Shown here piece by piece: positions 1 through 64,000 of a stretch of 64,000 nucleotides of DNA. The notes under the pieces are model-generated. The model was given only the letters and a program-made list of their open reading frames with translations, was not told the DNA's origin and made no database searches. The position numbers were made by a program, and so were the translations under genes. Position 1 is the stretch's first letter. Each line of letters begins with the position of its first letter. This DNA comes from Austropuccinia psidii (taxonomy: Eukaryota; Basidiomycota; Pucciniomycetes; Pucciniales; Sphaerophragmiaceae), in assembly GCA_023105745.1 (NCBI GenBank), contig JALGQZ010000009.1:19516564-19580563 (forward strand). Reading direction: 5' to 3'.

Positions 1-1116
1 AATGGTCTTTTGTGACTCTTTCACTTGTAGTATCTCATTACCCAACTTCTGTTGGATATACTCAAATGTTTTAAACCTTGTTATAATCCCTTTATTACAA
101 GTTTCAATTTGGTTTACAAGCTTTACAAGATCTTCTTCTTTGGAAAAGATTTATTCAATCTTTCCTCTTCCTTGTTTTTAAATTCCATCAGAGTTCTTGC
201 CATATTGAACACATTTTCCATGGCTGTCTTGACTTTCTTGGGAATCCTGTAATTCTGTTGGTAAGGCTTGTTCCACTTGGGATTTGCCTTTCCCTTTTCT
301 TTTGCTTGCCCTTCTGGTTGGTCTTTGGGGTTTCCTTGGGATTTTTTGACACTTTTTGAGGTGTATGTTTTCTTGTGGAGGCTTGGGGAGCTTCCACTAT
401 GCTGTTTTCCTTCCATCGGGCCGACGTTTTCTTCTGGTCCTCTTACAACATGCTTTTGTTTTAAAACAAAGCTTTTATCTGTTGGACTTGTCCTTTGCAA
501 GACATGGGTTTCCAACCCTTCAGAAGTTCTTCTGTCTTTTCTGGCCCCATGAACTTCTTCACTTGAAGATATGAGTTCATGGTGCCTATCAAAAGACTTG
601 GGAGAAGTTCCCACTCCTGCTGTTTTGCTGCCATAAACCAGTTCTTATACTGAGACTGGTATATCTCTATTGTTGCCTGCGGAAAGTGATTCAGGTCTAA
701 CAACAGAAATAGCAGTTATTTCAGCTTCTGGACTCTCCATAAGAGTGTCAAAGGTTCTGGCTAACCTTTGGGAACTGGTGGAAGTTCTGGCATCCTCAAT
801 TTGTGCCTCTCCTATGGGCTGACATTCTTGTCTTTTGGATTTATGACTTGAATGTCCTGGTCCAGATCCATTTGATTGGATGGAGTAGTTACTTCCACTT
901 CTAGTAGGAGTCATTTCAAATCAATATAAAGCAATTAAGACTAAGAAGTGGATTGAATTTACCAGCTTGATCTTTAAAGGGTTCTTTGGAAATTGAACCC
1001 CTTGGCGCTTGGCTAGTTTGAATTTCAATACTAGACTCTGAGGTTTCAGAGTCTGAAGAACTTTCTCTTATGGAATACACTAGAGAAAAAAAACTATAAG
1101 TTATTTTTTCAAACAA
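1..1116 (-). pseudogene. Ty3/gypsy ORF1/gag-like region, degenerate, minus strand
   Basis: This is the 5' coding part of a minus-strand LTR retrotransposon that runs off the left edge of the window. Four reading-frame pieces follow each other (1116-916, 914-645, 703-461, 614-123), and a coiled-coil-like stretch continues in another frame to base 1. They match, piece by piece and in order, the start of the element at 51359-52640: an N-terminal MTPTRSGSNY versus MPSTRLGASY, then a segment with NSYLQVKKFMG versus NSYLTEGKFLG, then YRIPKKVKTAMENV versus YRIPKIRQDAMENV. The frame changes between 461 and about 300, which indicates a small indel, so this copy is broken. No protease or polymerase is visible because the element is cut by the window. 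The family assignment rests on comparison with the second copy. Confidence 0.7.
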
Positions 1117-1624
1117 TATAAATAAATTATAAACTCAACTTATTGGATAAAGTTGTTTTCATGTAATTTATGGCAAATTACATCAAAAATAATGAAAAAT
1201 GTCTAAGATTAAACAAAAAATGTTTTTAGTAAAGATTTGTAATTTTTCAATTTTTTATTTGATTTTATATTTTCTTTAAAGAAATAATAATTATGCAATT
1301 AAAAATTTATTAATCAAAGTTGTATTATTATTCACTTTATACTATAATAACTCAAAGAATAAATTTCAAGTCTGTGATGTGATAATGCCACTAGTTAGAC
1401 AAAAGAAATTTATTCCAAGTCACTCAATAGTATATTGTTTCAAACAATCTTCTTAAGAAAAAAATAACTTTATTAATATTATAAAGATTATTTATGAGGG
1501 AAAAGTCCCAGAAAAGACAATATTAAAGTAAATATAGCAATTTTACGTCAAAAAATAGTAAAATAAGCTCTAGAATATGATTTATGTCCCAAAAATTGGT
1601 TAAAATTACTGCCAGGCTGACAAA
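1117..1624 (-). other. untranslated leader of the minus-strand gypsy element
   Basis: About 500 bases of very AT-rich sequence lie between the first reading frame of the minus-strand element and the LTR-like boundary at 1625. No coding segment is visible. The bases next to the LTR boundary, read on the minus strand, start TTTGTCAGCCTGGCAG, where a primer-binding site would lie. I could not match it to a tRNA 3' end. Confidence 0.4.
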
Positions 1625-3594
1625 TGTAAGGTTTGTCTATGAAACTCTTGATAATAGGGACAATATCAAGAGTACTATGACTGTCCTCAGTAGAAAAATA
1701 TAATATAATAAAATATTATAACCACAAATTTAAATATAGCTATTAAAAATAATTATATAACAAGATAAATTTAATTATTATTATATAAAATAATAATAAA
1801 AAACATATAATAATTATAATAAATTATAATTATTCTATTATTGTTATAGTCACTGACAATTACAACATTAAGAAGTTTAAAGCTCTTAATGAGACATTTA
1901 CACATGGAAAATATAAATATTTAACCACTTATAAATAATATATGAATATTATTTATAAAATAATTATAAAAGCACTGTGAAGAAAGAATTCTTATAGAAA
2001 AATTCTATATAAAAAAACTAATAATAGATAAAAGAGATATAGAATTTTAGAGAAAACTTCCTTATAATATTTATTTAATACAACAAGTCAAACAACAACA
2101 GTTATTATATTAAATAATAATTATTAGTTAAAAACAGGCCAAAAATCAATATTTTTAAATATAAAACAACTTTTTATAATGAAAATTATGATTAACGAGT
2201 TTTTTAGAGGAGTTTGTGGGTTTTAAAGGATATTTTATAAGATAAAATATATTATGGGTGATTACAACAATAATTTAATTTCTATGATTTCAATTATTTA
2301 ATTTAAGACCTATAAAGAATAAAATACTTAAGAAATATTTTAATAATAAGATTTTTATATAATAAAATTTGACCTGTTTGAATATCTAATATGATTGGAT
2401 TGATAATTGATGATGGACAAAAACAGTGATGAAAAGACTCTTTTTATGTCTACAGAGAAGCTCTCATGATTCATGATGGATATAGAGGGCGTTCTCAGGT
2501 CAAAACTGAAAAACCATGCTTAAAAATAAGGTTCTTAACTTCATGTAACTTATTTTTAATTCCAATTTGTAGTTACCAGTGTTATTCTTCGCTCCAAGTA
2601 ACTTAAATCCCCATTTAAGTTAATTATTTTAAGTTTTAATATAAAATAAGTTTATTTATATTAAATTTCATCACATGAACAACTTAAAAATAGAGTTTCA
2701 AGCAGAAATCTCTTAAACTCAATTTTTAATTAATTTTTAAAGAAATCTTAATTTTCTTTAAGTATAAGTAAAAAAGAGTAAATTTCCAAGCCAATTACCC
2801 AAGAAATCTGTTTACAACGAATACTTAAAATTTCATTTATATATAGATAATATTAAGTTGTAAGCTGTGTGACACTTTCAAGCAAATCCATTAAGAATTG
2901 GCTTTTTAATGAATTTTTAAAGTTATTACTATCTTTCCATGTAAAATAGCAATCCACACTAAGCCTTAGCTTTTGATAAGGTTCTAATGCTTGTAAGCTT
3001 AAAGGTTTATACTTATTCAAGCTTTTACAGGTCTCAAAACTTTAATTTCAAGCCTGCATATTGGGATTTACCCTTTGGAAGCTTAAAATTCCTGTCCAAA
3101 TTGGGAAAAAACCAGTTTAAACTTCAAGGTTGGATTGAAGTCTAATCTTAAAGTATAAATAATGTTGAAAATCCTCCAATACAGGTGGAAAACCTTAATT
3201 CAATCCTTGCAGATCAAAAACATTGGGTACCCCAGCTCTGTTTGGCCTTTTTCCGTTGTCCCATCTTTTTGTGTGGATTTTGCCCTTTTATTTATTTAAA
3301 GCCATACTATGGCCTTCAACACCTTTAAATTGAGCTCATGCAGGATTTATATTCTGTATGGCCAATCCTTAGCCAATTGATTAAATATACACAACACCTC
3401 AATTTTAACTAAAATTTTGGTAAGTTTGCATAAACCTTATGCAACTTTAAATTTTAGCCTATTTAAGCTGAAATTTAACAATTCTAAGAAAATTTTAAAA
3501 ATGTTATGTTAGTACTGTGAGATTCTTAAATCTTCCAATAACATAAGAACTAAGCCTTTTTGGGTATGACACCCTATGGCTGTACCCTAGGTCA
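1625..3594 (-). repeat. probable 5' LTR of the minus-strand gypsy element
   Basis: The segment starts on the plus strand with TGTAAGGTTTGTCTATGAAA and has TATCAAGAGTAC and TGTCCTC shortly after. The well-defined LTR starting at 9441 has the same order of blocks (TGTAAGGTGTGGATATGAAA, TATCAAGTAC, TGTCCTC), so this is a diverged relative in the same orientation. It sits where the 5' LTR of the minus-strand element should be. The right boundary is uncertain. I place it near 3594 because CTTTTTGGGTAT and a GGCTGTA block there resemble the other LTR's outer end. The interior is AT-rich with no gene. Confidence 0.45.
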
Positions 3595-4694
3595 TTTTTG
3601 GTGTAGAATACAGAAATGACATAATATTTATAACTTTGTTTATCCAAAAAAAGGTTATACTTATTTTTTGTTATTTTTTAATTAAAATTCAATTCAAAAG
3701 TCTGTTAAAGACTAAATCAGCTGTATATAAAATCCCTTGTGTCCTTATGAGTATGTAATACATACCTCACAGGATCACACTCACTGAAATTGTATCTTGA
3801 GAATAACAGTTATTCAAGTGATAAAAGTGGTGAATAAAATTAGATTATCACTGATACTGAAAAAATCTACAAATTTTAGGCTTCTGCCAAGCCTATGATG
3901 TCATCAAACCTAGAATTATAGTGATGACTTCATATAATGGTGTAATAATGAGATGCAATTGTTTAGGTATGATTTAATCATCACTAAGCCTTAAAACAGT
4001 GATACATTCCAGTGGATACCATCAGTAAATGTCAACTAGAAGCCTTTTGGACTATAGGATGGAAGGTTTTACTATAAATAGAGCTCTTTTTACTCTATTT
4101 CCTCCTCAGACTCATCGAAAATATTAAAACATTAAATTAAAAGGTAATTTCTTTCTTCTTTGTATATAAATTCATTATATTATTAAAGAAAAAATATAAT
4201 ATTCATTTCAATAACCAATCTTGACATGATTACATCAGCTTTGTAATTTTTTTTGTTATAATACTCTCGGAAACTCTAAATCCACATAAAATCAAGAAGA
4301 TTTATAATTTCTTTTATTTTCTTTGTAAATACAAATCAAATAAGCTTAATTTATCTTATTTGGAATAAATTCATCCAAAATTATTGTATTGAGCATCAAA
4401 AGGAGATTATTTTGACTTATTATAATATTTTCTCTCAATTATTATCTTGAATGTTTATTTGTTAAAATAAATAGTATTTGTATTAATACATGACATTAAT
4501 ATTAGTAACATTATTATTATAAATTGTTCTTTGCTATTGAATAACAATTTATTACACATTTCTTATTTTTTTGTAACAATAATAAATTGCCATAAATATA
4601 TTGATTATCAATGATTAATATATTTATTTTTAGACTATCATTCTTCCAAAATAGAAATAATAATATTATATTTATTTAATAATATAATTAGGGG
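3595..4694. other. AT-rich intergenic stretch, no gene seen
   Basis: I see no reading frame, RNA gene or clear repeat boundary here. The segment is AT-rich with poly-A/T runs and is probably decayed transposon sequence. Confidence 0.5.
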
Positions 4695-5832
4695 ATTGGT
4701 AAAAACACATAAGCTTTTACTAAGAACATGTAAGCCCTTATGTGTTGAATAAACAAAACTCGTCAGGCTCAGCTTTGAGCATTTTTATAATTTTTTTTGC
4801 CATATCCTTTCTGAAATGGGATGTGAAGTTCCCCAAGCTCTTTCAATTTTTTTGCCAAGTTCTCCATTTTGGCCAATTTGGCAAAATGGCTTATTTTTTG
4901 AGAAAAATTCATTCAGAGTGTTCCCACTTATGGATTTCCATTATTTATTTTTGAAACTAAAGGTAAAATTCTTGAGAATAAAAACCCAGAAGCCCAAAAT
5001 TCTGTGATTTTTTTCCAGGACAATTGTAGGCCCAAAAACTACCTTTTTTTACATTTTTTGTTCATGTTTGTAATTAAATTAAAAATGCCATTTATGAAAT
5101 CAATTTAATTCAAAATGTCATTTATGATAAGTGGAAGTTAGAATTCCATTTCTGGAATTAACAGTTCCATTTATGGCATCAAACGTTCAATAAATGGCAT
5201 CACAAATGACATAATCATGTCACAAATGGAATCAAGAATGAAAGACAGATGCCATTCATGGCCATGCAAATGGCATAAATGAAATTACAAAAGTTCTACA
5301 AATAGAATTTTAAATGCCACAAATGGAAATTTATGGCCTTAACAAATCCATTTATGGCATTAACTATTCCATTTATGCATTTAACATGCCATAAATGGCC
5401 TCAACAATGGCATTGTTAAGGCCATTCATGGTATTTTTTGGGCCTTTAACAATAGAATGAATGGCCTTAACAATGCAATAAATTCCCTCCAGAATGGCAT
5501 GAATGGCCTTAAAAATACCATAAATGGCCTTAACAATACTATAAATGTAATTGACAATGCCATTGATGGAATTACAAAATGCCATTTATGGCATTAATAA
5601 TGACATTGATTGCATCAACAATGCCATTTATGGAATTAATAATGCCCTTTATTGCAGTGATAATTACATAAATAGCCTTCAAAATTCCATTTATGGCATT
5701 AATAATGCCCTTTCTTGTATTGATAATGCCATTAATTCCATTAATGGCATCAGAATTACCATAGATAGCCATATTTCATTTTAAAACCACCCCTTAAATG
5801 TTTTTACCATGAAAATATGTGTTTTTACCAAT
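4695..5832. mobile_element. inverted-repeat (foldback/MITE-like) element with internal minisatellite
   Basis: A perfect 17-bp inverted repeat bounds this stretch: ATTGGTAAAAACACATA at 4695-4711 and its reverse complement at 5816-5832. A further partial copy of the terminal motif lies just outside, near 5880. Between about 5080 and 5780 the sequence is a degenerate tandem repeat of about 21 bp built on CCATTTATGGCATTAA-like units, itself partly palindromic. No transposase is present, so if mobile it is non-autonomous. I could not identify a target-site duplication. Confidence 0.45.
5080..5780. repeat. degenerate 21-bp minisatellite (CCATTTATGGCATTAA-type)
   Basis: ATGCCAT/ATGGCAT words recur every 21 bases or so with substitutions. 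Conceptual translations on both strands show a 7-residue period of isoleucine-rich units. That is the expected output of a repeat without internal stops, not evidence of a protein. Confidence 0.7.
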
Positions 5833-6059
5833 TGATTGCAAAGATACAATAGTTTTGAGTAAGAACACATAATATATTACGTGTTTTTACCAATTTTCTT
5901 ATGTGGGTTTACAAAAACCCTAAAATTATTTTACACCCTTATTATAAAAATTCTTTATTATTATGACTATTATTATTTCATTATTAAAATTTCATAACGA
6001 CATTGATATTACAATAAGTAAAATCTTTGTAATATTTTCTTATTGTTTCATAGTCAAAC

Positions 6060-6664
6060 CTTACAGTACTTGTCCAGCATGAATTGATTTAATAACTATG
6101 GAAACATGCCAGGAGAACACCCTGGAGAAATTCTTCAATAATCCTGAATGTGAAGTACTCATTGCATCCATTTCAGTAGCTCGAAGGGGCCTAAACATAA
6201 CTTTCACTAATATTGTCCATTTAATTGTGTGTGGACCCCTAAAATTATAACCAAATTTTTCAACTCTGATATCCACCTTTCAAGGAGCCCAATTGTAACC
6301 CAGCCATTGAGGCTCAGGCTTTTTATCAACTTCATTGTATTGGCAAACAACAAGCTGTGAAGGTTATTCAATATATCACTCCTCATTCAGTTGAGGTCAA
6401 CATGGCAAAGGTACCTTTCAAGCTCATCTGTGTCCCTGATCATATTACTATTCTCCAATCTTTCTCTATGGGAATCACATATTAAAATTACAAATAGGTC
6501 CAAGAAAAGAAAAAATCATTAAATGTGTGAGCCTTCCTGATATTATCTAATTTGATTTTGACAAAGTTGATAACTCATTTTCACCCCGTCACAGGTCCAC
6601 AATTATGAACACCATGAGATGGATTGAACTTCTTCAATATTTCCTCAATGAAAATGAGTAATAG
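6060..6664 (+). pseudogene. SNF2-family ATPase 3' fragment (pseudogene)
   Basis: The bases following 6060 match the last exons of the SNF2-type gene at 23040-23638. They include the segment coding NNPECEVLIAS, the exon around the DRLHRIGQ region (here damaged to a form close to IHRIGQQ), and the terminal exon ending in LNENE before a stop. Everything upstream, including the ATP-binding half, is missing. Splice-site regions are partly mutated. It cannot encode a working helicase. Confidence 0.75.
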
Positions 6665-6840
6665 ACAAATCTTGAAAAGGGACACTATAGTACAGTACAT
6701 GCAAAATCAAATTTTTTATTCTAGTTTATTTATCAGGTTTTTTTCCATTTAAGAAGTAATAATCAGATTGTATTACACCCACAAAAGCCCTTCACAAAAC
6801 CTTAATATTTCACTCTGCTAAACATCTATTTTTCTAGCTT

Positions 6841-8881
6841 ATTGTAGAGAAGCCCCATTTGTGCTAATAAAAGGCAGGTCAAATATCTTTAGTGCAAGAG
6901 TCTGAATCTTATTACAGTCTTTGAGCCAATCTTTATCAAACACCTGAAGTGATAGCCCTTCAGGAATATTACCATCATCTATCAATCAAATTTCTGGTAA
7001 TCAATCAATAGTTTTTTTACATTTTTTTTAATTCAATCACAAAAATCTAGGTCTCTATCAATTTTTAATACTAAATTATTAATAAATGTGAGGGGAAGTG
7101 TAATCCCACTCTGAGGTAAACTTGAATTCCATTTTACAATACCTCCTCTTCAACTGAGCATACCTAAGGGTCATTGAATTTCAATGCTAGAATTCAAAAT
7201 TTAACCATATCATGCCATTCAAGGGGGAGCTCACAGGTATGTGTAGAATGAATTATACTATGTTCAGAATTACTTCAAAATCATGAAAGTATAATATGAC
7301 TAAACCTTTGACATATCTTTTCAAGCCTTTTATTTCCCTGCTTTGTTATCAAATACTCCTCATTCTTTTGAACTGACTTGGATTCTCCTTTCAAATAAGT
7401 GAAATATTGCTCCATTAAAGCTGCAATGAAAACATAGTTATGATGATCCTTGTTCCAACAGTAATTATGATATTTGGTGCTCACAAATGCAAGGTGGAAG
7501 GTACGGTAAAACACCATAGACATCAAATTGTTGAACAGATGCTGCCACAAGCTTTGCCAGGCCCAAGTGAATTGCTTTAGTCCCAAATTGTGGAGTTAAT
7601 TTTGGAAATAGCTTTGGAAACCCTGAGACTGAGCTTGTGTTGGTTTCTCATTGATTAAATATTTGGGGACATATTCCAGATGACCAGCAACTTGAACTTC
7701 AGTTTCAAACTCTTCTGTTCTGGGTGGTGCTGGCAGTGAGGAAAAATCCTTCTCTTTCACTTTGAGTAGCAACAGGAAATGGGCATGTACAACTGATCTC
7801 ATCCCATGGAAATTATCAGGAAGTTCTGTTTTCAGCAATCTTTCTTGCTCCTTCTGGTTTGCATGTTTTGCCACAATATGAGCTTTGGGAGCCTGTTTCC
7901 TTGGCTGTATCATCTCAGATTGATCAAGCATACTCTGGGAAAGGGGCATCTGAGGACTTGTGAACTCACCATTTGACTGAGTCCTCTCCTCATGAACCAT
8001 GAAATTGTCCCTCCTTGGTTCATCATTTCTTTCACTTTGAGTCAGAGACATGTTCTTGTCCTCATCATTGAAAATTTTTTCTCTAGATGAACTGGCATGC
8101 CCTGTTCTTGGTTTGGAGGCATATGGATGATGACATGCAATGACCTTTTCTTTATGGACCAGAGGTGAAGATGCACAAAGCCCACAATATGGCATGAAAA
8201 TAATCAGTTAACAAATCAAAAGAAACATCAAAACTGAACATAATCATGATCTTTAATTGGCTCCTGAGATTTGAATGTCTTGCCTTTAGGTTCCATGCCT
8301 AACCAATGAAACAAACATATCAAATTATGAAAATACTTTATACTTAAAAATAGAAATGACTCACTTTAATGAAGTTTCAATTGCATATTTCCCTCCAAAA
8401 AACCACTGCTAGTAACATTTCCAATGGTCCTTTTTTTTTCCCCATCCACTTGTGTTCTATGTTTCACATGAGCCTGAGTTTCTGATGGAATATTGAGGGA
8501 TGGCTGTTTAATTTGAACAAAGGGTTCCTGGCAGTCCATAGGATTTCAACCAGGATTAAGGAGGAAGTAATGTGGATCAACCTTTGATTAAATTTCTGAT
8601 GTGCTTCCTGGTCCCTCAAACAAATTAATTTGTGTATCAGTGGAATTTGGGGCAATTGAAGTAACAGAAATATTTGTTAATAACCAGGTGCTTGAAATTT
8701 GAGCCATTGAGATTCCCACATCAATTTTGAGACCTGATAAATTCATTGAGGATGCGATAGGGGTCTTAAGTGGAATGTTGGGACTCATTTGTGAATGTGT
8801 TTGAACATATTCTATGCTAGATTCACTATCTGAGTCATGAACAGATCCTGAACGGGATTCATGTGGGTCAGAATATTACAT
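6841..8881 (-). pseudogene. Plavaka partner-gene pseudogene (copy 1)
   Basis: This is the diverged homologue of the minus-strand gene at 23811-25872. Long matching blocks survive, for example SMVFYRTFHLAFVSTKYH against SMVFYRTFRLALVSTEYH, and HHPYASKPRTGHAS in both. The start codon position reads as a non-ATG codon near 8880. A stop near 7588 and frame breaks interrupt it, and the C-terminal part before about 7280 is broken into short pieces. At the two codons where the giant copy has stops, this copy keeps sense codons (AAA and TGG). Confidence 0.75.
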
Positions 8882-9440
8882 AAGGGGTCAGAAACTACAG
8901 TAATATTTTGAACTTGATGAAACATCTTAGTATCATGAGAAAATAGAGTGATCTCAGATGAAATATTTCAACCGTATAATAGAGAAATTTTATCAATAGT
9001 GGGAACCAAGTCTCTCATGGAAGTCTAAGAAAGCTATGTTTAGGAGAATTCACCCAGCAAATTTTTGAGATCCTCAGCTTTTGTTGGAAATCACACTGCA
9101 TGGCCCACCATCATATAATGTGATATCTCCTTATTCTCAAAGGGGACCCATTTTACATAGTTCATCAGATTCAATAAAAAGTTCCAAATATCTTTCATTA
9201 CTCCTCCCCATTGTCACATTTTTTGGATTATCCAAACTTCCAATGAATTCGTTGAAATTCCCCAGCATTATATATCTCTGAGAGGGTATATTTACAAGGG
9301 ATTTACCCACAAAAGAGACATCACCTTTTTCATGAAAGGCAAGGCACTATAAATAACATCCTAACTCATGAAAATCCCACCTTCACCAACAAAATAACAA
9401 GACTCTAGCTCAACTCCAAACCATTATGTAATAGAGTTAT

Positions 9441-9835
9441 TGTAAGGTGTGGATATGAAACTCTGATAAAATATCAAGTACTTTTCCTGTCCTCAAAATT
9501 TGTATAAGGTAGAATTCTTTTAAAAATAGTAAGAAATAGTATTTTTAAAGATAAAACAGGCACATTTTATTGTTTTTAACTTTTTAAGTATAAAACAATA
9601 GTATAATAAAAATTTATTGTTTTACCAAAAATAAAGATTTATCCAAAAATACTCTACAAGAGATATTTAAAGCTACAAAAGAAATTTCTTCAAGAGCAAT
9701 TTCAATTGGAATTAATTGAGCAAAGTACTAAAAGAAATTAATTAAAGAACAAAGTCTTTAAAAAGATATTTAAAGAGAAAACATGCCCAAAAGTGACCAG
9801 AGTGAATTTGGAAACAAAGTGACAAAGTTAACAGT
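9441..9835 (-). repeat. minus-strand gypsy LTR, left part (interrupted)
   Basis: Read on the minus strand this is the 3' portion of an LTR of the family flanking the element at 49335-59311. It has the same blocks around TATCCACACCTTACA, CAGGAAAAGTACTTGA, and TGACCAGAG/CACTTTGTTTCC. It ends at 9835 with ACAGT and resumes at 31033 with AATGAAAGATGC, which are contiguous in the uninterrupted LTRs. The break is the insertion point of the giant DNA transposon. Confidence 0.9.
9833..9835. other. target-site duplication AGT (left) of the giant transposon
   Basis: AGT stands at 9833-9835 directly before the left terminal repeat and again at 31030-31032 directly after the right one. The uninterrupted LTRs at 50750 and 58915 have a single AGT here (ACAGTAATGAAAG on the minus strand). 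A 3-bp duplication is what CACTA-type transposases make. Confidence 0.88.
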
Positions 9836-9881
9836 CACCAGGGCGAATCTTGCGTCAATCGTCGGCGATTGACTTCACGTC
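9836..9881 (+). repeat. left terminal inverted repeat of the giant transposon
   Basis: It begins CACCAGGGCGAATCT and contains GTCAATCGTCGGCGATTGAC, an 8-bp perfect inverted repeat around TCGG, followed by TTCACGTC. It matches the reverse complement of 30984-31029 with three substitutions. The internal palindrome is identical at both ends and may be a transposase-binding site. Confidence 0.9.
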
Positions 9882-10020
9882 GCACCGCGGTCAGTATAAA
9901 ATCTTGCTTCAGTCTCGTTAGTGTCACTTTATAGTCACTGGATTTAGTGGGTCACGTCACGTCAGCGTCAAGACAACGTCAATTGTCACATGTGTCACAT
10001 GAGAATGTCACTCAAAGCCC
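9882..10020 (+). promoter_or_regulatory. left subterminal ACGTCA repeats
   Basis: ACGTCA occurs at 9954, 9959 and 9976, with further GTCA/GTCAC words between 9930 and 10010. The right subterminal region carries the reverse complement TGACGT five times. Subterminal repeats of this kind are transposase-binding arrays in CACTA elements. That role is inferred here. Confidence 0.6.
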
Positions 10021-10199
10021 AAACCCGTTTCAACACTATTCGCAACGTTCAGGTAATTTCACCTAATAGCTTCTGCCTCCCCGACGCTTAGCATGCTTAC
10101 GCGCCCGCACCACCCTCCAGATGAGACTCTGACACTGCCTGCCCCCCCATCTCCATCCTCACCACTCCTTACGCTTTCACACCCCCACCCTTACTATCC

Positions 10200-10735
10200 T
10201 TACGCTTGTGTAGTGCCCTCCCGACATGCTCCCGACACTGGTTACAATCCTTACGCTCGCGCAGTGCCCTCCTGACATGCTCCCGACGCTGCTTACGATC
10301 ATTATGCTCGCGCAGTGCCCTCCCAACATGCTCCCAACACTGCTTACGATCCTTACGCTCATGAAGTGCCCTCCCGCCATGCTCCCGACACTGCTCACCA
10401 TCCTTACGCTCACGGAGTGCCCTCCCGACATACTCCCGACACTGCTTACGATCCTTACGCTCATGAAGTGCCCTCCCGACATGCTCCCGACACTGCTTAC
10501 GATCCTTACGCTCGCGGAGTGCCCTCCCGACATACTCCCGACACTGCTCACCATCCTTACGCTCATGAAGTGCCCTCCCGACATGCTCCCGACACTGCTT
10601 ACGATCCTTACGCTCGCGGAGTGCCCTCCCGACATACTCCCGACACTGCTCACCATCCTTACGCTCATGAAGTGCCCTCCCGACATGCTCCTGACACTGC
10701 TTACGATCCTTACGCTTGCCTAGTAGGTACCCTCC
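10200..10735 (+). repeat. 51-bp minisatellite near the left end of the giant transposon
   Basis: About ten tandem copies of a 51-bp unit containing CTCCCGACA, CTGCTTACGATCCTTACGCTC and GTGCCCTC. Units alternate between GACATGCTCC...CATGAAG and GACATACTCC...CGCGGAG forms, giving a 102-bp higher-order period. Because 51 is a multiple of three, all frames on both strands stay open for long stretches. I do not treat those as genes. Confidence 0.9.
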
Positions 10736-10788
10736 CGACATGCCTCCGACGCCGCTTACCATCCTTACGCTTCCGTACTACATCCATA

Positions 10789-10814
10789 GTGTACGGTGGC
10801 TTGTTGGCGTACAC
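10789..10814. other. hairpin 1 of the palindrome family
   Basis: GTGTACG at 10789 pairs with CGTACAC ending at 10814, around a GTGGCTTGTTGG centre. It lies between the left minisatellite and the first gene. See the entry in findings for the six-member family. Confidence 0.65.
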
Positions 10815-11270
10815 AATGGACGCCATCGCCGAAATATGCTGAGTGGCCTTCTCTGCCAACAGGACCTCAGGGGAAATTGGTCAGTATATTCACAATGTTG
10901 TGGTTAGGGTTTAAATCATGAGACTCGCAAATTAAAACCTAATAAGTGGACTATTTAAGACAAGAATTGTGTCTCCTTTTTCGCCGACAAAATCATTTTA
11001 TTTCATATCATTCAAATGGAACACTTTGCTTAGTCCTTACCTCATGAGCGTTCAATAGTTCAAAAGTTGACTTTAGTAGGTTTCTCACTAGTCAACTTTA
11101 TTCAATGTCTCACAGGGAAGTGATTTCATTTGCATGATATGAAATAATTTGCAAAACATCGCCTCCTTCAATTTCCCGCCAAATCGCATTTTGCAAATGC
11201 GATTATTTTACTTCCACCTAGTTATCAATCAACTCGTCACCATCTATTTGCTTACTAAACTACCTCCGCG

Positions 11271-13512
11271 ATGGCCCAAACCCCGGGAAATTCAACGGAA
11301 TTTAATGAACGACCAACTTCAGCCCCAGAGAGTGGAAGTGAAATATCTGATATGGCCAGTAGTCGTGAATTAGGCATTGAAGCAGAGAGCCAGTCACATG
11401 AAGATAATCAAGATCCACCAGTTCTTCCAGAATGTGAGTATACATCCATCTTGAGTATTTCTAATCTCTCAAAACCTGATATTGTGTCATAGCCTTTATT
11501 TCAGGTCAACCTCCAAGCTCTCAGAAACCGAATTTTAAAACTTATGAGAAGGAAAAGACTGTTGAACCTTGTGCACCGACAGAAGATGATGGGCAAGATG
11601 ATGTAATTTTCAGTGGGGAGGTGGAAATTATATCCAAGGAACAATTTGTCTCCAACATTGCTCAAACAATCCCAAGGCTCGAGAAAATCCAAAATGATAG
11701 TAAAATTCCTGATTATGTGCGTCAAAAGATTGCTGAAGCCATGAGCCTGCTCAAAATGGATTTGAACCGTAAGTCCATTACTAATTCAAAACAAAGTTGA
11801 TAAAAATAGCTGCTTACAATATATGGGCAGGTGTGGAGGTGGGAGAATCTCTACCTGAAGGATCTCGAGTCGTAATTGGATTTCCAGGCAAAGGATTAGG
11901 AAAAAGACCAAATATACATGCGACCAAAAAAACCAACAAAAAACGCCGTACCTTTGAAGCCGCAAAGGATTCCCGGGATCAAGGTGATGAAATGATCAAT
12001 GTTGAAGGGGACGATATTGATAATGAACCTCCGCATACTGAACCCCCCCCCATACTCAATGAAACAATCCATGCTGAAGCTCCACATACTGAAAGCCCCC
12101 CGATACCCAATGAAACAATGCATGATGCAACCCCTCCCGCCTCTCCTCGGAATATTCAAGCCCCTCAAGAAAGGGAAACAATTAAACATGATACAATGGG
12201 ACGAGATATGACTGATATAATTCCCGACGCTGAGCCCGAAGTGTCATCCGCTGCGAATTTTCAAGGAATATTTTTATCCCGCATGGAAGAGTTTGCAGGC
12301 ATTTTGAATTATCATTCCAATATTTCTCAACAATCATGGAAAAGGGGGCTTGATAATATCAATAGGATTTACAAAAATAGATGGGACAATTTACCAACAA
12401 AGGATGCTCATACATTCCTGCCCGTTGGTATTAAGGTGATCAGTAACCGAGATCTTAAAATGTCGGCTTGGCTGCAGGACCTTGAGATGGCAGGTGAGTT
12501 TTTTTTTATCTTTGTGCATGATACTTGATTATTGGCTGTTGACTGGTGATATAAATTGCAATATACAGGGTTAGATTTTTTTAAGCCAACTGAAACAGAA
12601 GCGTTTTTTGATTACAACATTTGGAATCTCAAATTGATGAAGGAATCAGCTAAACCTCCCGATAATCTCCCCAAATCTGAACACTCCTTCTTCAAAATGG
12701 TTCAGAGCCTTCTTTACCCCGCGAATCCAGTTAAACATTTTTGGGCAAATGTTATGTTTGAATCCATTAGTTTAGTCTCATACGATGTGATTGCACCCAA
12801 ACCATATGTTGCACCAACATCAAATTCGACCGATCCTCTTGGACTCGAACGGGGAGCAGTTGAATACCTTGCCTCCTGCTTGAGTAAATCGAAGCAACGT
12901 GCAACCCAACTCAGCCTTGAAGGTGGCGGAGCTGACAATGAGATATCCACAAAGCCGCACAAGAACCTGGAGGATCTAATGGATACAGTTATCCATTTGA
13001 TGATTGCGTACAACATGGTACGTGCACATACAAAGGTCGAAGTTAATGGCATCAAAGGCAAACTCACGAACTCAAAAAAAAATGAGGCCATCAAAGATCT
13101 TTTGGCGTGTCACAAGAATCTCGGAATAAATCGAATTTGCTATGGTATATTAGCGGCATTCTGTGCGGCGGGGGTTCGTGGTTTGATGGTATGCTCAGAT
13201 GACTGGAGAACAAGCTCAGTTAAAGGGGCTTTATCACTAATTGACATTTCCGCAAAACTTTCAGAGGGTAAAAATCTAGTGGAGCCAGTGTGGCTACGTA
13301 CTAATAAGTATATATGTAATTTACTGAATAAAAGTTTCTTCTCATCAGAGTCTTTTAACCCCACTGTACCTCTTGAATTTGAATTTGCACGATGCTTAGT
13401 ATTAGACTTTGGTGATGCCTGGGTGGCGAAACGCGGTCTTGGTTCAAGTGATGAGGTCACCTTGACGGTACCCAGGTCAGCTAAACTCACAACCAGGATT
13501 GACCCGTTTTAG
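11271..13512 (+). CDS. unknown 677-aa protein, giant-transposon cargo, 4 exons
   Basis: I do not recognise this protein. The model joins exons 11271-11433, 11505-11768, 11831-12493 and 12569-13512. All three introns (71, 62, 75 nt) have GT donors (GTGAGT, GTAAGT, GTGAGT) and CAG acceptors. The spliced length is 2034 nt, an exact multiple of three with one terminal TAG and no internal stop. The N-terminal 140 residues are acidic and serine/proline rich. Around residues 170-183 there is a basic cluster (KKTNKKRR) that could be a nuclear localisation signal, then a low-complexity PPHTEPPP/PHTESPPIP repeat. The last 300 residues look globular. It is the first gene inside the left end, transcribed towards the TET/JBP gene, and a hairpin lies 119 nt after its stop. 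Confidence 0.75.
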
Positions 13513-14089
13513 ATTAGCTTTGTACTAGATATATTGTAATTTAATTTTGCAAAGTTATTTATGAATTTAATAATCATGACTTCCTATCCTACTACTGCCC
13601 GGATGCCACAGTCTGAGTACCAATAGTAATTGTACGGGGGCATGCCTCCGTACATCATTGCAAAGACTCCGCCAAGACGCAAGCTGAGTCAGGCTTTGTG
13701 CCCGCGAGTAGCACACTTGGGGGCATTGCGGGAAGTCGCGTTTATCACTTCCCGCCAGCCCATAATAGGCAAATTGTTACTGTGTCTTTCAAGAGGACTG
13801 GGATAACTAGGGATCCGCAGCAGGATGCATATTGCATTTGCGTGTGCTTGCAATATTCCAAATGGTTGGATTGGAAAGTGATTGCATGGGAACATCAATG
13901 TGTAAAATTGAATAATGCACTATCCACTGCAATTTTCAGGTTCAGGTATTTGAGATCGTGAAGTTGCCAAGGTCAGGCGTGAGCTTTCTTTTTAGCCGCA
14001 ATTAAAAAAGATTCATCCACCGCAATCCAATTTAGGTGATATTAATAAATCAGTAATCATTTGGTTTCATTTCATTTTCTGCTGCAAGC
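13513..14089. other. intergenic region between cargo genes 1 and 2
   Basis: It contains the hairpin at 13631-13654 and otherwise no coding evidence. The last 100 bases, rich in CATTT/TTTCATT, probably hold the promoter and leader of the TET/JBP gene. I cannot point to a clear TATA box. Confidence 0.45.
13631..13654. other. hairpin 2 of the palindrome family
   Basis: A 24-base near-perfect palindrome with arms TGTACGG/CCGTACA and centre GGCATGCC. It lies 119 nt after the stop of the 677-aa gene. Confidence 0.7.
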
Positions 14090-15433
14090 ATGCCATTCAC
14101 GAAAAAAGGAAAAGAGCGTAAAAGGGAACTCGCGAGAAAGCGTCGGGCTGAGGAAGGAAAGTGTGAGTTTCTCACTTAATCTCAGTGTATATATATAGAT
14201 ATATATATATGCTTCCACATTTATGTGGCACCCTCATTGGGCCCCACGGAAGAACATTGGCTTTAGTCGGTTCAGATTGTGCCAATGTCCTGTGGGCTCT
14301 AAAGGGAAGTCAAAGGATGTGTGCCGAAGAAAGCTGCTTGGCAGTATCTGATATCTTTTGTGCTTCAACACATAGTGATCCCGCAACCACTCGGGAATAG
14401 TAGCAGATCCCAAAAGACAAATGAGCGCAAAACAACCCGAATGAATAGGTTTTTTTCCTCCTCTCACCCAACAGCACAAATATCAATGCCAGTATCAGCA
14501 AATATCACCCCAAGTGAAATTCGGAGGGTGGTGGATGTCAATCAGATCAAACGCATTCACTTTGGCCGTGTGGCAATTTTCTCTTCAACCGGATTACTCA
14601 TTGCCCTTGTTGAATTCCGACCATTCACAACAATGAGTGAAGTCGAGGTCAATCAATGGGATGAATTATCACAATTCTTATTTCGCGAAAAGAGGTTCAC
14701 TGACCCTATTGCAACAAATGGAGCATTACTGGAGGGATTTATGTTCGCGATTGGGTGGCGCAAATGCACCACAAAGAATGAACAATTTGGTCTGTATGGT
14801 AGTGCTGGCAAAATTGAAAATGCAAAAGATGAATGGCGGGACCGAGGTGCCAATCTTAGCTCGGTGCGTCGCATTCTAGGTCAATCCTTACGATATGTTG
14901 GGGATAATTTATTTCAGAAGATTCAAAATTGCTACAATTCATTGGGGGTTCCGTCTTTTGATCAAGTCAACTATGAAGGCAATAATCCCGCAAATCAGGG
15001 TGCATGTGAGTTTGCTTCGGCACTCACTTTCACCATGAATGGATTCAAAAACGCACCTCATGTTGATAAGGATGCATCGCTGTATGCTTCGGGATGGTGG
15101 TTTCAAGCTGATAAGCGGACCGCCCAAATTCAAAGAGATGCGTCAAAGCGGTGTACAGGGGGAAAATTGATTTTCCCAAATGAGCATTTTTGGATTGATC
15201 TATCCGCATGTCATGGGCTCATTCAGGTAGTGTGGGCCAGTAGTACATTTGTTCATTATACTGATCCAGCACAGGACAACGAAAGCACGACACTAGTGGG
15301 TATGTCCGCACAATGCTCAAGGAGGTTGGCAAAAACAATGCGGCAAACAAGCCATGGCTATTATGAGATTGCCGAGAGAGCGGGCTATCAAATCAGGGAT
15401 GGTAATACAATCTCATGCCGATTCAAAGAGTGA
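14090..15433 (+). CDS. TET/JBP-type 2-oxoglutarate/Fe(II) dioxygenase
   Basis: Enzymes of this family oxidise methylated bases in DNA or RNA using Fe(II) and 2-oxoglutarate. The main exon is open from about 14303 to the TGA at 15433. Counting from 14321 as residue 1, PHVDKD gives the HxD iron-binding pair at residues 247 and 249. A distal histidine follows at 312 in STFVHYTDP, and an arginine in CSRRL at about 334 is placed to bind 2-oxoglutarate. The core also shows TGGKLIFP and the segment IDLSACHGLIQVVWASS, as in the Tet-like oxygenases of rust fungi. A short first exon from ATG 14090 (MPFTKKGKERKRELARKRR) ends at a GTGTGAGT donor near 14160. The acceptor is uncertain, with 14304 one frame-compatible choice. 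No stop interrupts the catalytic domain. The substrate base is unknown. Confidence 0.82.
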
Positions 15434-15560
15434 GGCAGTCGGAATAGCAGCGTGATTGGTAGATGATGGTGGGGTAAGGCAGAGGACAATATACACCAGG
15501 ATTGGATGGATTCGAGTGCGGGAGATAGGGTGTCTCACAGGAAAAAGGGGTGAAGTGGAT

Positions 15561-15588
15561 TATGTACGGAGGCATGCCATCGTACATA
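15561..15588. other. hairpin 3 of the palindrome family
   Basis: Perfect 8-bp arms TATGTACG/CGTACATA enclose the palindromic centre GGCATGCC. It lies 128 nt after the stop of the TET/JBP gene, mirroring hairpin 2 after the first gene. Confidence 0.75.
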
Positions 15589-15599
15589 TGCCAGGTTTG

Positions 15600-16225
15600 T
15601 TGCTCTTGTCCAGGATCCCAACGCTTCACACGCGAATCCTTATGCTTGTGCAGGTGCCGACAATGCTAAAAGTTTCTTACTCCTATGCGGGGTGCCGAGG
15701 CTTCACACGCCAATCCTTACGCCTGGGCAGGTTCCCGACAACTCACACGCCAATCCTTACGCCTGTGCAGGTTCCCGACAGCTCACACGCCAATCCTTAC
15801 GCCTGTGCAGGTTCCCGACAGCTCACACGCCAATCCTTACGCCTGTGCAGACTCCCGAAAGCTCACACGCCGATCCTTACGCCTGTGCAGGCTCCCGACA
15901 GCTCACACGCCAATCCTTAGGCTTGTGAAGGTTGCCAACAATGCTGACAATTTGTTATGCCTGTGCAGGCTCCCGAAAATTCACATGCCAATCCTTACGC
16001 CTGTGCAGCCTCCCGACAGCTCACACGCGAATCCTTAGGCTTGTGAAGGATGCTAACAATGCTGACAATTTCTTACGCCTGTGCAGGCTCCCGACAATTC
16101 ACACGCCAATCCTTTCACCTGTGCAGGCACCCGACAGCTCACACGCCAATCCTTACGCCTTTTCAGGCTCCCGACAGCTCACACGCCAATCGTTACGCTT
16201 GTGAAGGTTCCCGACAATTTAAACA
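15600..16225 (+). repeat. 40-bp minisatellite between TET/JBP and zinc-cluster genes
   Basis: Tandem units of 40 bp contain GGTTCCCGACAGCTCACACG and CCAATCCTTACGCCTGTGCA, with some diverged units (AATGCTGACAATTT). The words TCCCGACA and ATCCTTACGC are shared with the 51-bp minisatellite at 10200-10735, and CACACGCCAAT is shared with the 30-bp minisatellite at 30270-30690. The open frames across it are products of the repeat. Confidence 0.9.
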
Positions 16226-16639
16226 ATTCAATACATGACTAAGATTAATAGCGTGTGACCATAGGAATGGCAATTTCTCATGAATCTGGAGTGGATTGCT
16301 CACATGCCGGAACCTCCCGCTTTTTTACAGTTGAGATTTGATATGGCTCTAAACAATGGAGGAAGAAAATATAGGAGGCAGGAATGGTGACTATTGGTGC
16401 ATTTTTGGCAAAAGATTTTCTCACATACAAAAATACTAACTCAAACTTTTGGTGGGGCACTTACGAAAATTATTCTCACCCAATAGTAAATATGAATCAT
16501 TGAGGAATTATAATAAATTCACGTGAACAAAAAACGTAAGAGAAATTGAAAATATCTTTCATTGAATACAAATAATTTATCTAAAGGAGTGTATTACAAA
16601 AGGTAAAAAGAGGAAAGAATACGATTTTTTTTGTGGATT
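16226..16639. other. intergenic region, 3' flank of the zinc-cluster gene
   Basis: No gene seen. The AT-rich stretch 16480-16630 probably carries the 3' untranslated region of the minus-strand gene ending at 16640. Confidence 0.4.
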
Positions 16640-18020
16640 TTATTTTTCTAAGAATTTGGAGACTATCCCGGTGATGTCCTCCATTGGATAAGCCTCTATC
16701 GCCTCGCCAAGGAGGGAGTTTAGTTCCTCCCGGAATTCCCGGTGCATCTCATTTCGATGAGTTGCATCCACGAAAGGAATCATGTGGAGCAACCGACGAT
16801 GCTCCAACAAGATTCGGTTGATCGATTCGTGGACGATGGCTCGAGGAATCATTAGTATCGGGCGCAGGTCGGTGAATTCCTGGCGAGCGTCATCGTAGGA
16901 ATGAGAGGAGCTTGGCACCGGGGGGGAGGAGGCTGTTGGGTTCTCGGCGTCAATGGGAGGGATATCCGGGGAAGGAACCGGGGTAGGAGTGGTGGGAGGG
17001 GGAACAGGAGGGGAAGGTGGGGGAGTGGGTGAAGAAGAAGGTGGAGGGGGAGGGGGAGGAGGGGAACCGACTGGCGTATCGTCGATGATGATAATGGAGC
17101 GGGGAGTTGCGGGACGAGCTGGAGATGGTCGAAGGAGGGGTGAGGAAAAGTTGAGTTGAGTTAAAAAGGTGAAATAGGGACTTACCAAAAGGTTCCTCCG
17201 TTGATTGCGTAGGAGCCACCTCAGGTTGAGGCTCACGAGTTGCAATGTCCTCAGGTGGTTCGGAGGATGGACTCGGGCCAGGAATAGGTGGCTCATCGTG
17301 CTGGGAGGCTTCTACAAAAGGAGGAAGAGTCAGTTAACTTGATGCGAAAGTGAAAATGAGAAAAGAGAAAGTTGGCTGCTTACCGCGGAATAAGTCCTCA
17401 GACCATCGGGTGCCACTCGGGCCTGGAGTGGGTTGCCGCGGGGTTTGCTCGCGAGGCAAAGTAGGAACGGGAGAGTCTTGTCGGGGGGGATTAGGGGGGT
17501 TTGGTTCTATGAGTAATGGAAAAAAGTGAGTATTATTGCGTGAAGATAAATGAGAGAAGGAGGAGAAAGAAAACTTACTTTGGCGTTTGAATCCCATCGG
17601 TGACAAGACATGGTGACGATCAGCCCAAGCTCGAATGTCCTCTTTCCATCGCCATCCTTCATCGGCCGGATAATCACTTCGCTCAGGTCGAGGAGTGAAG
17701 TGACCATCGGATGGTGGCCTAGGAGGGGGGGTGGACAAATCGATGCTTGAGGGGACTGGGCTAATCGTCCTGAATCGTTCCCGCTGGCCTGTTTGGGGTC
17801 CCGGGGTCCACTCACGCTCGGAAATCGTTTCATCATCATCGGCCACAAAGGAGTCCTGGCGAGGGCGTCTTGGGCGGGAACTCCTCTGGCCGCGGGGTCG
17901 GAAGGGGCGGACGACGAACGAACATTTCTTGTGTGCTTGTCGGCAAGCATCACAAGCGTCGGTTGTCGTCGAGGAACGAATGCAGGGGATACCCCGCTTG
18001 GTGCATAACGTGCACGACAT
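16640..18020 (-). CDS. zinc-cluster (C-x2-C-x6-C pair) proline-rich protein, 389 aa, 4 exons
   Basis: Exons on the minus strand are 18020-17579, 17506-17384, 17311-17186 and 17118-16640. The introns are 72, 72 and 67 nt, with GTAAGT or GTAAGC donors and AG acceptors. The spliced length is 1170 nt with no internal stop. A further 71-nt intron (18091-18021, donor GTATGT, branch site TACTAAC) ends directly before the ATG, so the gene probably has a spliced 5' leader. The N-terminus has six cysteines at residues 3, 6, 13, 23, 26 and 33 (C-x2-C-x6-C-x9-C-x2-C-x6-C), resembling the fungal binuclear zinc cluster. Next come an arginine-rich stretch (RPFRPRGQRSSRPRR), long proline/serine tracts, and a charged alpha-helical C-terminus (ESINRILLEHRRLL). 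A DNA-binding or chromatin role is an inference. The antisense gene at 35040-36280 has the same cysteine module. Confidence 0.75.
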
Positions 18021-18600
18021 CTAAAAACAAAACAAAACAGGTTAGTAACTGAATAGAAAGTAAGCAATCAAGAAAGAAAAGGAGGACATACGATGATTTA
18101 TAATTTTAAAACGGAATTCAAATTAAAAAGACTCTAGTAGGAGGTTTTTAAAAGTCTAGAAGAGAGTCGTGAAGAAAGAAAATGATTCATATCGGACCAT
18201 AATGTTGACAAAAGTTCAATTGGAGAAAACGTACAAAGTAGATAGAAGTGGGGTTCTGAAATTATCAGCAGGAAAAACAAAAAGCGAGCAGGAAGGGGAG
18301 TGGGGTTAGTCAAGTGCAAAAGAAAAGACTGGAAAGGCAGGAAGACGAGGGGGAATACGCACAAGAAGGACAAACGCGGGTGACGTTGAACGAAGTGGAG
18401 CGGGTGAGAGAGAAAGTGAAGTGCGTGTCGTGTGAAGATGGTCTTTTATACCAAGGTGAAGCTGAGACGATCGCAGCAGTTTCAGCACCCGCAAAAGTCT
18501 CAGCTTCAAGGTGTGTGGGCAAAATTGAAGCTGAGTCTCAGCGAATGCTGCAACTGAGAAGTGAAATTCTCGCGTGAGGCAGAAGAACAATGGGGGTCTG

Positions 18601-19346
18601 GCTGAGTATTGCAATTTATTGAATTGTCAAGCTGAGTCAAATCCCCTTTGTTTCCTTAAATAGCCACCCGATCACCCAAGAGGGTGGTCGTGAGGCCCTT
18701 GTTGAATGTGCATTCAACGTGCAATGCACAAGTGACCCATGCAGAAATGCACCCGGTGCATTTGGTCACAAGTGACCGCGGCAAGATCACCGGCCGTATG
18801 GCCTGGTGATAGTCTTTGAACAAAGGGGGGGGCTGTAAGACAAGTGAATACAGCGTGAGCTTGCCTCGACCCATTGCTCAGGTTTGCTTTCGGGTCATAA
18901 TTGAAATGCGCAGTGGCTGAACATTTTAATTGCACAGTAATTGAACAATTGATATAACAATATCGAATGCACCGCTGAGTATTGCAATTTATTGAATTGT
19001 CAAGCTGAGTCAAATCCCGTTTCTTTCCTTAAATAGCCACCTGATCACCCGGGAGGGTGGTCGTGAGGCCCTTTTTGAATGTGCATTGTGGGTGCAATGC
19101 ACAAGTGCCCCATGCAGAAATGCACCGGGTGCATTTGGTCACAAGTGACCGCGGCGAGATTACCGGCCGTATGGCCTGGTAATAGTATGTGAACAAAGGG
19201 GGGGGCTGTAAGACAAGTGAATACAGCGTAATCTTGGCTTGACCCATTGCTCAGGTTTGCTTTTGGGTCATAATTGAAATGCTCAGTGGCTGAACATTTT
19301 AATTGCACAGTTGTTGAACTATTGATATAACAATATCAAATGCACG
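18601..19346. repeat. 373-bp tandem duplication
   Basis: Two adjacent copies, 18601-18973 and 18974-19346, both start GCTGAGTATTGCAATTTATT and include AGGGTGGTCGTGAGGCCCTT. They differ at scattered positions. After the second copy, GCTGAGC words continue to recur up to about 19640. No gene is supported here. Confidence 0.85.
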
Positions 19347-20539
19347 ATGCTGAGCAATTGCTAGGTCATTTTTGTAAGCACACAATCTGAGCATTTGGCA
19401 CAGCATCAGATGACATTTCAGCCAGGTGCAGCATTTCACACGCTTTGGTGAAGTGCTCCAAATTGAGCCTTCCAGTGAGCTATTGCAGAATTAGTTCATT
19501 CCATGGCTTTACTGAGCACTTTCACACGGTGCTTTTGACCATGACATGCTCAGCTTGCGTGTGCAAATCGGGTGAAACGCAATGCTGAGCATGTGGCACA
19601 TGAGCTACGTAAATGCAAACGATCGGAAGGTGCATGCACATTTGCTGTATGCATGCAGGCTCAAGTAGTATTACACCTTCCTGATCTGTACAGTCGACAC
19701 TGTAGTACGCAGTACACCTTTGTAAATGTACTGCGGGGCAGAGCAAAAAGCTGTTCAACAATGTAACATGCAATCACGTCAAGCCATCGAGTCATATCTC
19801 TCACCTGCATCCCTTTGATGCACCTTGTTGGACAGCTCTGCCTAACTACGGCACAGATGCGCATGTAATGCAAGTTAATGTAAGTGGGTCATAATGGGAT
19901 GACTTAATATTTGGGTCATACACAAAGAGTTGATTCACTCCGGTTCCATTGTTGGGGCAAACAATGACTGGCCCGCTTGTTCATTGTCGGGCAGCCACAC
20001 GCTTTCATGCGCACCCCCGATGGGTCATACGCAGGCAGCTTTCACACGCCTGGAAGACATTTTTCTGCCAGTCTTCCAGCTGCCTATTTTCTTGGTCGGG
20101 TTGTCAGCTTGACTGCAGACGCTCACCCGCTTGCGCGTGGAAACCTGAGGCCAATCAGTGTGAATTTGCTTCAGCCTCATCCACATTAGAATAACAATCC
20201 CAGCCTATGATTGCTGAGGCTGGTCATGTTTGCGTGGGTATCTCCCACCGCGGGTCATTTTCTTCACGTTCTCACACGCCCCGCGCAAGTTGTGGCACCT
20301 GGCTTGCAGCCAAAAAATCCCTGGGGCGTGTGGCCTCTTTCCTCCGGAGTTTTGTACACGCCTGAAGCAAAGACCCTGATGCCAATCTCGGTAGATTAGT
20401 ACTCGCCTCAAACGCCATAGGGGTGAATGTATATGTGGATCACGGCTCACGGATGGCGCCCCTTTAATCATCCTACACATTCCCCCCTGAAAGCCCAGTA
20501 TGCATCAGTCAGCAAAAAACTTCACGCAAAATCAAAGTC

Positions 20540-20565
20540 ATGTTTGGTGGCACGCCACCGAACAT
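20540..20565. other. hairpin 4 of the palindrome family
   Basis: Arms ATGTTTGGTGGC and GCCACCGAACAT enclose a short centre with one mismatch. It is one of two hairpins 0.4-0.5 kb upstream of the SNF2 start. Confidence 0.75.
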
Positions 20566-20678
20566 ATCTCACCCGCCTACACACAAGCATCCCCACAGTG
20601 AGATTGCCCTTTGAAACCGCCAAAATTGCCCAGTAGGTCCCTGTGCGACAATTAACCTGAGGAAGATATATATGCATC

Positions 20679-20706
20679 CATGTTCGCTGTCACACCAGCG
20701 AACATG
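20679..20706. other. hairpin 5 of the palindrome family
   Basis: Perfect 11-bp arms CATGTTCGCTG/CAGCGAACATG enclose a 6-base loop. It is the longest perfect stem of the family and lies 366 nt before the SNF2 start codon. Confidence 0.8.
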
Positions 20707-21071
20707 ACTGCATGCCTCTGATATGCCCTCCACAATAAGTTGCTACAACCCACCCAATTTCGGATGTGCTAAACTCAACCTTGTTCCACCAAAGTTTTCG
20801 TAAATCGCTGCAGATCCAGCAGTCATAATGGTGCACCCACATTTTGGCCACCTTGCCTTGATATATGCCCCAAATCGGATATGAAAATTATGTGCCCAAG
20901 AGGCCCACCTCCATCAAGACCATTCACGTAACCACAGGCCATCCCCCTTTTGGCCTGTTGCTGCCACTCATATAAGCTCCCCACCTGCGCTTATTGCGCT
21001 TCATTCCCTTTAGCTAACCCTTCCCGATCATATAATTTGCAACTGTCCCCAAATAATTTAAAATAGCCATC

Positions 21072-23638
21072 ATGTCAACGCCTTCACAACCACTTTGCAT
21101 TGGGATGATTAATATTCGTATTCAAATAAATAGTGATATAACCTTAAAGCCTGAGAATTCCCACTTAGGTTCTTGGATTATCCTATGGCACAATCAACAC
21201 AACATATTCGTATATCTCCCCAATCACCAGCATGCTATTGGCTCTCTCCCGGGAACCCTTTCCCAAACGTTGATACCATTCCTTGGGGCACCAAAAACGT
21301 TCATGCACTGTGGTCCTGGTGGGGCATGGATTGAAAATTGCCAATCAAATCCTACTCAAATATTATTCGTTGAGGGAGTATTTATGACTGATGCAAATGA
21401 TCCCTCCTCATCTCAGAAACCCAATCTAGCATTGATGTTCTTCACATGGTATCCAAACATTCTATTCATAATGGAAAGCTTTCGAACACAAGATTTCAAG
21501 CTTAAAATGCCCAAAGAATATGACTGTACTACTCATTGTCAATGTCAACTCTTTACTCCAACATTTCCCGCTTCAAACTCGATGCCTGCTTCATATCCTG
21601 CTGTTTCATCATTGATTTCCAAGCAAAAACTGATACAATTACCCAGTGGATCAGACCTCCCCATGATAACCCCGCCCCATGCCATTATTCCAACCCCCCT
21701 CCTCCCTCATCAAAAGACCGGACTAGCTTTCCTCTGGGATTGAGAAATCCCCAATGGCCAATCAGCCCGTAACCTTTGGGCCACCTCACCCCCAGGATCC
21801 ACTTTCAATGCCAGGCACATCATTACAAACAAGGTCGTTAGCTCATTTGAATCCCTTTCGACCAATACCCCTCTTGGAGGACTGCTCGCGGATGATATGG
21901 GATTAGGTAAAACCATTCAGGCCATTGCTCTAATTGGTACCTCCAAGGAGCGGATGATTGCAAACCCCCATCGCTCCACGCCCACCAGGATCATCTGCCC
22001 CCCTCGCTTAATTACCAACTGGCAATCAGAAATATCCAAGCATGCTCAGGCTGGAGCACTGCATGCCAAAATCTACCATGGTCCCACTCGTCACTCATTA
22101 TCCCAAGCCGACATTTTAAAATATGATATCATCATCACTTCTTACAATACTATCACCCAAGAATTTAAGCAAACCAATCCCTCTACATCATTCATTTTTC
22201 AAATCAATTGGCATCATATAATCTTGGATGAAGCACAGTGAGTGGCTGAGCTTAAATGATTCAAATTACCTTTTATATCCAATAACCCTTTCCCCCTCTT
22301 ATAGCTATATTCGCTCTCAATACACTGCCACTCACCGTGCCATTAATAGCCTCCTTTCATCCCGTCAAATATGTTTAACGGGCACACCTATTCACAACAC
22401 CATTTATGACCTTTTGGGCATAATATCATTCATCACTCAACCCCAGAGCGCCGATCAAGATAACTGGTCACCATTCATCCTGAGTAGTCTTTCAAAAGGT
22501 TGCAATGATATTTTGCATTTGTCATTGCGGCATTTAAGTTTGCGCCGCACCAAAACCACACATCTCAAATCCCTCCCCACTATTAGCCATCATTATGAGC
22601 TGCTCCCACTCAACCCGACCATGCAGCAAGAATATTCCATATTATATGAAGAATTCCTCTCATCCAAAAGCAAAGGACCAGGAGAATTTTTCAGAAATAT
22701 TAATAAGCTGCGAATATGTTGTAACCATCACATCATGCTTAACACAATTGCGGAGGCGGAGTTGGAAGACCCCGAGGGCAGGAGCACTCAGGATAACTCC
22801 CCAAGAATCACACGAACTATTGTGGATGTGGAAACATGCATGATGAGTAGTAAAATTGCACACCTCCTACAAAGCTTAATGAAGAACAAACAAACAAGGT
22901 GTGGTCCGACGAAATCGGTGGTTTATACCCAATGGACCCAATTTCTAGATTTGTGCGTTAATTCTAATATGCATCCATTACCAATTGACTCCATCTGACT
23001 TTTTTATATTGTAGAATTGGTATTGCTCTTGCCCATCACTCTATCCTTTCAGCACGAATTGACGGAACTATTACACCACGAGCGCAGGACAAGGCGCTTG
23101 AGAGTTTCTTCAATAATCCTGAATGTGAAGTACTCATTGCATCCATTGCCGCGGCTGGAACTGGCCTCAATATAACTTGTGCTAATATAGTCTATTTGAT
23201 GGTGAGGGGCCCCCCAAAATTCTCCCCTGATTTTCGGACCCTGACATCCACATTTCCAGGAGCCCAATTGGAACCCAGCCATTGAGGCTCAGGCTGTTGA
23301 TCGTCTACATCGTATTGGCCAACAACAACCTGTACAGGTCATCCACTATATCACTCCTCATTCAGTTGAGGTCAACATGCGGAAGGTACCTTTCAAGCTC
23401 ATCTTTCACTTGATTGTATTACTATTCTGAAATCCTTCCTTATGGGAATGCCATATTCCAATCACCAATAGGTCCAAGAAAAGAAACAATCATTAACTGC
23501 GTGAGCCTTACTGATATTATATAATTTGTGATTGACAAAGTTGATAACTCCTGTTGACTCTGGCACAGGTCCACAATTATGAACACCATGAGCTGGATCG
23601 AACTTCTTAAATATTTCCTCAATGAAAATGAGCAATAG
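21072..23638 (+). CDS. SNF2-family DNA-dependent ATPase, 741 codons with one internal stop
   Basis: SNF2-family proteins use ATP to move along DNA and remodel chromatin or protein-DNA complexes. The model joins 21072-22237, 22305-22952, 23015-23201, 23260-23385, 23472-23500 and 23569-23638, which sums to exactly 742 codons. Splicing the first intron turns DEAQ-stop into DEAH. Motifs in order: LADDMGLGKTIQA (Walker A, lysine about 280), DEAH at 386-389, LTGTPIHN about 413, CCNHH, VVYTQW, AAGTGLN, and DRLHRIGQ at 681-688. The first 200 residues are unrecognised. One in-frame TGA at 21741-21743 (codon 224) precedes the ATPase core and could come from a CGA codon by C-to-T change. The 3' end faces the convergent partner gene 172 nt away. 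Function in this copy is doubtful unless the stop is read through. Confidence 0.85.
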
Positions 23639-23810
23639 AGTATTATTGCAAGGGAGATGGTGATACATTTCAATTCATATTGTCTATATTCTAACATATT
23701 TAGCAAGTTGTTTCATCCTTAAGAGATAATAATCAGATTTTATTACACCTGCACAAATAATTCACAAAATTTTAATTTGTCACAGTGCTATACCGTGACA
23801 AATTACTAAG

Positions 23811-25872
23811 TTATTGCAGAGCATCACCATTAGGCCTAATAACTGGCATGTCAAGTATCTTGAGGGCGCTAGTCTGCATCTTACTACAGCCTTTGAGCCA
23901 ATCTTGATCAAATACCTGAAATGATAGGCCTTCCGGAATATAACCATCATCTGTCGATCGTAATTCTGGCAATCTATCAATAGTTTTTTTACCCTTTTTT
24001 TTAATCCGATTACAAAACTCTATGTCTCTATCCATTTTCAATACCAAATCATTAAATAACTGGGAGCGCCAGCGTAATCCCACTTTGCGGTAAACTTGAC
24101 GGCCATTTTCCAGTATTTCCTCAGTATCTGAGCATACTCGAGGGTCATTGAATTGTGATGCTAGGATGGGAAATTTAGCCGTATCACACCATTCATGACG
24201 GCGCTCACAGGTCTGCACATAATCAAGTAGATCATCATCAGACTTGGTCCACAATGAAGAAGAGATACAGTAACTAACTCTTTGACGAATCTTCGCGAGC
24301 TTTTGATTCTCCTTCTTTTTAACCAAATACTCCGCATCCTTTTGAATAGACTTCCATTCTCTTTTCAAATAAGTGAAATATCGCTCCATTAAAGCTGCCA
24401 CGACCCCATAGTTGTTATGATCCTTGTTCCAACAGTAGTGATGATACTCAGTGCTGACAAGTGCGAGACGGAATGTACGGTAAAACACCATAGACATCAG
24501 CTCGTTAAACGGATGTTGCCATGAGCTCTCCCAGTCTCAAGTGAATCGCTTTAGTCCTAGCTTGTGGAGCTCATTTTCGCAGTAGCTTTGGAAACCCTGA
24601 GACTGAACCTGTGTTGATGGCTCATTGAAAACATCCTCGGGGACATAACCAAGATGACCAGCCACTTTAATTGCAATTTCACGCTCTTCTGTGCTGGGTG
24701 GTGCTGGTAGTGAGGAAAAATCCTTATCCCTAACTTTGAGTAGGAACAGGCAATGTGCGTGTACTGCTGATCTCATTCCATGGACATTCTCTGGAAGTTC
24801 TGCCTTCAGCCATTTTTGTTGCTCCTTCTGGCTTGCACGTTACGCCACATTGTGAGCTTTGCGGGCCTGGTTCCTTTGCTGTCTGACCTCGGATTGTTCA
24901 AGCATACTCTGGGCAAGGCCCAGCTGAGGATGGGTGAACTCACTATTTGATTGAGTGCCTTGCTCATGCGCGGTGAAATTGTCCCTCGTTGGTTCATCAT
25001 TTCTTTCACTTTGAGTCGGAGACATGTTCTCATCCTCATCATCCACCATTCTTTCTCTTGATGTACTGGCATGACCCGTTCTTGGTTTGGAGGCATATGG
25101 ATGATGACGTCCAGTGACTTTCTCTTTATGGACCAGAGGTGAAGACGCATAAAGTTCATCCCCTGCCATGCAAATCATCAGTTAACACATCAAAACATTA
25201 ATGAAGACTGGTGATACTCACGATCTTCAATTGGCTCCTGAGATCGGACTGACTTGCCTTTAGGTGCCATATCTAACCCATGAAACAAACATATCAAATT
25301 GTGAATAAGTTTCTACTCCAAAATTCAAATGACTTACTTTGATGAAGCGTCAATACTGGATTTCCCTCCGACAGACCGCTCCAAGAGACATTTTCCAAAG
25401 GTCTTTTTCGTCGCCCCCCATCCACGCGCCTTTCATCACCCACATGAACCTGAGATCCTGATGGAATATTGAGGGTTGGCTGTTTACTTTGGCCAAAGGG
25501 ATCCTGGGATGCGACTGGATTCCGACCGGGATTAAGGAGGAACTCACGTGGAAATTTTGATTGGGGATTAGCGTGTGATGAGATTTGAGGTGTGCCTTCT
25601 GGCCCCTGAGACACATGAATTTGTGTATTAGTGGGATTCGGGGGAATTGGAGTGACGGAAATATTTGGGATCGACCAAGTGCTTGAAGTTGGAGCCTTTG
25701 GATTGCCCACATCAATGTTAAGACCTGATACATTCATTGAGGATGCGATAGGGGTTGTGAGAGGAATGTTGGGACTCAATGGTGACTGTGTTTGAACATA
25801 TTCTATGCTAGATTCACTATTTGAGTCATGAACAGAACCTGAACGGGATTTATGTGACTTGAAAGATGACAT
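23811..25872 (-). pseudogene. Plavaka partner gene (second ORF of the transposon), 645 codons with two internal stops
   Basis: Exons on the minus strand are 25872-25338, 25272-25222 and 25162-23811. The introns are 65 and 59 nt, with GTAAGT/GTGAGT donors. The total is 646 codons including the stop. The N-terminal half is serine, proline and asparagine rich and looks disordered. The C-terminal half (LMERYFTYLKREWKSIQKDAEYL..., then VCSDTEEI, then LFNDLVLKMD) follows the layout of a protein that usually accompanies Plavaka/KDZ-type transposases in basidiomycetes. Its biochemical role is not known to me. TAA at 24840-24842 (codon 303) and TGA at 24537-24539 (codon 404) interrupt the frame. The older copy at 6841-8881 has sense codons at both sites, so these stops are later mutations. 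It is divergent from the transposase gene, with 960 nt between starts. Confidence 0.75.
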
Positions 25873-26832
25873 AAGGGCTGAAAAAGTACACTAATATTTT
25901 TAACTAGATAAAACACCTCAGTATTATGATAAAATAGAGTGATATGAGATGAAATCTTTTCAAATTTAGAATAGAGAAATTCTATGAATAGTTGGAACTA
26001 AGTGTTGTGTGGAAGTCGGATAAGACTCTTTTGAGGAGAATCCTCCCTGCCTCCTCTTGAGCTCCTCCGCTTTTGCCGGAAACCACCCTGCACGGCCTAC
26101 CAGAATATAATGTGATATTTCCTTGATCTGAAAGGGGACCCATCATCCATAAGTAATCATATTTGGTAACATTTCCGCCTCCCCATTGTCACATTTTGTG
26201 AATTATCCAAACTGCCAATATATGCATTGAAATTCCACAACATTGTACATCTGTAAAGGGGTATATTCATGAAGGATTTACCCACAAAAGAGACATCACC
26301 TTTTCACGAAAGGCAAGACAATCCAAATCACATTCCAACTGATTCAAAGCCCGCCGCACTCAAACCAAATACCAAGACTTTAGCTGCACTCCACCCCCTT
26401 ATGTAATAGAGTTATATAGTTATGTCTGTAATAAGGTTTAAACCATGTACGATGGCGTGCCAGCGTACATGGGTTAAATGTTAATCCCCTCAATTCAATG
26501 GTAACACTTCACTAATGGAACCCCCTCAATGGTAAAACCCGCACTATCACAATGTGTAAATAAACTAGAATATGTATGAGCATTGAGCAGCATGGCATTT
26601 TACCCAATTAAACGCCTAACCAATTCCGCCATCCAGATGAGACATGTTAAACTTTATCCACTGCAGCTCATGCTCCATTACAAATGGGATAAAATCCTCA
26701 GCTGGCTCAAATCATCTCCCCCTTCATAAATAATCACTGAATTTTATTTCCAATTAATAACACTCCTAAACACTTTCACATCAACCATAGATATTTATAC
26801 ACAAACCAACCGGACTCCCGATTCCTGCAACA
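25873..26832. promoter_or_regulatory. divergent promoter interval of partner gene and transposase
   Basis: The 960 bases between the two divergent start codons hold hairpin 6 and no reading frame. The part up to about 26425 is conserved in the old copy at 8882-9440, which suggests a functional leader or promoter. The last 120 bases before 26833 are AT-rich with ATAAATAATCAC and likely contain the transposase start site. Confidence 0.5.
26443..26472. other. hairpin 6 of the palindrome family
   Basis: Perfect 9-bp arms CCATGTACG/CGTACATGG enclose ATGGCGTGCCAG. It lies in the shared promoter interval between the divergent partner gene and transposase gene. Confidence 0.8.
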
Positions 26833-29800
26833 ATGACAACCCGGCCCTATTCCTCAATGCGTATATGCATGTGTCAACACTGCTCAACTCAAACACACTC
26901 TTCCCCTGAGGGTGATAAGCAAGGAGTTGCCTTCACACCTTTCCAATATAAACAGCACATTAAAAAGCTCAAATCAACCCTTGCACCCAAATCTCTTCCA
27001 AACATCCCTACTTCTGCATCAGGATCTGGGTGCCCACAAATTCTATTGGATCAAATCTTCCCAGCTGATTATTCACGTTTGACCCAAAGCACTTTCCCAA
27101 CTGCAGCGGGTCTCAATTCAACTGCACAGAAACCATATAGTGGCAGTCAAGCCCTTCCCCCACAAGACCTAGGAATGATAATATCTGCCATTCTATCATT
27201 AAGGTATAATTTACCCCGCAGGGCTTCATGCATACTCAACCCCGCCCTGAACCTGCTGATCAAGTCCAGTATCTCAAGCTCAGCTGGTCCCCCCGCTCCT
27301 GCATTCCATATACCTCAAGATCTGAGTACCATATTTGAACATCTCCAATTGGAGCCAGTGATTCAAAACTATATATGTTGTCCTCAATGTTTCTCTCTTA
27401 ATGGCCTTACTGAATCAGTCACAACTGACCAACCCCACTGTCAACGCCATAATGACCCAAATGATCATGAGCCCCCTTGCACACAATCATTAGGCAAATT
27501 CATCTATTCATCTGAACCCCACACCCAAAACACAACCAACATGAAGCAAAAATTTATACCAACAAAACATTTCATTTATCAACCATTCAAAAATTGGCTT
27601 GCCAGATTTCTCCAGCGGGCTGAAATTATGGACATTCTGCATCAACATCAACAATCCCAAACTCCCGAAGATTCCCCAAAACGTGACGTCTGGGATGGAT
27701 TGGTCTGGAGACGCTTCACTGGCACTAGAAATATCCATGACCCCCCATTCATGTCCATTCCTGGTGCATTGGCCTTCTCCATATATGTGGACTGGTTTAA
27801 TGCACATGGAAAGTCAACCCGGTTGGCTAGCATTGGACCTATCATGCTTATTTGTCTTAATCTCCCCCCAAGTGAAAGATTGAAGCCCGAGAATGTCTAT
27901 GTTGCAGGAATCATCCCTGGTCCGAAGGAGCCAACTGCGCTTCAATTGAATTATCTATTAATGCCACTCATCAACGAGCTCAAAGAGCTATGGCAGGGTT
28001 ACCATTTTGCACCCACCTCAACAGGTCCATCAGGATCCTTTATCCGTGTTGCCATCCTCACAGCCATTGCGGATGTGGTTGCCATGCGCAAGCTTACTGG
28101 ATTTATTTCCCATTCAGGAAACCACTTTTGTAATTTTTGCACCATTCACAAAGCTCAAATTGAAGAAATTGGTCCTCAATTTCACTACACACGCTCATAC
28201 CAAAGTCATAAATCAACCATTGCCAAATGGCTTCGGGCAACCCCACAACAAAGACAAGCAATTTTCTCTGAGTATGGAGTGCGATATTCAATTTTGGAAG
28301 ACCTTCCGTATTGGGATGCAACCAGAATGGTTAATCTTGACATAATGCATAATTTAATACTTGGAATTTTGAAGGATCATGCAACTTTCAAATTGTGCAT
28401 TCCAGAGGCGAAATCAAAAATTTACTTCAGGTCCCGCAGGAAATCCAATGACACCAACAGTTCAGACTCAGATTCCAAGACCTCCAACAGCTCTCTTGAT
28501 AAAATCACATTGAGAGAGGCCCGCTCCCTGAGAAGAGACGCAGCAAAAATAATAAATGAGCCACTCCCCACTACTTCCACCCGAAAAAACTACTTCCCAA
28601 TGCCCACCCCTAACACAGAACATCCATCTAGTGGCTCTGCGGAGATTCCTTCATTTGATGCCGATTACATCCCCACTTCTGAAATACCCTCTGAATTGGA
28701 TATTACTGCACTGAGTGATCACCAGATCAAGGGTGAGGCTCTTGAGCATCTCCGACAAATCATATCTGAGACCATAATTCCCTCATCATGGACAAGAGTT
28801 CCCCGCAAAATGGGTTCCCCCTCTCATGGTAGCTTAAAAGCCGCTGAATGGGCTCTCTTATATAAGGTCTATATTCCATTTCTAATGCTCAGTCAACAGA
28901 TGTCATTAGATGCACACCAATCTGCCAACACTCAAAGAAAAATGGGTCAGTCAGAAGAACTTGCAAATGAACTAGCCAAGAATACATTCCATTTGATTAG
29001 TGCTATCAACATTGCCACAAGCTGGACTGTTTCAATAGATGATGCGACTGCATTTGCTGAACATTGGAAAAAATTCCGCCTTTCCAATCAACACCTGTTC
29101 CCAAAACAGAAAAGTAAACCAAATCATCATTTTGCTGATCATATTCCCGAACTCTTCCAACGTTGGGGCCCAGCACAAGCCTCAGCCACATGGGGTTATG
29201 AGCGCTTGATTGGAGTATTTGCAAAGATGCCAACAAATAACAAGATATGTACGTCAATTAATAAGATCAATATATTCACATTGATGAAACACCTGAACTG
29301 AATAAGACTAACTTTTTGCAACTCTGAATAGATGATATAGATAAAACCTTACTTCAACATATCTGTCGATGTTCCAACCTTTCCGTTCTCCTGAAATCCC
29401 CATCTGTGCCATGTGAAATAAAAAATCTTTTCGAATCACAGCCACCTGCCGTGTTCAATCACCATAAATATAACAAGCCATCCCGCCATGACCAACAAAA
29501 TTATGCTTGCCTGGTTGATTACTTACAGAATTTTCATTCCACAAGGGAAGTAGTTGATTGGATCAGCTTAGACACTACCATGCAATCCACAAGTCCTCCC
29601 ACTTCAAGGATTGTCTCACCTTGGTATTTTCCAGTTTCAAACATTAATATTGGGAACAATATATTTTCAACTGAATCCAAAAATATCAGCAACAGTGTGA
29701 TATGTTTTCTGAGGGGCAACTCACGACAATTTGGTATTATTGATAGCATTTTCAAAGTCTCTGAGCCATCTAGCATACTGAATAATAACTTTCTGATTTT

Positions 29801-29993
29801 AAAAACTTTGAAGATTGATGTGAATTTCCTACCAGATTGGTCGTATCTCAATATTTATAAAGCTGTTGGTTTTGATGATGGACACTTGATTATATCAGAA
29901 GAAGAAATAGAAGGTAACTGTGGATTGTATGATAACAAAGCTCTGTCATGTGGACTGCTTGTAATGATAAAGCCGTTATTTCATGATATTTAG
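26833..29993 (+). CDS. Plavaka/CACTA-type transposase, 1025 aa, 2 exons, open
   Basis: The transposase should excise and reinsert the element by acting on the terminal repeats. Exons 26833-29248 and 29332-29993 flank an 83-nt intron (donor GTACGT, branch GACTAAC, acceptor ATAG). The spliced frame is 1026 codons with no internal stop. Visible parts: N-terminal CMCQHC (residues 12-17), a second cysteine/histidine cluster from about 181 (CCPQCF...CQRH), YVDWFN with candidate catalytic aspartate 320, GIIPGPKEP, HFCNFCTIHK zinc-binding residues, YWDATRMVNLDIMHN with aspartate 503, and KAAEW with candidate glutamate 672. These match the layout of Plavaka-type CACTA transposases. It is the only gene near the right end. 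A second intron starting at GTAACT near 29914 is possible and would change the last residues. Confidence 0.9.
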
Positions 29994-30269
29994 TCTACAA
30001 AAATGCAAATCTCTCAGATTCATTAGCAATTTTGCTAGTGAAATAATTGCCTCAAAATTTAGTGACAGAGACATGCCATTGTGACAAGCAAAGCCCATTA
30101 TTTCACATTGCCACAAAGAACTTACTATTTTGACATTGGGTACAGTGTGAATAAGCCAAGTCCAATGATCAAATGACCCACACACTCACCTTTCATAGCA
30201 TCCAAAATTTCTAACTGCGCCATCATCATGTTGGAAGCGGAATCGGCTTTTGCGTACCCACACCCGCAT
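29994..30269. other. 3' flank of the transposase gene
   Basis: No gene seen. This AT-rich 276-base stretch is probably the transposase 3' untranslated region and leads into the GC-rich minisatellite. Confidence 0.4.
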
Positions 30270-30690
30270 GTGCACCCGCACGCGCCAATGCACACGCCCA
30301 CGCACCCGCACATGCCAATGCACACGCAAACCCACCCGCACACGCCAATGCACACGCAAACCCACCCGCACACGCCAATGCACACGCAAACCCACCCGCA
30401 CACGCCAATGCACACGCAAACCCACCCGCACACGCCAATGCACATGCCCACCCACCCGCACCCGCACACGCCAATGCACACGCAAACCCACCCGCACACG
30501 CCAATGCACACGCAAACCCACCCGCACACGCCAATGCACACGCAAACCCACCCGCACACGCCAATGCACACGCAAACCCACCCGCACACGCCAATGCACA
30601 CGCAAACGCGCCCGCACACGCCAATGCACACGCAAACGCGCCCGCACACACCAATGCACACGCAAACGCGCCCGCACACGCCAATGCACA
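30270..30690 (+). repeat. 30-bp minisatellite near the right end of the giant transposon
   Basis: About 14 tandem copies of a 30-bp unit made of CACGCAAACCCACCCGCACA and CGCCAATGCA, with a CCCGCACCCGCACACG variant in the middle and CGCGCCCGCACACG variants near the right. All six frames are open across it because 30 is a multiple of three, so the long open frames are not genes. Confidence 0.92.
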
Positions 30691-30904
30691 CGCACACTTC
30701 ATGGATGACCTGGTGAAGTCAAACCCCCCGCCTACATCAAAACTGGCTGAAAGACATCTTTGATGTGTGTGTGTGCAAACAGGCGGGTCTGGTGTAATTT
30801 TTACCAATCATCGGACGGTTGTGGGATGATCAGGTGGTGAGGAATCTGAGTTGAAGGCACAGGGGAACCAATATTATTGGATGTCACAGGATTTGGTGTA
30901 AGAC

Positions 30905-30983
30905 CAGAGTGTGACGTGTGCTTGACGTTCGCTTGATTTTCGCTTGACGTGAGCTCGACTTTTATCCTGCTTGACGTTTGCTT
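30905..30983 (-). promoter_or_regulatory. right subterminal TGACGT repeats
   Basis: TGACGT occurs at 30912, 30923, 30945, 30972 and 30983, four of them as GCTTGACGT. This mirrors, inverted, the ACGTCA words inside the left end. Subterminal repeats next to terminal inverted repeats are usual transposase-binding arrays of CACTA elements. Confidence 0.65.
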
Positions 30984-31029
30984 GACGTGAAGTCAATCGC
31001 CGACGATTGACACGAGATTCGCCCCGGTG
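30984..31029 (-). repeat. right terminal inverted repeat of the giant transposon
   Basis: It is the reverse complement of 9836-9881 apart from three substitutions. It contains the same 8-bp palindrome and ends with CCCCGGTG, then the AGT duplication at 31030-31032. Confidence 0.9.
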
Positions 31030-31032
31030 AGT

Positions 31033-32441
31033 AATGAAAGATGCTTTAATTCACTTGTGGGGTGGTTCAAGGGTAAAAATGATTATAAGGGTTAAAAACA
31101 ATTATTAAAATCAATTTTTCACGTGGTTAAAAGGTTGAAAATGATTTAAAAAGGGTGGTTGGAATCTTTTATTGATTGGTTTAACACTGTTTAAACTAAT
31201 TATAAAAGGAAAAGTGGGGCAAGGAAGACATTCTTTCATAGCCACCAATTTTCTTACTCCAAAAGTAAAATTTACTCTTGTCAGTTGTGAGAAACAGTCT
31301 GACAACAGAAAAGCTAATTATGGCATCATTGAGCCCTGGTTTAGACCAAAAGAGGGCTGGTTTAAGCCATTTTTTGCTATTTTTAGCCATTTTAGACTCT
31401 TAAATCAGCCATTACTATAGCAATACCTGGTCTAGAGCCTTAAAAACACATCATAATGTGTGTAAGACGCGTAGAAACCAGTTAAAACTGTTTTTAATAA
31501 CATTTTTTTAGCTTAAGGGTAGTTTTACCTTCTTGGCAGCAGTTTAAACTACCCTGGTTGGTATCAAAACCTCATCATCAATTGAGTCACAGACCCTGTG
31601 ACTCAATTCCAGGCCAAAAGTGATTAACTTTTGTGTGAATTTTGACATCTCACACCTCTCAGCAAGGATTTTGGAGGTCTAGCTCCCCCTTAGAGCTAGA
31701 GTGTCTTTTCCCCCCCAGAATTAAGCTTTCCAATTTATTTTTTCTTTAATTCCTCATCATGTAATACAATTATAATTTACACATGTAATTAAGCTGAGTT
31801 TTTAGTTACACATCTGTAATAATTGATACCTCATATGTAAATTAAAGTTCACTTATGTAATACATGCGCACATTTTGACATTTCAATTGAAAATACTTCA
31901 ATTCCTCATAGCTTCTAAACTAAACAAAACACCTCAATTTTAACACAAAAATTGATGGTTAACAGCACATTTGGTGTGAATTAAATTCAGGTCGTGAGTA
32001 TTTTTCTAATTTTGTACAAAAAATACTAAAAACTCAATTTAAGCTTATTTAGAGTTGAGTTACAGAAATTTCATCCAGAGGTGACCCCACTTTATTTCTT
32101 ATTAGGAATTCAATGGTGTGATAATTTCTTTATTTTTATTTATTGGATAAAAAGCTATAATATATTTTATATAACTTTTTACCAAAAATATTTTAATTTC
32201 ATAATTTTCATTAAAAATTCATTTTTACTTAATTTTTACAAGTAAAAATGTATTTCCATAATTTTAAATTTCATTGTAATTTATTTTTAAATTATAATTA
32301 AATTTTGATTTTTAAATATAAATTTTTATTTATATATCAATTTTATTTTTATAATATGAATAAATTTATTTTATTTATATTTGTATCTTAATTTATTATT
32401 TGTGGTCTTTTGGGTATATGAAAATACCCCTAAGGCTCACA
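31033..32441 (-). repeat. minus-strand gypsy LTR, right part (interrupted)
   Basis: This continues the LTR of 9441-9835. Together the two parts make about 1804 bp, close to the 1820 and 1812 bp of the LTRs at 49335 and 57500, and they follow them block by block. The outer end TAAGGCTCACA at 32431-32441 is the reverse complement of TGTGAGCCTTA. Flanks are GTTAT on the left and ACTTT on the right, so no duplication is visible. The LTR is either a recombined solo LTR or has lost a flank. Confidence 0.88.
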
Positions 32442-33298
32442 ACTTTGTGACTGGGTTTCAAGTGGTATGAAGTTCTCTACCCCTTAATTAAAGAGGAAAA
32501 TTAGGGCTTATGTCAGTTAAGACTTCTTGAAATGCTGTTTGTACATCTAAGAATGGCCTCTGGGCAATATATTCCTACATTATACCCTTGTATTATGATG
32601 GTGTAATTGAAATTATCAATTACACGTAAAAAATACAGCTTTGTGCATTTCTGGTATACTGTTTGTATACCAGTATCTTAGAAGTGGTTATGTAATGAGC
32701 AATTGAAATTATCAATATTCCCAAGCACACCTCTAAAGCTGTTATTTACAGCAAGAGAGGTGTCGGTTTTAGTTAAAAAAGGACTATATTTATGGCTTTT
32801 AAGGGCTTTAATATGCAACACACACCAAAAATTAATAATATGGTGATTAAATTATAATTAATCCCTGTGAAAGAAGCAGTAAGAAAAAGACACAGTGGTA
32901 TATAGTTATATACCACTCAAAATAATAATTAGAAGATATGTCTGATATCTTTTTTCAATAGTTTCACACCTAAAAAGAGAAAAAATAATGTCATAAATTA
33001 AGAATATAAGAGAAAAAACTCACTTGTTGCATGAAAAAAGGTCAAAAAAGGTCAAAAACCATTTCCAGGCCCCCAAATTTTAAGTATGAGTCTAGAAAAG
33101 GTGATAATGATAGTATTTACAACCTAGACTATGACTGTGACATGGATAATAAATATAAAAAAGTTTTAATTAAAATGAAAAGGGCTTTACTAAATGAGTT
33201 TTAGTGGTGGTGAGCGCTTCTGAAAGCCCTGGGTACAGCTTTATCAATTGGGTTATTATAATAAGAGACTACAAAATTATATTTATAATTATACCTGG
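32442..33298. other. AT-rich stretch, no gene seen
   Basis: About 860 bases between the interrupted LTR and the next retrotransposon. No coding or repeat boundary was recognised. Confidence 0.5.
33294..33298. other. target-site duplication CCTGG (left)
   Basis: CCTGG occurs at 33294-33298 directly before the left LTR and at 43612-43616 directly after the right LTR. A 5-bp duplication is standard for Ty3/gypsy integrases. Confidence 0.9.
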
Positions 33299-34066
33299 TG
33301 TCACAGGGGCTCTTCGAAGTGAAGAGGGCCTGGCACTCAGTAAACTGGGACTCACTTATGGAGGGCTCAAAGATAAGATAAGATGAGATACACTTAAGAG
33401 TGTTAAAGATGAATTACTAAAAGAATGAATATAAGAAAAGCAGCAACAAAAGAAATAAGAATAAGAAATAGAAGAGCCAACCACAAACAAGTCCAAGTCC
33501 ACTGTTTCAACCTGTCAGAATGGAAAGAGAAGGGTTAATAAGGATATGGCCACCCAACTCATACTGTACAGGCGAAGAAAGAAAAAAGGCAAAGACTAAC
33601 TTAAGATTAAATAAATATAATACCCAAAATATAAGGATAAGAATATTCAGATAATAATAAATCAACTAAATTAATTAACTGGGGAAAAGTCCCCAGGGGG
33701 GAGGAAGAGGGGCTGGTATGTGTGAGAATCACCAGCCCTGATCCAGAGGAAGAGTTTTCATGAGAATACTTGATGATTTGAATTGAGTCTGGTCAATACA
33801 GGTCCTGTACAGCTGTACAGAACCTGTACAAGAGGTGTGGTGTATTTGAGTGATCATACAGTTCCATATTGGTGTATTGAAACTGTATTGGGTGAATCCA
33901 GCCTGTACAGGTATTGACAGGCTGTATTGAGGTACCAAGCTGTATGCATGTTTCAGAATGAAGATTGCTGAAACTGCATGCTGATGCAGATACTGGATTT
34001 GCTGATTTGGGGTGTTTGAGTGGGTGTATGAATGAATACCCTTACCCCTGATGGATGGTTGTTACA
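33299..34066 (-). repeat. 3' LTR of the young gypsy element
   Basis: 768 bp, with TG at the left and CA at the right on the plus strand. It differs from the other LTR at four sites: GGCGAAG/GGCAAAG, GTATGTG/GTATATG, GATGATT/GATTATT and TCAATAC/TCAGTAC. Confidence 0.95.
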
Positions 34067-34079
34067 GTATCCCCCTCTT
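34067..34079 (-). other. polypurine tract
   Basis: Read on the minus strand, AAGAGGGGGATAC lies directly before the TGTAACAACC start of the 3' LTR. This is the expected site for plus-strand priming. Confidence 0.75.
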
Positions 34080-35039
34080 GAAACTGGTGGGCTCCTGAAC
34101 ACCATAATACCCTGCCACTGTTGAGTGGCATCTCAATATCCCCACATTTTTTCAAAAATTTTCTTTTTTAATTTTCTTTCCTCTTGACCATTATCCTGAA
34201 AATCCTTCATTACTTCTTCCCTGCCAAGTTCAATTGATTCCCCCCTTTTTTTTCAAGTTTGAGTGAGTATTCCTTCCAGAGTATGCAATTTCTTTTCTTT
34301 TGATTCAATCAGCCATGTCTTGGGATGTGGCCTTGGGATATATCCCAGAATAAAGACCATTGAGCACTTGTGCTCAAAAATTGGTGCCCAATGAGTATAT
34401 GACTTGTACTCATTGGCCCAGACTTAATCCATTCAATGAACCTCCAAGGGGTCTTGTCCCCATGATCCAAGGAATTGGCCTCAGGCAGCCCTCCCAGTGG
34501 GTTTTGGACTGTGGCCTCCATCTTGAGTGATCTTGATGTATCTTGCTTTTTATGGCCTTTTTGGCCTTGCTGGGTGTTTTGGTGATTAGGGCAATTTTTT
34601 TGATTTTCTGGGTTTTTTGGCCATAATAGGCCTTTTTGATGCCTTGGGGTCCTACGGTCCGCGGGCCATACGCCGCGGTCCGCGGTCCGTGGGGGCTATT
34701 GGAGGCCCCCAGGACCAAAATGGAGCCCCTGGGCCCAAATTTACTGGGGACCCAGGGTGACCAAGGGGCCCAAAAATGGCCCCATTCCAAATTTCACCAT
34801 ATATGGCCTGGATCCATTGAAGGGGTCCAGGACCATCAAGACCTTGGCCTCCCCCAGGGTTGCAGGGGAGGCCCTGGGTGATGAGTTCAGCCCCAAAGGG
34901 GTGTGAACCTTCACCTTAGAGGCTTTGAGGTGGGGCATAATTGAGTTATGGCCCCAGTTCCTTGAGTCAACTTTTTTTTCTTGATGTGGAGTGGATTGAT
35001 TCTGACGTCTTGAATCTTCTGCTTGCACTTTCTTCAGTT
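34080..35039. other. non-coding part of the gypsy element, leader of the antisense gene
   Basis: Nearly 1 kb between the polypurine tract and the antisense start codon. It includes a GC-rich patch at 34650-34760 (GGTCCGCGGGCC, CGCGGTCCGTGG). A similar GC patch, with GCGGTCCGTGG, occurs in the solo LTR near 47480. The region probably holds the antisense promoter. Confidence 0.4.
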
Positions 35040-36280
35040 ATGAGTTCCAAACTGACTGAACTCACTGAATCTTCCCCTTCTGCACCGCCACCGTCTGTTC
35101 TTCATGGTTCTGGCGTCTTCAGTCGATTGTCTTCTCCCTCCATGGCGTCTTCTGGCCATTTTGACCCCTCCCAAACATATGATGGGTTCAGAGCAGTTGA
35201 AGTTCTTGATCCTGCCTGTACTGAGTTTTTGGCCAGGGGGAAGGATTGCTTTCAACATTACAATCCTCGATCGTCAAAATGCCATTTCTGCTTTATTGGG
35301 AAGAAGCCTTGCCGCCGTACCGGATCAACTTTGTCCCAGGTGAGGAGGCACTTATGGAGTAGGAAAGATGGGCCTTATGGGCAGGAATTCCCCATTCTTG
35401 AGGAACCTACCCCTGATGCCACTTCTGGCTTTTCTCAATGTGAGTGATTTGCATTTCTTGGTTGAATTGATGCTGATATTTTGATGTAGTGACTGGTTCT
35501 AGGCAGAGGGATGTGGCCAGATGGACTAATGTTGGAGGGCCCATTCCGATTGGTGGTAGGCCCATCCACTACAGCTCAGAAATTCCCATTTCAAGGACCA
35601 ATGCTGATGGAGTGGTGAAAGTAGTGAAGAAGCTAAGAAGAATTGTTGATTCCCCATCAGATCCAGATGCTGAAGGAAGTGATGAGTTGGATGGTGAAGA
35701 AGTTCAAGTTATCCCTCATTCAAGTGGCCATCCATCCAGCAATTCCTCTTCTCAACCTCTTGCCAACCACAGATTCCAAAGCCAAGTGATTCCCAGCACT
35801 CCAAGAACCTTCCAACCAATGCTTGCTTCAATTCCTACAACCCTTCCTCCTCCATCACCAACTACTTCCCACATCACCAGGCCTGCCTTGAATCCAGCAG
35901 TAAGACCATCTCCAGTTCAACAGCCCAGAAACTCACCCATAAACACCTCCCGTCAACTCCAACCTGTGGCCAGCTCCAGCAGAAGAAGAGATGGATTGTC
36001 CCCTTTGCCGTTTCCTGCCGCTCAAGTATTCCAAAGAAGAGAACGTTGGCCTATCCGGGTTACCAGAGAAGATCCCAACGCGGCTAGTGAAAATCAAGAT
36101 GCTGTGGCCAGATTGTTCAGGAGAGTTGATAGAAATAGCAGAGAGGTGATTATGTATGCCAATGACAGGACCATTCCAGGTACTGCTTCTGAAGAAATGG
36201 CTGCAAAATTTGCCTGGTATGAAGATGAGTTGATAAATGATTTCCAGAGAACTTTTGATGACTTGGGTAGAGATAACTAG
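35040..36280 (+). CDS. antisense spliced zinc-cluster gene inside the gypsy element, 396 aa
   Basis: This gene runs opposite to gag-pol, between the chromodomain and the 3' LTR. Exon 1 (35040-35439) and exon 2 (35490-36280) flank a 50-nt intron with a GTGAGT donor and a TGTAG acceptor. The spliced frame has 397 codons and no internal stop. The start at 35040 (MSSKLTELTESS) is preferred over an upstream ATG at 34941. The cysteine module lies at residues 60-91: C60, F63, C70, C81, C84, C91. The spacing matches the zinc-cluster protein at 16640-18020, except that the second cysteine is phenylalanine here (TTT at 35226). A long serine/proline/glutamine-rich linker follows, and then a charged C-terminal domain ending FQRTFDDLGRDN. 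Function unknown. A DNA-binding accessory role is inferred. Confidence 0.8.
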
Positions 36281-37047
36281 TTTCCTTTTCCTTGTTTGTG
36301 TTTGGCTTGCCTTCTATCCCCACTCTTATAAATACTAAAAAATGAAAAAATAATGGAACCTCCCAATACATGATTTGGGGAGGGGATGCTGCTGCTTTAA
36401 AGAAATAAAAGAAAGAAAATTATACAAGTAAAGAAAGAAAGAAAAATAAAAGAATAATAGAAAATGAGAGTAAAGAAAGAAAATAAAGAAAAATCCTGAT
36501 GGTTGGTCCTTCTTGTGGTGAGTTGCTTGATTTTGGCCAATAAGTCTGAAAAAATGAAAACCAAGCATTTTGATGCTCACAGAGTGGCCAAGGTAATGTT
36601 TTACAAGAAGTAGAACCCTCAGGGATGCATACCAGGAGATGGAACTTACTTTCATAACTTCCACTCCCCACCAAGCACCATAAACTTGAAATAACTTGCC
36701 ATAAATGACTTCTGAGTTGAATTGCCATAAATGACTTATGAAAAGAATTGCCGTAATGACTTGAAGTAAATGAATGTCTTGAATTATGATGATTGGCGTA
36801 AAATGAAATGATAATAAAGAAAGAAATGAAAAATAAATAAAGAAAACATTGGGCCATATCTTGATAAGGTCCAAATGGAGGGTATTGATGTTGTATGCTT
36901 CCTGAACCTGTCCAAAGAAATGACAAGTGCTCACAAGGTGGCCAAGGTGATGCTTACAACAACATATGGGTAGAATACCCCCTTAAAGGTGCATGCCATG
37001 AGAGGAACTTACTTTCATAACTTCTTCTCCCCACCAAGCACCATAAA
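36281..37047. repeat. pol 3' flank with two diverged copies of a ~110-bp segment
   Basis: A segment around 36565-36690 (TGCTCACAGAGTGGCCAAGG, then GGAACTTACTTTCATAACTT, then CCCCACCAAGCACCATAAA) recurs at 36928-37050 with substitutions and length differences. The second copy abuts the end of pol. Between them lies AT-rich sequence with AAAGAAAG runs. The duplication probably arose during reverse transcription. Confidence 0.75.
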
Positions 37048-40000
37048 TCAAACTCTTGAGGTATTTGGACCGGGCTTGTCTGGATACAATGAATGGAAAT
37101 CCTTGACAAGGTCTGGTGAGTTGGTAAGGTTGGAAGATGGTTCCCAAGTGGTTCTTTCTGGGTCTTCACTGAATCCTTTCCACTCTACAAGATACCATAA
37201 TTTACCTCTCTTGAGTTTTGAGTCCAGAACCTGAGCCACTTCCCATTCCTCTTGCTCCTCCACTAGAACTGGTGGTGGCGGCAATTGATGACGATTTGGG
37301 ATAGTTGAATGCTTGACTGGTTCTAATAAGGACACATGGAATACAGGGTGAACTGCCTTCCATTGCTGAGGCAACTTGAGGTGATATGCATGGCTGCCAA
37401 TCTTCTTCAGAACTTCAAAGGGTCCCAACCATCTTTCTGATAATTTCTTGGTGGGTCTTGTTGTCTTGATGTTCTTGGAAGCTAGCCATACTTTGTCCCC
37501 AGGTTGGAAATCAGGTGGAATTGCCCTATTTCTATCTGCATACTTCTTGAATCTCCTTATTTCTGACTCTAATTCCTCCTTGACAACTTGCTGTACTGAT
37601 TGGAGTTTTGTTGATAACTTTCCAGCAGGTGAGTCTTGAGAAATATGGATTGAGTCAAAGCTGGGATTTCTTCCATAAATGGTGAAAAAAGGTGATTGCT
37701 TGGTTGATGAATGTTCTGCATTATTATAGGCAAATTCAGCCAGAGGGAGCCAGGTGTGCCAGTCATCTTGATGATAGCCGACATACATCCGAAGGTACTG
37801 TTCTAGTATCTGATTTACCCTCTCTGTCTGTCCATCTGTTTCAGGGTGAAATGCAGTTTACAGGTCTCTTGATATCTTGAGCTGCTGACATAACTGGGTC
37901 CAGAATGATGAAACAAATAAGGAACCTCTATCACTAACAATACTTACTGGAAGGCCATGTTTGGAAAATACATGACTAATGAAGATTTGAGCTAAGTCCA
38001 GTGCAGTGATTGTGCCATAAGTTGGAATGAATATTGCCACTTTTGAGAATCTGTCTACAATTACTAAGATTGAGTCAAAGTTGTTTGACAGAGGCAATTG
38101 AGTGATGAAGTCCATTGATAATGAATTCCAAGGACCAGATGGAATTTGAAGAGGCTTGAGTAGTCCAAACTTCTTATGGTGGATGTTCTTGTTTCTTGAA
38201 CATTGCTGACATGAGGACACATAGTCCTTGATGATTTGATTCATGCCAGCCCAATAAAAATCCCTCTTGATGAGCTTGAGGGTCTTCTCCTGGCCAGGAT
38301 GGCCAGCCAATGGTGAATCATGACGCCTTTGAAGAATGTCCAATTGAACTTCATGATTGCTTGGAATAACTACTCTATCTTTGAACAATAATAATCTTGC
38401 TTGAGGTTCAAGAGAATAGTCTGGGACTGATTCTCCTCTTGCTAATTTCTTGAGGATCTCCTTATAGTCTTTGTCTTGCCATACTTGTCTTTGAATCTGA
38501 TCAACTAAATCTGAGAACATTTCAACTTTTATGGAAAAGAATCTTGACTCTTGAACTTCATTTTGCTTGAGAACTTGATGAAAGTTTTGAGGATTCTTGC
38601 TGATGAAATCCACCCCCCTCTCTGGGTACACGTCGTCCCGACGTGACAAGGCATCTGGTAAAGTGGCCAGCCTGCCTGGGCGGTAAGTGATAACAAAGTG
38701 GAATTCAGACAAAAATTCAGCCCAACGGGCTTGACGACAAGTAAGGACTTTAGAAGACATAAAATATTGGAGAGAACAATGGTATGTCAAGACCTCAAAG
38801 GAATCAGAAAGAGAAAGGAGAAAGGCTCTCCAGCGCTTGAGAGCCCAAACTATGCCAAGGAGTTCCTTGTCATGAATTTCATAGTTGAGCTCAGCTGGTA
38901 AGAGCTTGCAACTATCAAATGCAATGGGATGCTTTCCTGAGTCATTCACCTGACTCAGTACAGCACCCAAGGCATAATCAGAGGCATCAGTCTCTACAAT
39001 GGTTGGAAGAGAAGGATTAAAGTGAGAGAGGATAGGAGCAGAGGTGAAAGCTTCTTTGAGTGCTTGAAGCTAACTAAGAGCTTCCCCATTGAAGATGAAA
39101 GGAGAATCTTTTTTGAGAAGGGAAGTGAGAGAAGTGATTTTTTTGGAATAATTTTTAATGAAACGACGATAAAAATTGGCAAAGCCAAGAAAAGATTGAA
39201 GAGCCTTGATGTTTTTGGGCTGAGGCCAATTGAGGACTTCCTGAACTTTTGAAGAATCCATCTTGAGGCCATCACTTGAAACAACATAGCCCAAGTACTC
39301 CACACTTGAGGCATGGAATACACACTTGGAGGCTTTGGCAAACAGATTATTGTCCCTCAGTCTTTGGAGGACAGAGGCCACATGTTTGACATGTTCCTCC
39401 TCAGAACTGGAAAAGACCATAATATCATCTAAATAAACCACAACAAACACATCCAAAAAATCTGCAAAGATATCATTTACCAGATTTTGGAAAGAAGCAG
39501 GAGCATTGGTCAAACCAAATGGCATGACCAAATACTCATAACTGCCATATTTGGTTCTAAAGGCAGTTAAGTGCTCATCCCCCTCTTTGATTCTCAGAAG
39601 GTTATATGCACCACGCAAATCTATCTTGGAGAAGATAGTGGACCCGTTGAATACGGTAAGGAGCTGGTTCATAGGAGGAACAGGGTATCTGTTCTTCCTA
39701 GTGACAGCATTGAGTTTGCGGTAGTCAACACACAAACGAAGACCTCCATCCTTTTTCTTGACAAAAAGGACAGGTGCTCCTGTTGAAGAGGAGCTTGGTC
39801 TAATGAAACCTTTCTCTACATTCTCTGAAATGTAGGCCCGCAGTGTTTCTGACTCTTGATTTGATAATGAGTAGATAACACCAATTGGAGGTAGAAGACC
39901 CTCCAATTCGATATGGTGATCACAGGCGCGGTGTGGAGGAAGTTTCTCTGCTTTCACCTTGGAGAATACATCCAAATAATGGTGATAAACAGGAGGGACA

Positions 40001-40763
40001 ACCTTCAACACAGTTTCAATTTCTTCTGGCTCTTCCTCCTCATCCCACTGCTCCTCCAGGGATGCATGAAAAGATAAGGGAGGAAGGTCCATATCCCCTT
40101 GAAAGAGATGAAGTGAAGATATGGAAACATCTTCTCCAACATCCTTTATCTCTTTGAAGACTTCATCTCTTAATGGAAGTAATGACTGAGAGGGAATTAT
40201 GGAAGGGATATGAACAGAAGAAGGGATGGAAGGTGTCTTAAGTTCACCAGCCAGAGCAACACTGTTGACAGCAGTGGCTAAGTCATTACTAGTAGAAGGA
40301 ATAATACCACTAGAATCCTTATGATTAGAATCATAGGTGATCAATCCATTTTTCCAATCGATAATGGGATTGAAATGGTAAAGGAAATCATAGCCCAATA
40401 TCAGGTCTTCTCCTTTGGGTGAATCTATGATAAAGAAATCCCATTCAAAGCTTGGGAAGGAAGGCAAGTCAACTACCCACTTGGTATAATGGGTGATGAA
40501 CAAGGCAGGGGATTCATTAGAATCCAAAATGAAAAGAGGAATCTTTTCAGGGAGCTCTGACAGAGTCAATGAGTACTTGAGAACAAAATTCTTTGCAATA
40601 AAAGAGTTTGTAGCACCAGAATCAATGAGAATACTATAAAAAATATCAGAGATTGAAGAAAAAATAAGAAATTTTAAAGATTTCTTGACACTAGTATTCA
40701 GAGTGCACAATTGTGCTCTTGAAGGAAATAAGTGAGAACCATTGAACACATCATGATTCCCAC
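37048..40763 (-). pseudogene. pol: Ty3/gypsy pol: protease, RT, RNase H, integrase, chromodomain; two nonsense codons
   Basis: Pol copies element RNA into DNA and integrates it. One frame runs from the gag overlap near 40763 to the stop at 37048, broken only by TAG at 39070-39072 and TAA at 37858-37860. Domains in order: protease (IDSGATNSFI), reverse transcriptase (VKKKDGGLRLCVDYRKLN and YLDDIMVFS), RNase H (first aspartate motif just after the first stop, then HDKELLGIVWALKRW), integrase zinc finger (HDSPLAGHPGQ to CQQCSRNK), integrase core (SMDFITQLP, IVSDRG, then the E region just after the second stop), and a chromodomain (LWYLVEWKGFSEDPERTTWEP). No ATG is suitably placed, so it is probably made as a gag-pol fusion. 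The two stops remove RNase H onward and the end of integrase. Confidence 0.92.
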
Positions 40764-42125
40764 TCAGGCTTTTCCCTGCTTGCTAGGGAAGCCTCTTGAT
40801 GATGACCCAGGCTTGTTCTGAGGTCTCTTGAAGCATTTTTCAATTGGGTGCTTTCCACCACAATAAGTACACAACCCCTCTTTAATCCTCCTCTCCTTTT
40901 CAGAACCGATTAATTTATTGTCCTTATTGAGGAGAGCAGCATGGGGCTTGTCCTTTGAAGATTGGAATTGCTTGCCCTTCTTATTCTTCTTCTGGTGAGG
41001 CCTCTTTGAAGATGAGTTTTGAGGAGGCCTAGACTGATTGGATCCAATTACTGGAGGCTTCTTCTCTTGATTGCCACCCTTTTCCTTTTGCCTCTCATGA
41101 TATCTTGTGTCTAATTCCAAGGTGACATCCATAAGTTCTTGAAGAGTGTCAAAAGTTCCAGGGTGAGAAGCCAATTGGTCCAACAATCTTGATGCCAATC
41201 CTCTTCTATACACATGAATGTAAGCTCTTTCCCCCCAATCTCCAATTCTTGACATTAAGCTTCTGAAATCTGCTATGTACAAGGAAACATGACCACTTTC
41301 CTTCATCCTCAGATTGTCCAACTCTTGTTCAGCTTTCCTGACTTCATTGGGATCACCAAACAGAGTGAATAATTGAGATTCAAACAGTGGCCAATTATTG
41401 AGGAGGTAGGAAGGGTCTTCATTGGAAATATTTGAGAGGTAAGGTTCAATCCATTTGCCAGCTCTACCAGTGAGAAAAGAAGTTGAGTACAAAACCTTCT
41501 TCCTGTCTGAGAAGAAGTTTGCTGGATCATTATGGAAAATTAGTTGACAGGATTGGATAAATCCTCTCAACTTATGAGCTTGAGTACCATCAAAAGAATC
41601 AGGTGCCTTCATGGATGGAGTCTTGAAAGCAGGGGCTTTGGAATTGTCCCTGGGGGCAACTGCTTGAGTGAGTTGTCCCATGAATTGAGTCATCTGCTCC
41701 ATCATCTTGAGGAGACTTGGATCAGTTTGAGAGACAAGAGGTTGACTAGAAAGGGCTAGATTAGAACCCTGAGGTACCTCTGGAGCATTTGCCAAGGCAT
41801 CTGCCACTTCAGTTTCCCCAGAATCTTCCTCTTCCACAGACTCTTCCCCCTCTTCATCTTCAACTTCCCCTAATCTTGCTCTTGCACCTTCAGACATGCC
41901 AGGGTAGCCACCCAAAAGTCCAGAAAAGGATCTTGATCTTCTAGATTTCATTCCACCTCTTCTTGAGGGTGCTGCTCCTTCCATGGGTGGTCCTCTGTCC
42001 AAATTTGCACTCAGTTGATGAACTGATGGTGTGCGGTCAAGAGGAGCCCTTGCTGTAGGAGTGAGAACAGCTGGAATTTTCTGGGATCTAGTATTCTTTG
42101 CTGGGGGGCTATGCTGAACTGGCAT
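40764..42125 (-). CDS. gag: Ty3/gypsy gag, 453 aa
   Basis: Gag forms the virus-like particle and packages element RNA. The open frame is 454 codons from ATG at 42125 to TGA at 40764-40766. The N-terminal third is basic and then acidic (EDEEGEESVEEEDSGETE). The middle has the capsid signature expected of Ty3 gags (LRGFIQSCQLIFHNDPANFF, then FLTGRAGKWIEPYL). The C-terminus has a zinc knuckle CTYCGGKHPIEKC (C-x2-C-x3-H-x4-C, one residue shorter than the usual spacer) and a basic tail. No internal stop. It ends in a slippery heptamer shortly before the stop. Confidence 0.93.
   Translation of the reverse strand: MPVQHSPPAKNTRSQKIPAVLTPTARAPLDRTPSVHQLSANLDRGPPMEGAAPSRRGGMKSRRSRSFSGLLGGYPGMSEGARARLGEVEDEEGEESVEEEDSGETEVADALANAPEVPQGSNLALSSQPLVSQTDPSLLKMMEQMTQFMGQLTQAVAPRDNSKAPAFKTPSMKAPDSFDGTQAHKLRGFIQSCQLIFHNDPANFFSDRKKVLYSTSFLTGRAGKWIEPYLSNISNEDPSYLLNNWPLFESQLFTLFGDPNEVRKAEQELDNLRMKESGHVSLYIADFRSLMSRIGDWGERAYIHVYRRGLASRLLDQLASHPGTFDTLQELMDVTLELDTRYHERQKEKGGNQEKKPPVIGSNQSRPPQNSSSKRPHQKKNKKGKQFQSSKDKPHAALLNKDNKLIGSEKERRIKEGLCTYCGGKHPIEKCFKRPQNKPGSSSRGFPSKQGKA
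40770..40776 (-). promoter_or_regulatory. candidate -1 ribosomal frameshift site G GGA AAA
   Basis: In the gag frame the last codons read CAG GGA AAA GCC TGA, so the heptamer G GGA AAA fits X XXY YYZ. A -1 slip after AAA continues AGC CTG AGT GGG AAT, which is exactly the open pol frame. The heptamer ends three bases before the gag stop codon. No downstream pseudoknot was evaluated. Confidence 0.75.
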
Positions 42126-42843
42126 TTTGAAATAATGAAATAGAACTTGATGGTATTAAGAAGAATAATCAAATTTGGCCAAATCAATCACAATAAAATC
42201 TTGATGAATCTTGAGGAATCAATTCAAATCTTGAGGAATCAAATTCAATCAACAGTCAAATAAATTCAATCAATCAACAATCAAATCAAATCAAATATCA
42301 ATAATCTTGAGGAATTCAATAATCAATTAATATTCTGTCAATAATCAATCAATAAGTGTCTTCAATATGAAATCAAGTCTTGAGGAATCAATCAATCAGT
42401 TCAAAATCTTCAGAAATCAATTCAATATCTTGATGAGTCAAATCAATCAATAAATCAAAATAAATTCTTGAGGATCAATCAATATCTCGAGATTTCAAAG
42501 TCAATAAATCCAATAAGTCCTGAATCAATAACCCAATCAACCAATGAATCTCAATGAATAATCCAATCAAATAACCAATCAATTACTCCTGAATAAGACC
42601 TGAATAAAACACAGAAAAATTTGATTGATAAAATAAAATGAAGTGATGAAATGGTCAGCAATTATTAAGAAAGGAAAAGAATCAATTTTCATAAGAATGA
42701 AATGAATGAGATGAAAATTGATGAGAAAGAAAAATTCATAATCATTAAGATCATTAAATCATAAAAGGAATCATAATTGATGAATGAGAGAAATGAATAT
42801 AATGAATGAAAAGAAAGAATCAAATATGAGTTAATTAATTTAA
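42126..42843 (-). other. 5' untranslated leader of the young gypsy element
   Basis: About 700 bases of AATCAATC/CTTGAGGAATC-like low-complexity sequence between gag and the 5' LTR, with no reading frame. On the minus strand the bases directly after the LTR are TTAAATTAATTAACTC. They do not start with TGG as a tRNA-primed site would. Confidence 0.55.
42829..42842 (-). other. candidate self-priming primer-binding site
   Basis: The 14 bases on the minus strand next to the 5' LTR, TAAATTAATTAACT, are the perfect complement of AGTTAATTAATTTA inside the LTR transcript (plus 43212-43225). Tf1/sushi-type elements prime reverse transcription by folding the 5' end of their RNA onto such a site. The sequence is AT-rich, so chance is not excluded. 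Confidence 0.5.
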
Positions 42844-43611
42844 TGTCACAGGGGCTCTTCGAAGTGAAGAGGGCCTGGCACTCAGTAAACTGGGACTCAC
42901 TTATGGAGGGCTCAAAGATAAGATAAGATGAGATACACTTAAGAGTGTTAAAGATGAATTACTAAAAGAATGAATATAAGAAAAGCAGCAACAAAAGAAA
43001 TAAGAATAAGAAATAGAAGAGCCAACCACAAACAAGTCCAAGTCCACTGTTTCAACCTGTCAGAATGGAAAGAGAAGGGTTAATAAGGATATGGCCACCC
43101 AACTCATACTGTACAGGCAAAGAAAGAAAAAAGGCAAAGACTAACTTAAGATTAAATAAATATAATACCCAAAATATAAGGATAAGAATATTCAGATAAT
43201 AATAAATCAACTAAATTAATTAACTGGGGAAAAGTCCCCAGGGGGGAGGAAGAGGGGCTGGTATATGTGAGAATCACCAGCCCTGATCCAGAGGAAGAGT
43301 TTTCATGAGAATACTTGATTATTTGAATTGAGTCTGGTCAGTACAGGTCCTGTACAGCTGTACAGAACCTGTACAAGAGGTGTGGTGTATTTGAGTGATC
43401 ATACAGTTCCATATTGGTGTATTGAAACTGTATTGGGTGAATCCAGCCTGTACAGGTATTGACAGGCTGTATTGAGGTACCAAGCTGTATGCATGTTTCA
43501 GAATGAAGATTGCTGAAACTGCATGCTGATGCAGATACTGGATTTGCTGATTTGGGGTGTTTGAGTGGGTGTATGAATGAATACCCTTACCCCTGATGGA
43601 TGGTTGTTACA
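42844..43611 (-). repeat. 5' LTR of the young gypsy element
   Basis: 768 bp, paired with 33299-34066. On the minus strand, ATATACC (a TATA-like word) lies about 36 bases before AGTTAATTAATTTA, the candidate transcript start. The other LTR has one substitution in that word. Confidence 0.95.
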
Positions 43612-43616
43612 CCTGG

Positions 43617-44752
43617 TTATTTCCAAGAGTATAACTGTTTTGGACATTTTTACTACATTGGAATTCAAGAGCAGAATCAGGAAACCTTTTCTGGTGGAGA
43701 AGAGACCTCCTTTTATCCTTAAATGGGATGGAATGGCTCTCTAGGTCTTCCACATAGAGGAAGTGAAGAGTTTTTCACTGCTGAGTCCTTGCTTTTTGTT
43801 TCCACAAATCCTTTTTAAAGGGTGAAGGTTTTCATCTGGGGACCACACAGCCCTCTTCTGACATGTATTACACATAGAATGCTGTACAAAACTTGTATAG
43901 GACCCCAGTATTGAATGAACTATGAGGTATTGAAGTATAAGAATGCTCCTTTGTCTGTTTGACACCTCATAATCATAGTTTTGGGATATTATCCCACAGA
44001 AAAGGTGTATTGGGTCAATTGCAGGATTTTAACCATAAAGCTGCTATAGCTTTGTCAGTTTTTGAGATATTGAGCTCCGTGTTGGCTCATTGTGAAGCTC
44101 TGGATAGGATCTACACAATGGCTCCTCATTTGGTATGGTTAATATTAAATAAGGCAAAGTTATTCCATGTCAAGTTTTGTTTTTCAGATATATGGTTTTC
44201 TCAATATCTGTATGGAGCTTGTTTGCTCAATACCTTTTGTTCTAGAGGAGATATTGCGAAATGGAAGGCAAAATCAGATAGTGCTTGTTGTGCTCCTTCC
44301 AAAAAGACCCCACTTTAAGTATCTCACAATACAATTGCACAAGTTAGATGAGAGGTGAATATTCTGTTCACCCTTATTTCACCTTATTTTGGCCATACCT
44401 TCTGTAAACTTTGTGTTATTGCAATTTGGCTAGGACCATTGGATATCCTTGACTTGAAGCTTTAATTTTAATACCAATTTGCCGGTGTTAAGCCTCTTCC
44501 TCTGGATTTCAGATGGGAGGTAAAAATTAAGGTGTATGCTAAGCAACAACTTTGACCATGAATAGCTGTATTTATTCTTTGTCCTAGGATAGTGAGACTT
44601 GTATATTTAGAAAGAGGTGAGTTTACTTATTATTTTAATACCCTTTGAGATGTTTTGGCTCAGCTCCATGTTTCGGTGGTATCTTGGCTTCACCATTGGT
44701 TTATGGTATTTTGTGTCATGCTTGTGCTCTGGTTTTGAGTCACAGGCTGACA
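43617..44752. other. flanking sequence without a supported gene
   Basis: About 1.1 kb to the right of the young gypsy element. An open frame at 43959-44318 exists but shows no recognisable domain and no splice context. I leave it unassigned. Confidence 0.45.
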
Positions 44753-45560
44753 GCTTTTCTCAATAAAATTAATAATGAAACTATAATAATAAGAAATAAA
44801 TTCTTAATAATAATCATCAAAGATTGAGCTATCAAAATTAAGATTGGAATAATGATGATTAACAAAATATCAATACTTCCCAAATTATTTAATTATTTTG
44901 GGCTCAATTAAGAAATAATATTTATAATTAACCAAAGACAAATATTAAAATCAACACATCCATTTGAATTAAAATTAATCAATGAATCCAACATAATATT
45001 AATTTGACGTATCATAATTCATATGCTTTTTCTCAATAAAAATAAATAATTCAATTATAATAGTAAGAAATAAATTCTTCATAATAATAATCAAATATTC
45101 AGTTATCAAAGTTAAGATTGGAATAATGATGATTAACCAAACTATCAATCCTTCAAAAATTATTTATGTATTTTGAGCTCAATTGAGAAATAATATCAAT
45201 AATTAACCAATGACTATGATTAAAATTAACACATCCATTATAATTGAAAGTAATATTTAAATCCAAAATAATAATAATTTTACTTATCAAAATTCATATG
45301 CTTTTTCTCAATTTGAATTAATAATTAAATTAGAGTAATTAAAATAAATTCTATATAATAATCGTCAAAGATTAAGCTATAAAATATAAGATTGGAATAA
45401 TGATGATTAACCAAAATATCAAGTTCTTCCCAGATTAATTAGTTCTTTTGAGCTAAATTAAGAATTAATATCAATGATTAACCAATGAATATGATTAAAA
45501 ATAACACATCCATTCTAATTGAAATTAATCAATAAACAAAACATAACAATAATTGAGTTA
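44753..45560. repeat. AT-rich tandem repeat, three copies of ~273 bp
   Basis: GCTTTT(T)CTCAAT recurs at 44753, 45025 and 45300. Each copy continues with AAGATTGGAATAATGATGATTAA and ATTAACACATCCATT-like blocks in the same order, with moderate divergence. It looks like a short satellite array. Confidence 0.8.
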
Positions 45561-46780
45561 TTGACTATGAATAATTAGTCAATTAATTATAATAAAAATA
45601 TATAAATGAATAATATTAAGAATTAACATTATAATCCTTAATAATAAATAATCAATAACCATATTTAATAGAAAATCAATTTACGGGGGTTATAATAATG
45701 GTGATTTATATTCCATACAAAATATGAATGTTTGTTAGATGTACTTATTTGCATTTTTTATATTTCATTATATTTTCATGACAGAAATTGTTCTTTTTAC
45801 TTTCTCATGACCCTCAATTTACTCTGATAGCATTTAATATTATAAATTTTCTATTATAAAACTTCATAAAAATGATTATTACCTTTCAAATGGATTTTTA
45901 TTTATATTTTTATTTGCATTTTTTTCTCTATATATAATATTTATACTTTATCATTTTATGTTATTTTATATTCATATTTATTCCTTTTAATATTGAAATG
46001 GAATTCGATTTAATTTTTTCATCTGATATTATTACAACTTTTTCTTTCAATTCAAGGTTCATTTAGTCTGTATGGTTTGAAATATAAGTTGATTTGAGTT
46101 TACCTTGCATTGGTTTTTAAGGTACTCATCATTTGGCTTGTTATTTCATGTAATATTCTATAAATTGAAATTCATTTTTTTAATGTTTATTTTATTGATA
46201 TCCCATTTTTCTTGAATTTTTCTTTTCATTTTTCATTTTATTTTTGTTTTACTTTCTTTTGATTAAATTTGATTATTTTATTTTATTTTCATTATGTTAT
46301 AGGAGTTTTAATGTATCTCAATTTTCATTCCATTCTATCTCTTTTTTTGAGCTTTTTGTCAATTTTTTTATATTTCAATTTATATTGCATATACCTTTTT
46401 TAAAAATTTTGATTCAACTGAGGTTTTCATTTGATTTTATTTTGAGTTTATCTTTATTTTATTTTATCTTTATTTCAACGGTTCCTAACTCTGCTCCAAT
46501 CTCAACATTAATTTTAAATAATTCCATTATACTTTATTTTTATTTTTTACATACTTAATATGGTACACTACAGTACTTGACTGCTATGCATATATAATTA
46601 TATGTGTATGCTGGGGTACCCTCAACCTCACACGAAGTTAAAATCAACTTTTTTTTACCTTTTCATCTTTTCTTTTCTTTTTTTTCATTTTACAGAAATT
46701 GACTTTTACATTTATCTCTTACTCCCAATTGATGAATTTTTATCTTTTAATTCTAGATTTATGGTTCTCTAAAATCACAA
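45561..46780. other. very AT-rich stretch, nothing recognised
   Basis: Poly-T-rich sequence with weak open frames rich in F, I and L, which are composition effects. A short palindrome ATATATAATTATATGT near 46590 is also AT-driven. Confidence 0.5.
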
Positions 46781-47061
46781 AATAGATTTCTGCACCTGAC
46801 CAAGTTGCAAGAGGTACCAAGTCACTCTTGCTGATGGAAAAACTTGGAAAGGAATTTATGCTGACTAAAGCACCCGACAAAGGAATTGGTAAAAAGCAGC
46901 AAAACAGGGAAATTCTGTTCTCAATCTTGGGCTTTCTGAATTATCTCTCAGCCATGAAGGCAATACTCCAAACAATCTGTCTATGTATGAGAATGACACA
47001 GCAAGTGACCCTGAAAACAATGAAATAAATACTTATGGTACCACTACCTCAAATCTCATTA
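46780..47061 (+). pseudogene. degraded exon of the second Plavaka-like transposon (copy 2), probable
   Basis: A coding-like stretch with frame changes ends at a GTGAGT donor (47062). If the solo LTR and one TCTTT duplication are removed, the donor joins a TTTATAG acceptor at 48722, giving a short intron of normal look. The downstream sequence then runs into the transposase pseudogene. The N-terminal part of these transposases is poorly conserved, so the assignment relies mainly on position. Confidence 0.4.
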
Positions 47062-47088
47062 GTGAGTTTTGTTCTTTTTATTTTCTTT

Positions 47089-48712
47089 TGTCACAACCAC
47101 GAATAATCACCCCTCTCAATGGGTGTTGCTGCAATTTCAACCTGAACCCAAGTCATGGTCAATTGACCATATAATATGTTTTATGGCCCATTTTCCTCTT
47201 TTAGTGCACTATGGCCTCTTGGCCATAACACCCTTCCACTGGCCAAATATGGCCCCAGGCCATATCCTGCCTTCATTGGCCTCATTGGCCAATTCCCCAT
47301 CTCACCAACCCCCAGGCCATTATCCTTCTTTTGGGCCTGGGGGTCTTTTCAGTCTTCCAGGGGCCTAGTGCCCCTCTAACCACCACCAGGGCCCTTGGAC
47401 CAACCCTTTATATTAGGGGGGTTTGGGCCATTTAGGCCCCCTACGGCCTCTACAGCCCGTGGGCTGTAATACACGGCCTGCGGTCCGTGGGACCCTTAGG
47501 CCCCTTTTGGCCCAATTCCAATGACGCCAAAAGGGGCTCAGGGGGCAGTACATCAGCCCCCAAACCACAAGTGGGCTCACCTGAGCCATTTTTGACCCCA
47601 AATGGCCAAAACCCACCTTAGGACCCAAAGTGACCAAGAACCACAAGTTGGCCATAAATCAGACCATGGCCTCTGGCAACCATCAGAGGCTGTTAGATCA
47701 GCTCCAAGCAGGGATTCCCTTCCATTTCAGGGGAAGACTTCCCTTCCTTCATTCCACTCCATACTCAAGGACCAGGAGTGGTGCATATATGGTACAATAT
47801 ACCATTATGCACCATTTTTTCTCAGCAATCCAATGGTGAAGCTTTCAGGACCCAATTACGTGATTCAAAATGAAGTTCCCAATACATCACAATCTCCAGA
47901 GGAGGACTTTTCAGCTATTCAGTCTGGCTCTTCCCTGGCGGCTACTGGAAGACCATTCAAGGACCCCAACCACCTGGCCCTGAAGGAGTTGGGTTTTCAA
48001 TTCTCACCAGGACTATTCTAAGGGAAATTTTCCAAGGTAATCAGAAAAATTCAATCATTGTCAAGGAATTAAGCACTCAGCATTCCTTTGACAACTCAAT
48101 TGGTCCATACAGGAAGCAATCAAATATCCTGTATCGGCTTGGCCCAATTGGGCAAATTCATATTCCATGTGGGAATTCAGTAACACAGTTTAATTCTCAA
48201 GATGTCCAGAACTGTATTGGCCCAATTCAGACAATACAGCTGGATGATTCACCTTCCAGGATCAGCCTTCCAGCTTTTCACATATACTGGCCACTTTTCA
48301 TCACCTGGGTACTTTTTCCCCAGGTAATTAATATATTGGATTTATTTTTATCATTATTTCCTTTTACCTCATTTAAGTAAATACTGATAATCTTAAGTCA
48401 GTCATCTGCACCCTTTCTTATTTGCCTGTCAGTGGATATTGGTGTTCATAACCTTTGCTAATTCCATTGTTCTTTCTGGCAGGTTGAAACAGTTAATTAA
48501 GGATTCATTTGGTTGGCTCTTTGGCTTTTGGCTTCTTACTATCCTGGCCATTGGCTCCCTTTCCTTTTATCCTTTGGCATACTTGTCTTTACCTTCTATT
48601 CTTTTTTAAAGGAATATATCCTTTTATTCCTTGATTCTTTTGGATCCCTCCAAGTGAGCTCTTGATTCCTGAGTGCCAGGCCACTCTTACTTTCATAAGA
48701 GCCCCTGTGAAA
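47089..48712 (+). repeat. solo LTR, 1624 bp, relative of the young gypsy LTR
   Basis: It starts TGTCACAACCACGAATAATC and ends GAGCCCCTGTGAAA. TCTTT stands on both sides (47084-47088 and 48713-48717). The right half is homologous to the reverse complement of the young element's LTR: CTGAGTGCCAGGCC then AAGAGCCCCTGTGA, and CTTTTTCCCCAGGTAATTAAT. It is roughly twice as long because of extra GC-rich sequence on the left (GGCCTGCGGTCCGTGGGA). The terminal CA has become AA. No internal region is present, as expected after LTR-LTR recombination. Confidence 0.82.
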
Positions 48713-48879
48713 TCTTTATAGATTAAAGTGTGACTTATTCCTTTTTCTAGATTTTATTTTATATTTCATTATTTGGTTGTATCTTAAATGTGGGATTTGT
48801 TGTGAGAAATGCAGTAGAGAAAGGGATATGGTTATTCATATTATTCAACTCACTCAGCAAAATGATATTATCATAATTC

Positions 48880-49334
48880 AACTACCTAGTGTTCCATTTG
48901 ATATTTGTATAATTTCAAAGCAATTGAAATTGGAGTCTTCATTCGATTGATACATCTGTTTGCCACTTTGTTAGTCACTTTAGTATATTCAAGGAGCACC
49001 TGAATACTGTACATTCAAGCCTACAATCTCAAGCAACAAATTCTTTTCTGAGCTTTTCTGCACTCACAAAATCGCCCCTTCCTCATATCACTTTTACTAC
49101 AAGGAACAAGCCTGTACCATGTCCACCTCTAACTTTTGATTGAATACAACTATGTGGCCAGAGAATTCCTTGTAATCCCTAAGCAACATTCATATCACAA
49201 TAAATTCTTTCTTGGATCACATGGTTTCTCAACATTCCTGTTGTTGAAGCAACGCTCGAACAATGGGAACTCAATCTTTCTTCTCATCAAGGTGATGTTG
49301 TTTTTGATGTGACACAGGCTAATGTCTGCAAAAG
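48880..49334 (+). pseudogene. Plavaka-like transposase pseudogene, 5' part (copy 2)
   Basis: Conceptual translation in shifting frames parallels residues about 165-305 of the intact transposase at 26833-29993: ISKQLKLE with YICLPLC against FEHLQLEP with YICCPQC, and WITWFLNIPVVE against WLARFLQRAEIM. Stops and frame changes are frequent. The gene is interrupted at 49334 by the gypsy element and resumes at 59317. Confidence 0.7.
49330..49334. other. target-site duplication AAAAG (left)
   Basis: AAAAG at 49330-49334 precedes the left LTR and is repeated at 59312-59316 after the right LTR, whose last three bases have changed from ACA to TAA. Confidence 0.8.
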
Positions 49335-51154
49335 TGTGAGCCTTAGAAGTATTTTTATATCCCCAAAAGACCACAAATGATAAATTGAAATACAAATATA
49401 AATTAAATAAATTTATTTATATTATAAAAAGAAAAATATAAATATAAATTTATATTTAAAAATCAAAATTTAATTTTAATTTAAAAATAAAAATTACAAT
49501 AAAATTTAAAATTATGAAAATTCATTTTTACTTGTAAAAATTAAGTAAAAATGAATTTTTAATAAGAATTATAAAATTAAGATATTTTTGGTAAAGATTT
49601 ATATAAAATATATTATAAATTTTTATCTGATAAATAAACATATAAAATTTATTTCACCATTTGATTGCTTCTAAAAAATGAGGTGGGGTCACCTCTGAGT
49701 GAAATTTTTGTAACTCAACTCTAAATAAGCTTAAATTAAGTTTTCAGTATTTTCAATACAAAAATTGAAAATACTCAAAACTTTAATTTGGATCACACCA
49801 CATATGGTGTTAACCATCAATTTTTGTGTTAAAATTGAGGTGTTGTGTTTAGTTTAGAAGTTATGAGGAATTGAAGTATTTTCAATTGATTTCAATTGAA
49901 ATGTCAAAATGTGTGCGTGTATTACATGAGTAAACTTTGAGTTACATATGAGGTATCAATTATTACTGTATTGTACTGTACAATTCAATTGAATTACATA
50001 TTTAAATTACAAGTACAATACATGATGAGGAATTAAAGGAAAAAATAAATTGGAAAGATTAAAATTGGGGGGGGAAGGAACTCTAGCTCTAAGGGGGAGC
50101 CAGACCCCCAAAATCCTTGCTGACAGGCGTGAGATGTCAAAATCACGCAAAAGTTCATCACTTTTGGCCTGGAATTGAGTCACAGGGTCTGTGACTCAAT
50201 TGATGATGAGGTTTTGATACCAACCAGGGTAGTTTAAGCTACTGCCAAGAAGGTAAACTTACCCTTAAGTTGAAAAAATGTTATTAAAAACACTTTTAAC
50301 TGATTTCTAAGCTTCTTACACACATTCTGAAGTGTTTTGAAGGCTCTAGACCAGGTATTGCTTTAGTAATGGCTGATTTAAGGGTCTAAAAATGGCTAAA
50401 AATCGCTAAAACCAGCCCCTTTTTGGTCTAAACCAGGGTTCACTGATGCCATAATTGGCTTTTCTGTTGTCAGACTGTTCTTTACGACTGACAAGAGTAA
50501 ATTTTACTTTTGGAGTAAGAAAATTGATGGCTAGAAAAGAATGTATTCTTTGCCCCACTTTTCTCTTCAGGTTAGAATATTTTCCTTTTATAATTAGTTT
50601 AAACACTGTTAAACCAATCAATATAAGATTCCAACCACCCTTTTTAAATCATTTTGAACCTTTTAACCACGTGATAAATCATTATAATGATTGTTAGTAA
50701 CTCTTATAATCATTTTTACCCCTGAACCACCCCAAAAGTGAATTAAAGCATCTTTCATTACTGTAAACTGTGTCACTTTGTTTCCAAATTAACTCTGGTC
50801 ACTTTTGGGCATGTTTTCTCTTTAGTATTCTTTATAAAGACTTTCTGCCCCAATTAATTGCCTGCAGTCCTTTTCACACTTAATTCCAATTGAAATTGTT
50901 CTTGAAGAAATTTCTTTTGTAGCCTTCAATATCTCTTGTAGAGTATTTTTGGATAAATTTTTATTGTTGGTAAAACAATAAATCTTTGTAATATTGTTGG
51001 TTTATACTAATAAAGTTATATACAATCAAATTGGCCTGTATTATCTTAAGAATAATATATCTTTCTATTTTTAATTGATTTTTTACCTTATACAAATTTT
51101 GAGGACAGGAAAAGTACTTGATTTTTAATCAAAGTTTCATATCCACACCTTACA
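49335..51154 (+). repeat. 5' LTR of the old gypsy element
   Basis: It starts TGTGAGCCTTAGAAGTATTT and ends CACACCTTACA, 1820 bp. The short open frame antisense in its middle also appears in the other LTRs of this family and is not treated as a gene. Confidence 0.9.
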
Positions 51155-51358
51155 TTTAGGGGCCCAGCCACAATATTTTACCTGTGACATATTTTTTTAC
51201 TCTTTTTTAAACATTTTTCTTATATTGAAAAATTTAAAAAACATATAAAAAATACTTATAATTCAAAAGACCCATAAAAAATAATTTTTTATATTATAAG
51301 TGAGGCTTATATTTTTTATTTCCTTTTTTTGAAATAACCTTTTTTTCTACTTAATTAA
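51155..51358 (+). other. leader of the old gypsy element
   Basis: It begins TTTAGGGGCCCAGCCACAAT next to the LTR and is otherwise AT-rich. No tRNA-complementary primer site starting TGG was found at the boundary. Confidence 0.4.
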
Positions 51359-53763
51359 TTGGCTTTTTCATTAATTTTAGTGTCTGACAACTTGGTAAGA
51401 CAAGAAAACATTGAAACAGCCTCAACAGTAACCAGCATTATCCCTGCCAGTACTGTTAATTCAGACCATAATAGTACTGTTATTGTGACTCAAAATAACC
51501 AACCTGAACCAATATCTTCTGAATTTATTAACTTGGATATAAGTAGTAACCTTCAGAAAGCTAATAATTTGGCCAATAGTAAGTTTTTGACGTAAAAAGA
51601 GTATTTCAAGCCTTTTTAATCATAAAATATGCCTTCAACTAGATTAGGAGCCAGCTATAACACCTCAAGCACTCCCAGAAAGGTAATAGATGTGATTATG
51701 GTAGAAGCCAACCAGGTACAGAAGGAAAAGGGTCAGTTGATGACTTCCAAGCAACTAAAATAGGTCATCGTGATGCTGATAATACCATTTTACCTTCACA
51801 AAGAGCTGACACCGCCACAAGAAGCCTCAGTGGACATAGGCAAAGCAAGCCACAAAGCTTACAACAATTCCCTGCAGTACAAGGAGTACCAGATCATTGA
51901 ATATCTGTGGAAAGACTGCATTAATTCTTACCTGACTGAGGGAAAATTCCTGGGCCATCCCAATACTTGCAAATTGCTCAATGGATGGCATCCATTGATG
52001 GAGAAGGAAAACATGATGCTCTTGACACTAGAATGGAGGAAAAACAACCCTCCACCACCCAAGCAAGTGCCAAAAACAGCCCCAGTGGTCAGCAGCAGCA
52101 ATTCCAACATGAAAAAGCATCCACAAGCTCCAAACAAGGGCAAAGGAACGGCACCAGCCACCAAGCCTTACAGCCAGGGCTACAGGATTCCAAAAATTCG
52201 ACAGGATGCCATGGAAAATGTTATTCAGATGGCCAGAACAATGATGGAATTACAAAAGAAAGAGGAGGCCAGAATAAAATATCAGAAATGATATCTGATA
52301 TTTTTGATTCTATTCCAGAGTTGTATGAAGCTGTAACTGACGTCAAGAGTAATCTTTCTGATAAAAATACATTGATTTGTGACAATCTCAAAACACATAA
52401 CTGGAGTCTGAGCCAAATCAATGAAACACTTCAATGTTTTGAAAAATTTTCAAGAACAATTAAAACTTCCAATAATGATAATTCTTTTGGCAATAAGATA
52501 AATGAACAATCTGCCATTCTTAAGGAATTGACAGACAAATATTCTAAATTCAATATTGATGACATGATTGAAACAAGAATAAAACAAGCCATAAATACTA
52601 TCAAAGAGGATAATAAGAAAGCTTTTGATGATATTTGAAAATCATTTACTGAAGTAAAGACACATACAATTGCCTTGAAAAAGTGTTTTGATACCTCAAA
52701 AGAGGAAATATCAAAATTAACAATAAATTTAAATGAGGTTATCTTTGATAATACTAAACAAACAGAATTATGGAATTAGCTGACATATAAAGAGGATGAT
52801 CATAAAAAGAATTTAATAACCTCTATACAAAGCTTAAAACATGAATTAAGAAACTCACAATTATGTAACAACAGTAAAATTAATTATATTGAACAACTAA
52901 TAAACACCTTACCAAGAATGTCTACACCTCTGAATCAAAATGAGGGTACCAGGATTCCCAATCCACAAGCATTTGATATTGAAAATTCTCAATTAAAAAA
53001 TGAATTTTCTACTTCTTTTCATAACTTGGAACCATCAATTGGCCAAGCACTCTTGAAAGAAGTTCCAAAACTTAAGGAATGGCCTCACTTCAGTGGTGAA
53101 TGAGAATATGACCATATGTAATTCATCAGAGGTATTGAAATGATCAAAGAAGACTTTGAATTACCAGACATATTGGTAACAGCCAGGTTTAACACCTTAT
53201 TTACCAAATCAGCTCACAGATGGTATCTCAAATTGAGACAAGCACATGGACACCAAAGTTGGATGTGTTGGAAAACCCAAATTATCAACAAATGGGGCAA
53301 TGATTCTTGAAGGTTTGAATTGGAAACAGACTTTGAATGTGCCAAATTTAATGCTGATAAAGACAAAGCTTTACCATGGTTTTGCCAACAAAAAGACAGA
53401 TTAACAGAATTATATCCTGAAATGTCAGAATTTATGATCCATAGAAAGATTCTGAGACAATGTGGAGGTGACTTAGAGCATGCTGTCAAAAGCAGGACTA
53501 CTGAACAATGTTTAGCAGAGGATATTATCAATATATTAGAAGAAGTAACCACCAGAACCAAAGTTGGTTCTAGTAGGGTGAATCTGAAAACAAGGTTTGA
53601 TACACTTTGGAAAGATTCTGTGGACAAAAACCCCAAAGAAAATTCTAATAATGTTAAGTATAAATCTGCAGATACAGTCGGAAAGTGCCATATTTTCCAA
53701 AGCACCCATTTAACCAATACATGTCCCAAAAGGGGAACATCAATGGAATTGATATTGAAATAG
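51359..53763 (+). pseudogene. gag: gag-like ORF1/ORF2 of the old gypsy element, degenerate
   Basis: A short first segment (51359-51595), a start at 51629 (MPSTRLGASYN) and an ORF1 frame at 51770-52291 precede an overlapping ORF2 frame running to 53763. ORF1 has YRIPKIRQDAMENV and MARTMMEL, conserved in the minus-strand element at 1-1116. ORF2 is rich in K, N and E (coiled-coil-like), then has RWYLKLRQAHGHQSW, as in capsid-type gag domains. In this copy ORF2 is interrupted by TGA at 52636, TAG near 52779, TGA at 53101 and TGA near 53308, all in one frame. A zinc-knuckle-like CHIFQS...CPKRG near 53690 lacks the expected second cysteine. Confidence 0.75.
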
Positions 53764-56700
53764 AACCTGATGTTGAAAAACCTGAGATAATTGAAGACAA
53801 TTAAGATGATAAGTCATCCATATTTTCTGAATCTTCAAAAGATATAGAAAATATCAATGCCACTTTTGACATCATGGAATCTTATTCCCACTTTCCACAA
53901 TTGAGCAATGGTCAACTTGATTTATCAAAAGTTCAAGATGCACAACTTATGAAAACCAAACCAAACAGAGCAAAAGGTTATACAGCTGGCAACTCCTGTA
54001 TAACAGAAATGGTGATTGACAACAAGCCCACCAAACCTTGGCTTTACCCAGGAGCCTTCTTCTCTTGTGTTGGAAAATCTTTTCTTAAAACTGGTGTACC
54101 AAATTTTGAAGACCAATTGTTACCAATTGATGGTATAAAATTCAATAGTTCAAGTAATCCAATGAAAGCATTAGGAATTTTTGAGCCCAATGTCATATTC
54201 ACACACATTAATGGGAATTTAAGAATCACAGTTGAATTTGTTGTTATGGAAAACTGCTCTAGTACCTATTTTATATTGGGAAATGACTATTTAATCATGT
54301 ATGGGATGGATTTACATAGCAACAAAGACAGATACTTTACTATTGGAGCCAAAAGCGTCAGAAATTTGCCTTTTTACCATTTAAAAGACAAATCACAGTA
54401 AATAAAGTATCACCAGTCAACTTACAATTGGACAAATTCAAATCTGAACAGTTGAAGGAGGCTGAAATAAGCCTTCATCTGACTGATAAACAAGAAAATG
54501 AACTTTCTTCCCTTTTGTATGACCACAGAGGAGCATTTGCTTTAGACAAAGAGCCTCTAGGAGAAATATTTGGTCATGAAGTTGATATCATTCTTAATAT
54601 TGAAAGACCTTATCCACCACTCTTGAGAAGACCTGCATACCCACCAAGTCCCAAGTCAAGGGAAGCTCTGCAAACTCATATCAAAGAGCTTCTAGACCTT
54701 GGTGTAATAAGAAAAGTTGGCCATAATGAAGAAGTAGAAATAACTACACCAGTCATAGTGGCATGGAATAATGGAAAATCCAGAATGGTTGGAGACTTTA
54801 GAGCTCTGAACACTTACACTGTTCCAGATAGGTACCCAATACCAAAAATCCAAATTGCCCTTACTCAAATATCTCAAGCAGTGTATATAACCACTATGGA
54901 TTCCCTTAAAGGATTCCATCAAAATGTGGTGACACCAAGAGCTAGAAAATATTTGAGAATTATTGTTCATTGTGCAGTTTATGAATATTTAAGAATGCCC
55001 TTTGGTATCAAAAATGCACCTTCACACTTCCAAAGAATGATGAATGAAATCTTCCCTGAAGAACTCTCACAGGCATGGTTAATCATTTACATTGATGACA
55101 TTATTGTCTGTTCCAAGACTTGGGAAGAGCACATGTACAGATTGTCCAGAGTTTTGACAAAAATTCAATCAGTAAACATGAAAATCTCCTTGAAGAAATG
55201 CCATTTGGGATTTATAGAACTTAAAGCACTAGGACATGTTGTATTTGGTTTGTCCCTTGGAATTGACAAAAACAAAGTTGCAGCAGTATTGCTAAAACCC
55301 ATGCCTCAGAATAAAAAGGAAATTCAGTCATTTTTAGGTTTTGCATGATATTCCAGGCAACACATTAAAGATTTTGCATCCATAGCAAGACCACTTTATA
55401 AATTGTGTGACAAAGACACAGTATTTGAAATGACTGTTGACAGGGTCAAAGATTTTGAGTCTCTAAGAGAATCCTTGACCACTGCTACACTCTTACTGGT
55501 GCCAGACTTTAAATTGCCTTTTAAATTTTATATTGATTCATCAGGGGATGGGCTGGGTGCTGCACTTCAGCAAGCTCAGATCATAAATGATAAACCTGTA
55601 GAAGGACCCATATGTTTCATATCCAGGCGAATCAAACCAACTGAAGCCAGATATGGAGCAAGTCAAATGGAATGCCTATGCCTTGTCTGGGATTTAGAAA
55701 AACTCAACTCCTTTCTGGAAGGATGTGTCTTTGAAGTAATAACAGATTTTACAAGTGTTAAATCACTTTTAAACATGAAAACACCCAATAGAAACATGCT
55801 CAGATGGCAAATAGCCATACAGGAGTATAGGGTTAATATGACTATTGTTCATAAAGATGGTAATATTCATAAAAATGCAGATGGACTGAGCAGATGGCCA
55901 TTACCAAATAATATTGATAATCCTGCTTATGTGCCAGAAGAAGCTTCCCCACAAATCCCAATAGAAGGAATACATGTTACAGACTTGAACACCACCTTCT
56001 TTGAAGAATTCAGAAATAGTTACATTCAAGATAAGACTTGTATCATCTTATGCCAATTACTTAACAAAGACTGGAAAGAAAACTCTCTAATACATTCCTT
56101 GGATGAAGTATGGAAAAGATCTTATGATGAAGGAAGATTTAACCTACTGGATGGTATAATTTATCACAGGACCATGCACACATGTGTCATGACAGTTGTG
56201 GACAGGTCATTAATCAATCTTTTACTGAAATAATGCCATTACAGCCCCTTCTCAGGACATCTGTCTGAAGAAACCTGTGACAGATGTCAAAAAGCAAATA
56301 AATTCACTAGCAAGAGACTTGGAAATATGATAAAAATCCAAGAACCAAGCAGACCTTGGGAAATTGTCCATATCAATTCGGTAACTGGACTACCACCAGG
56401 AGGTGACAGAAGTTATAATGTTTGCCTAGTGATTGTAAACAGATTCAGTAAGACTCCAATCTTTTTACCATGTCAAAAGAATGATACAGACAGGTATACA
56501 GATCTTGTGATTTGGAATAGAGTAGTGTCATGGACTGGCATATTTACAAATATCATTATTGACAGGGATCCCAAATTCACTTTGGCACTAGGGACAAATC
56601 TTCACCAATTATTTGGCACTAAGCTGTCTTTCTCTACAGCCTACCACCCACAAACTAATGGTCTGGCTGAAAGGATGATCCAAACCTTGGAGGAAATGGT

Positions 56701-57478
56701 AAGAAGATTTTGTGCATATGGCCTTGAATTCAATGATTGTGATGGATTTACCCATGATTGGTGTACTCTGTTTCCAGCACGGGAATTAGCATATAAAACA
56801 TCAATCAACATCAGTACCAATAAAACTCCTGCTATCCTAGAAAAAGGATGGAACCCCAAATTACCCCAAGATTCCTTGAGGAAATATTTGATTGAAATAC
56901 ATCCCACAGCTGCTAGCTTCAAGGGAATGCTAGACAAAGCTGGAAAGAATGCAGTAAGGTGCATGGATGACTCTTTTGCATATGCTAAGGACAAATGGGA
57001 TAAATCACATGCAACTCCAGATTTCAAAGTGTGGGATTTACTTCTTGTATCCACCACTAACTTCAATAATATCAAAGGATCTAAAAGTCTGAAAGACTCC
57101 TTTGCAGGACCTTTTGTTATTAAGGCCCTCCATGTAGAAAATGCTGTTGAAGTAGAGTTATCTGAAGAACTTAGCAATAAGCATGCTACATTTCCAGTGA
57201 GCTTGATAAAGCCATATAAATATAGTGATGCTGAAACATTTCCCTTGAGTAATAAAATTCCCCAAGCTATACCTCCTGTTGAGCCATCTGGTAGTAAGAA
57301 AATTACCAAAGTTCTCAAAGAAAGAAAGTTGAGAACCAACAAAGTAAGGAAATACCTTGTTAGGTACAGTGACCCAACTTGTGAAGATATATGGTTGCCG
57401 GAAAAGGACATACCCCAAGCTACTAAACTTCTCAGAAGATTCAGGCACACTAGAAATAACAATATTACAAAGCAATGA
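53764..57478 (+). pseudogene. pol: pol of the old gypsy element: protease, RT, RNase H, integrase; inactive
   Basis: Domains appear in Ty3 order. The protease region (53874-54401) has LYPGAFFSCVG where an aspartate is expected before the G/A pair. The reverse transcriptase (54428-55348) keeps VGDFRALNTY and IIYIDDIIVCS. RNase H (55403-56000) keeps [14 protein letters not shown] and [13 protein letters not shown]. The integrase zinc finger is shortened: only six residues separate GHL from CDRCQK, where 23-32 are usual. The integrase core has HINSVTGLPPG, with asparagine where the first catalytic aspartate belongs. Stops in the main frame include TGA at 55346 and TAA at 56231. Frame changes also occur between protease and reverse transcriptase. 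The element cannot move on its own. Confidence 0.9.
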
Positions 57479-57487
57479 TCTTATTTT

Positions 57488-57499
57488 AGGGGGAGGGAA
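57488..57499 (+). other. polypurine tract of the old gypsy element
   Basis: AGGGGGAGGGAA lies directly before the TGTGAGCC start of the 3' LTR. Confidence 0.85.
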
Positions 57500-59311
57500 T
57501 GTGAGCCTTAGAGGTATTTTTATATACCCAAAAGACCACAAATGATAAATTAAAATACAAATATAAATAAAATAAGTTTATTTATATTATAAAAATAAAA
57601 GTATAAATACAAATTTATATTTAAACATCAAAATTGAATTATAATTTCAAAATAAAAATTACAATAAAATTTAAAATTATGAAAATTCATTTTTACTTGT
57701 GAAAATTAAGTAAAAATAAATTTTTAATAAAAATTATGAAATTGAAATATTTTTGGTAAAAATTTATACAAAATATATTATTAGTTTTTACCCAATAAAT
57801 AAACATACAAATTTTATTTCACCATTTGTTTCCTCATAAAAAATTAGGTGGGGTCACCTCTGAGTGAAATTTTTGTAACTCAACACTAAATAAGCTTGAA
57901 TTAAGTTTTCAGTATTTTCAATACAAAAATTGAAAATACTCAAAACTTTGATTTGATTCACACCACATGGGGTGTTAACCATCAATTTTTGTATTAAAAT
58001 TGAGGTGTTGTGTTTAGTTTAGAAGCTATGAGGAATTGAAGTATTTTCAATTGATTTAAATTGAAATGTCAAAATGTGCCCATTTATTACATGAGTGAAC
58101 TTTGAGCTACATATGAGGTATCAATTATTACTGTATTGTACTGTACAATTCAATTGAATTACATATGTAAATTACAAGTACAATACATTATGAGGAATTA
58201 AAGGAAAAAATAAATTGGAAAGATCAAAATTGGGGGGGAAAGGAGCTCTAGCTCTAAGGGGGAGCCAGACCCCCAAATTCCTTGCTGACAGGTGTGAGAT
58301 ATCAAAATTTGCCCAAAATTTCATCACTTTTGGCCTGGAATTGAGTCACAGACCCTGTGACTCAATTGATTATGAGGTTTTGATACCAACCAGTTTAGTT
58401 TAAATTGCTGCCAAGAAGGTAAAACTACCCTTAACTTAAAACAATGTTAGTAAAAACGGTTTTACCTGATTTTGACGCTTCTTACACACATTCTGAAATG
58501 TTTTGAAGGCTCTAGACCGGGTATTGCTATAGTAATGGCTGCTTTAAGCGTCTAAAAATGGCTTAAACCAGCCCTTTTTTGGTCTAAACCAGGGTTCAAT
58601 GATGCCATAATTGGCTTTTCTGTTGTCAGACTGTTCTTCACGACTGACAAGAGTAAATTTCTGTTTTGCAGTAAGAAAATTGATGGCTATAAAAGAATGT
58701 CTTCTTTGCCCTACTTTTCTCTTCATGTTAGAATCTTTTCCTTTTATAATTAGTTTAAACACTGTTAAACCAATCAATAAGAGATTCCAACCACCCTTTT
58801 TAAATCATTTTAAACCTTTCAACCACGTGGAAACATCATTATAATCATTGTTAGTAACTCTTCTAATCATTTTTACCCCTGAACCACCCCAAAAGTGAAT
58901 TAAAGCATCTTTCATCACTGTAAACTTTGTCACTTTGTTTCCAGATTCACTCTGGTCACTTTTGGGTGTGTTTTCTCTTTAAAGCTCTTTATAAAGACTT
59001 TGTTCTTCAATTGATTGCCTTCAGTACTTTGCTCAATTAATTCCAATTGAAATTGCTCTTGAAGAAATTTCTTTTGTAGCCTTAAATATCTCTTGTAGAG
59101 GCTTTTTGGATAAATTTTTATTGTTGGTAAAACAAGAAATCTTTATAATATTTTTGTTTTATACTAATAAAGCTATAAACAATAAGATTGGTGTGTTTTC
59201 TCTTAAGAATAATATTTCTTTCTATTTTTAATTGATTTTTTACCTTATATAAATTTCAAGGACAGGAAAAGTACTTGCTTTTTAATCAAAGTTTCATATC
59301 CACACCTTTAA
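57500..59311 (+). repeat. 3' LTR of the old gypsy element
   Basis: 1812 bp, homologous to 49335-51154 along its length. It ends CACACCTTTAA rather than CACACCTTACA and is followed by AAAAG. Confidence 0.9.
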
Positions 59312-59316
59312 AAAAG

Positions 59317-61320
59317 AGAGTTTTACCAGCTTTCTTAAGGGCAAATGTTTCATTAAAAGTTTGCGCTTTTTATTAATTGGTTCAACTGAAGAGGAAAAAA
59401 TCTTTCAGGAGAACAAAATTTTATGGGATTACTTGTTCTTTATTGTCTTAAACTTCAACTGAGAGAATGATTTCAGCCAAGGTTTACCTGTCTTTCTGGG
59501 GCATTCCTTCACCAAACCAGCCAGACATGATTACCATTAACAATATTTTGAAGCCAATTATTGATGAGCTCATTGAAATAAAAAATCTCAATATTTCAAC
59601 ACCTAGTCACCCACATGGTTGAAATGTAAGAATCAACCTGCTATCTCTAATTGGTGACATTGTTGCTACTCACAAAGTTTCAGGATTCATGTCCCATTTG
59701 GCCAAATCCTTTTGCTCCTGGTGTGAGCTTTAAGACCACATGAGGGAAAAATTAAGACCTTGAAAGCCCCATCAAAAATTAGTGTTTTGGGGGCATCAAA
59801 TTGATGGAACAATGCTAGAACCACAAAGCTACAGCAACGATTTTCCAAATCTAGTGGAATATGATGGTCTGAGCTAAATGGCTGACCATATTGGGATCCA
59901 GTCACCAGTTTTGCATTAGGAATTTTTCACAACTGGTATTAAGGGGTATTGCGGAACCATGTGCTTCATCAATGGGGTTTTGACATAAAATTAATCCAAC
60001 AAAATGTCTCACTTGAACCATCAGGATAGGGATAATATAAGATAATGCAATATAAATTTCTCTCATAAAATGATGACAACCTAGAAATCAAAGGGTATCT
60101 TACACAAGATCTTATTAAAAATATTCAAAGTGGGATAAACAAAATCATTGTCCCAAAAGGAATAAGCCATATACCATCCCCAATTGGTACACATTCAGCT
60201 GGTAAATTGAAGACCAAAACATGGTCAGTGCTATTTTAAATTTACCCCCATTCACTTTATTGGACCTCTTTTGAGATTTGGGACCAGGAAATTGTCTTCT
60301 CCTGGTCAATATTGGTTCATTGATCTAATGTAATGATTTCATTGGGACCACTTCCATTAAACAAGAAGATATTGATTTGTTTTCAAAATCATATGAGACA
60401 TATCAACAAACATCAAGAATCTTATTTCCAAATATTTGAGCTACACCCAAAAACCACTATGCTATGCACATTCCTAAACAGATAATGAGGTGGGGCCCCT
60501 TGAAAGCTATATCTGAGTATGGTGATGAACGGTTGATTGGTATACTACAGAAATTTAAAACTAACTCACCAATTGGTATGTAAAAAAGATTTTTTTTCAA
60601 TTAATTTTTTTTATTTATGAAAGATATTACCATGGTCAGTTGAAGAAATAATTATGAAAAAGTATGGCCAAATTCAAAGGTTTCAGAAATTCAAGGCTGA
60701 AGTAGAGTGGGCCCTTCCCAACAAAGATCAACCATAAATTTCAAATTTGAAATCTTTAGATGAACCATTGTACATTCAATTATTAAAGCATCTTCAAAAA
60801 GGATACCTCTGTTACGTAGCTATAGTGACTTACCTCATCCATTAAGCTCAATTTTTTTGAGACATGCAATCATTGAAAAGGTTGAAATATAATGGAAATC
60901 ACAATCAAAGGTTTTAAAATTCCCACCAAACAATCTAGTCTATGCAACCAACAGTTCAGGAAAAATTGAATTGGCAAAAATGGTACAAATTCTGGATTTA
61001 GCCAGTGAAAAGATTCAAAAAGGCCCTATTTTAGTGGTCGGTTGGTTTTAAGAAGTTAAAGAACAAGGGTAAGGATTCAATGAGCTTGAAGCATTTTTTG
61101 GGGGTATGGAAAGTAATTCATTTGAAAGAAGCTCATTGAGATGGTTATGTATCTTTTCTCAAATATCAGGGCTGGGTTCATATTTAAATATTCCAGGATG
61201 GTAATTCAGATGCAAAGAATTTTCAGTAATAGATTGGCCAATAAATAAAATGGTTGGGTTGGAGGCATTTAATTAAGGAAGAAAAATACAGGATTTTATG
61301 AACAGGTCAGTAGTGTATGA
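59317..61320 (+). pseudogene. Plavaka-like transposase pseudogene, 3' part (copy 2)
   Basis: This continues the transposase interrupted at 49334. Matches to the intact transposase, in shifting frames, include INWFN for VDWFN (catalytic aspartate changed to asparagine), ERMISAKVYLS with GIPSPNQP for ERLKPENVYVA with GIIPGPKEP, VSGFMSHLAKSFCSWC for LTGFISHSGNHFCNFC, and SAGKLKTKTWSVLF for SHGSLKAAEWALLY. Stops and indels are numerous. The region after about 60600 fits the C-terminal domain. No intact frame longer than about 80 codons remains. Confidence 0.8.
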
Positions 61321-61789
61321 TGTGTATTAAATTTAAATTGAAAGATCTCATTTGAATAGAAGTCACTATTTCAATCAGCCAAGATTATTCAAAATGTGTA
61401 GCTTAGAATTTTCATAAAAATAATAAATCTCTTCATGTTTTCCAATATAAATCAATCCAAGCCAAATCTAAAACAAACCTCTAATATCTATGAAAGAAAA
61501 TTCTAACCAAATTTAATAGAAATAATTTTTTTATTAATTTTTATCATTTGTTTTAGTTTTATTCTCAAACAAATCTAACAAAAAAATTCAAAGGAAATGT
61601 ATTTTAAAACTCTAATTGATAATTTTTTTTAAGTTATTTTTCTTCTTTATTTTCAGTTTCTTTTCAGCTTTATTTTTAAGAAATCAAATTTCTAATATTG
61701 AATATCAATTTTACAGCCAAAAAGAATGCTTTACTTATCAAGATGACCATTAATTAGGAACTCTAAGAAAAGAATTATTTGAATTTTAA
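61321..61789. other. AT-rich spacer between convergent pseudogenes
   Basis: No coding sequence seen. It lies between the 3' ends of the transposase and partner pseudogenes of copy 2. Confidence 0.45.
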
Positions 61790-63560
61790 ATTTTATCATC
61801 TTCACTAATGTCTTCAGAATCTTCCATTTCACTGTCCTGATACAAAATATGACTGAATTACCCCTGTTGATTGTCAGTCATTGACTTATTTGCATTTCTG
61901 TGATCAAGATTTTCTGTTTCCAAATGTTCAAGATAATCACTTCCCCCATTCACTGAGTAATCCAAGTGTTCATCATTTGTGATCCCATGTGAAATATTGT
62001 AAAGTAAAGCGGCTTCATCTCAATACTTTTGAGTAAATTGCTTATCACTGAGTCTTTCATTGGGATGTTTCTTTCCTAGTAGTGACTTGGAGGCATCTGC
62101 CAAAAACGCAATACTGGATGAATCTTCCAAAATTCTCTTCTGGGCTGCTTTATGATTATTAACCCAATCCGCACTTTAAAAATCAATTAGGAGCCCTTCA
62201 GGTGCATAGCTGCTAATTTAGCCCATGCCCTCAGCTGGGAGATAAAGTTGATACCTTTGAATCCTCTTTTTATTGCATTGGTCAGCCTTTTCAATTTTTC
62301 ATCTAGCCTCCTAATTAATAAATTTCCTTTATCTAACTGGCATTCCATTCTCTTGATTGTGTATCTATTTCTTAAAGGATCCAATTGATCTTCACAGTGT
62401 GAATTCACGTTGGCTAGGACTCTTAGGTATTTCTGCAGGAATCCTTGGGAAACCCCAAATGCATATCAAATGTTTTTGACCTAAGCCAAAAACAATCCAC
62501 CTGTTAGCACAAGAAGTAGTTATATGAAAAAATACATTAACCTTTAGGCGGGATCTCAGAATTTCTTTTCTTTCTTCATCCCTAGCATGTTTTCCACTCT
62601 CCTTGGACTCCCCCTTGTAGTTTTGGGCCATATGCCATTGCACAAAGTGGTTGTAGCCTTTGGTAAGACGATTTATGTCCTCTAGATAACTCATATTGAA
62701 ATTTATTAATTGGTATGTCCCACAAATATAAATCTGAAGAAAGCTTTGAATTGCGCTGATTCTACATGCCTTGTTATATAGAATATCAACCAAGTCATTA
62801 AGATCTGGAGCCCATTGGCGGATACCAAGTTTTGCTAGAACTGAAACTACATATTTTTTTGACAACTAACTCATATGTAAAATTGAGCTTCTAATTATCT
62901 TCTTTTTTGGCTTCATACCTCTCAAAGCAAGGATTTCTTCCAATGTTAACAATGGTGGAAGAGTAGTATTTTCAACATGGCCAAAATTTCACTTAAAAAT
63001 GAAAAACAAGTATTGAATTCTTTTAACATTAAATAATAAGGGGATATTGGTACAGATTGTTGATGAATGGGGCTTCATAGATGTTTGATATTTTCATAAA
63101 ATGCTTTCTTTTATTAAAAAAAATTATATTTATCAGTATGAAAACAAACAATGTGAATATAAAAAAACACTGCATTCCCGTTGTAGGTGCAAATACTTCA
63201 GGAATTTCAACATTAAGAAGCTGATGAGAATTTCTCTTTTTTGAGGAGATAGGGTAGAAAGTCTCTTTGGATCAATATTGTTGACTTTTTGTGGTATGCT
63301 ACTCATGCTTCCTGATGTATTGGCTAAAGTTTGTCAAGACAGTTTGTTTTGTGATTTAGGGTGGTTCAAGATATTTTCTAATTTTTGATGCCCTTTACCA
63401 TTTTATTTTGCCAATGCAGTACCTTCAGAGGGACATTCCTCCTTAAGATTTAATTTAACTAGTAAAGCTTCCAAATTTTGTTCACAACTCTTAAGTTTTT
63501 CTTCAATGTGTTTAATTTTCTGGGTTTTCTGCTCAAAGAGAGGAGTAATATTATTGTTAT
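61790..63560 (-). pseudogene. Plavaka partner-gene pseudogene (copy 2), minus strand
   Basis: Two open pieces survive, 62865-62392 and 62408-62187. They overlap in different frames, so one frameshift separates them. The first begins LGIRQWAPDLNDLVDILYNK and runs through YNHFVQWHMAQNYKGESKE and HARDEERKEILRSRLK. The second has YTIKRMECQ then LLIRRLDEKLKRL. This order is typical of the protein paired with Plavaka-type transposases in basidiomycetes. Upstream, around 63560-63300, a coiled-coil-like N-terminal stretch (IEEKLKSCEQNLEALL) is readable. Downstream, towards 61790, an acidic tail (DSEMEDSEDISED) follows after a stop. The gene converges on the transposase pseudogene. Confidence 0.65.
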
Positions 63561-63623
63561 TTTCTGATGCAAACGTTTTTGGAAATAGCTATTGAAATTC
63601 ATATGTAATGTTAATTAATAGAT

Positions 63624-64000
63624 GGAAATTGTGTGGAGTATCCTGGAAACTTATAATATCAGTAGTGCTGTAAAGATAGCAGATATAGCAGAAAAAGTAA
63701 TAGAAGCAAGTGAGAGGAGGAATTAAAACCTTTGCAATTGAGTAAGCTACTGTAATAGAGATGAACAAAAAGAAAAGCTGAAGCAAGGAAGGCATAAGAT
63801 CAGAAAAGGTAAACAGAAAAAAGTGGGAGGAGAGTGAAGAAAGTGAAATCTCTGAAGTAATTTGATGTGAGAGATAGGGAAATTGTGTGGAGTATCCTGG
63901 AAACTTATAATATCAGTAGTGCTGTAAAGATAGCAGATATAGCAGAAAAAGTAATAGAAGCAAGTGAGAGGAGGAATTAAAACCTTTGCAATTGAGTAAG
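63624..64000. repeat. 254-bp-period tandem repeat at the window edge
   Basis: The sequence from 63624 (GGAAATTGTGTGGAGTATCC) recurs exactly from 63878 to the last base of the window, 123 bases without a mismatch. A second period may continue outside the window. Confidence 0.85.

Follow-up and report, generated by a model that had tools for sequence, protein, structure and literature searches.

Plant transposons encode counter-silencing proteins, TnpA of Spm/En and VANC, and CACTA elements with subterminal repeats occur there; we know of no TET or SNF2 protein in these systems. In trypanosomes, a TET/JBP dioxygenase and an SNF2 ATPase are fused in one protein, JBP2, which acts on thymine. The element described here shares with the plant systems the idea of a carried anti-silencing function and the CACTA architecture with subterminal repeats, and with JBP2 the pairing of dioxygenase and ATPase, but it holds these as two separate genes and its SNF2 protein looks Rad5-like. 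The closest relatives are the TET+ EnSpm families reported in 2025 in Pucciniales, with Austropuccinia psidii named among the species having related families (Kojima 2025, PMC12730594). In mushrooms, Kyakuja DNA transposons also carry a TET gene, but they have a transposase of another superfamily, 7-bp target-site duplications, no terminal inverted repeats (TIRs) and an AG-type TET; oxidised methylcytosine around Kyakuja copies is cited in the same paper. Transposon-carried TET has been proposed to counteract C-to-T hypermutation, a function that has not been experimentally validated (PMC12730594).

The window, by which we mean the whole 64,000-nucleotide stretch of A. psidii DNA analysed here, contains a complete transposon (Table 1). 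Like the described TET+ EnSpm families, it has an EnSpm-type transposase with some Plavaka resemblance, CAC..GTG ends, a 3-bp target-site duplication and a Tet-like dioxygenase gene (PMC12730594). It may differ from them by its SNF2 gene, a term that does not occur in the main text of that paper, where we also found no analysis of the copy number and CpG content of the present family. The first-pass annotation knew of no rust element with exactly this cargo: the class has been described, and the SNF2 partner has no mention in that main text. Judged on that text, the kind of element is known, and the partner gene and the CpG contrast reported below are new. With the SNF2 gene, the cargo gains another activity related to silencing besides TET and, if the proposal holds, the element may undo the methylation by which the fungus silences it. 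The idea of TET acting against hypermutation can be tested here by counting, because the family offers thousands of TIRs, near-identical copies, an adjoining old and nearly CpG-free relative, and retroelement sequences inside copies.

Table 1. Features of the transposon and its insertion site in the window.
Feature	Position	Strand	Remarks
Complete transposon	9836-31029		21.2 kb; six genes including transposase; Austropuccinia psidii
Left target-site duplication	9833..9835	.	AGT, 3 bp
Left TIR	9836..9881	+	46 bp; starts CACCAGGGCGAATC; same left end in 20/20 fetched copies
Subterminal tandem array	10190..10771	.	51-bp unit x 11.3
Gene A, no assigned function	11480..13512	+	spliced frame ~630 codons (start not fixed); introns 11769-11830, 12494-12568
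Tet-like 2OG-Fe(II) oxygenase	14441..15433	+	PF20515, 8.6e-46
Tandem array	15703..16216	.	40-bp (118-bp) unit
Zn2Cys6-like gene, proline-rich	16643..18020	-	C-x2-C-x6-C-x9-C-x2-C-x6-C at start; Pfam Zn_clus only E 0.46
373-bp segment in tandem	18601..19345	.	two copies, 92%
SNF2/Rad5-like ATPase	21072..23385	+	PF00176; exons 21072-22237, 22305-22952, 23015-23201, 23260-23385; last exon not found
Gene F, no assigned function	about 23814..25890	-	two in-frame stops in window copy
Transposase, EnSpm/CACTA-type	26833..29993	+	Transposase_21 2.2e-15; start codon ATG at 26833; single GT-AG intron (29249-29331); frame of exactly 1025 codons without a stop inside
Subterminal tandem array	30273..30694	.	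30-bp unit x 13.9
Right TIR	30984..31029	-	46 bp; ends ...CCCCGGTG
Right target-site duplication	31030..31032	.	AGT, 3 bp
Host LTR split by element	9441..32446	.	pieces 9441-9835 and 31030 to ~32446; uninterrupted in the window's two other LTR copies
Old relative of element segment 23085-26415	6110..9440	+	79% identical, nearly CpG-free; stops where LTR starts

The boundaries had been drawn from a 46-bp TIR, an AGT on both sides and an LTR that becomes contiguous once the element and one AGT are removed, and all three lines hold. The left (CACCAGGGCGAATCTTGCG...) and right (CACCGGGGCGAATCTCGTG...) TIRs are alike at 43 of 46 bases by count. When the flanks are joined, with the junction at position 1500, they align across the empty site in a single alignment to each of two further copies of the LTR that the window contains (joined positions 1106-2915 with 51154-49329, 86.4%; 1109-2909 with 59308-57500, 85.5%). 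The description of a complete, multi-gene, CACTA-like element inserted in an LTR is thus supported, and the 1025-codon transposase and five further genes were all located in the window copy.

In classical EnSpm/CACTA elements the end is the five-base CACTA, which our element lacks, as it ends in CACCA/CACCG. Fungal EnSpm termini are given as CAC..GTG with a 3-bp duplication (PMC12730594), and this is what we found: CAC..GTG termini occur at 20/20 left ends (CACCAGGG) and 15/15 right ends (CCCCGGTG), and the 3-bp duplication, an EnSpm/CACTA feature, in the window copy and in all 15 paired copies. The main exon frame of the transposase scores 56.9 bits against Transposase_21 (tnp2, CACTA; cut-off 28.6). 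It also matches the Plavaka profile PF18759 weakly (E 1.2e-5), which might suggest a Plavaka or KDZ transposon, but at 25.1 bits this match lies under its cut-off of 26.3, and the tnp2 score is twice its own. Moreover, the ends are CACC..GGTG, instead of the TGT..ACA or CATCA..TGATG of the two Plavaka types, and the duplication has 3 bp, instead of the 7 bp of Kyakuja or the 8 bp of Dileera (PMC12730594). We therefore rejected membership in both groups on Pfam score, termini and duplication, regard it as highly improbable, and drop the earlier Plavaka label; the element is almost certainly a TET+ EnSpm/CACTA DNA transposon. By pattern alone, its transposase shows CNFC (residue 447) and HFADH (near 780), candidates for the C(2)C and H(3-4)H motifs that EnSpm/CACTA transposases have between the second D and the E. 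A search of PDB sequences with the transposase returned one chance-level match.

The first-pass annotation held that a single locus, or TIRs never paired at about 21 kb, would speak against a mobile family. The opposite was observed. A 35-nt TIR pattern has 3644 matches in the 1.015-Gb genome and none when reversed as a control. The right end lies 19.9-22.8 kb away in 15 of the 19 further copies checked (L009 was excluded from this test), with 3-bp duplications identical on both sides in 15/15. The 100 exact TIR matches listed, which all lie on contig C1, form 31 adjacent +/- pairs; 22 of these are spaced by 20.1-22.2 kb, where chance would give 0.2. Copies are near-identical, with 0.25% difference from the per-column majority at A/T sites. 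The family is thus large, very young and amplified, and it almost certainly moves as a single unit that makes 3-bp target duplications. The earlier claim of recent movement is borne out by this near-identity, but not by the short TIR divergence on which it partly relied. All 20 left ends read CACCAGGGCGAATCTTGC, and right ends carry right-type bases at position 5 (15/15), position 18 (15/15) and position 16 (14/15). The left/right difference is thus shared with other copies, an inherited trait that gives no information on the age of the window copy; we rejected it as a clock. Other combinations of left- and right-type bases occur among the wider set of TIR-pattern matches.

The copies lose CpG rapidly. 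Transitions per site per copy amount to 0.061 at TCG, 0.020 at other CpG and 0.002 at other C/G, an overall ratio of 16.7 between CpG and other C/G. The element itself nevertheless has a CpG observed/expected (O/E) ratio of 0.67 (0.66 in the part outside genes and arrays) despite this fast decay, against 0.00-0.25 across the flanks, the old copy and young retroelement sequences. The old relative has 0.07; the Gypsy element of the window, whose LTRs are 99.5% alike, has 0.16 internally and 0.04-0.07 in its LTRs; and two retroelement-like pieces inside element copies have 0.20 and 0.25. At some 40 CpG sites of the element the old copy has TpG/CpA (in both directions together there are 43 such differences; three CpGs are shared), so the ancestor of the two was probably rich in CpG as well. 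What we observed is a mutation pattern biased to CpG and TCG; the RIP machinery itself is considered here from published papers only. Their reports conflict: homologs of RIP methyltransferases were found in A. psidii (PMC8063080), DIM2 and RID are reported absent from Pucciniales (PMC12210899), and RIP genes are said to be absent (PMC12774611).

How could a lineage keep its CpG under such decay? We propose that the DDE transposase would cut and paste the element at its TIRs. The Tet-like oxygenase would oxidise 5-methylcytosine in the DNA of the element, and its chromatin would be opened by the Rad5-like SNF2 ATPase; source copies at least might thereby be spared methylation and the mutations that follow from it. 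This action may be steered to the CpG-rich subterminal arrays by the Zn2Cys6-like protein. In favour of the proposal stands the contrast in CpG between the element and the old copy or young retroelements, though copies decay at CpG; against it, protection is clearly incomplete, since the mutation rate of family copies at CpG is many times that at their other sites. We give an even chance that a TET and SNF2 anti-silencing module best explains the kept CpG. A stronger version, in which the two-part machine would shield source copies so well that the lineage stays CpG-rich in a CpG-depleted genome, while competing Gypsy retroelements would have taken the opposite route of living almost without CpG, seems to us doubtful.

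The main rival is simple youth, or a recent origin of the lineage in a genome without strong CpG decay, in which case TET and SNF2 need play no part. The copies are indeed very young, younger A. psidii TE families hold more CpG in general (PMC8063080, PMC12774611), and one element copy holds a 463-bp insert that is too short to encode a TET and has an O/E of 0.62. Yet CpG is scarce in three retroelement sequences that are about as young or younger, the window Gypsy and the two pieces inside element copies (two of the three are one family), and the 79%-identical, nearly CpG-free relative suggests a long-resident lineage. We consider youth a serious possibility, somewhat short of even. 5mC has been called genome-wide in A. 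psidii, and younger TE families show higher 5mCpG ratios than older ones (PMC12774611). This runs counter to a general escape, although the element's family is not singled out there.

The cargo genes might also be mere passengers, captured, neutral to the element and decaying. The TET gene bears on this in both directions. Of 19 aligned copies, 16 keep its frame open, and the iron-ligand motifs are present in the window copy, HVD being found in 15/19 copies and FVHYT in 16/19, with frame, HxD and distal-H motifs together in 14/19; these counts come from 21 sequences (the window and 20 copies) minus L009 and L019, and may be somewhat favourable because rows that were missing, partial or with inserts were dropped. 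The histidine of FVHYT is our choice for the putative distal iron ligand. Among young copies, TET shows no significant synonymous excess that would point to purifying selection (singletons P = 0.067, shared changes P = 0.35), and PDB sequences gave no match up to E 1. The SNF2 gene, compared in the window and four copies, has the helicase motifs DDMGLGKT, ILDEA, LTGTPIHN, AGTGLNI and QAVDRLHRIGQ in 5/5, but exon 1 is open in only 2/5, the window copy being interrupted by an in-frame TGA at 21741; its synonymous excess is not significant either (P = 0.29 for singletons, 0.63 for shared changes). In-frame stops also occur in 6/18 copies of gene A, in 4/18 of the Zn gene, and in gene F of the window. 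On the other hand, all 31 adjacent TIR pairs among the matches listed span 20 kb or more, so no cargo-free derivatives were seen, and TET genes recur in seven rust transposon lineages (PMC12730594). On balance, we think it unlikely that the cargo is passive. The missing signal of TET selection, the stops in cargo genes and the CpG-rich insert without a TET gene can also be set against the proposed anti-silencing role.

The best PDB match of SNF2 is RAD5 (7.2e-11), and its best relative outside A. psidii is 33% identical, as judged from sequence searches. In the transposase, compared in the window and three copies, 26 nonsynonymous and 5 synonymous substitutions do not differ from neutral expectation in this four-copy sample. 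We found a nominal synonymous excess in singletons of gene A (P = 0.04; 21 sequences minus L009, L013 and L014) and, for the Zn gene, in shared changes (P = 0.005; 21 minus L009, L013 and L024). Structures predicted for relatives of gene F and of gene A have mean pLDDT of 49 and 42, too low for use. We also considered that gene A and TET might form a single gene, as both parts are joined in 5 of 28 predicted relatives, but two others stop at the same stop as gene A, and we took the joint models as prediction artefacts. All 28 relatives found for gene A are from A. psidii, as are all 120 listed of the 173 relatives of gene F.

The 21-kb transposon belongs to a real, young and very numerous TET+ EnSpm family, whose six genes move as a unit. 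The first-pass annotation had read the window copy as a complete element with terminal inverted repeats (TIRs) and an AGT duplication, inserted in an LTR, and this reading stands: the two 46-bp TIRs are alike at 43 of 46 positions, AGT flanks the element on each side, and excising it with one AGT makes the LTR whole again. Once joined, the flanks align in one piece, across the junction, with each of two further copies of this LTR in the window (86.4% and 85.5%). The transposase gene does have the open frame of 1025 codons described for it, with one intron. Its main exon is free of stops in all four sequences, including the window copy, and its profile scores lie above the cut-off for the tnp2/CACTA type and just below it for Plavaka.

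Features of the window, with positions in the whole stretch
Feature	Position	Strand	Observation
Old relative of the part of the element with gene F and the SNF2 end	6110-9440		Adjoins the LTR, stopping at its start; 79% identical to the element's 23085-26415; nearly CpG-free (O/E 0.07)
Element	9836-31029		21,194 bp
Zn gene	16.6-18.0 kb	minus	Six cysteines at its start
Ty3/Gypsy element	33299-43611	minus	Young; LTRs 99.5% alike; full domain set; in-frame stop between RT and RNase H frames
Two extra frames in the Gypsy element	34941-36280	plus	
Tandem repeat	44755-45554		275-bp unit, 2.9 copies

With the left 401 bases as query, the 1.015-Gb assembly yielded 40 scored matches, drawn from 2947 first-look candidates: one is the window copy, and the remaining 39 match at 99%. 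We sampled the first 20 of the 39, and because these are the top-scoring matches to the window copy, the sample is biased to close relatives. All 20 share the first base and the TIR type, each in different surroundings. Nineteen entered the right-end test, the copy L009 being left out as its match to the element ends after about 2 kb. The right TIR was located in 15 of them, whose elements measure between 19,946 and 22,758 bp, and was not found within the stretch examined in the other four; the triplet following the right end is identical to the one preceding the left end in 15 of 15. Many copies, paired at about 20-23 kb and with matching duplications, thus confirm the mobile family that had been proposed. 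Across the genome, a 35-letter TIR pattern with at most two mismatches has 3644 matches (1823 + 1821), and the reversed pattern, used as a control, has none. The family would number about 1800 copies if all TIRs were paired, pairing having been checked in 100 listed matches, all exact and all on contig C1, with mismatched partners outside the list. These form 31 adjacent +/- pairs, 22 of them at 20.1-22.2 kb (random expectation at 18-24 kb, 0.2), five at 30.7-35.7 kb and four wider. DNA transposon families commonly hold internally deleted derivatives; none was seen among these 31 pairs of exact matches, and no pair was shorter than 20.1 kb.

Comparing copies of gene A, the TET gene and the Zn gene gives, per site and copy, 0.061 transitions for TCG, 0.020 for the remaining CpG and 0.002 for C/G elsewhere; at A/T sites, changes of any kind come to 0.0025. 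The CpG bias fits decay of methylated cytosine, and a TCG bias is cited for Pucciniomycotina in the available part of PMC12730594. The excess therefore indicates a family under attack, and at such a rate the lineage is expected to lose CpG, as its surroundings did. The element has a CpG observed/expected ratio (O/E) of 0.67, and of 0.66 in its non-coding, non-array part. Left flanks of the 20 copies average 4.2 CpG/kb (single flanks, 0 to 24), whereas the first 9.5 kb of the element carries 38.8; right flanks, in copies with a right end, have 5.9, against 43.3 inside.

This contrast is not explained by youth alone. The window Gypsy is CpG-poor despite its youth (O/E 0.16 internally, 0.04-0.07 in the LTRs), as are two retroelement-like pieces within transposon copies (0.20 over 7.5 kb and 0.25 over 3.1 kb). 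Lying inside those copies, the pieces are probably younger than their hosts, a nesting that we infer, since neither piece ends before the retrieved sequence does. From 2468 to its end, L009 consists of a relative of the window Gypsy (93.9% over 4 kb, same LTR end at its start), which appears to be inserted in this copy. As one piece is related to the window Gypsy, the retroelement controls represent about two families. That the element owes its CpG richness to youth still seems to us possible, at somewhat under even chances: a 463-bp insert in copy L014 (starting TGTCACA, ending TGTGAC), possibly a non-autonomous DNA transposon, is CpG-rich too (O/E 0.62), and younger TE families of A. psidii generally retain more CpG, according to the available parts of PMC8063080 and PMC12774611. 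The latter also reports higher, not lower, 5mCpG in them, which counts against shielding by TET.

The TET gene matches PF20515 (8.6e-46); of 19 aligned copies, 16 keep its frame open and 14 have both frame and motifs intact. The genome is crowded with Tet-like domains (7499 first-look candidates; all 150 scored were above the cut-off). The SNF2 gene has four exons with GT-AG introns, its last exon not having been found. Exon 1 is broken by a TGA in the window copy, with the identical stop in one of four other copies, and is open in two of five overall. Among the best 120 of 4558 SNF2 relatives, the closest are ten A. psidii proteins (71-84%), followed by one of another fungus at 33%; none is named as a Puccinia protein, many being without a name. 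It is likely that the TET gene counteracts silencing, as proposed for the TET+ class. Less certain is that SNF2 participates, and that the two together spare the source lineage CpG decay. Selection tests among young copies gave a weak signal, expected for neutral decay after insertion and equally if the cargo genes were passengers, which we consider unlikely.

For rusts, A. psidii being named, PMC12730594 describes TET+ EnSpm families that end in CAC..GTG and make 3-bp target-site duplications. Ours shares their class, ends and duplication length, whereas SNF2 appears nowhere in the main text of that article. Literature searches found nothing on TET/JBP and SNF2 combined in fungal transposons and, judging by the search listing, nothing related on SNF2 with a CACTA transposase in fungi.

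The 28 relatives of gene A are all from A. psidii, and stops occur in 6 of 18 copies of this gene. For the Zn gene, with stops in 4 of 18 copies, the Pfam Zn_clus match reaches only an E of 0.46, but the cysteines at its start have the spacing of Zn2Cys6 domains. Gene F has 173 relatives, the 120 listed all from A. psidii, and both stop sites of the window copy are read through in two of them. A relative of SNF2 and one of gene F have locus tags four apart and both lie on 10,839-bp contigs, which suggests a shared neighbourhood in isolate MF-1. In the window, the old relative, the LTR and the later insertion of the young element apparently form three nested layers.
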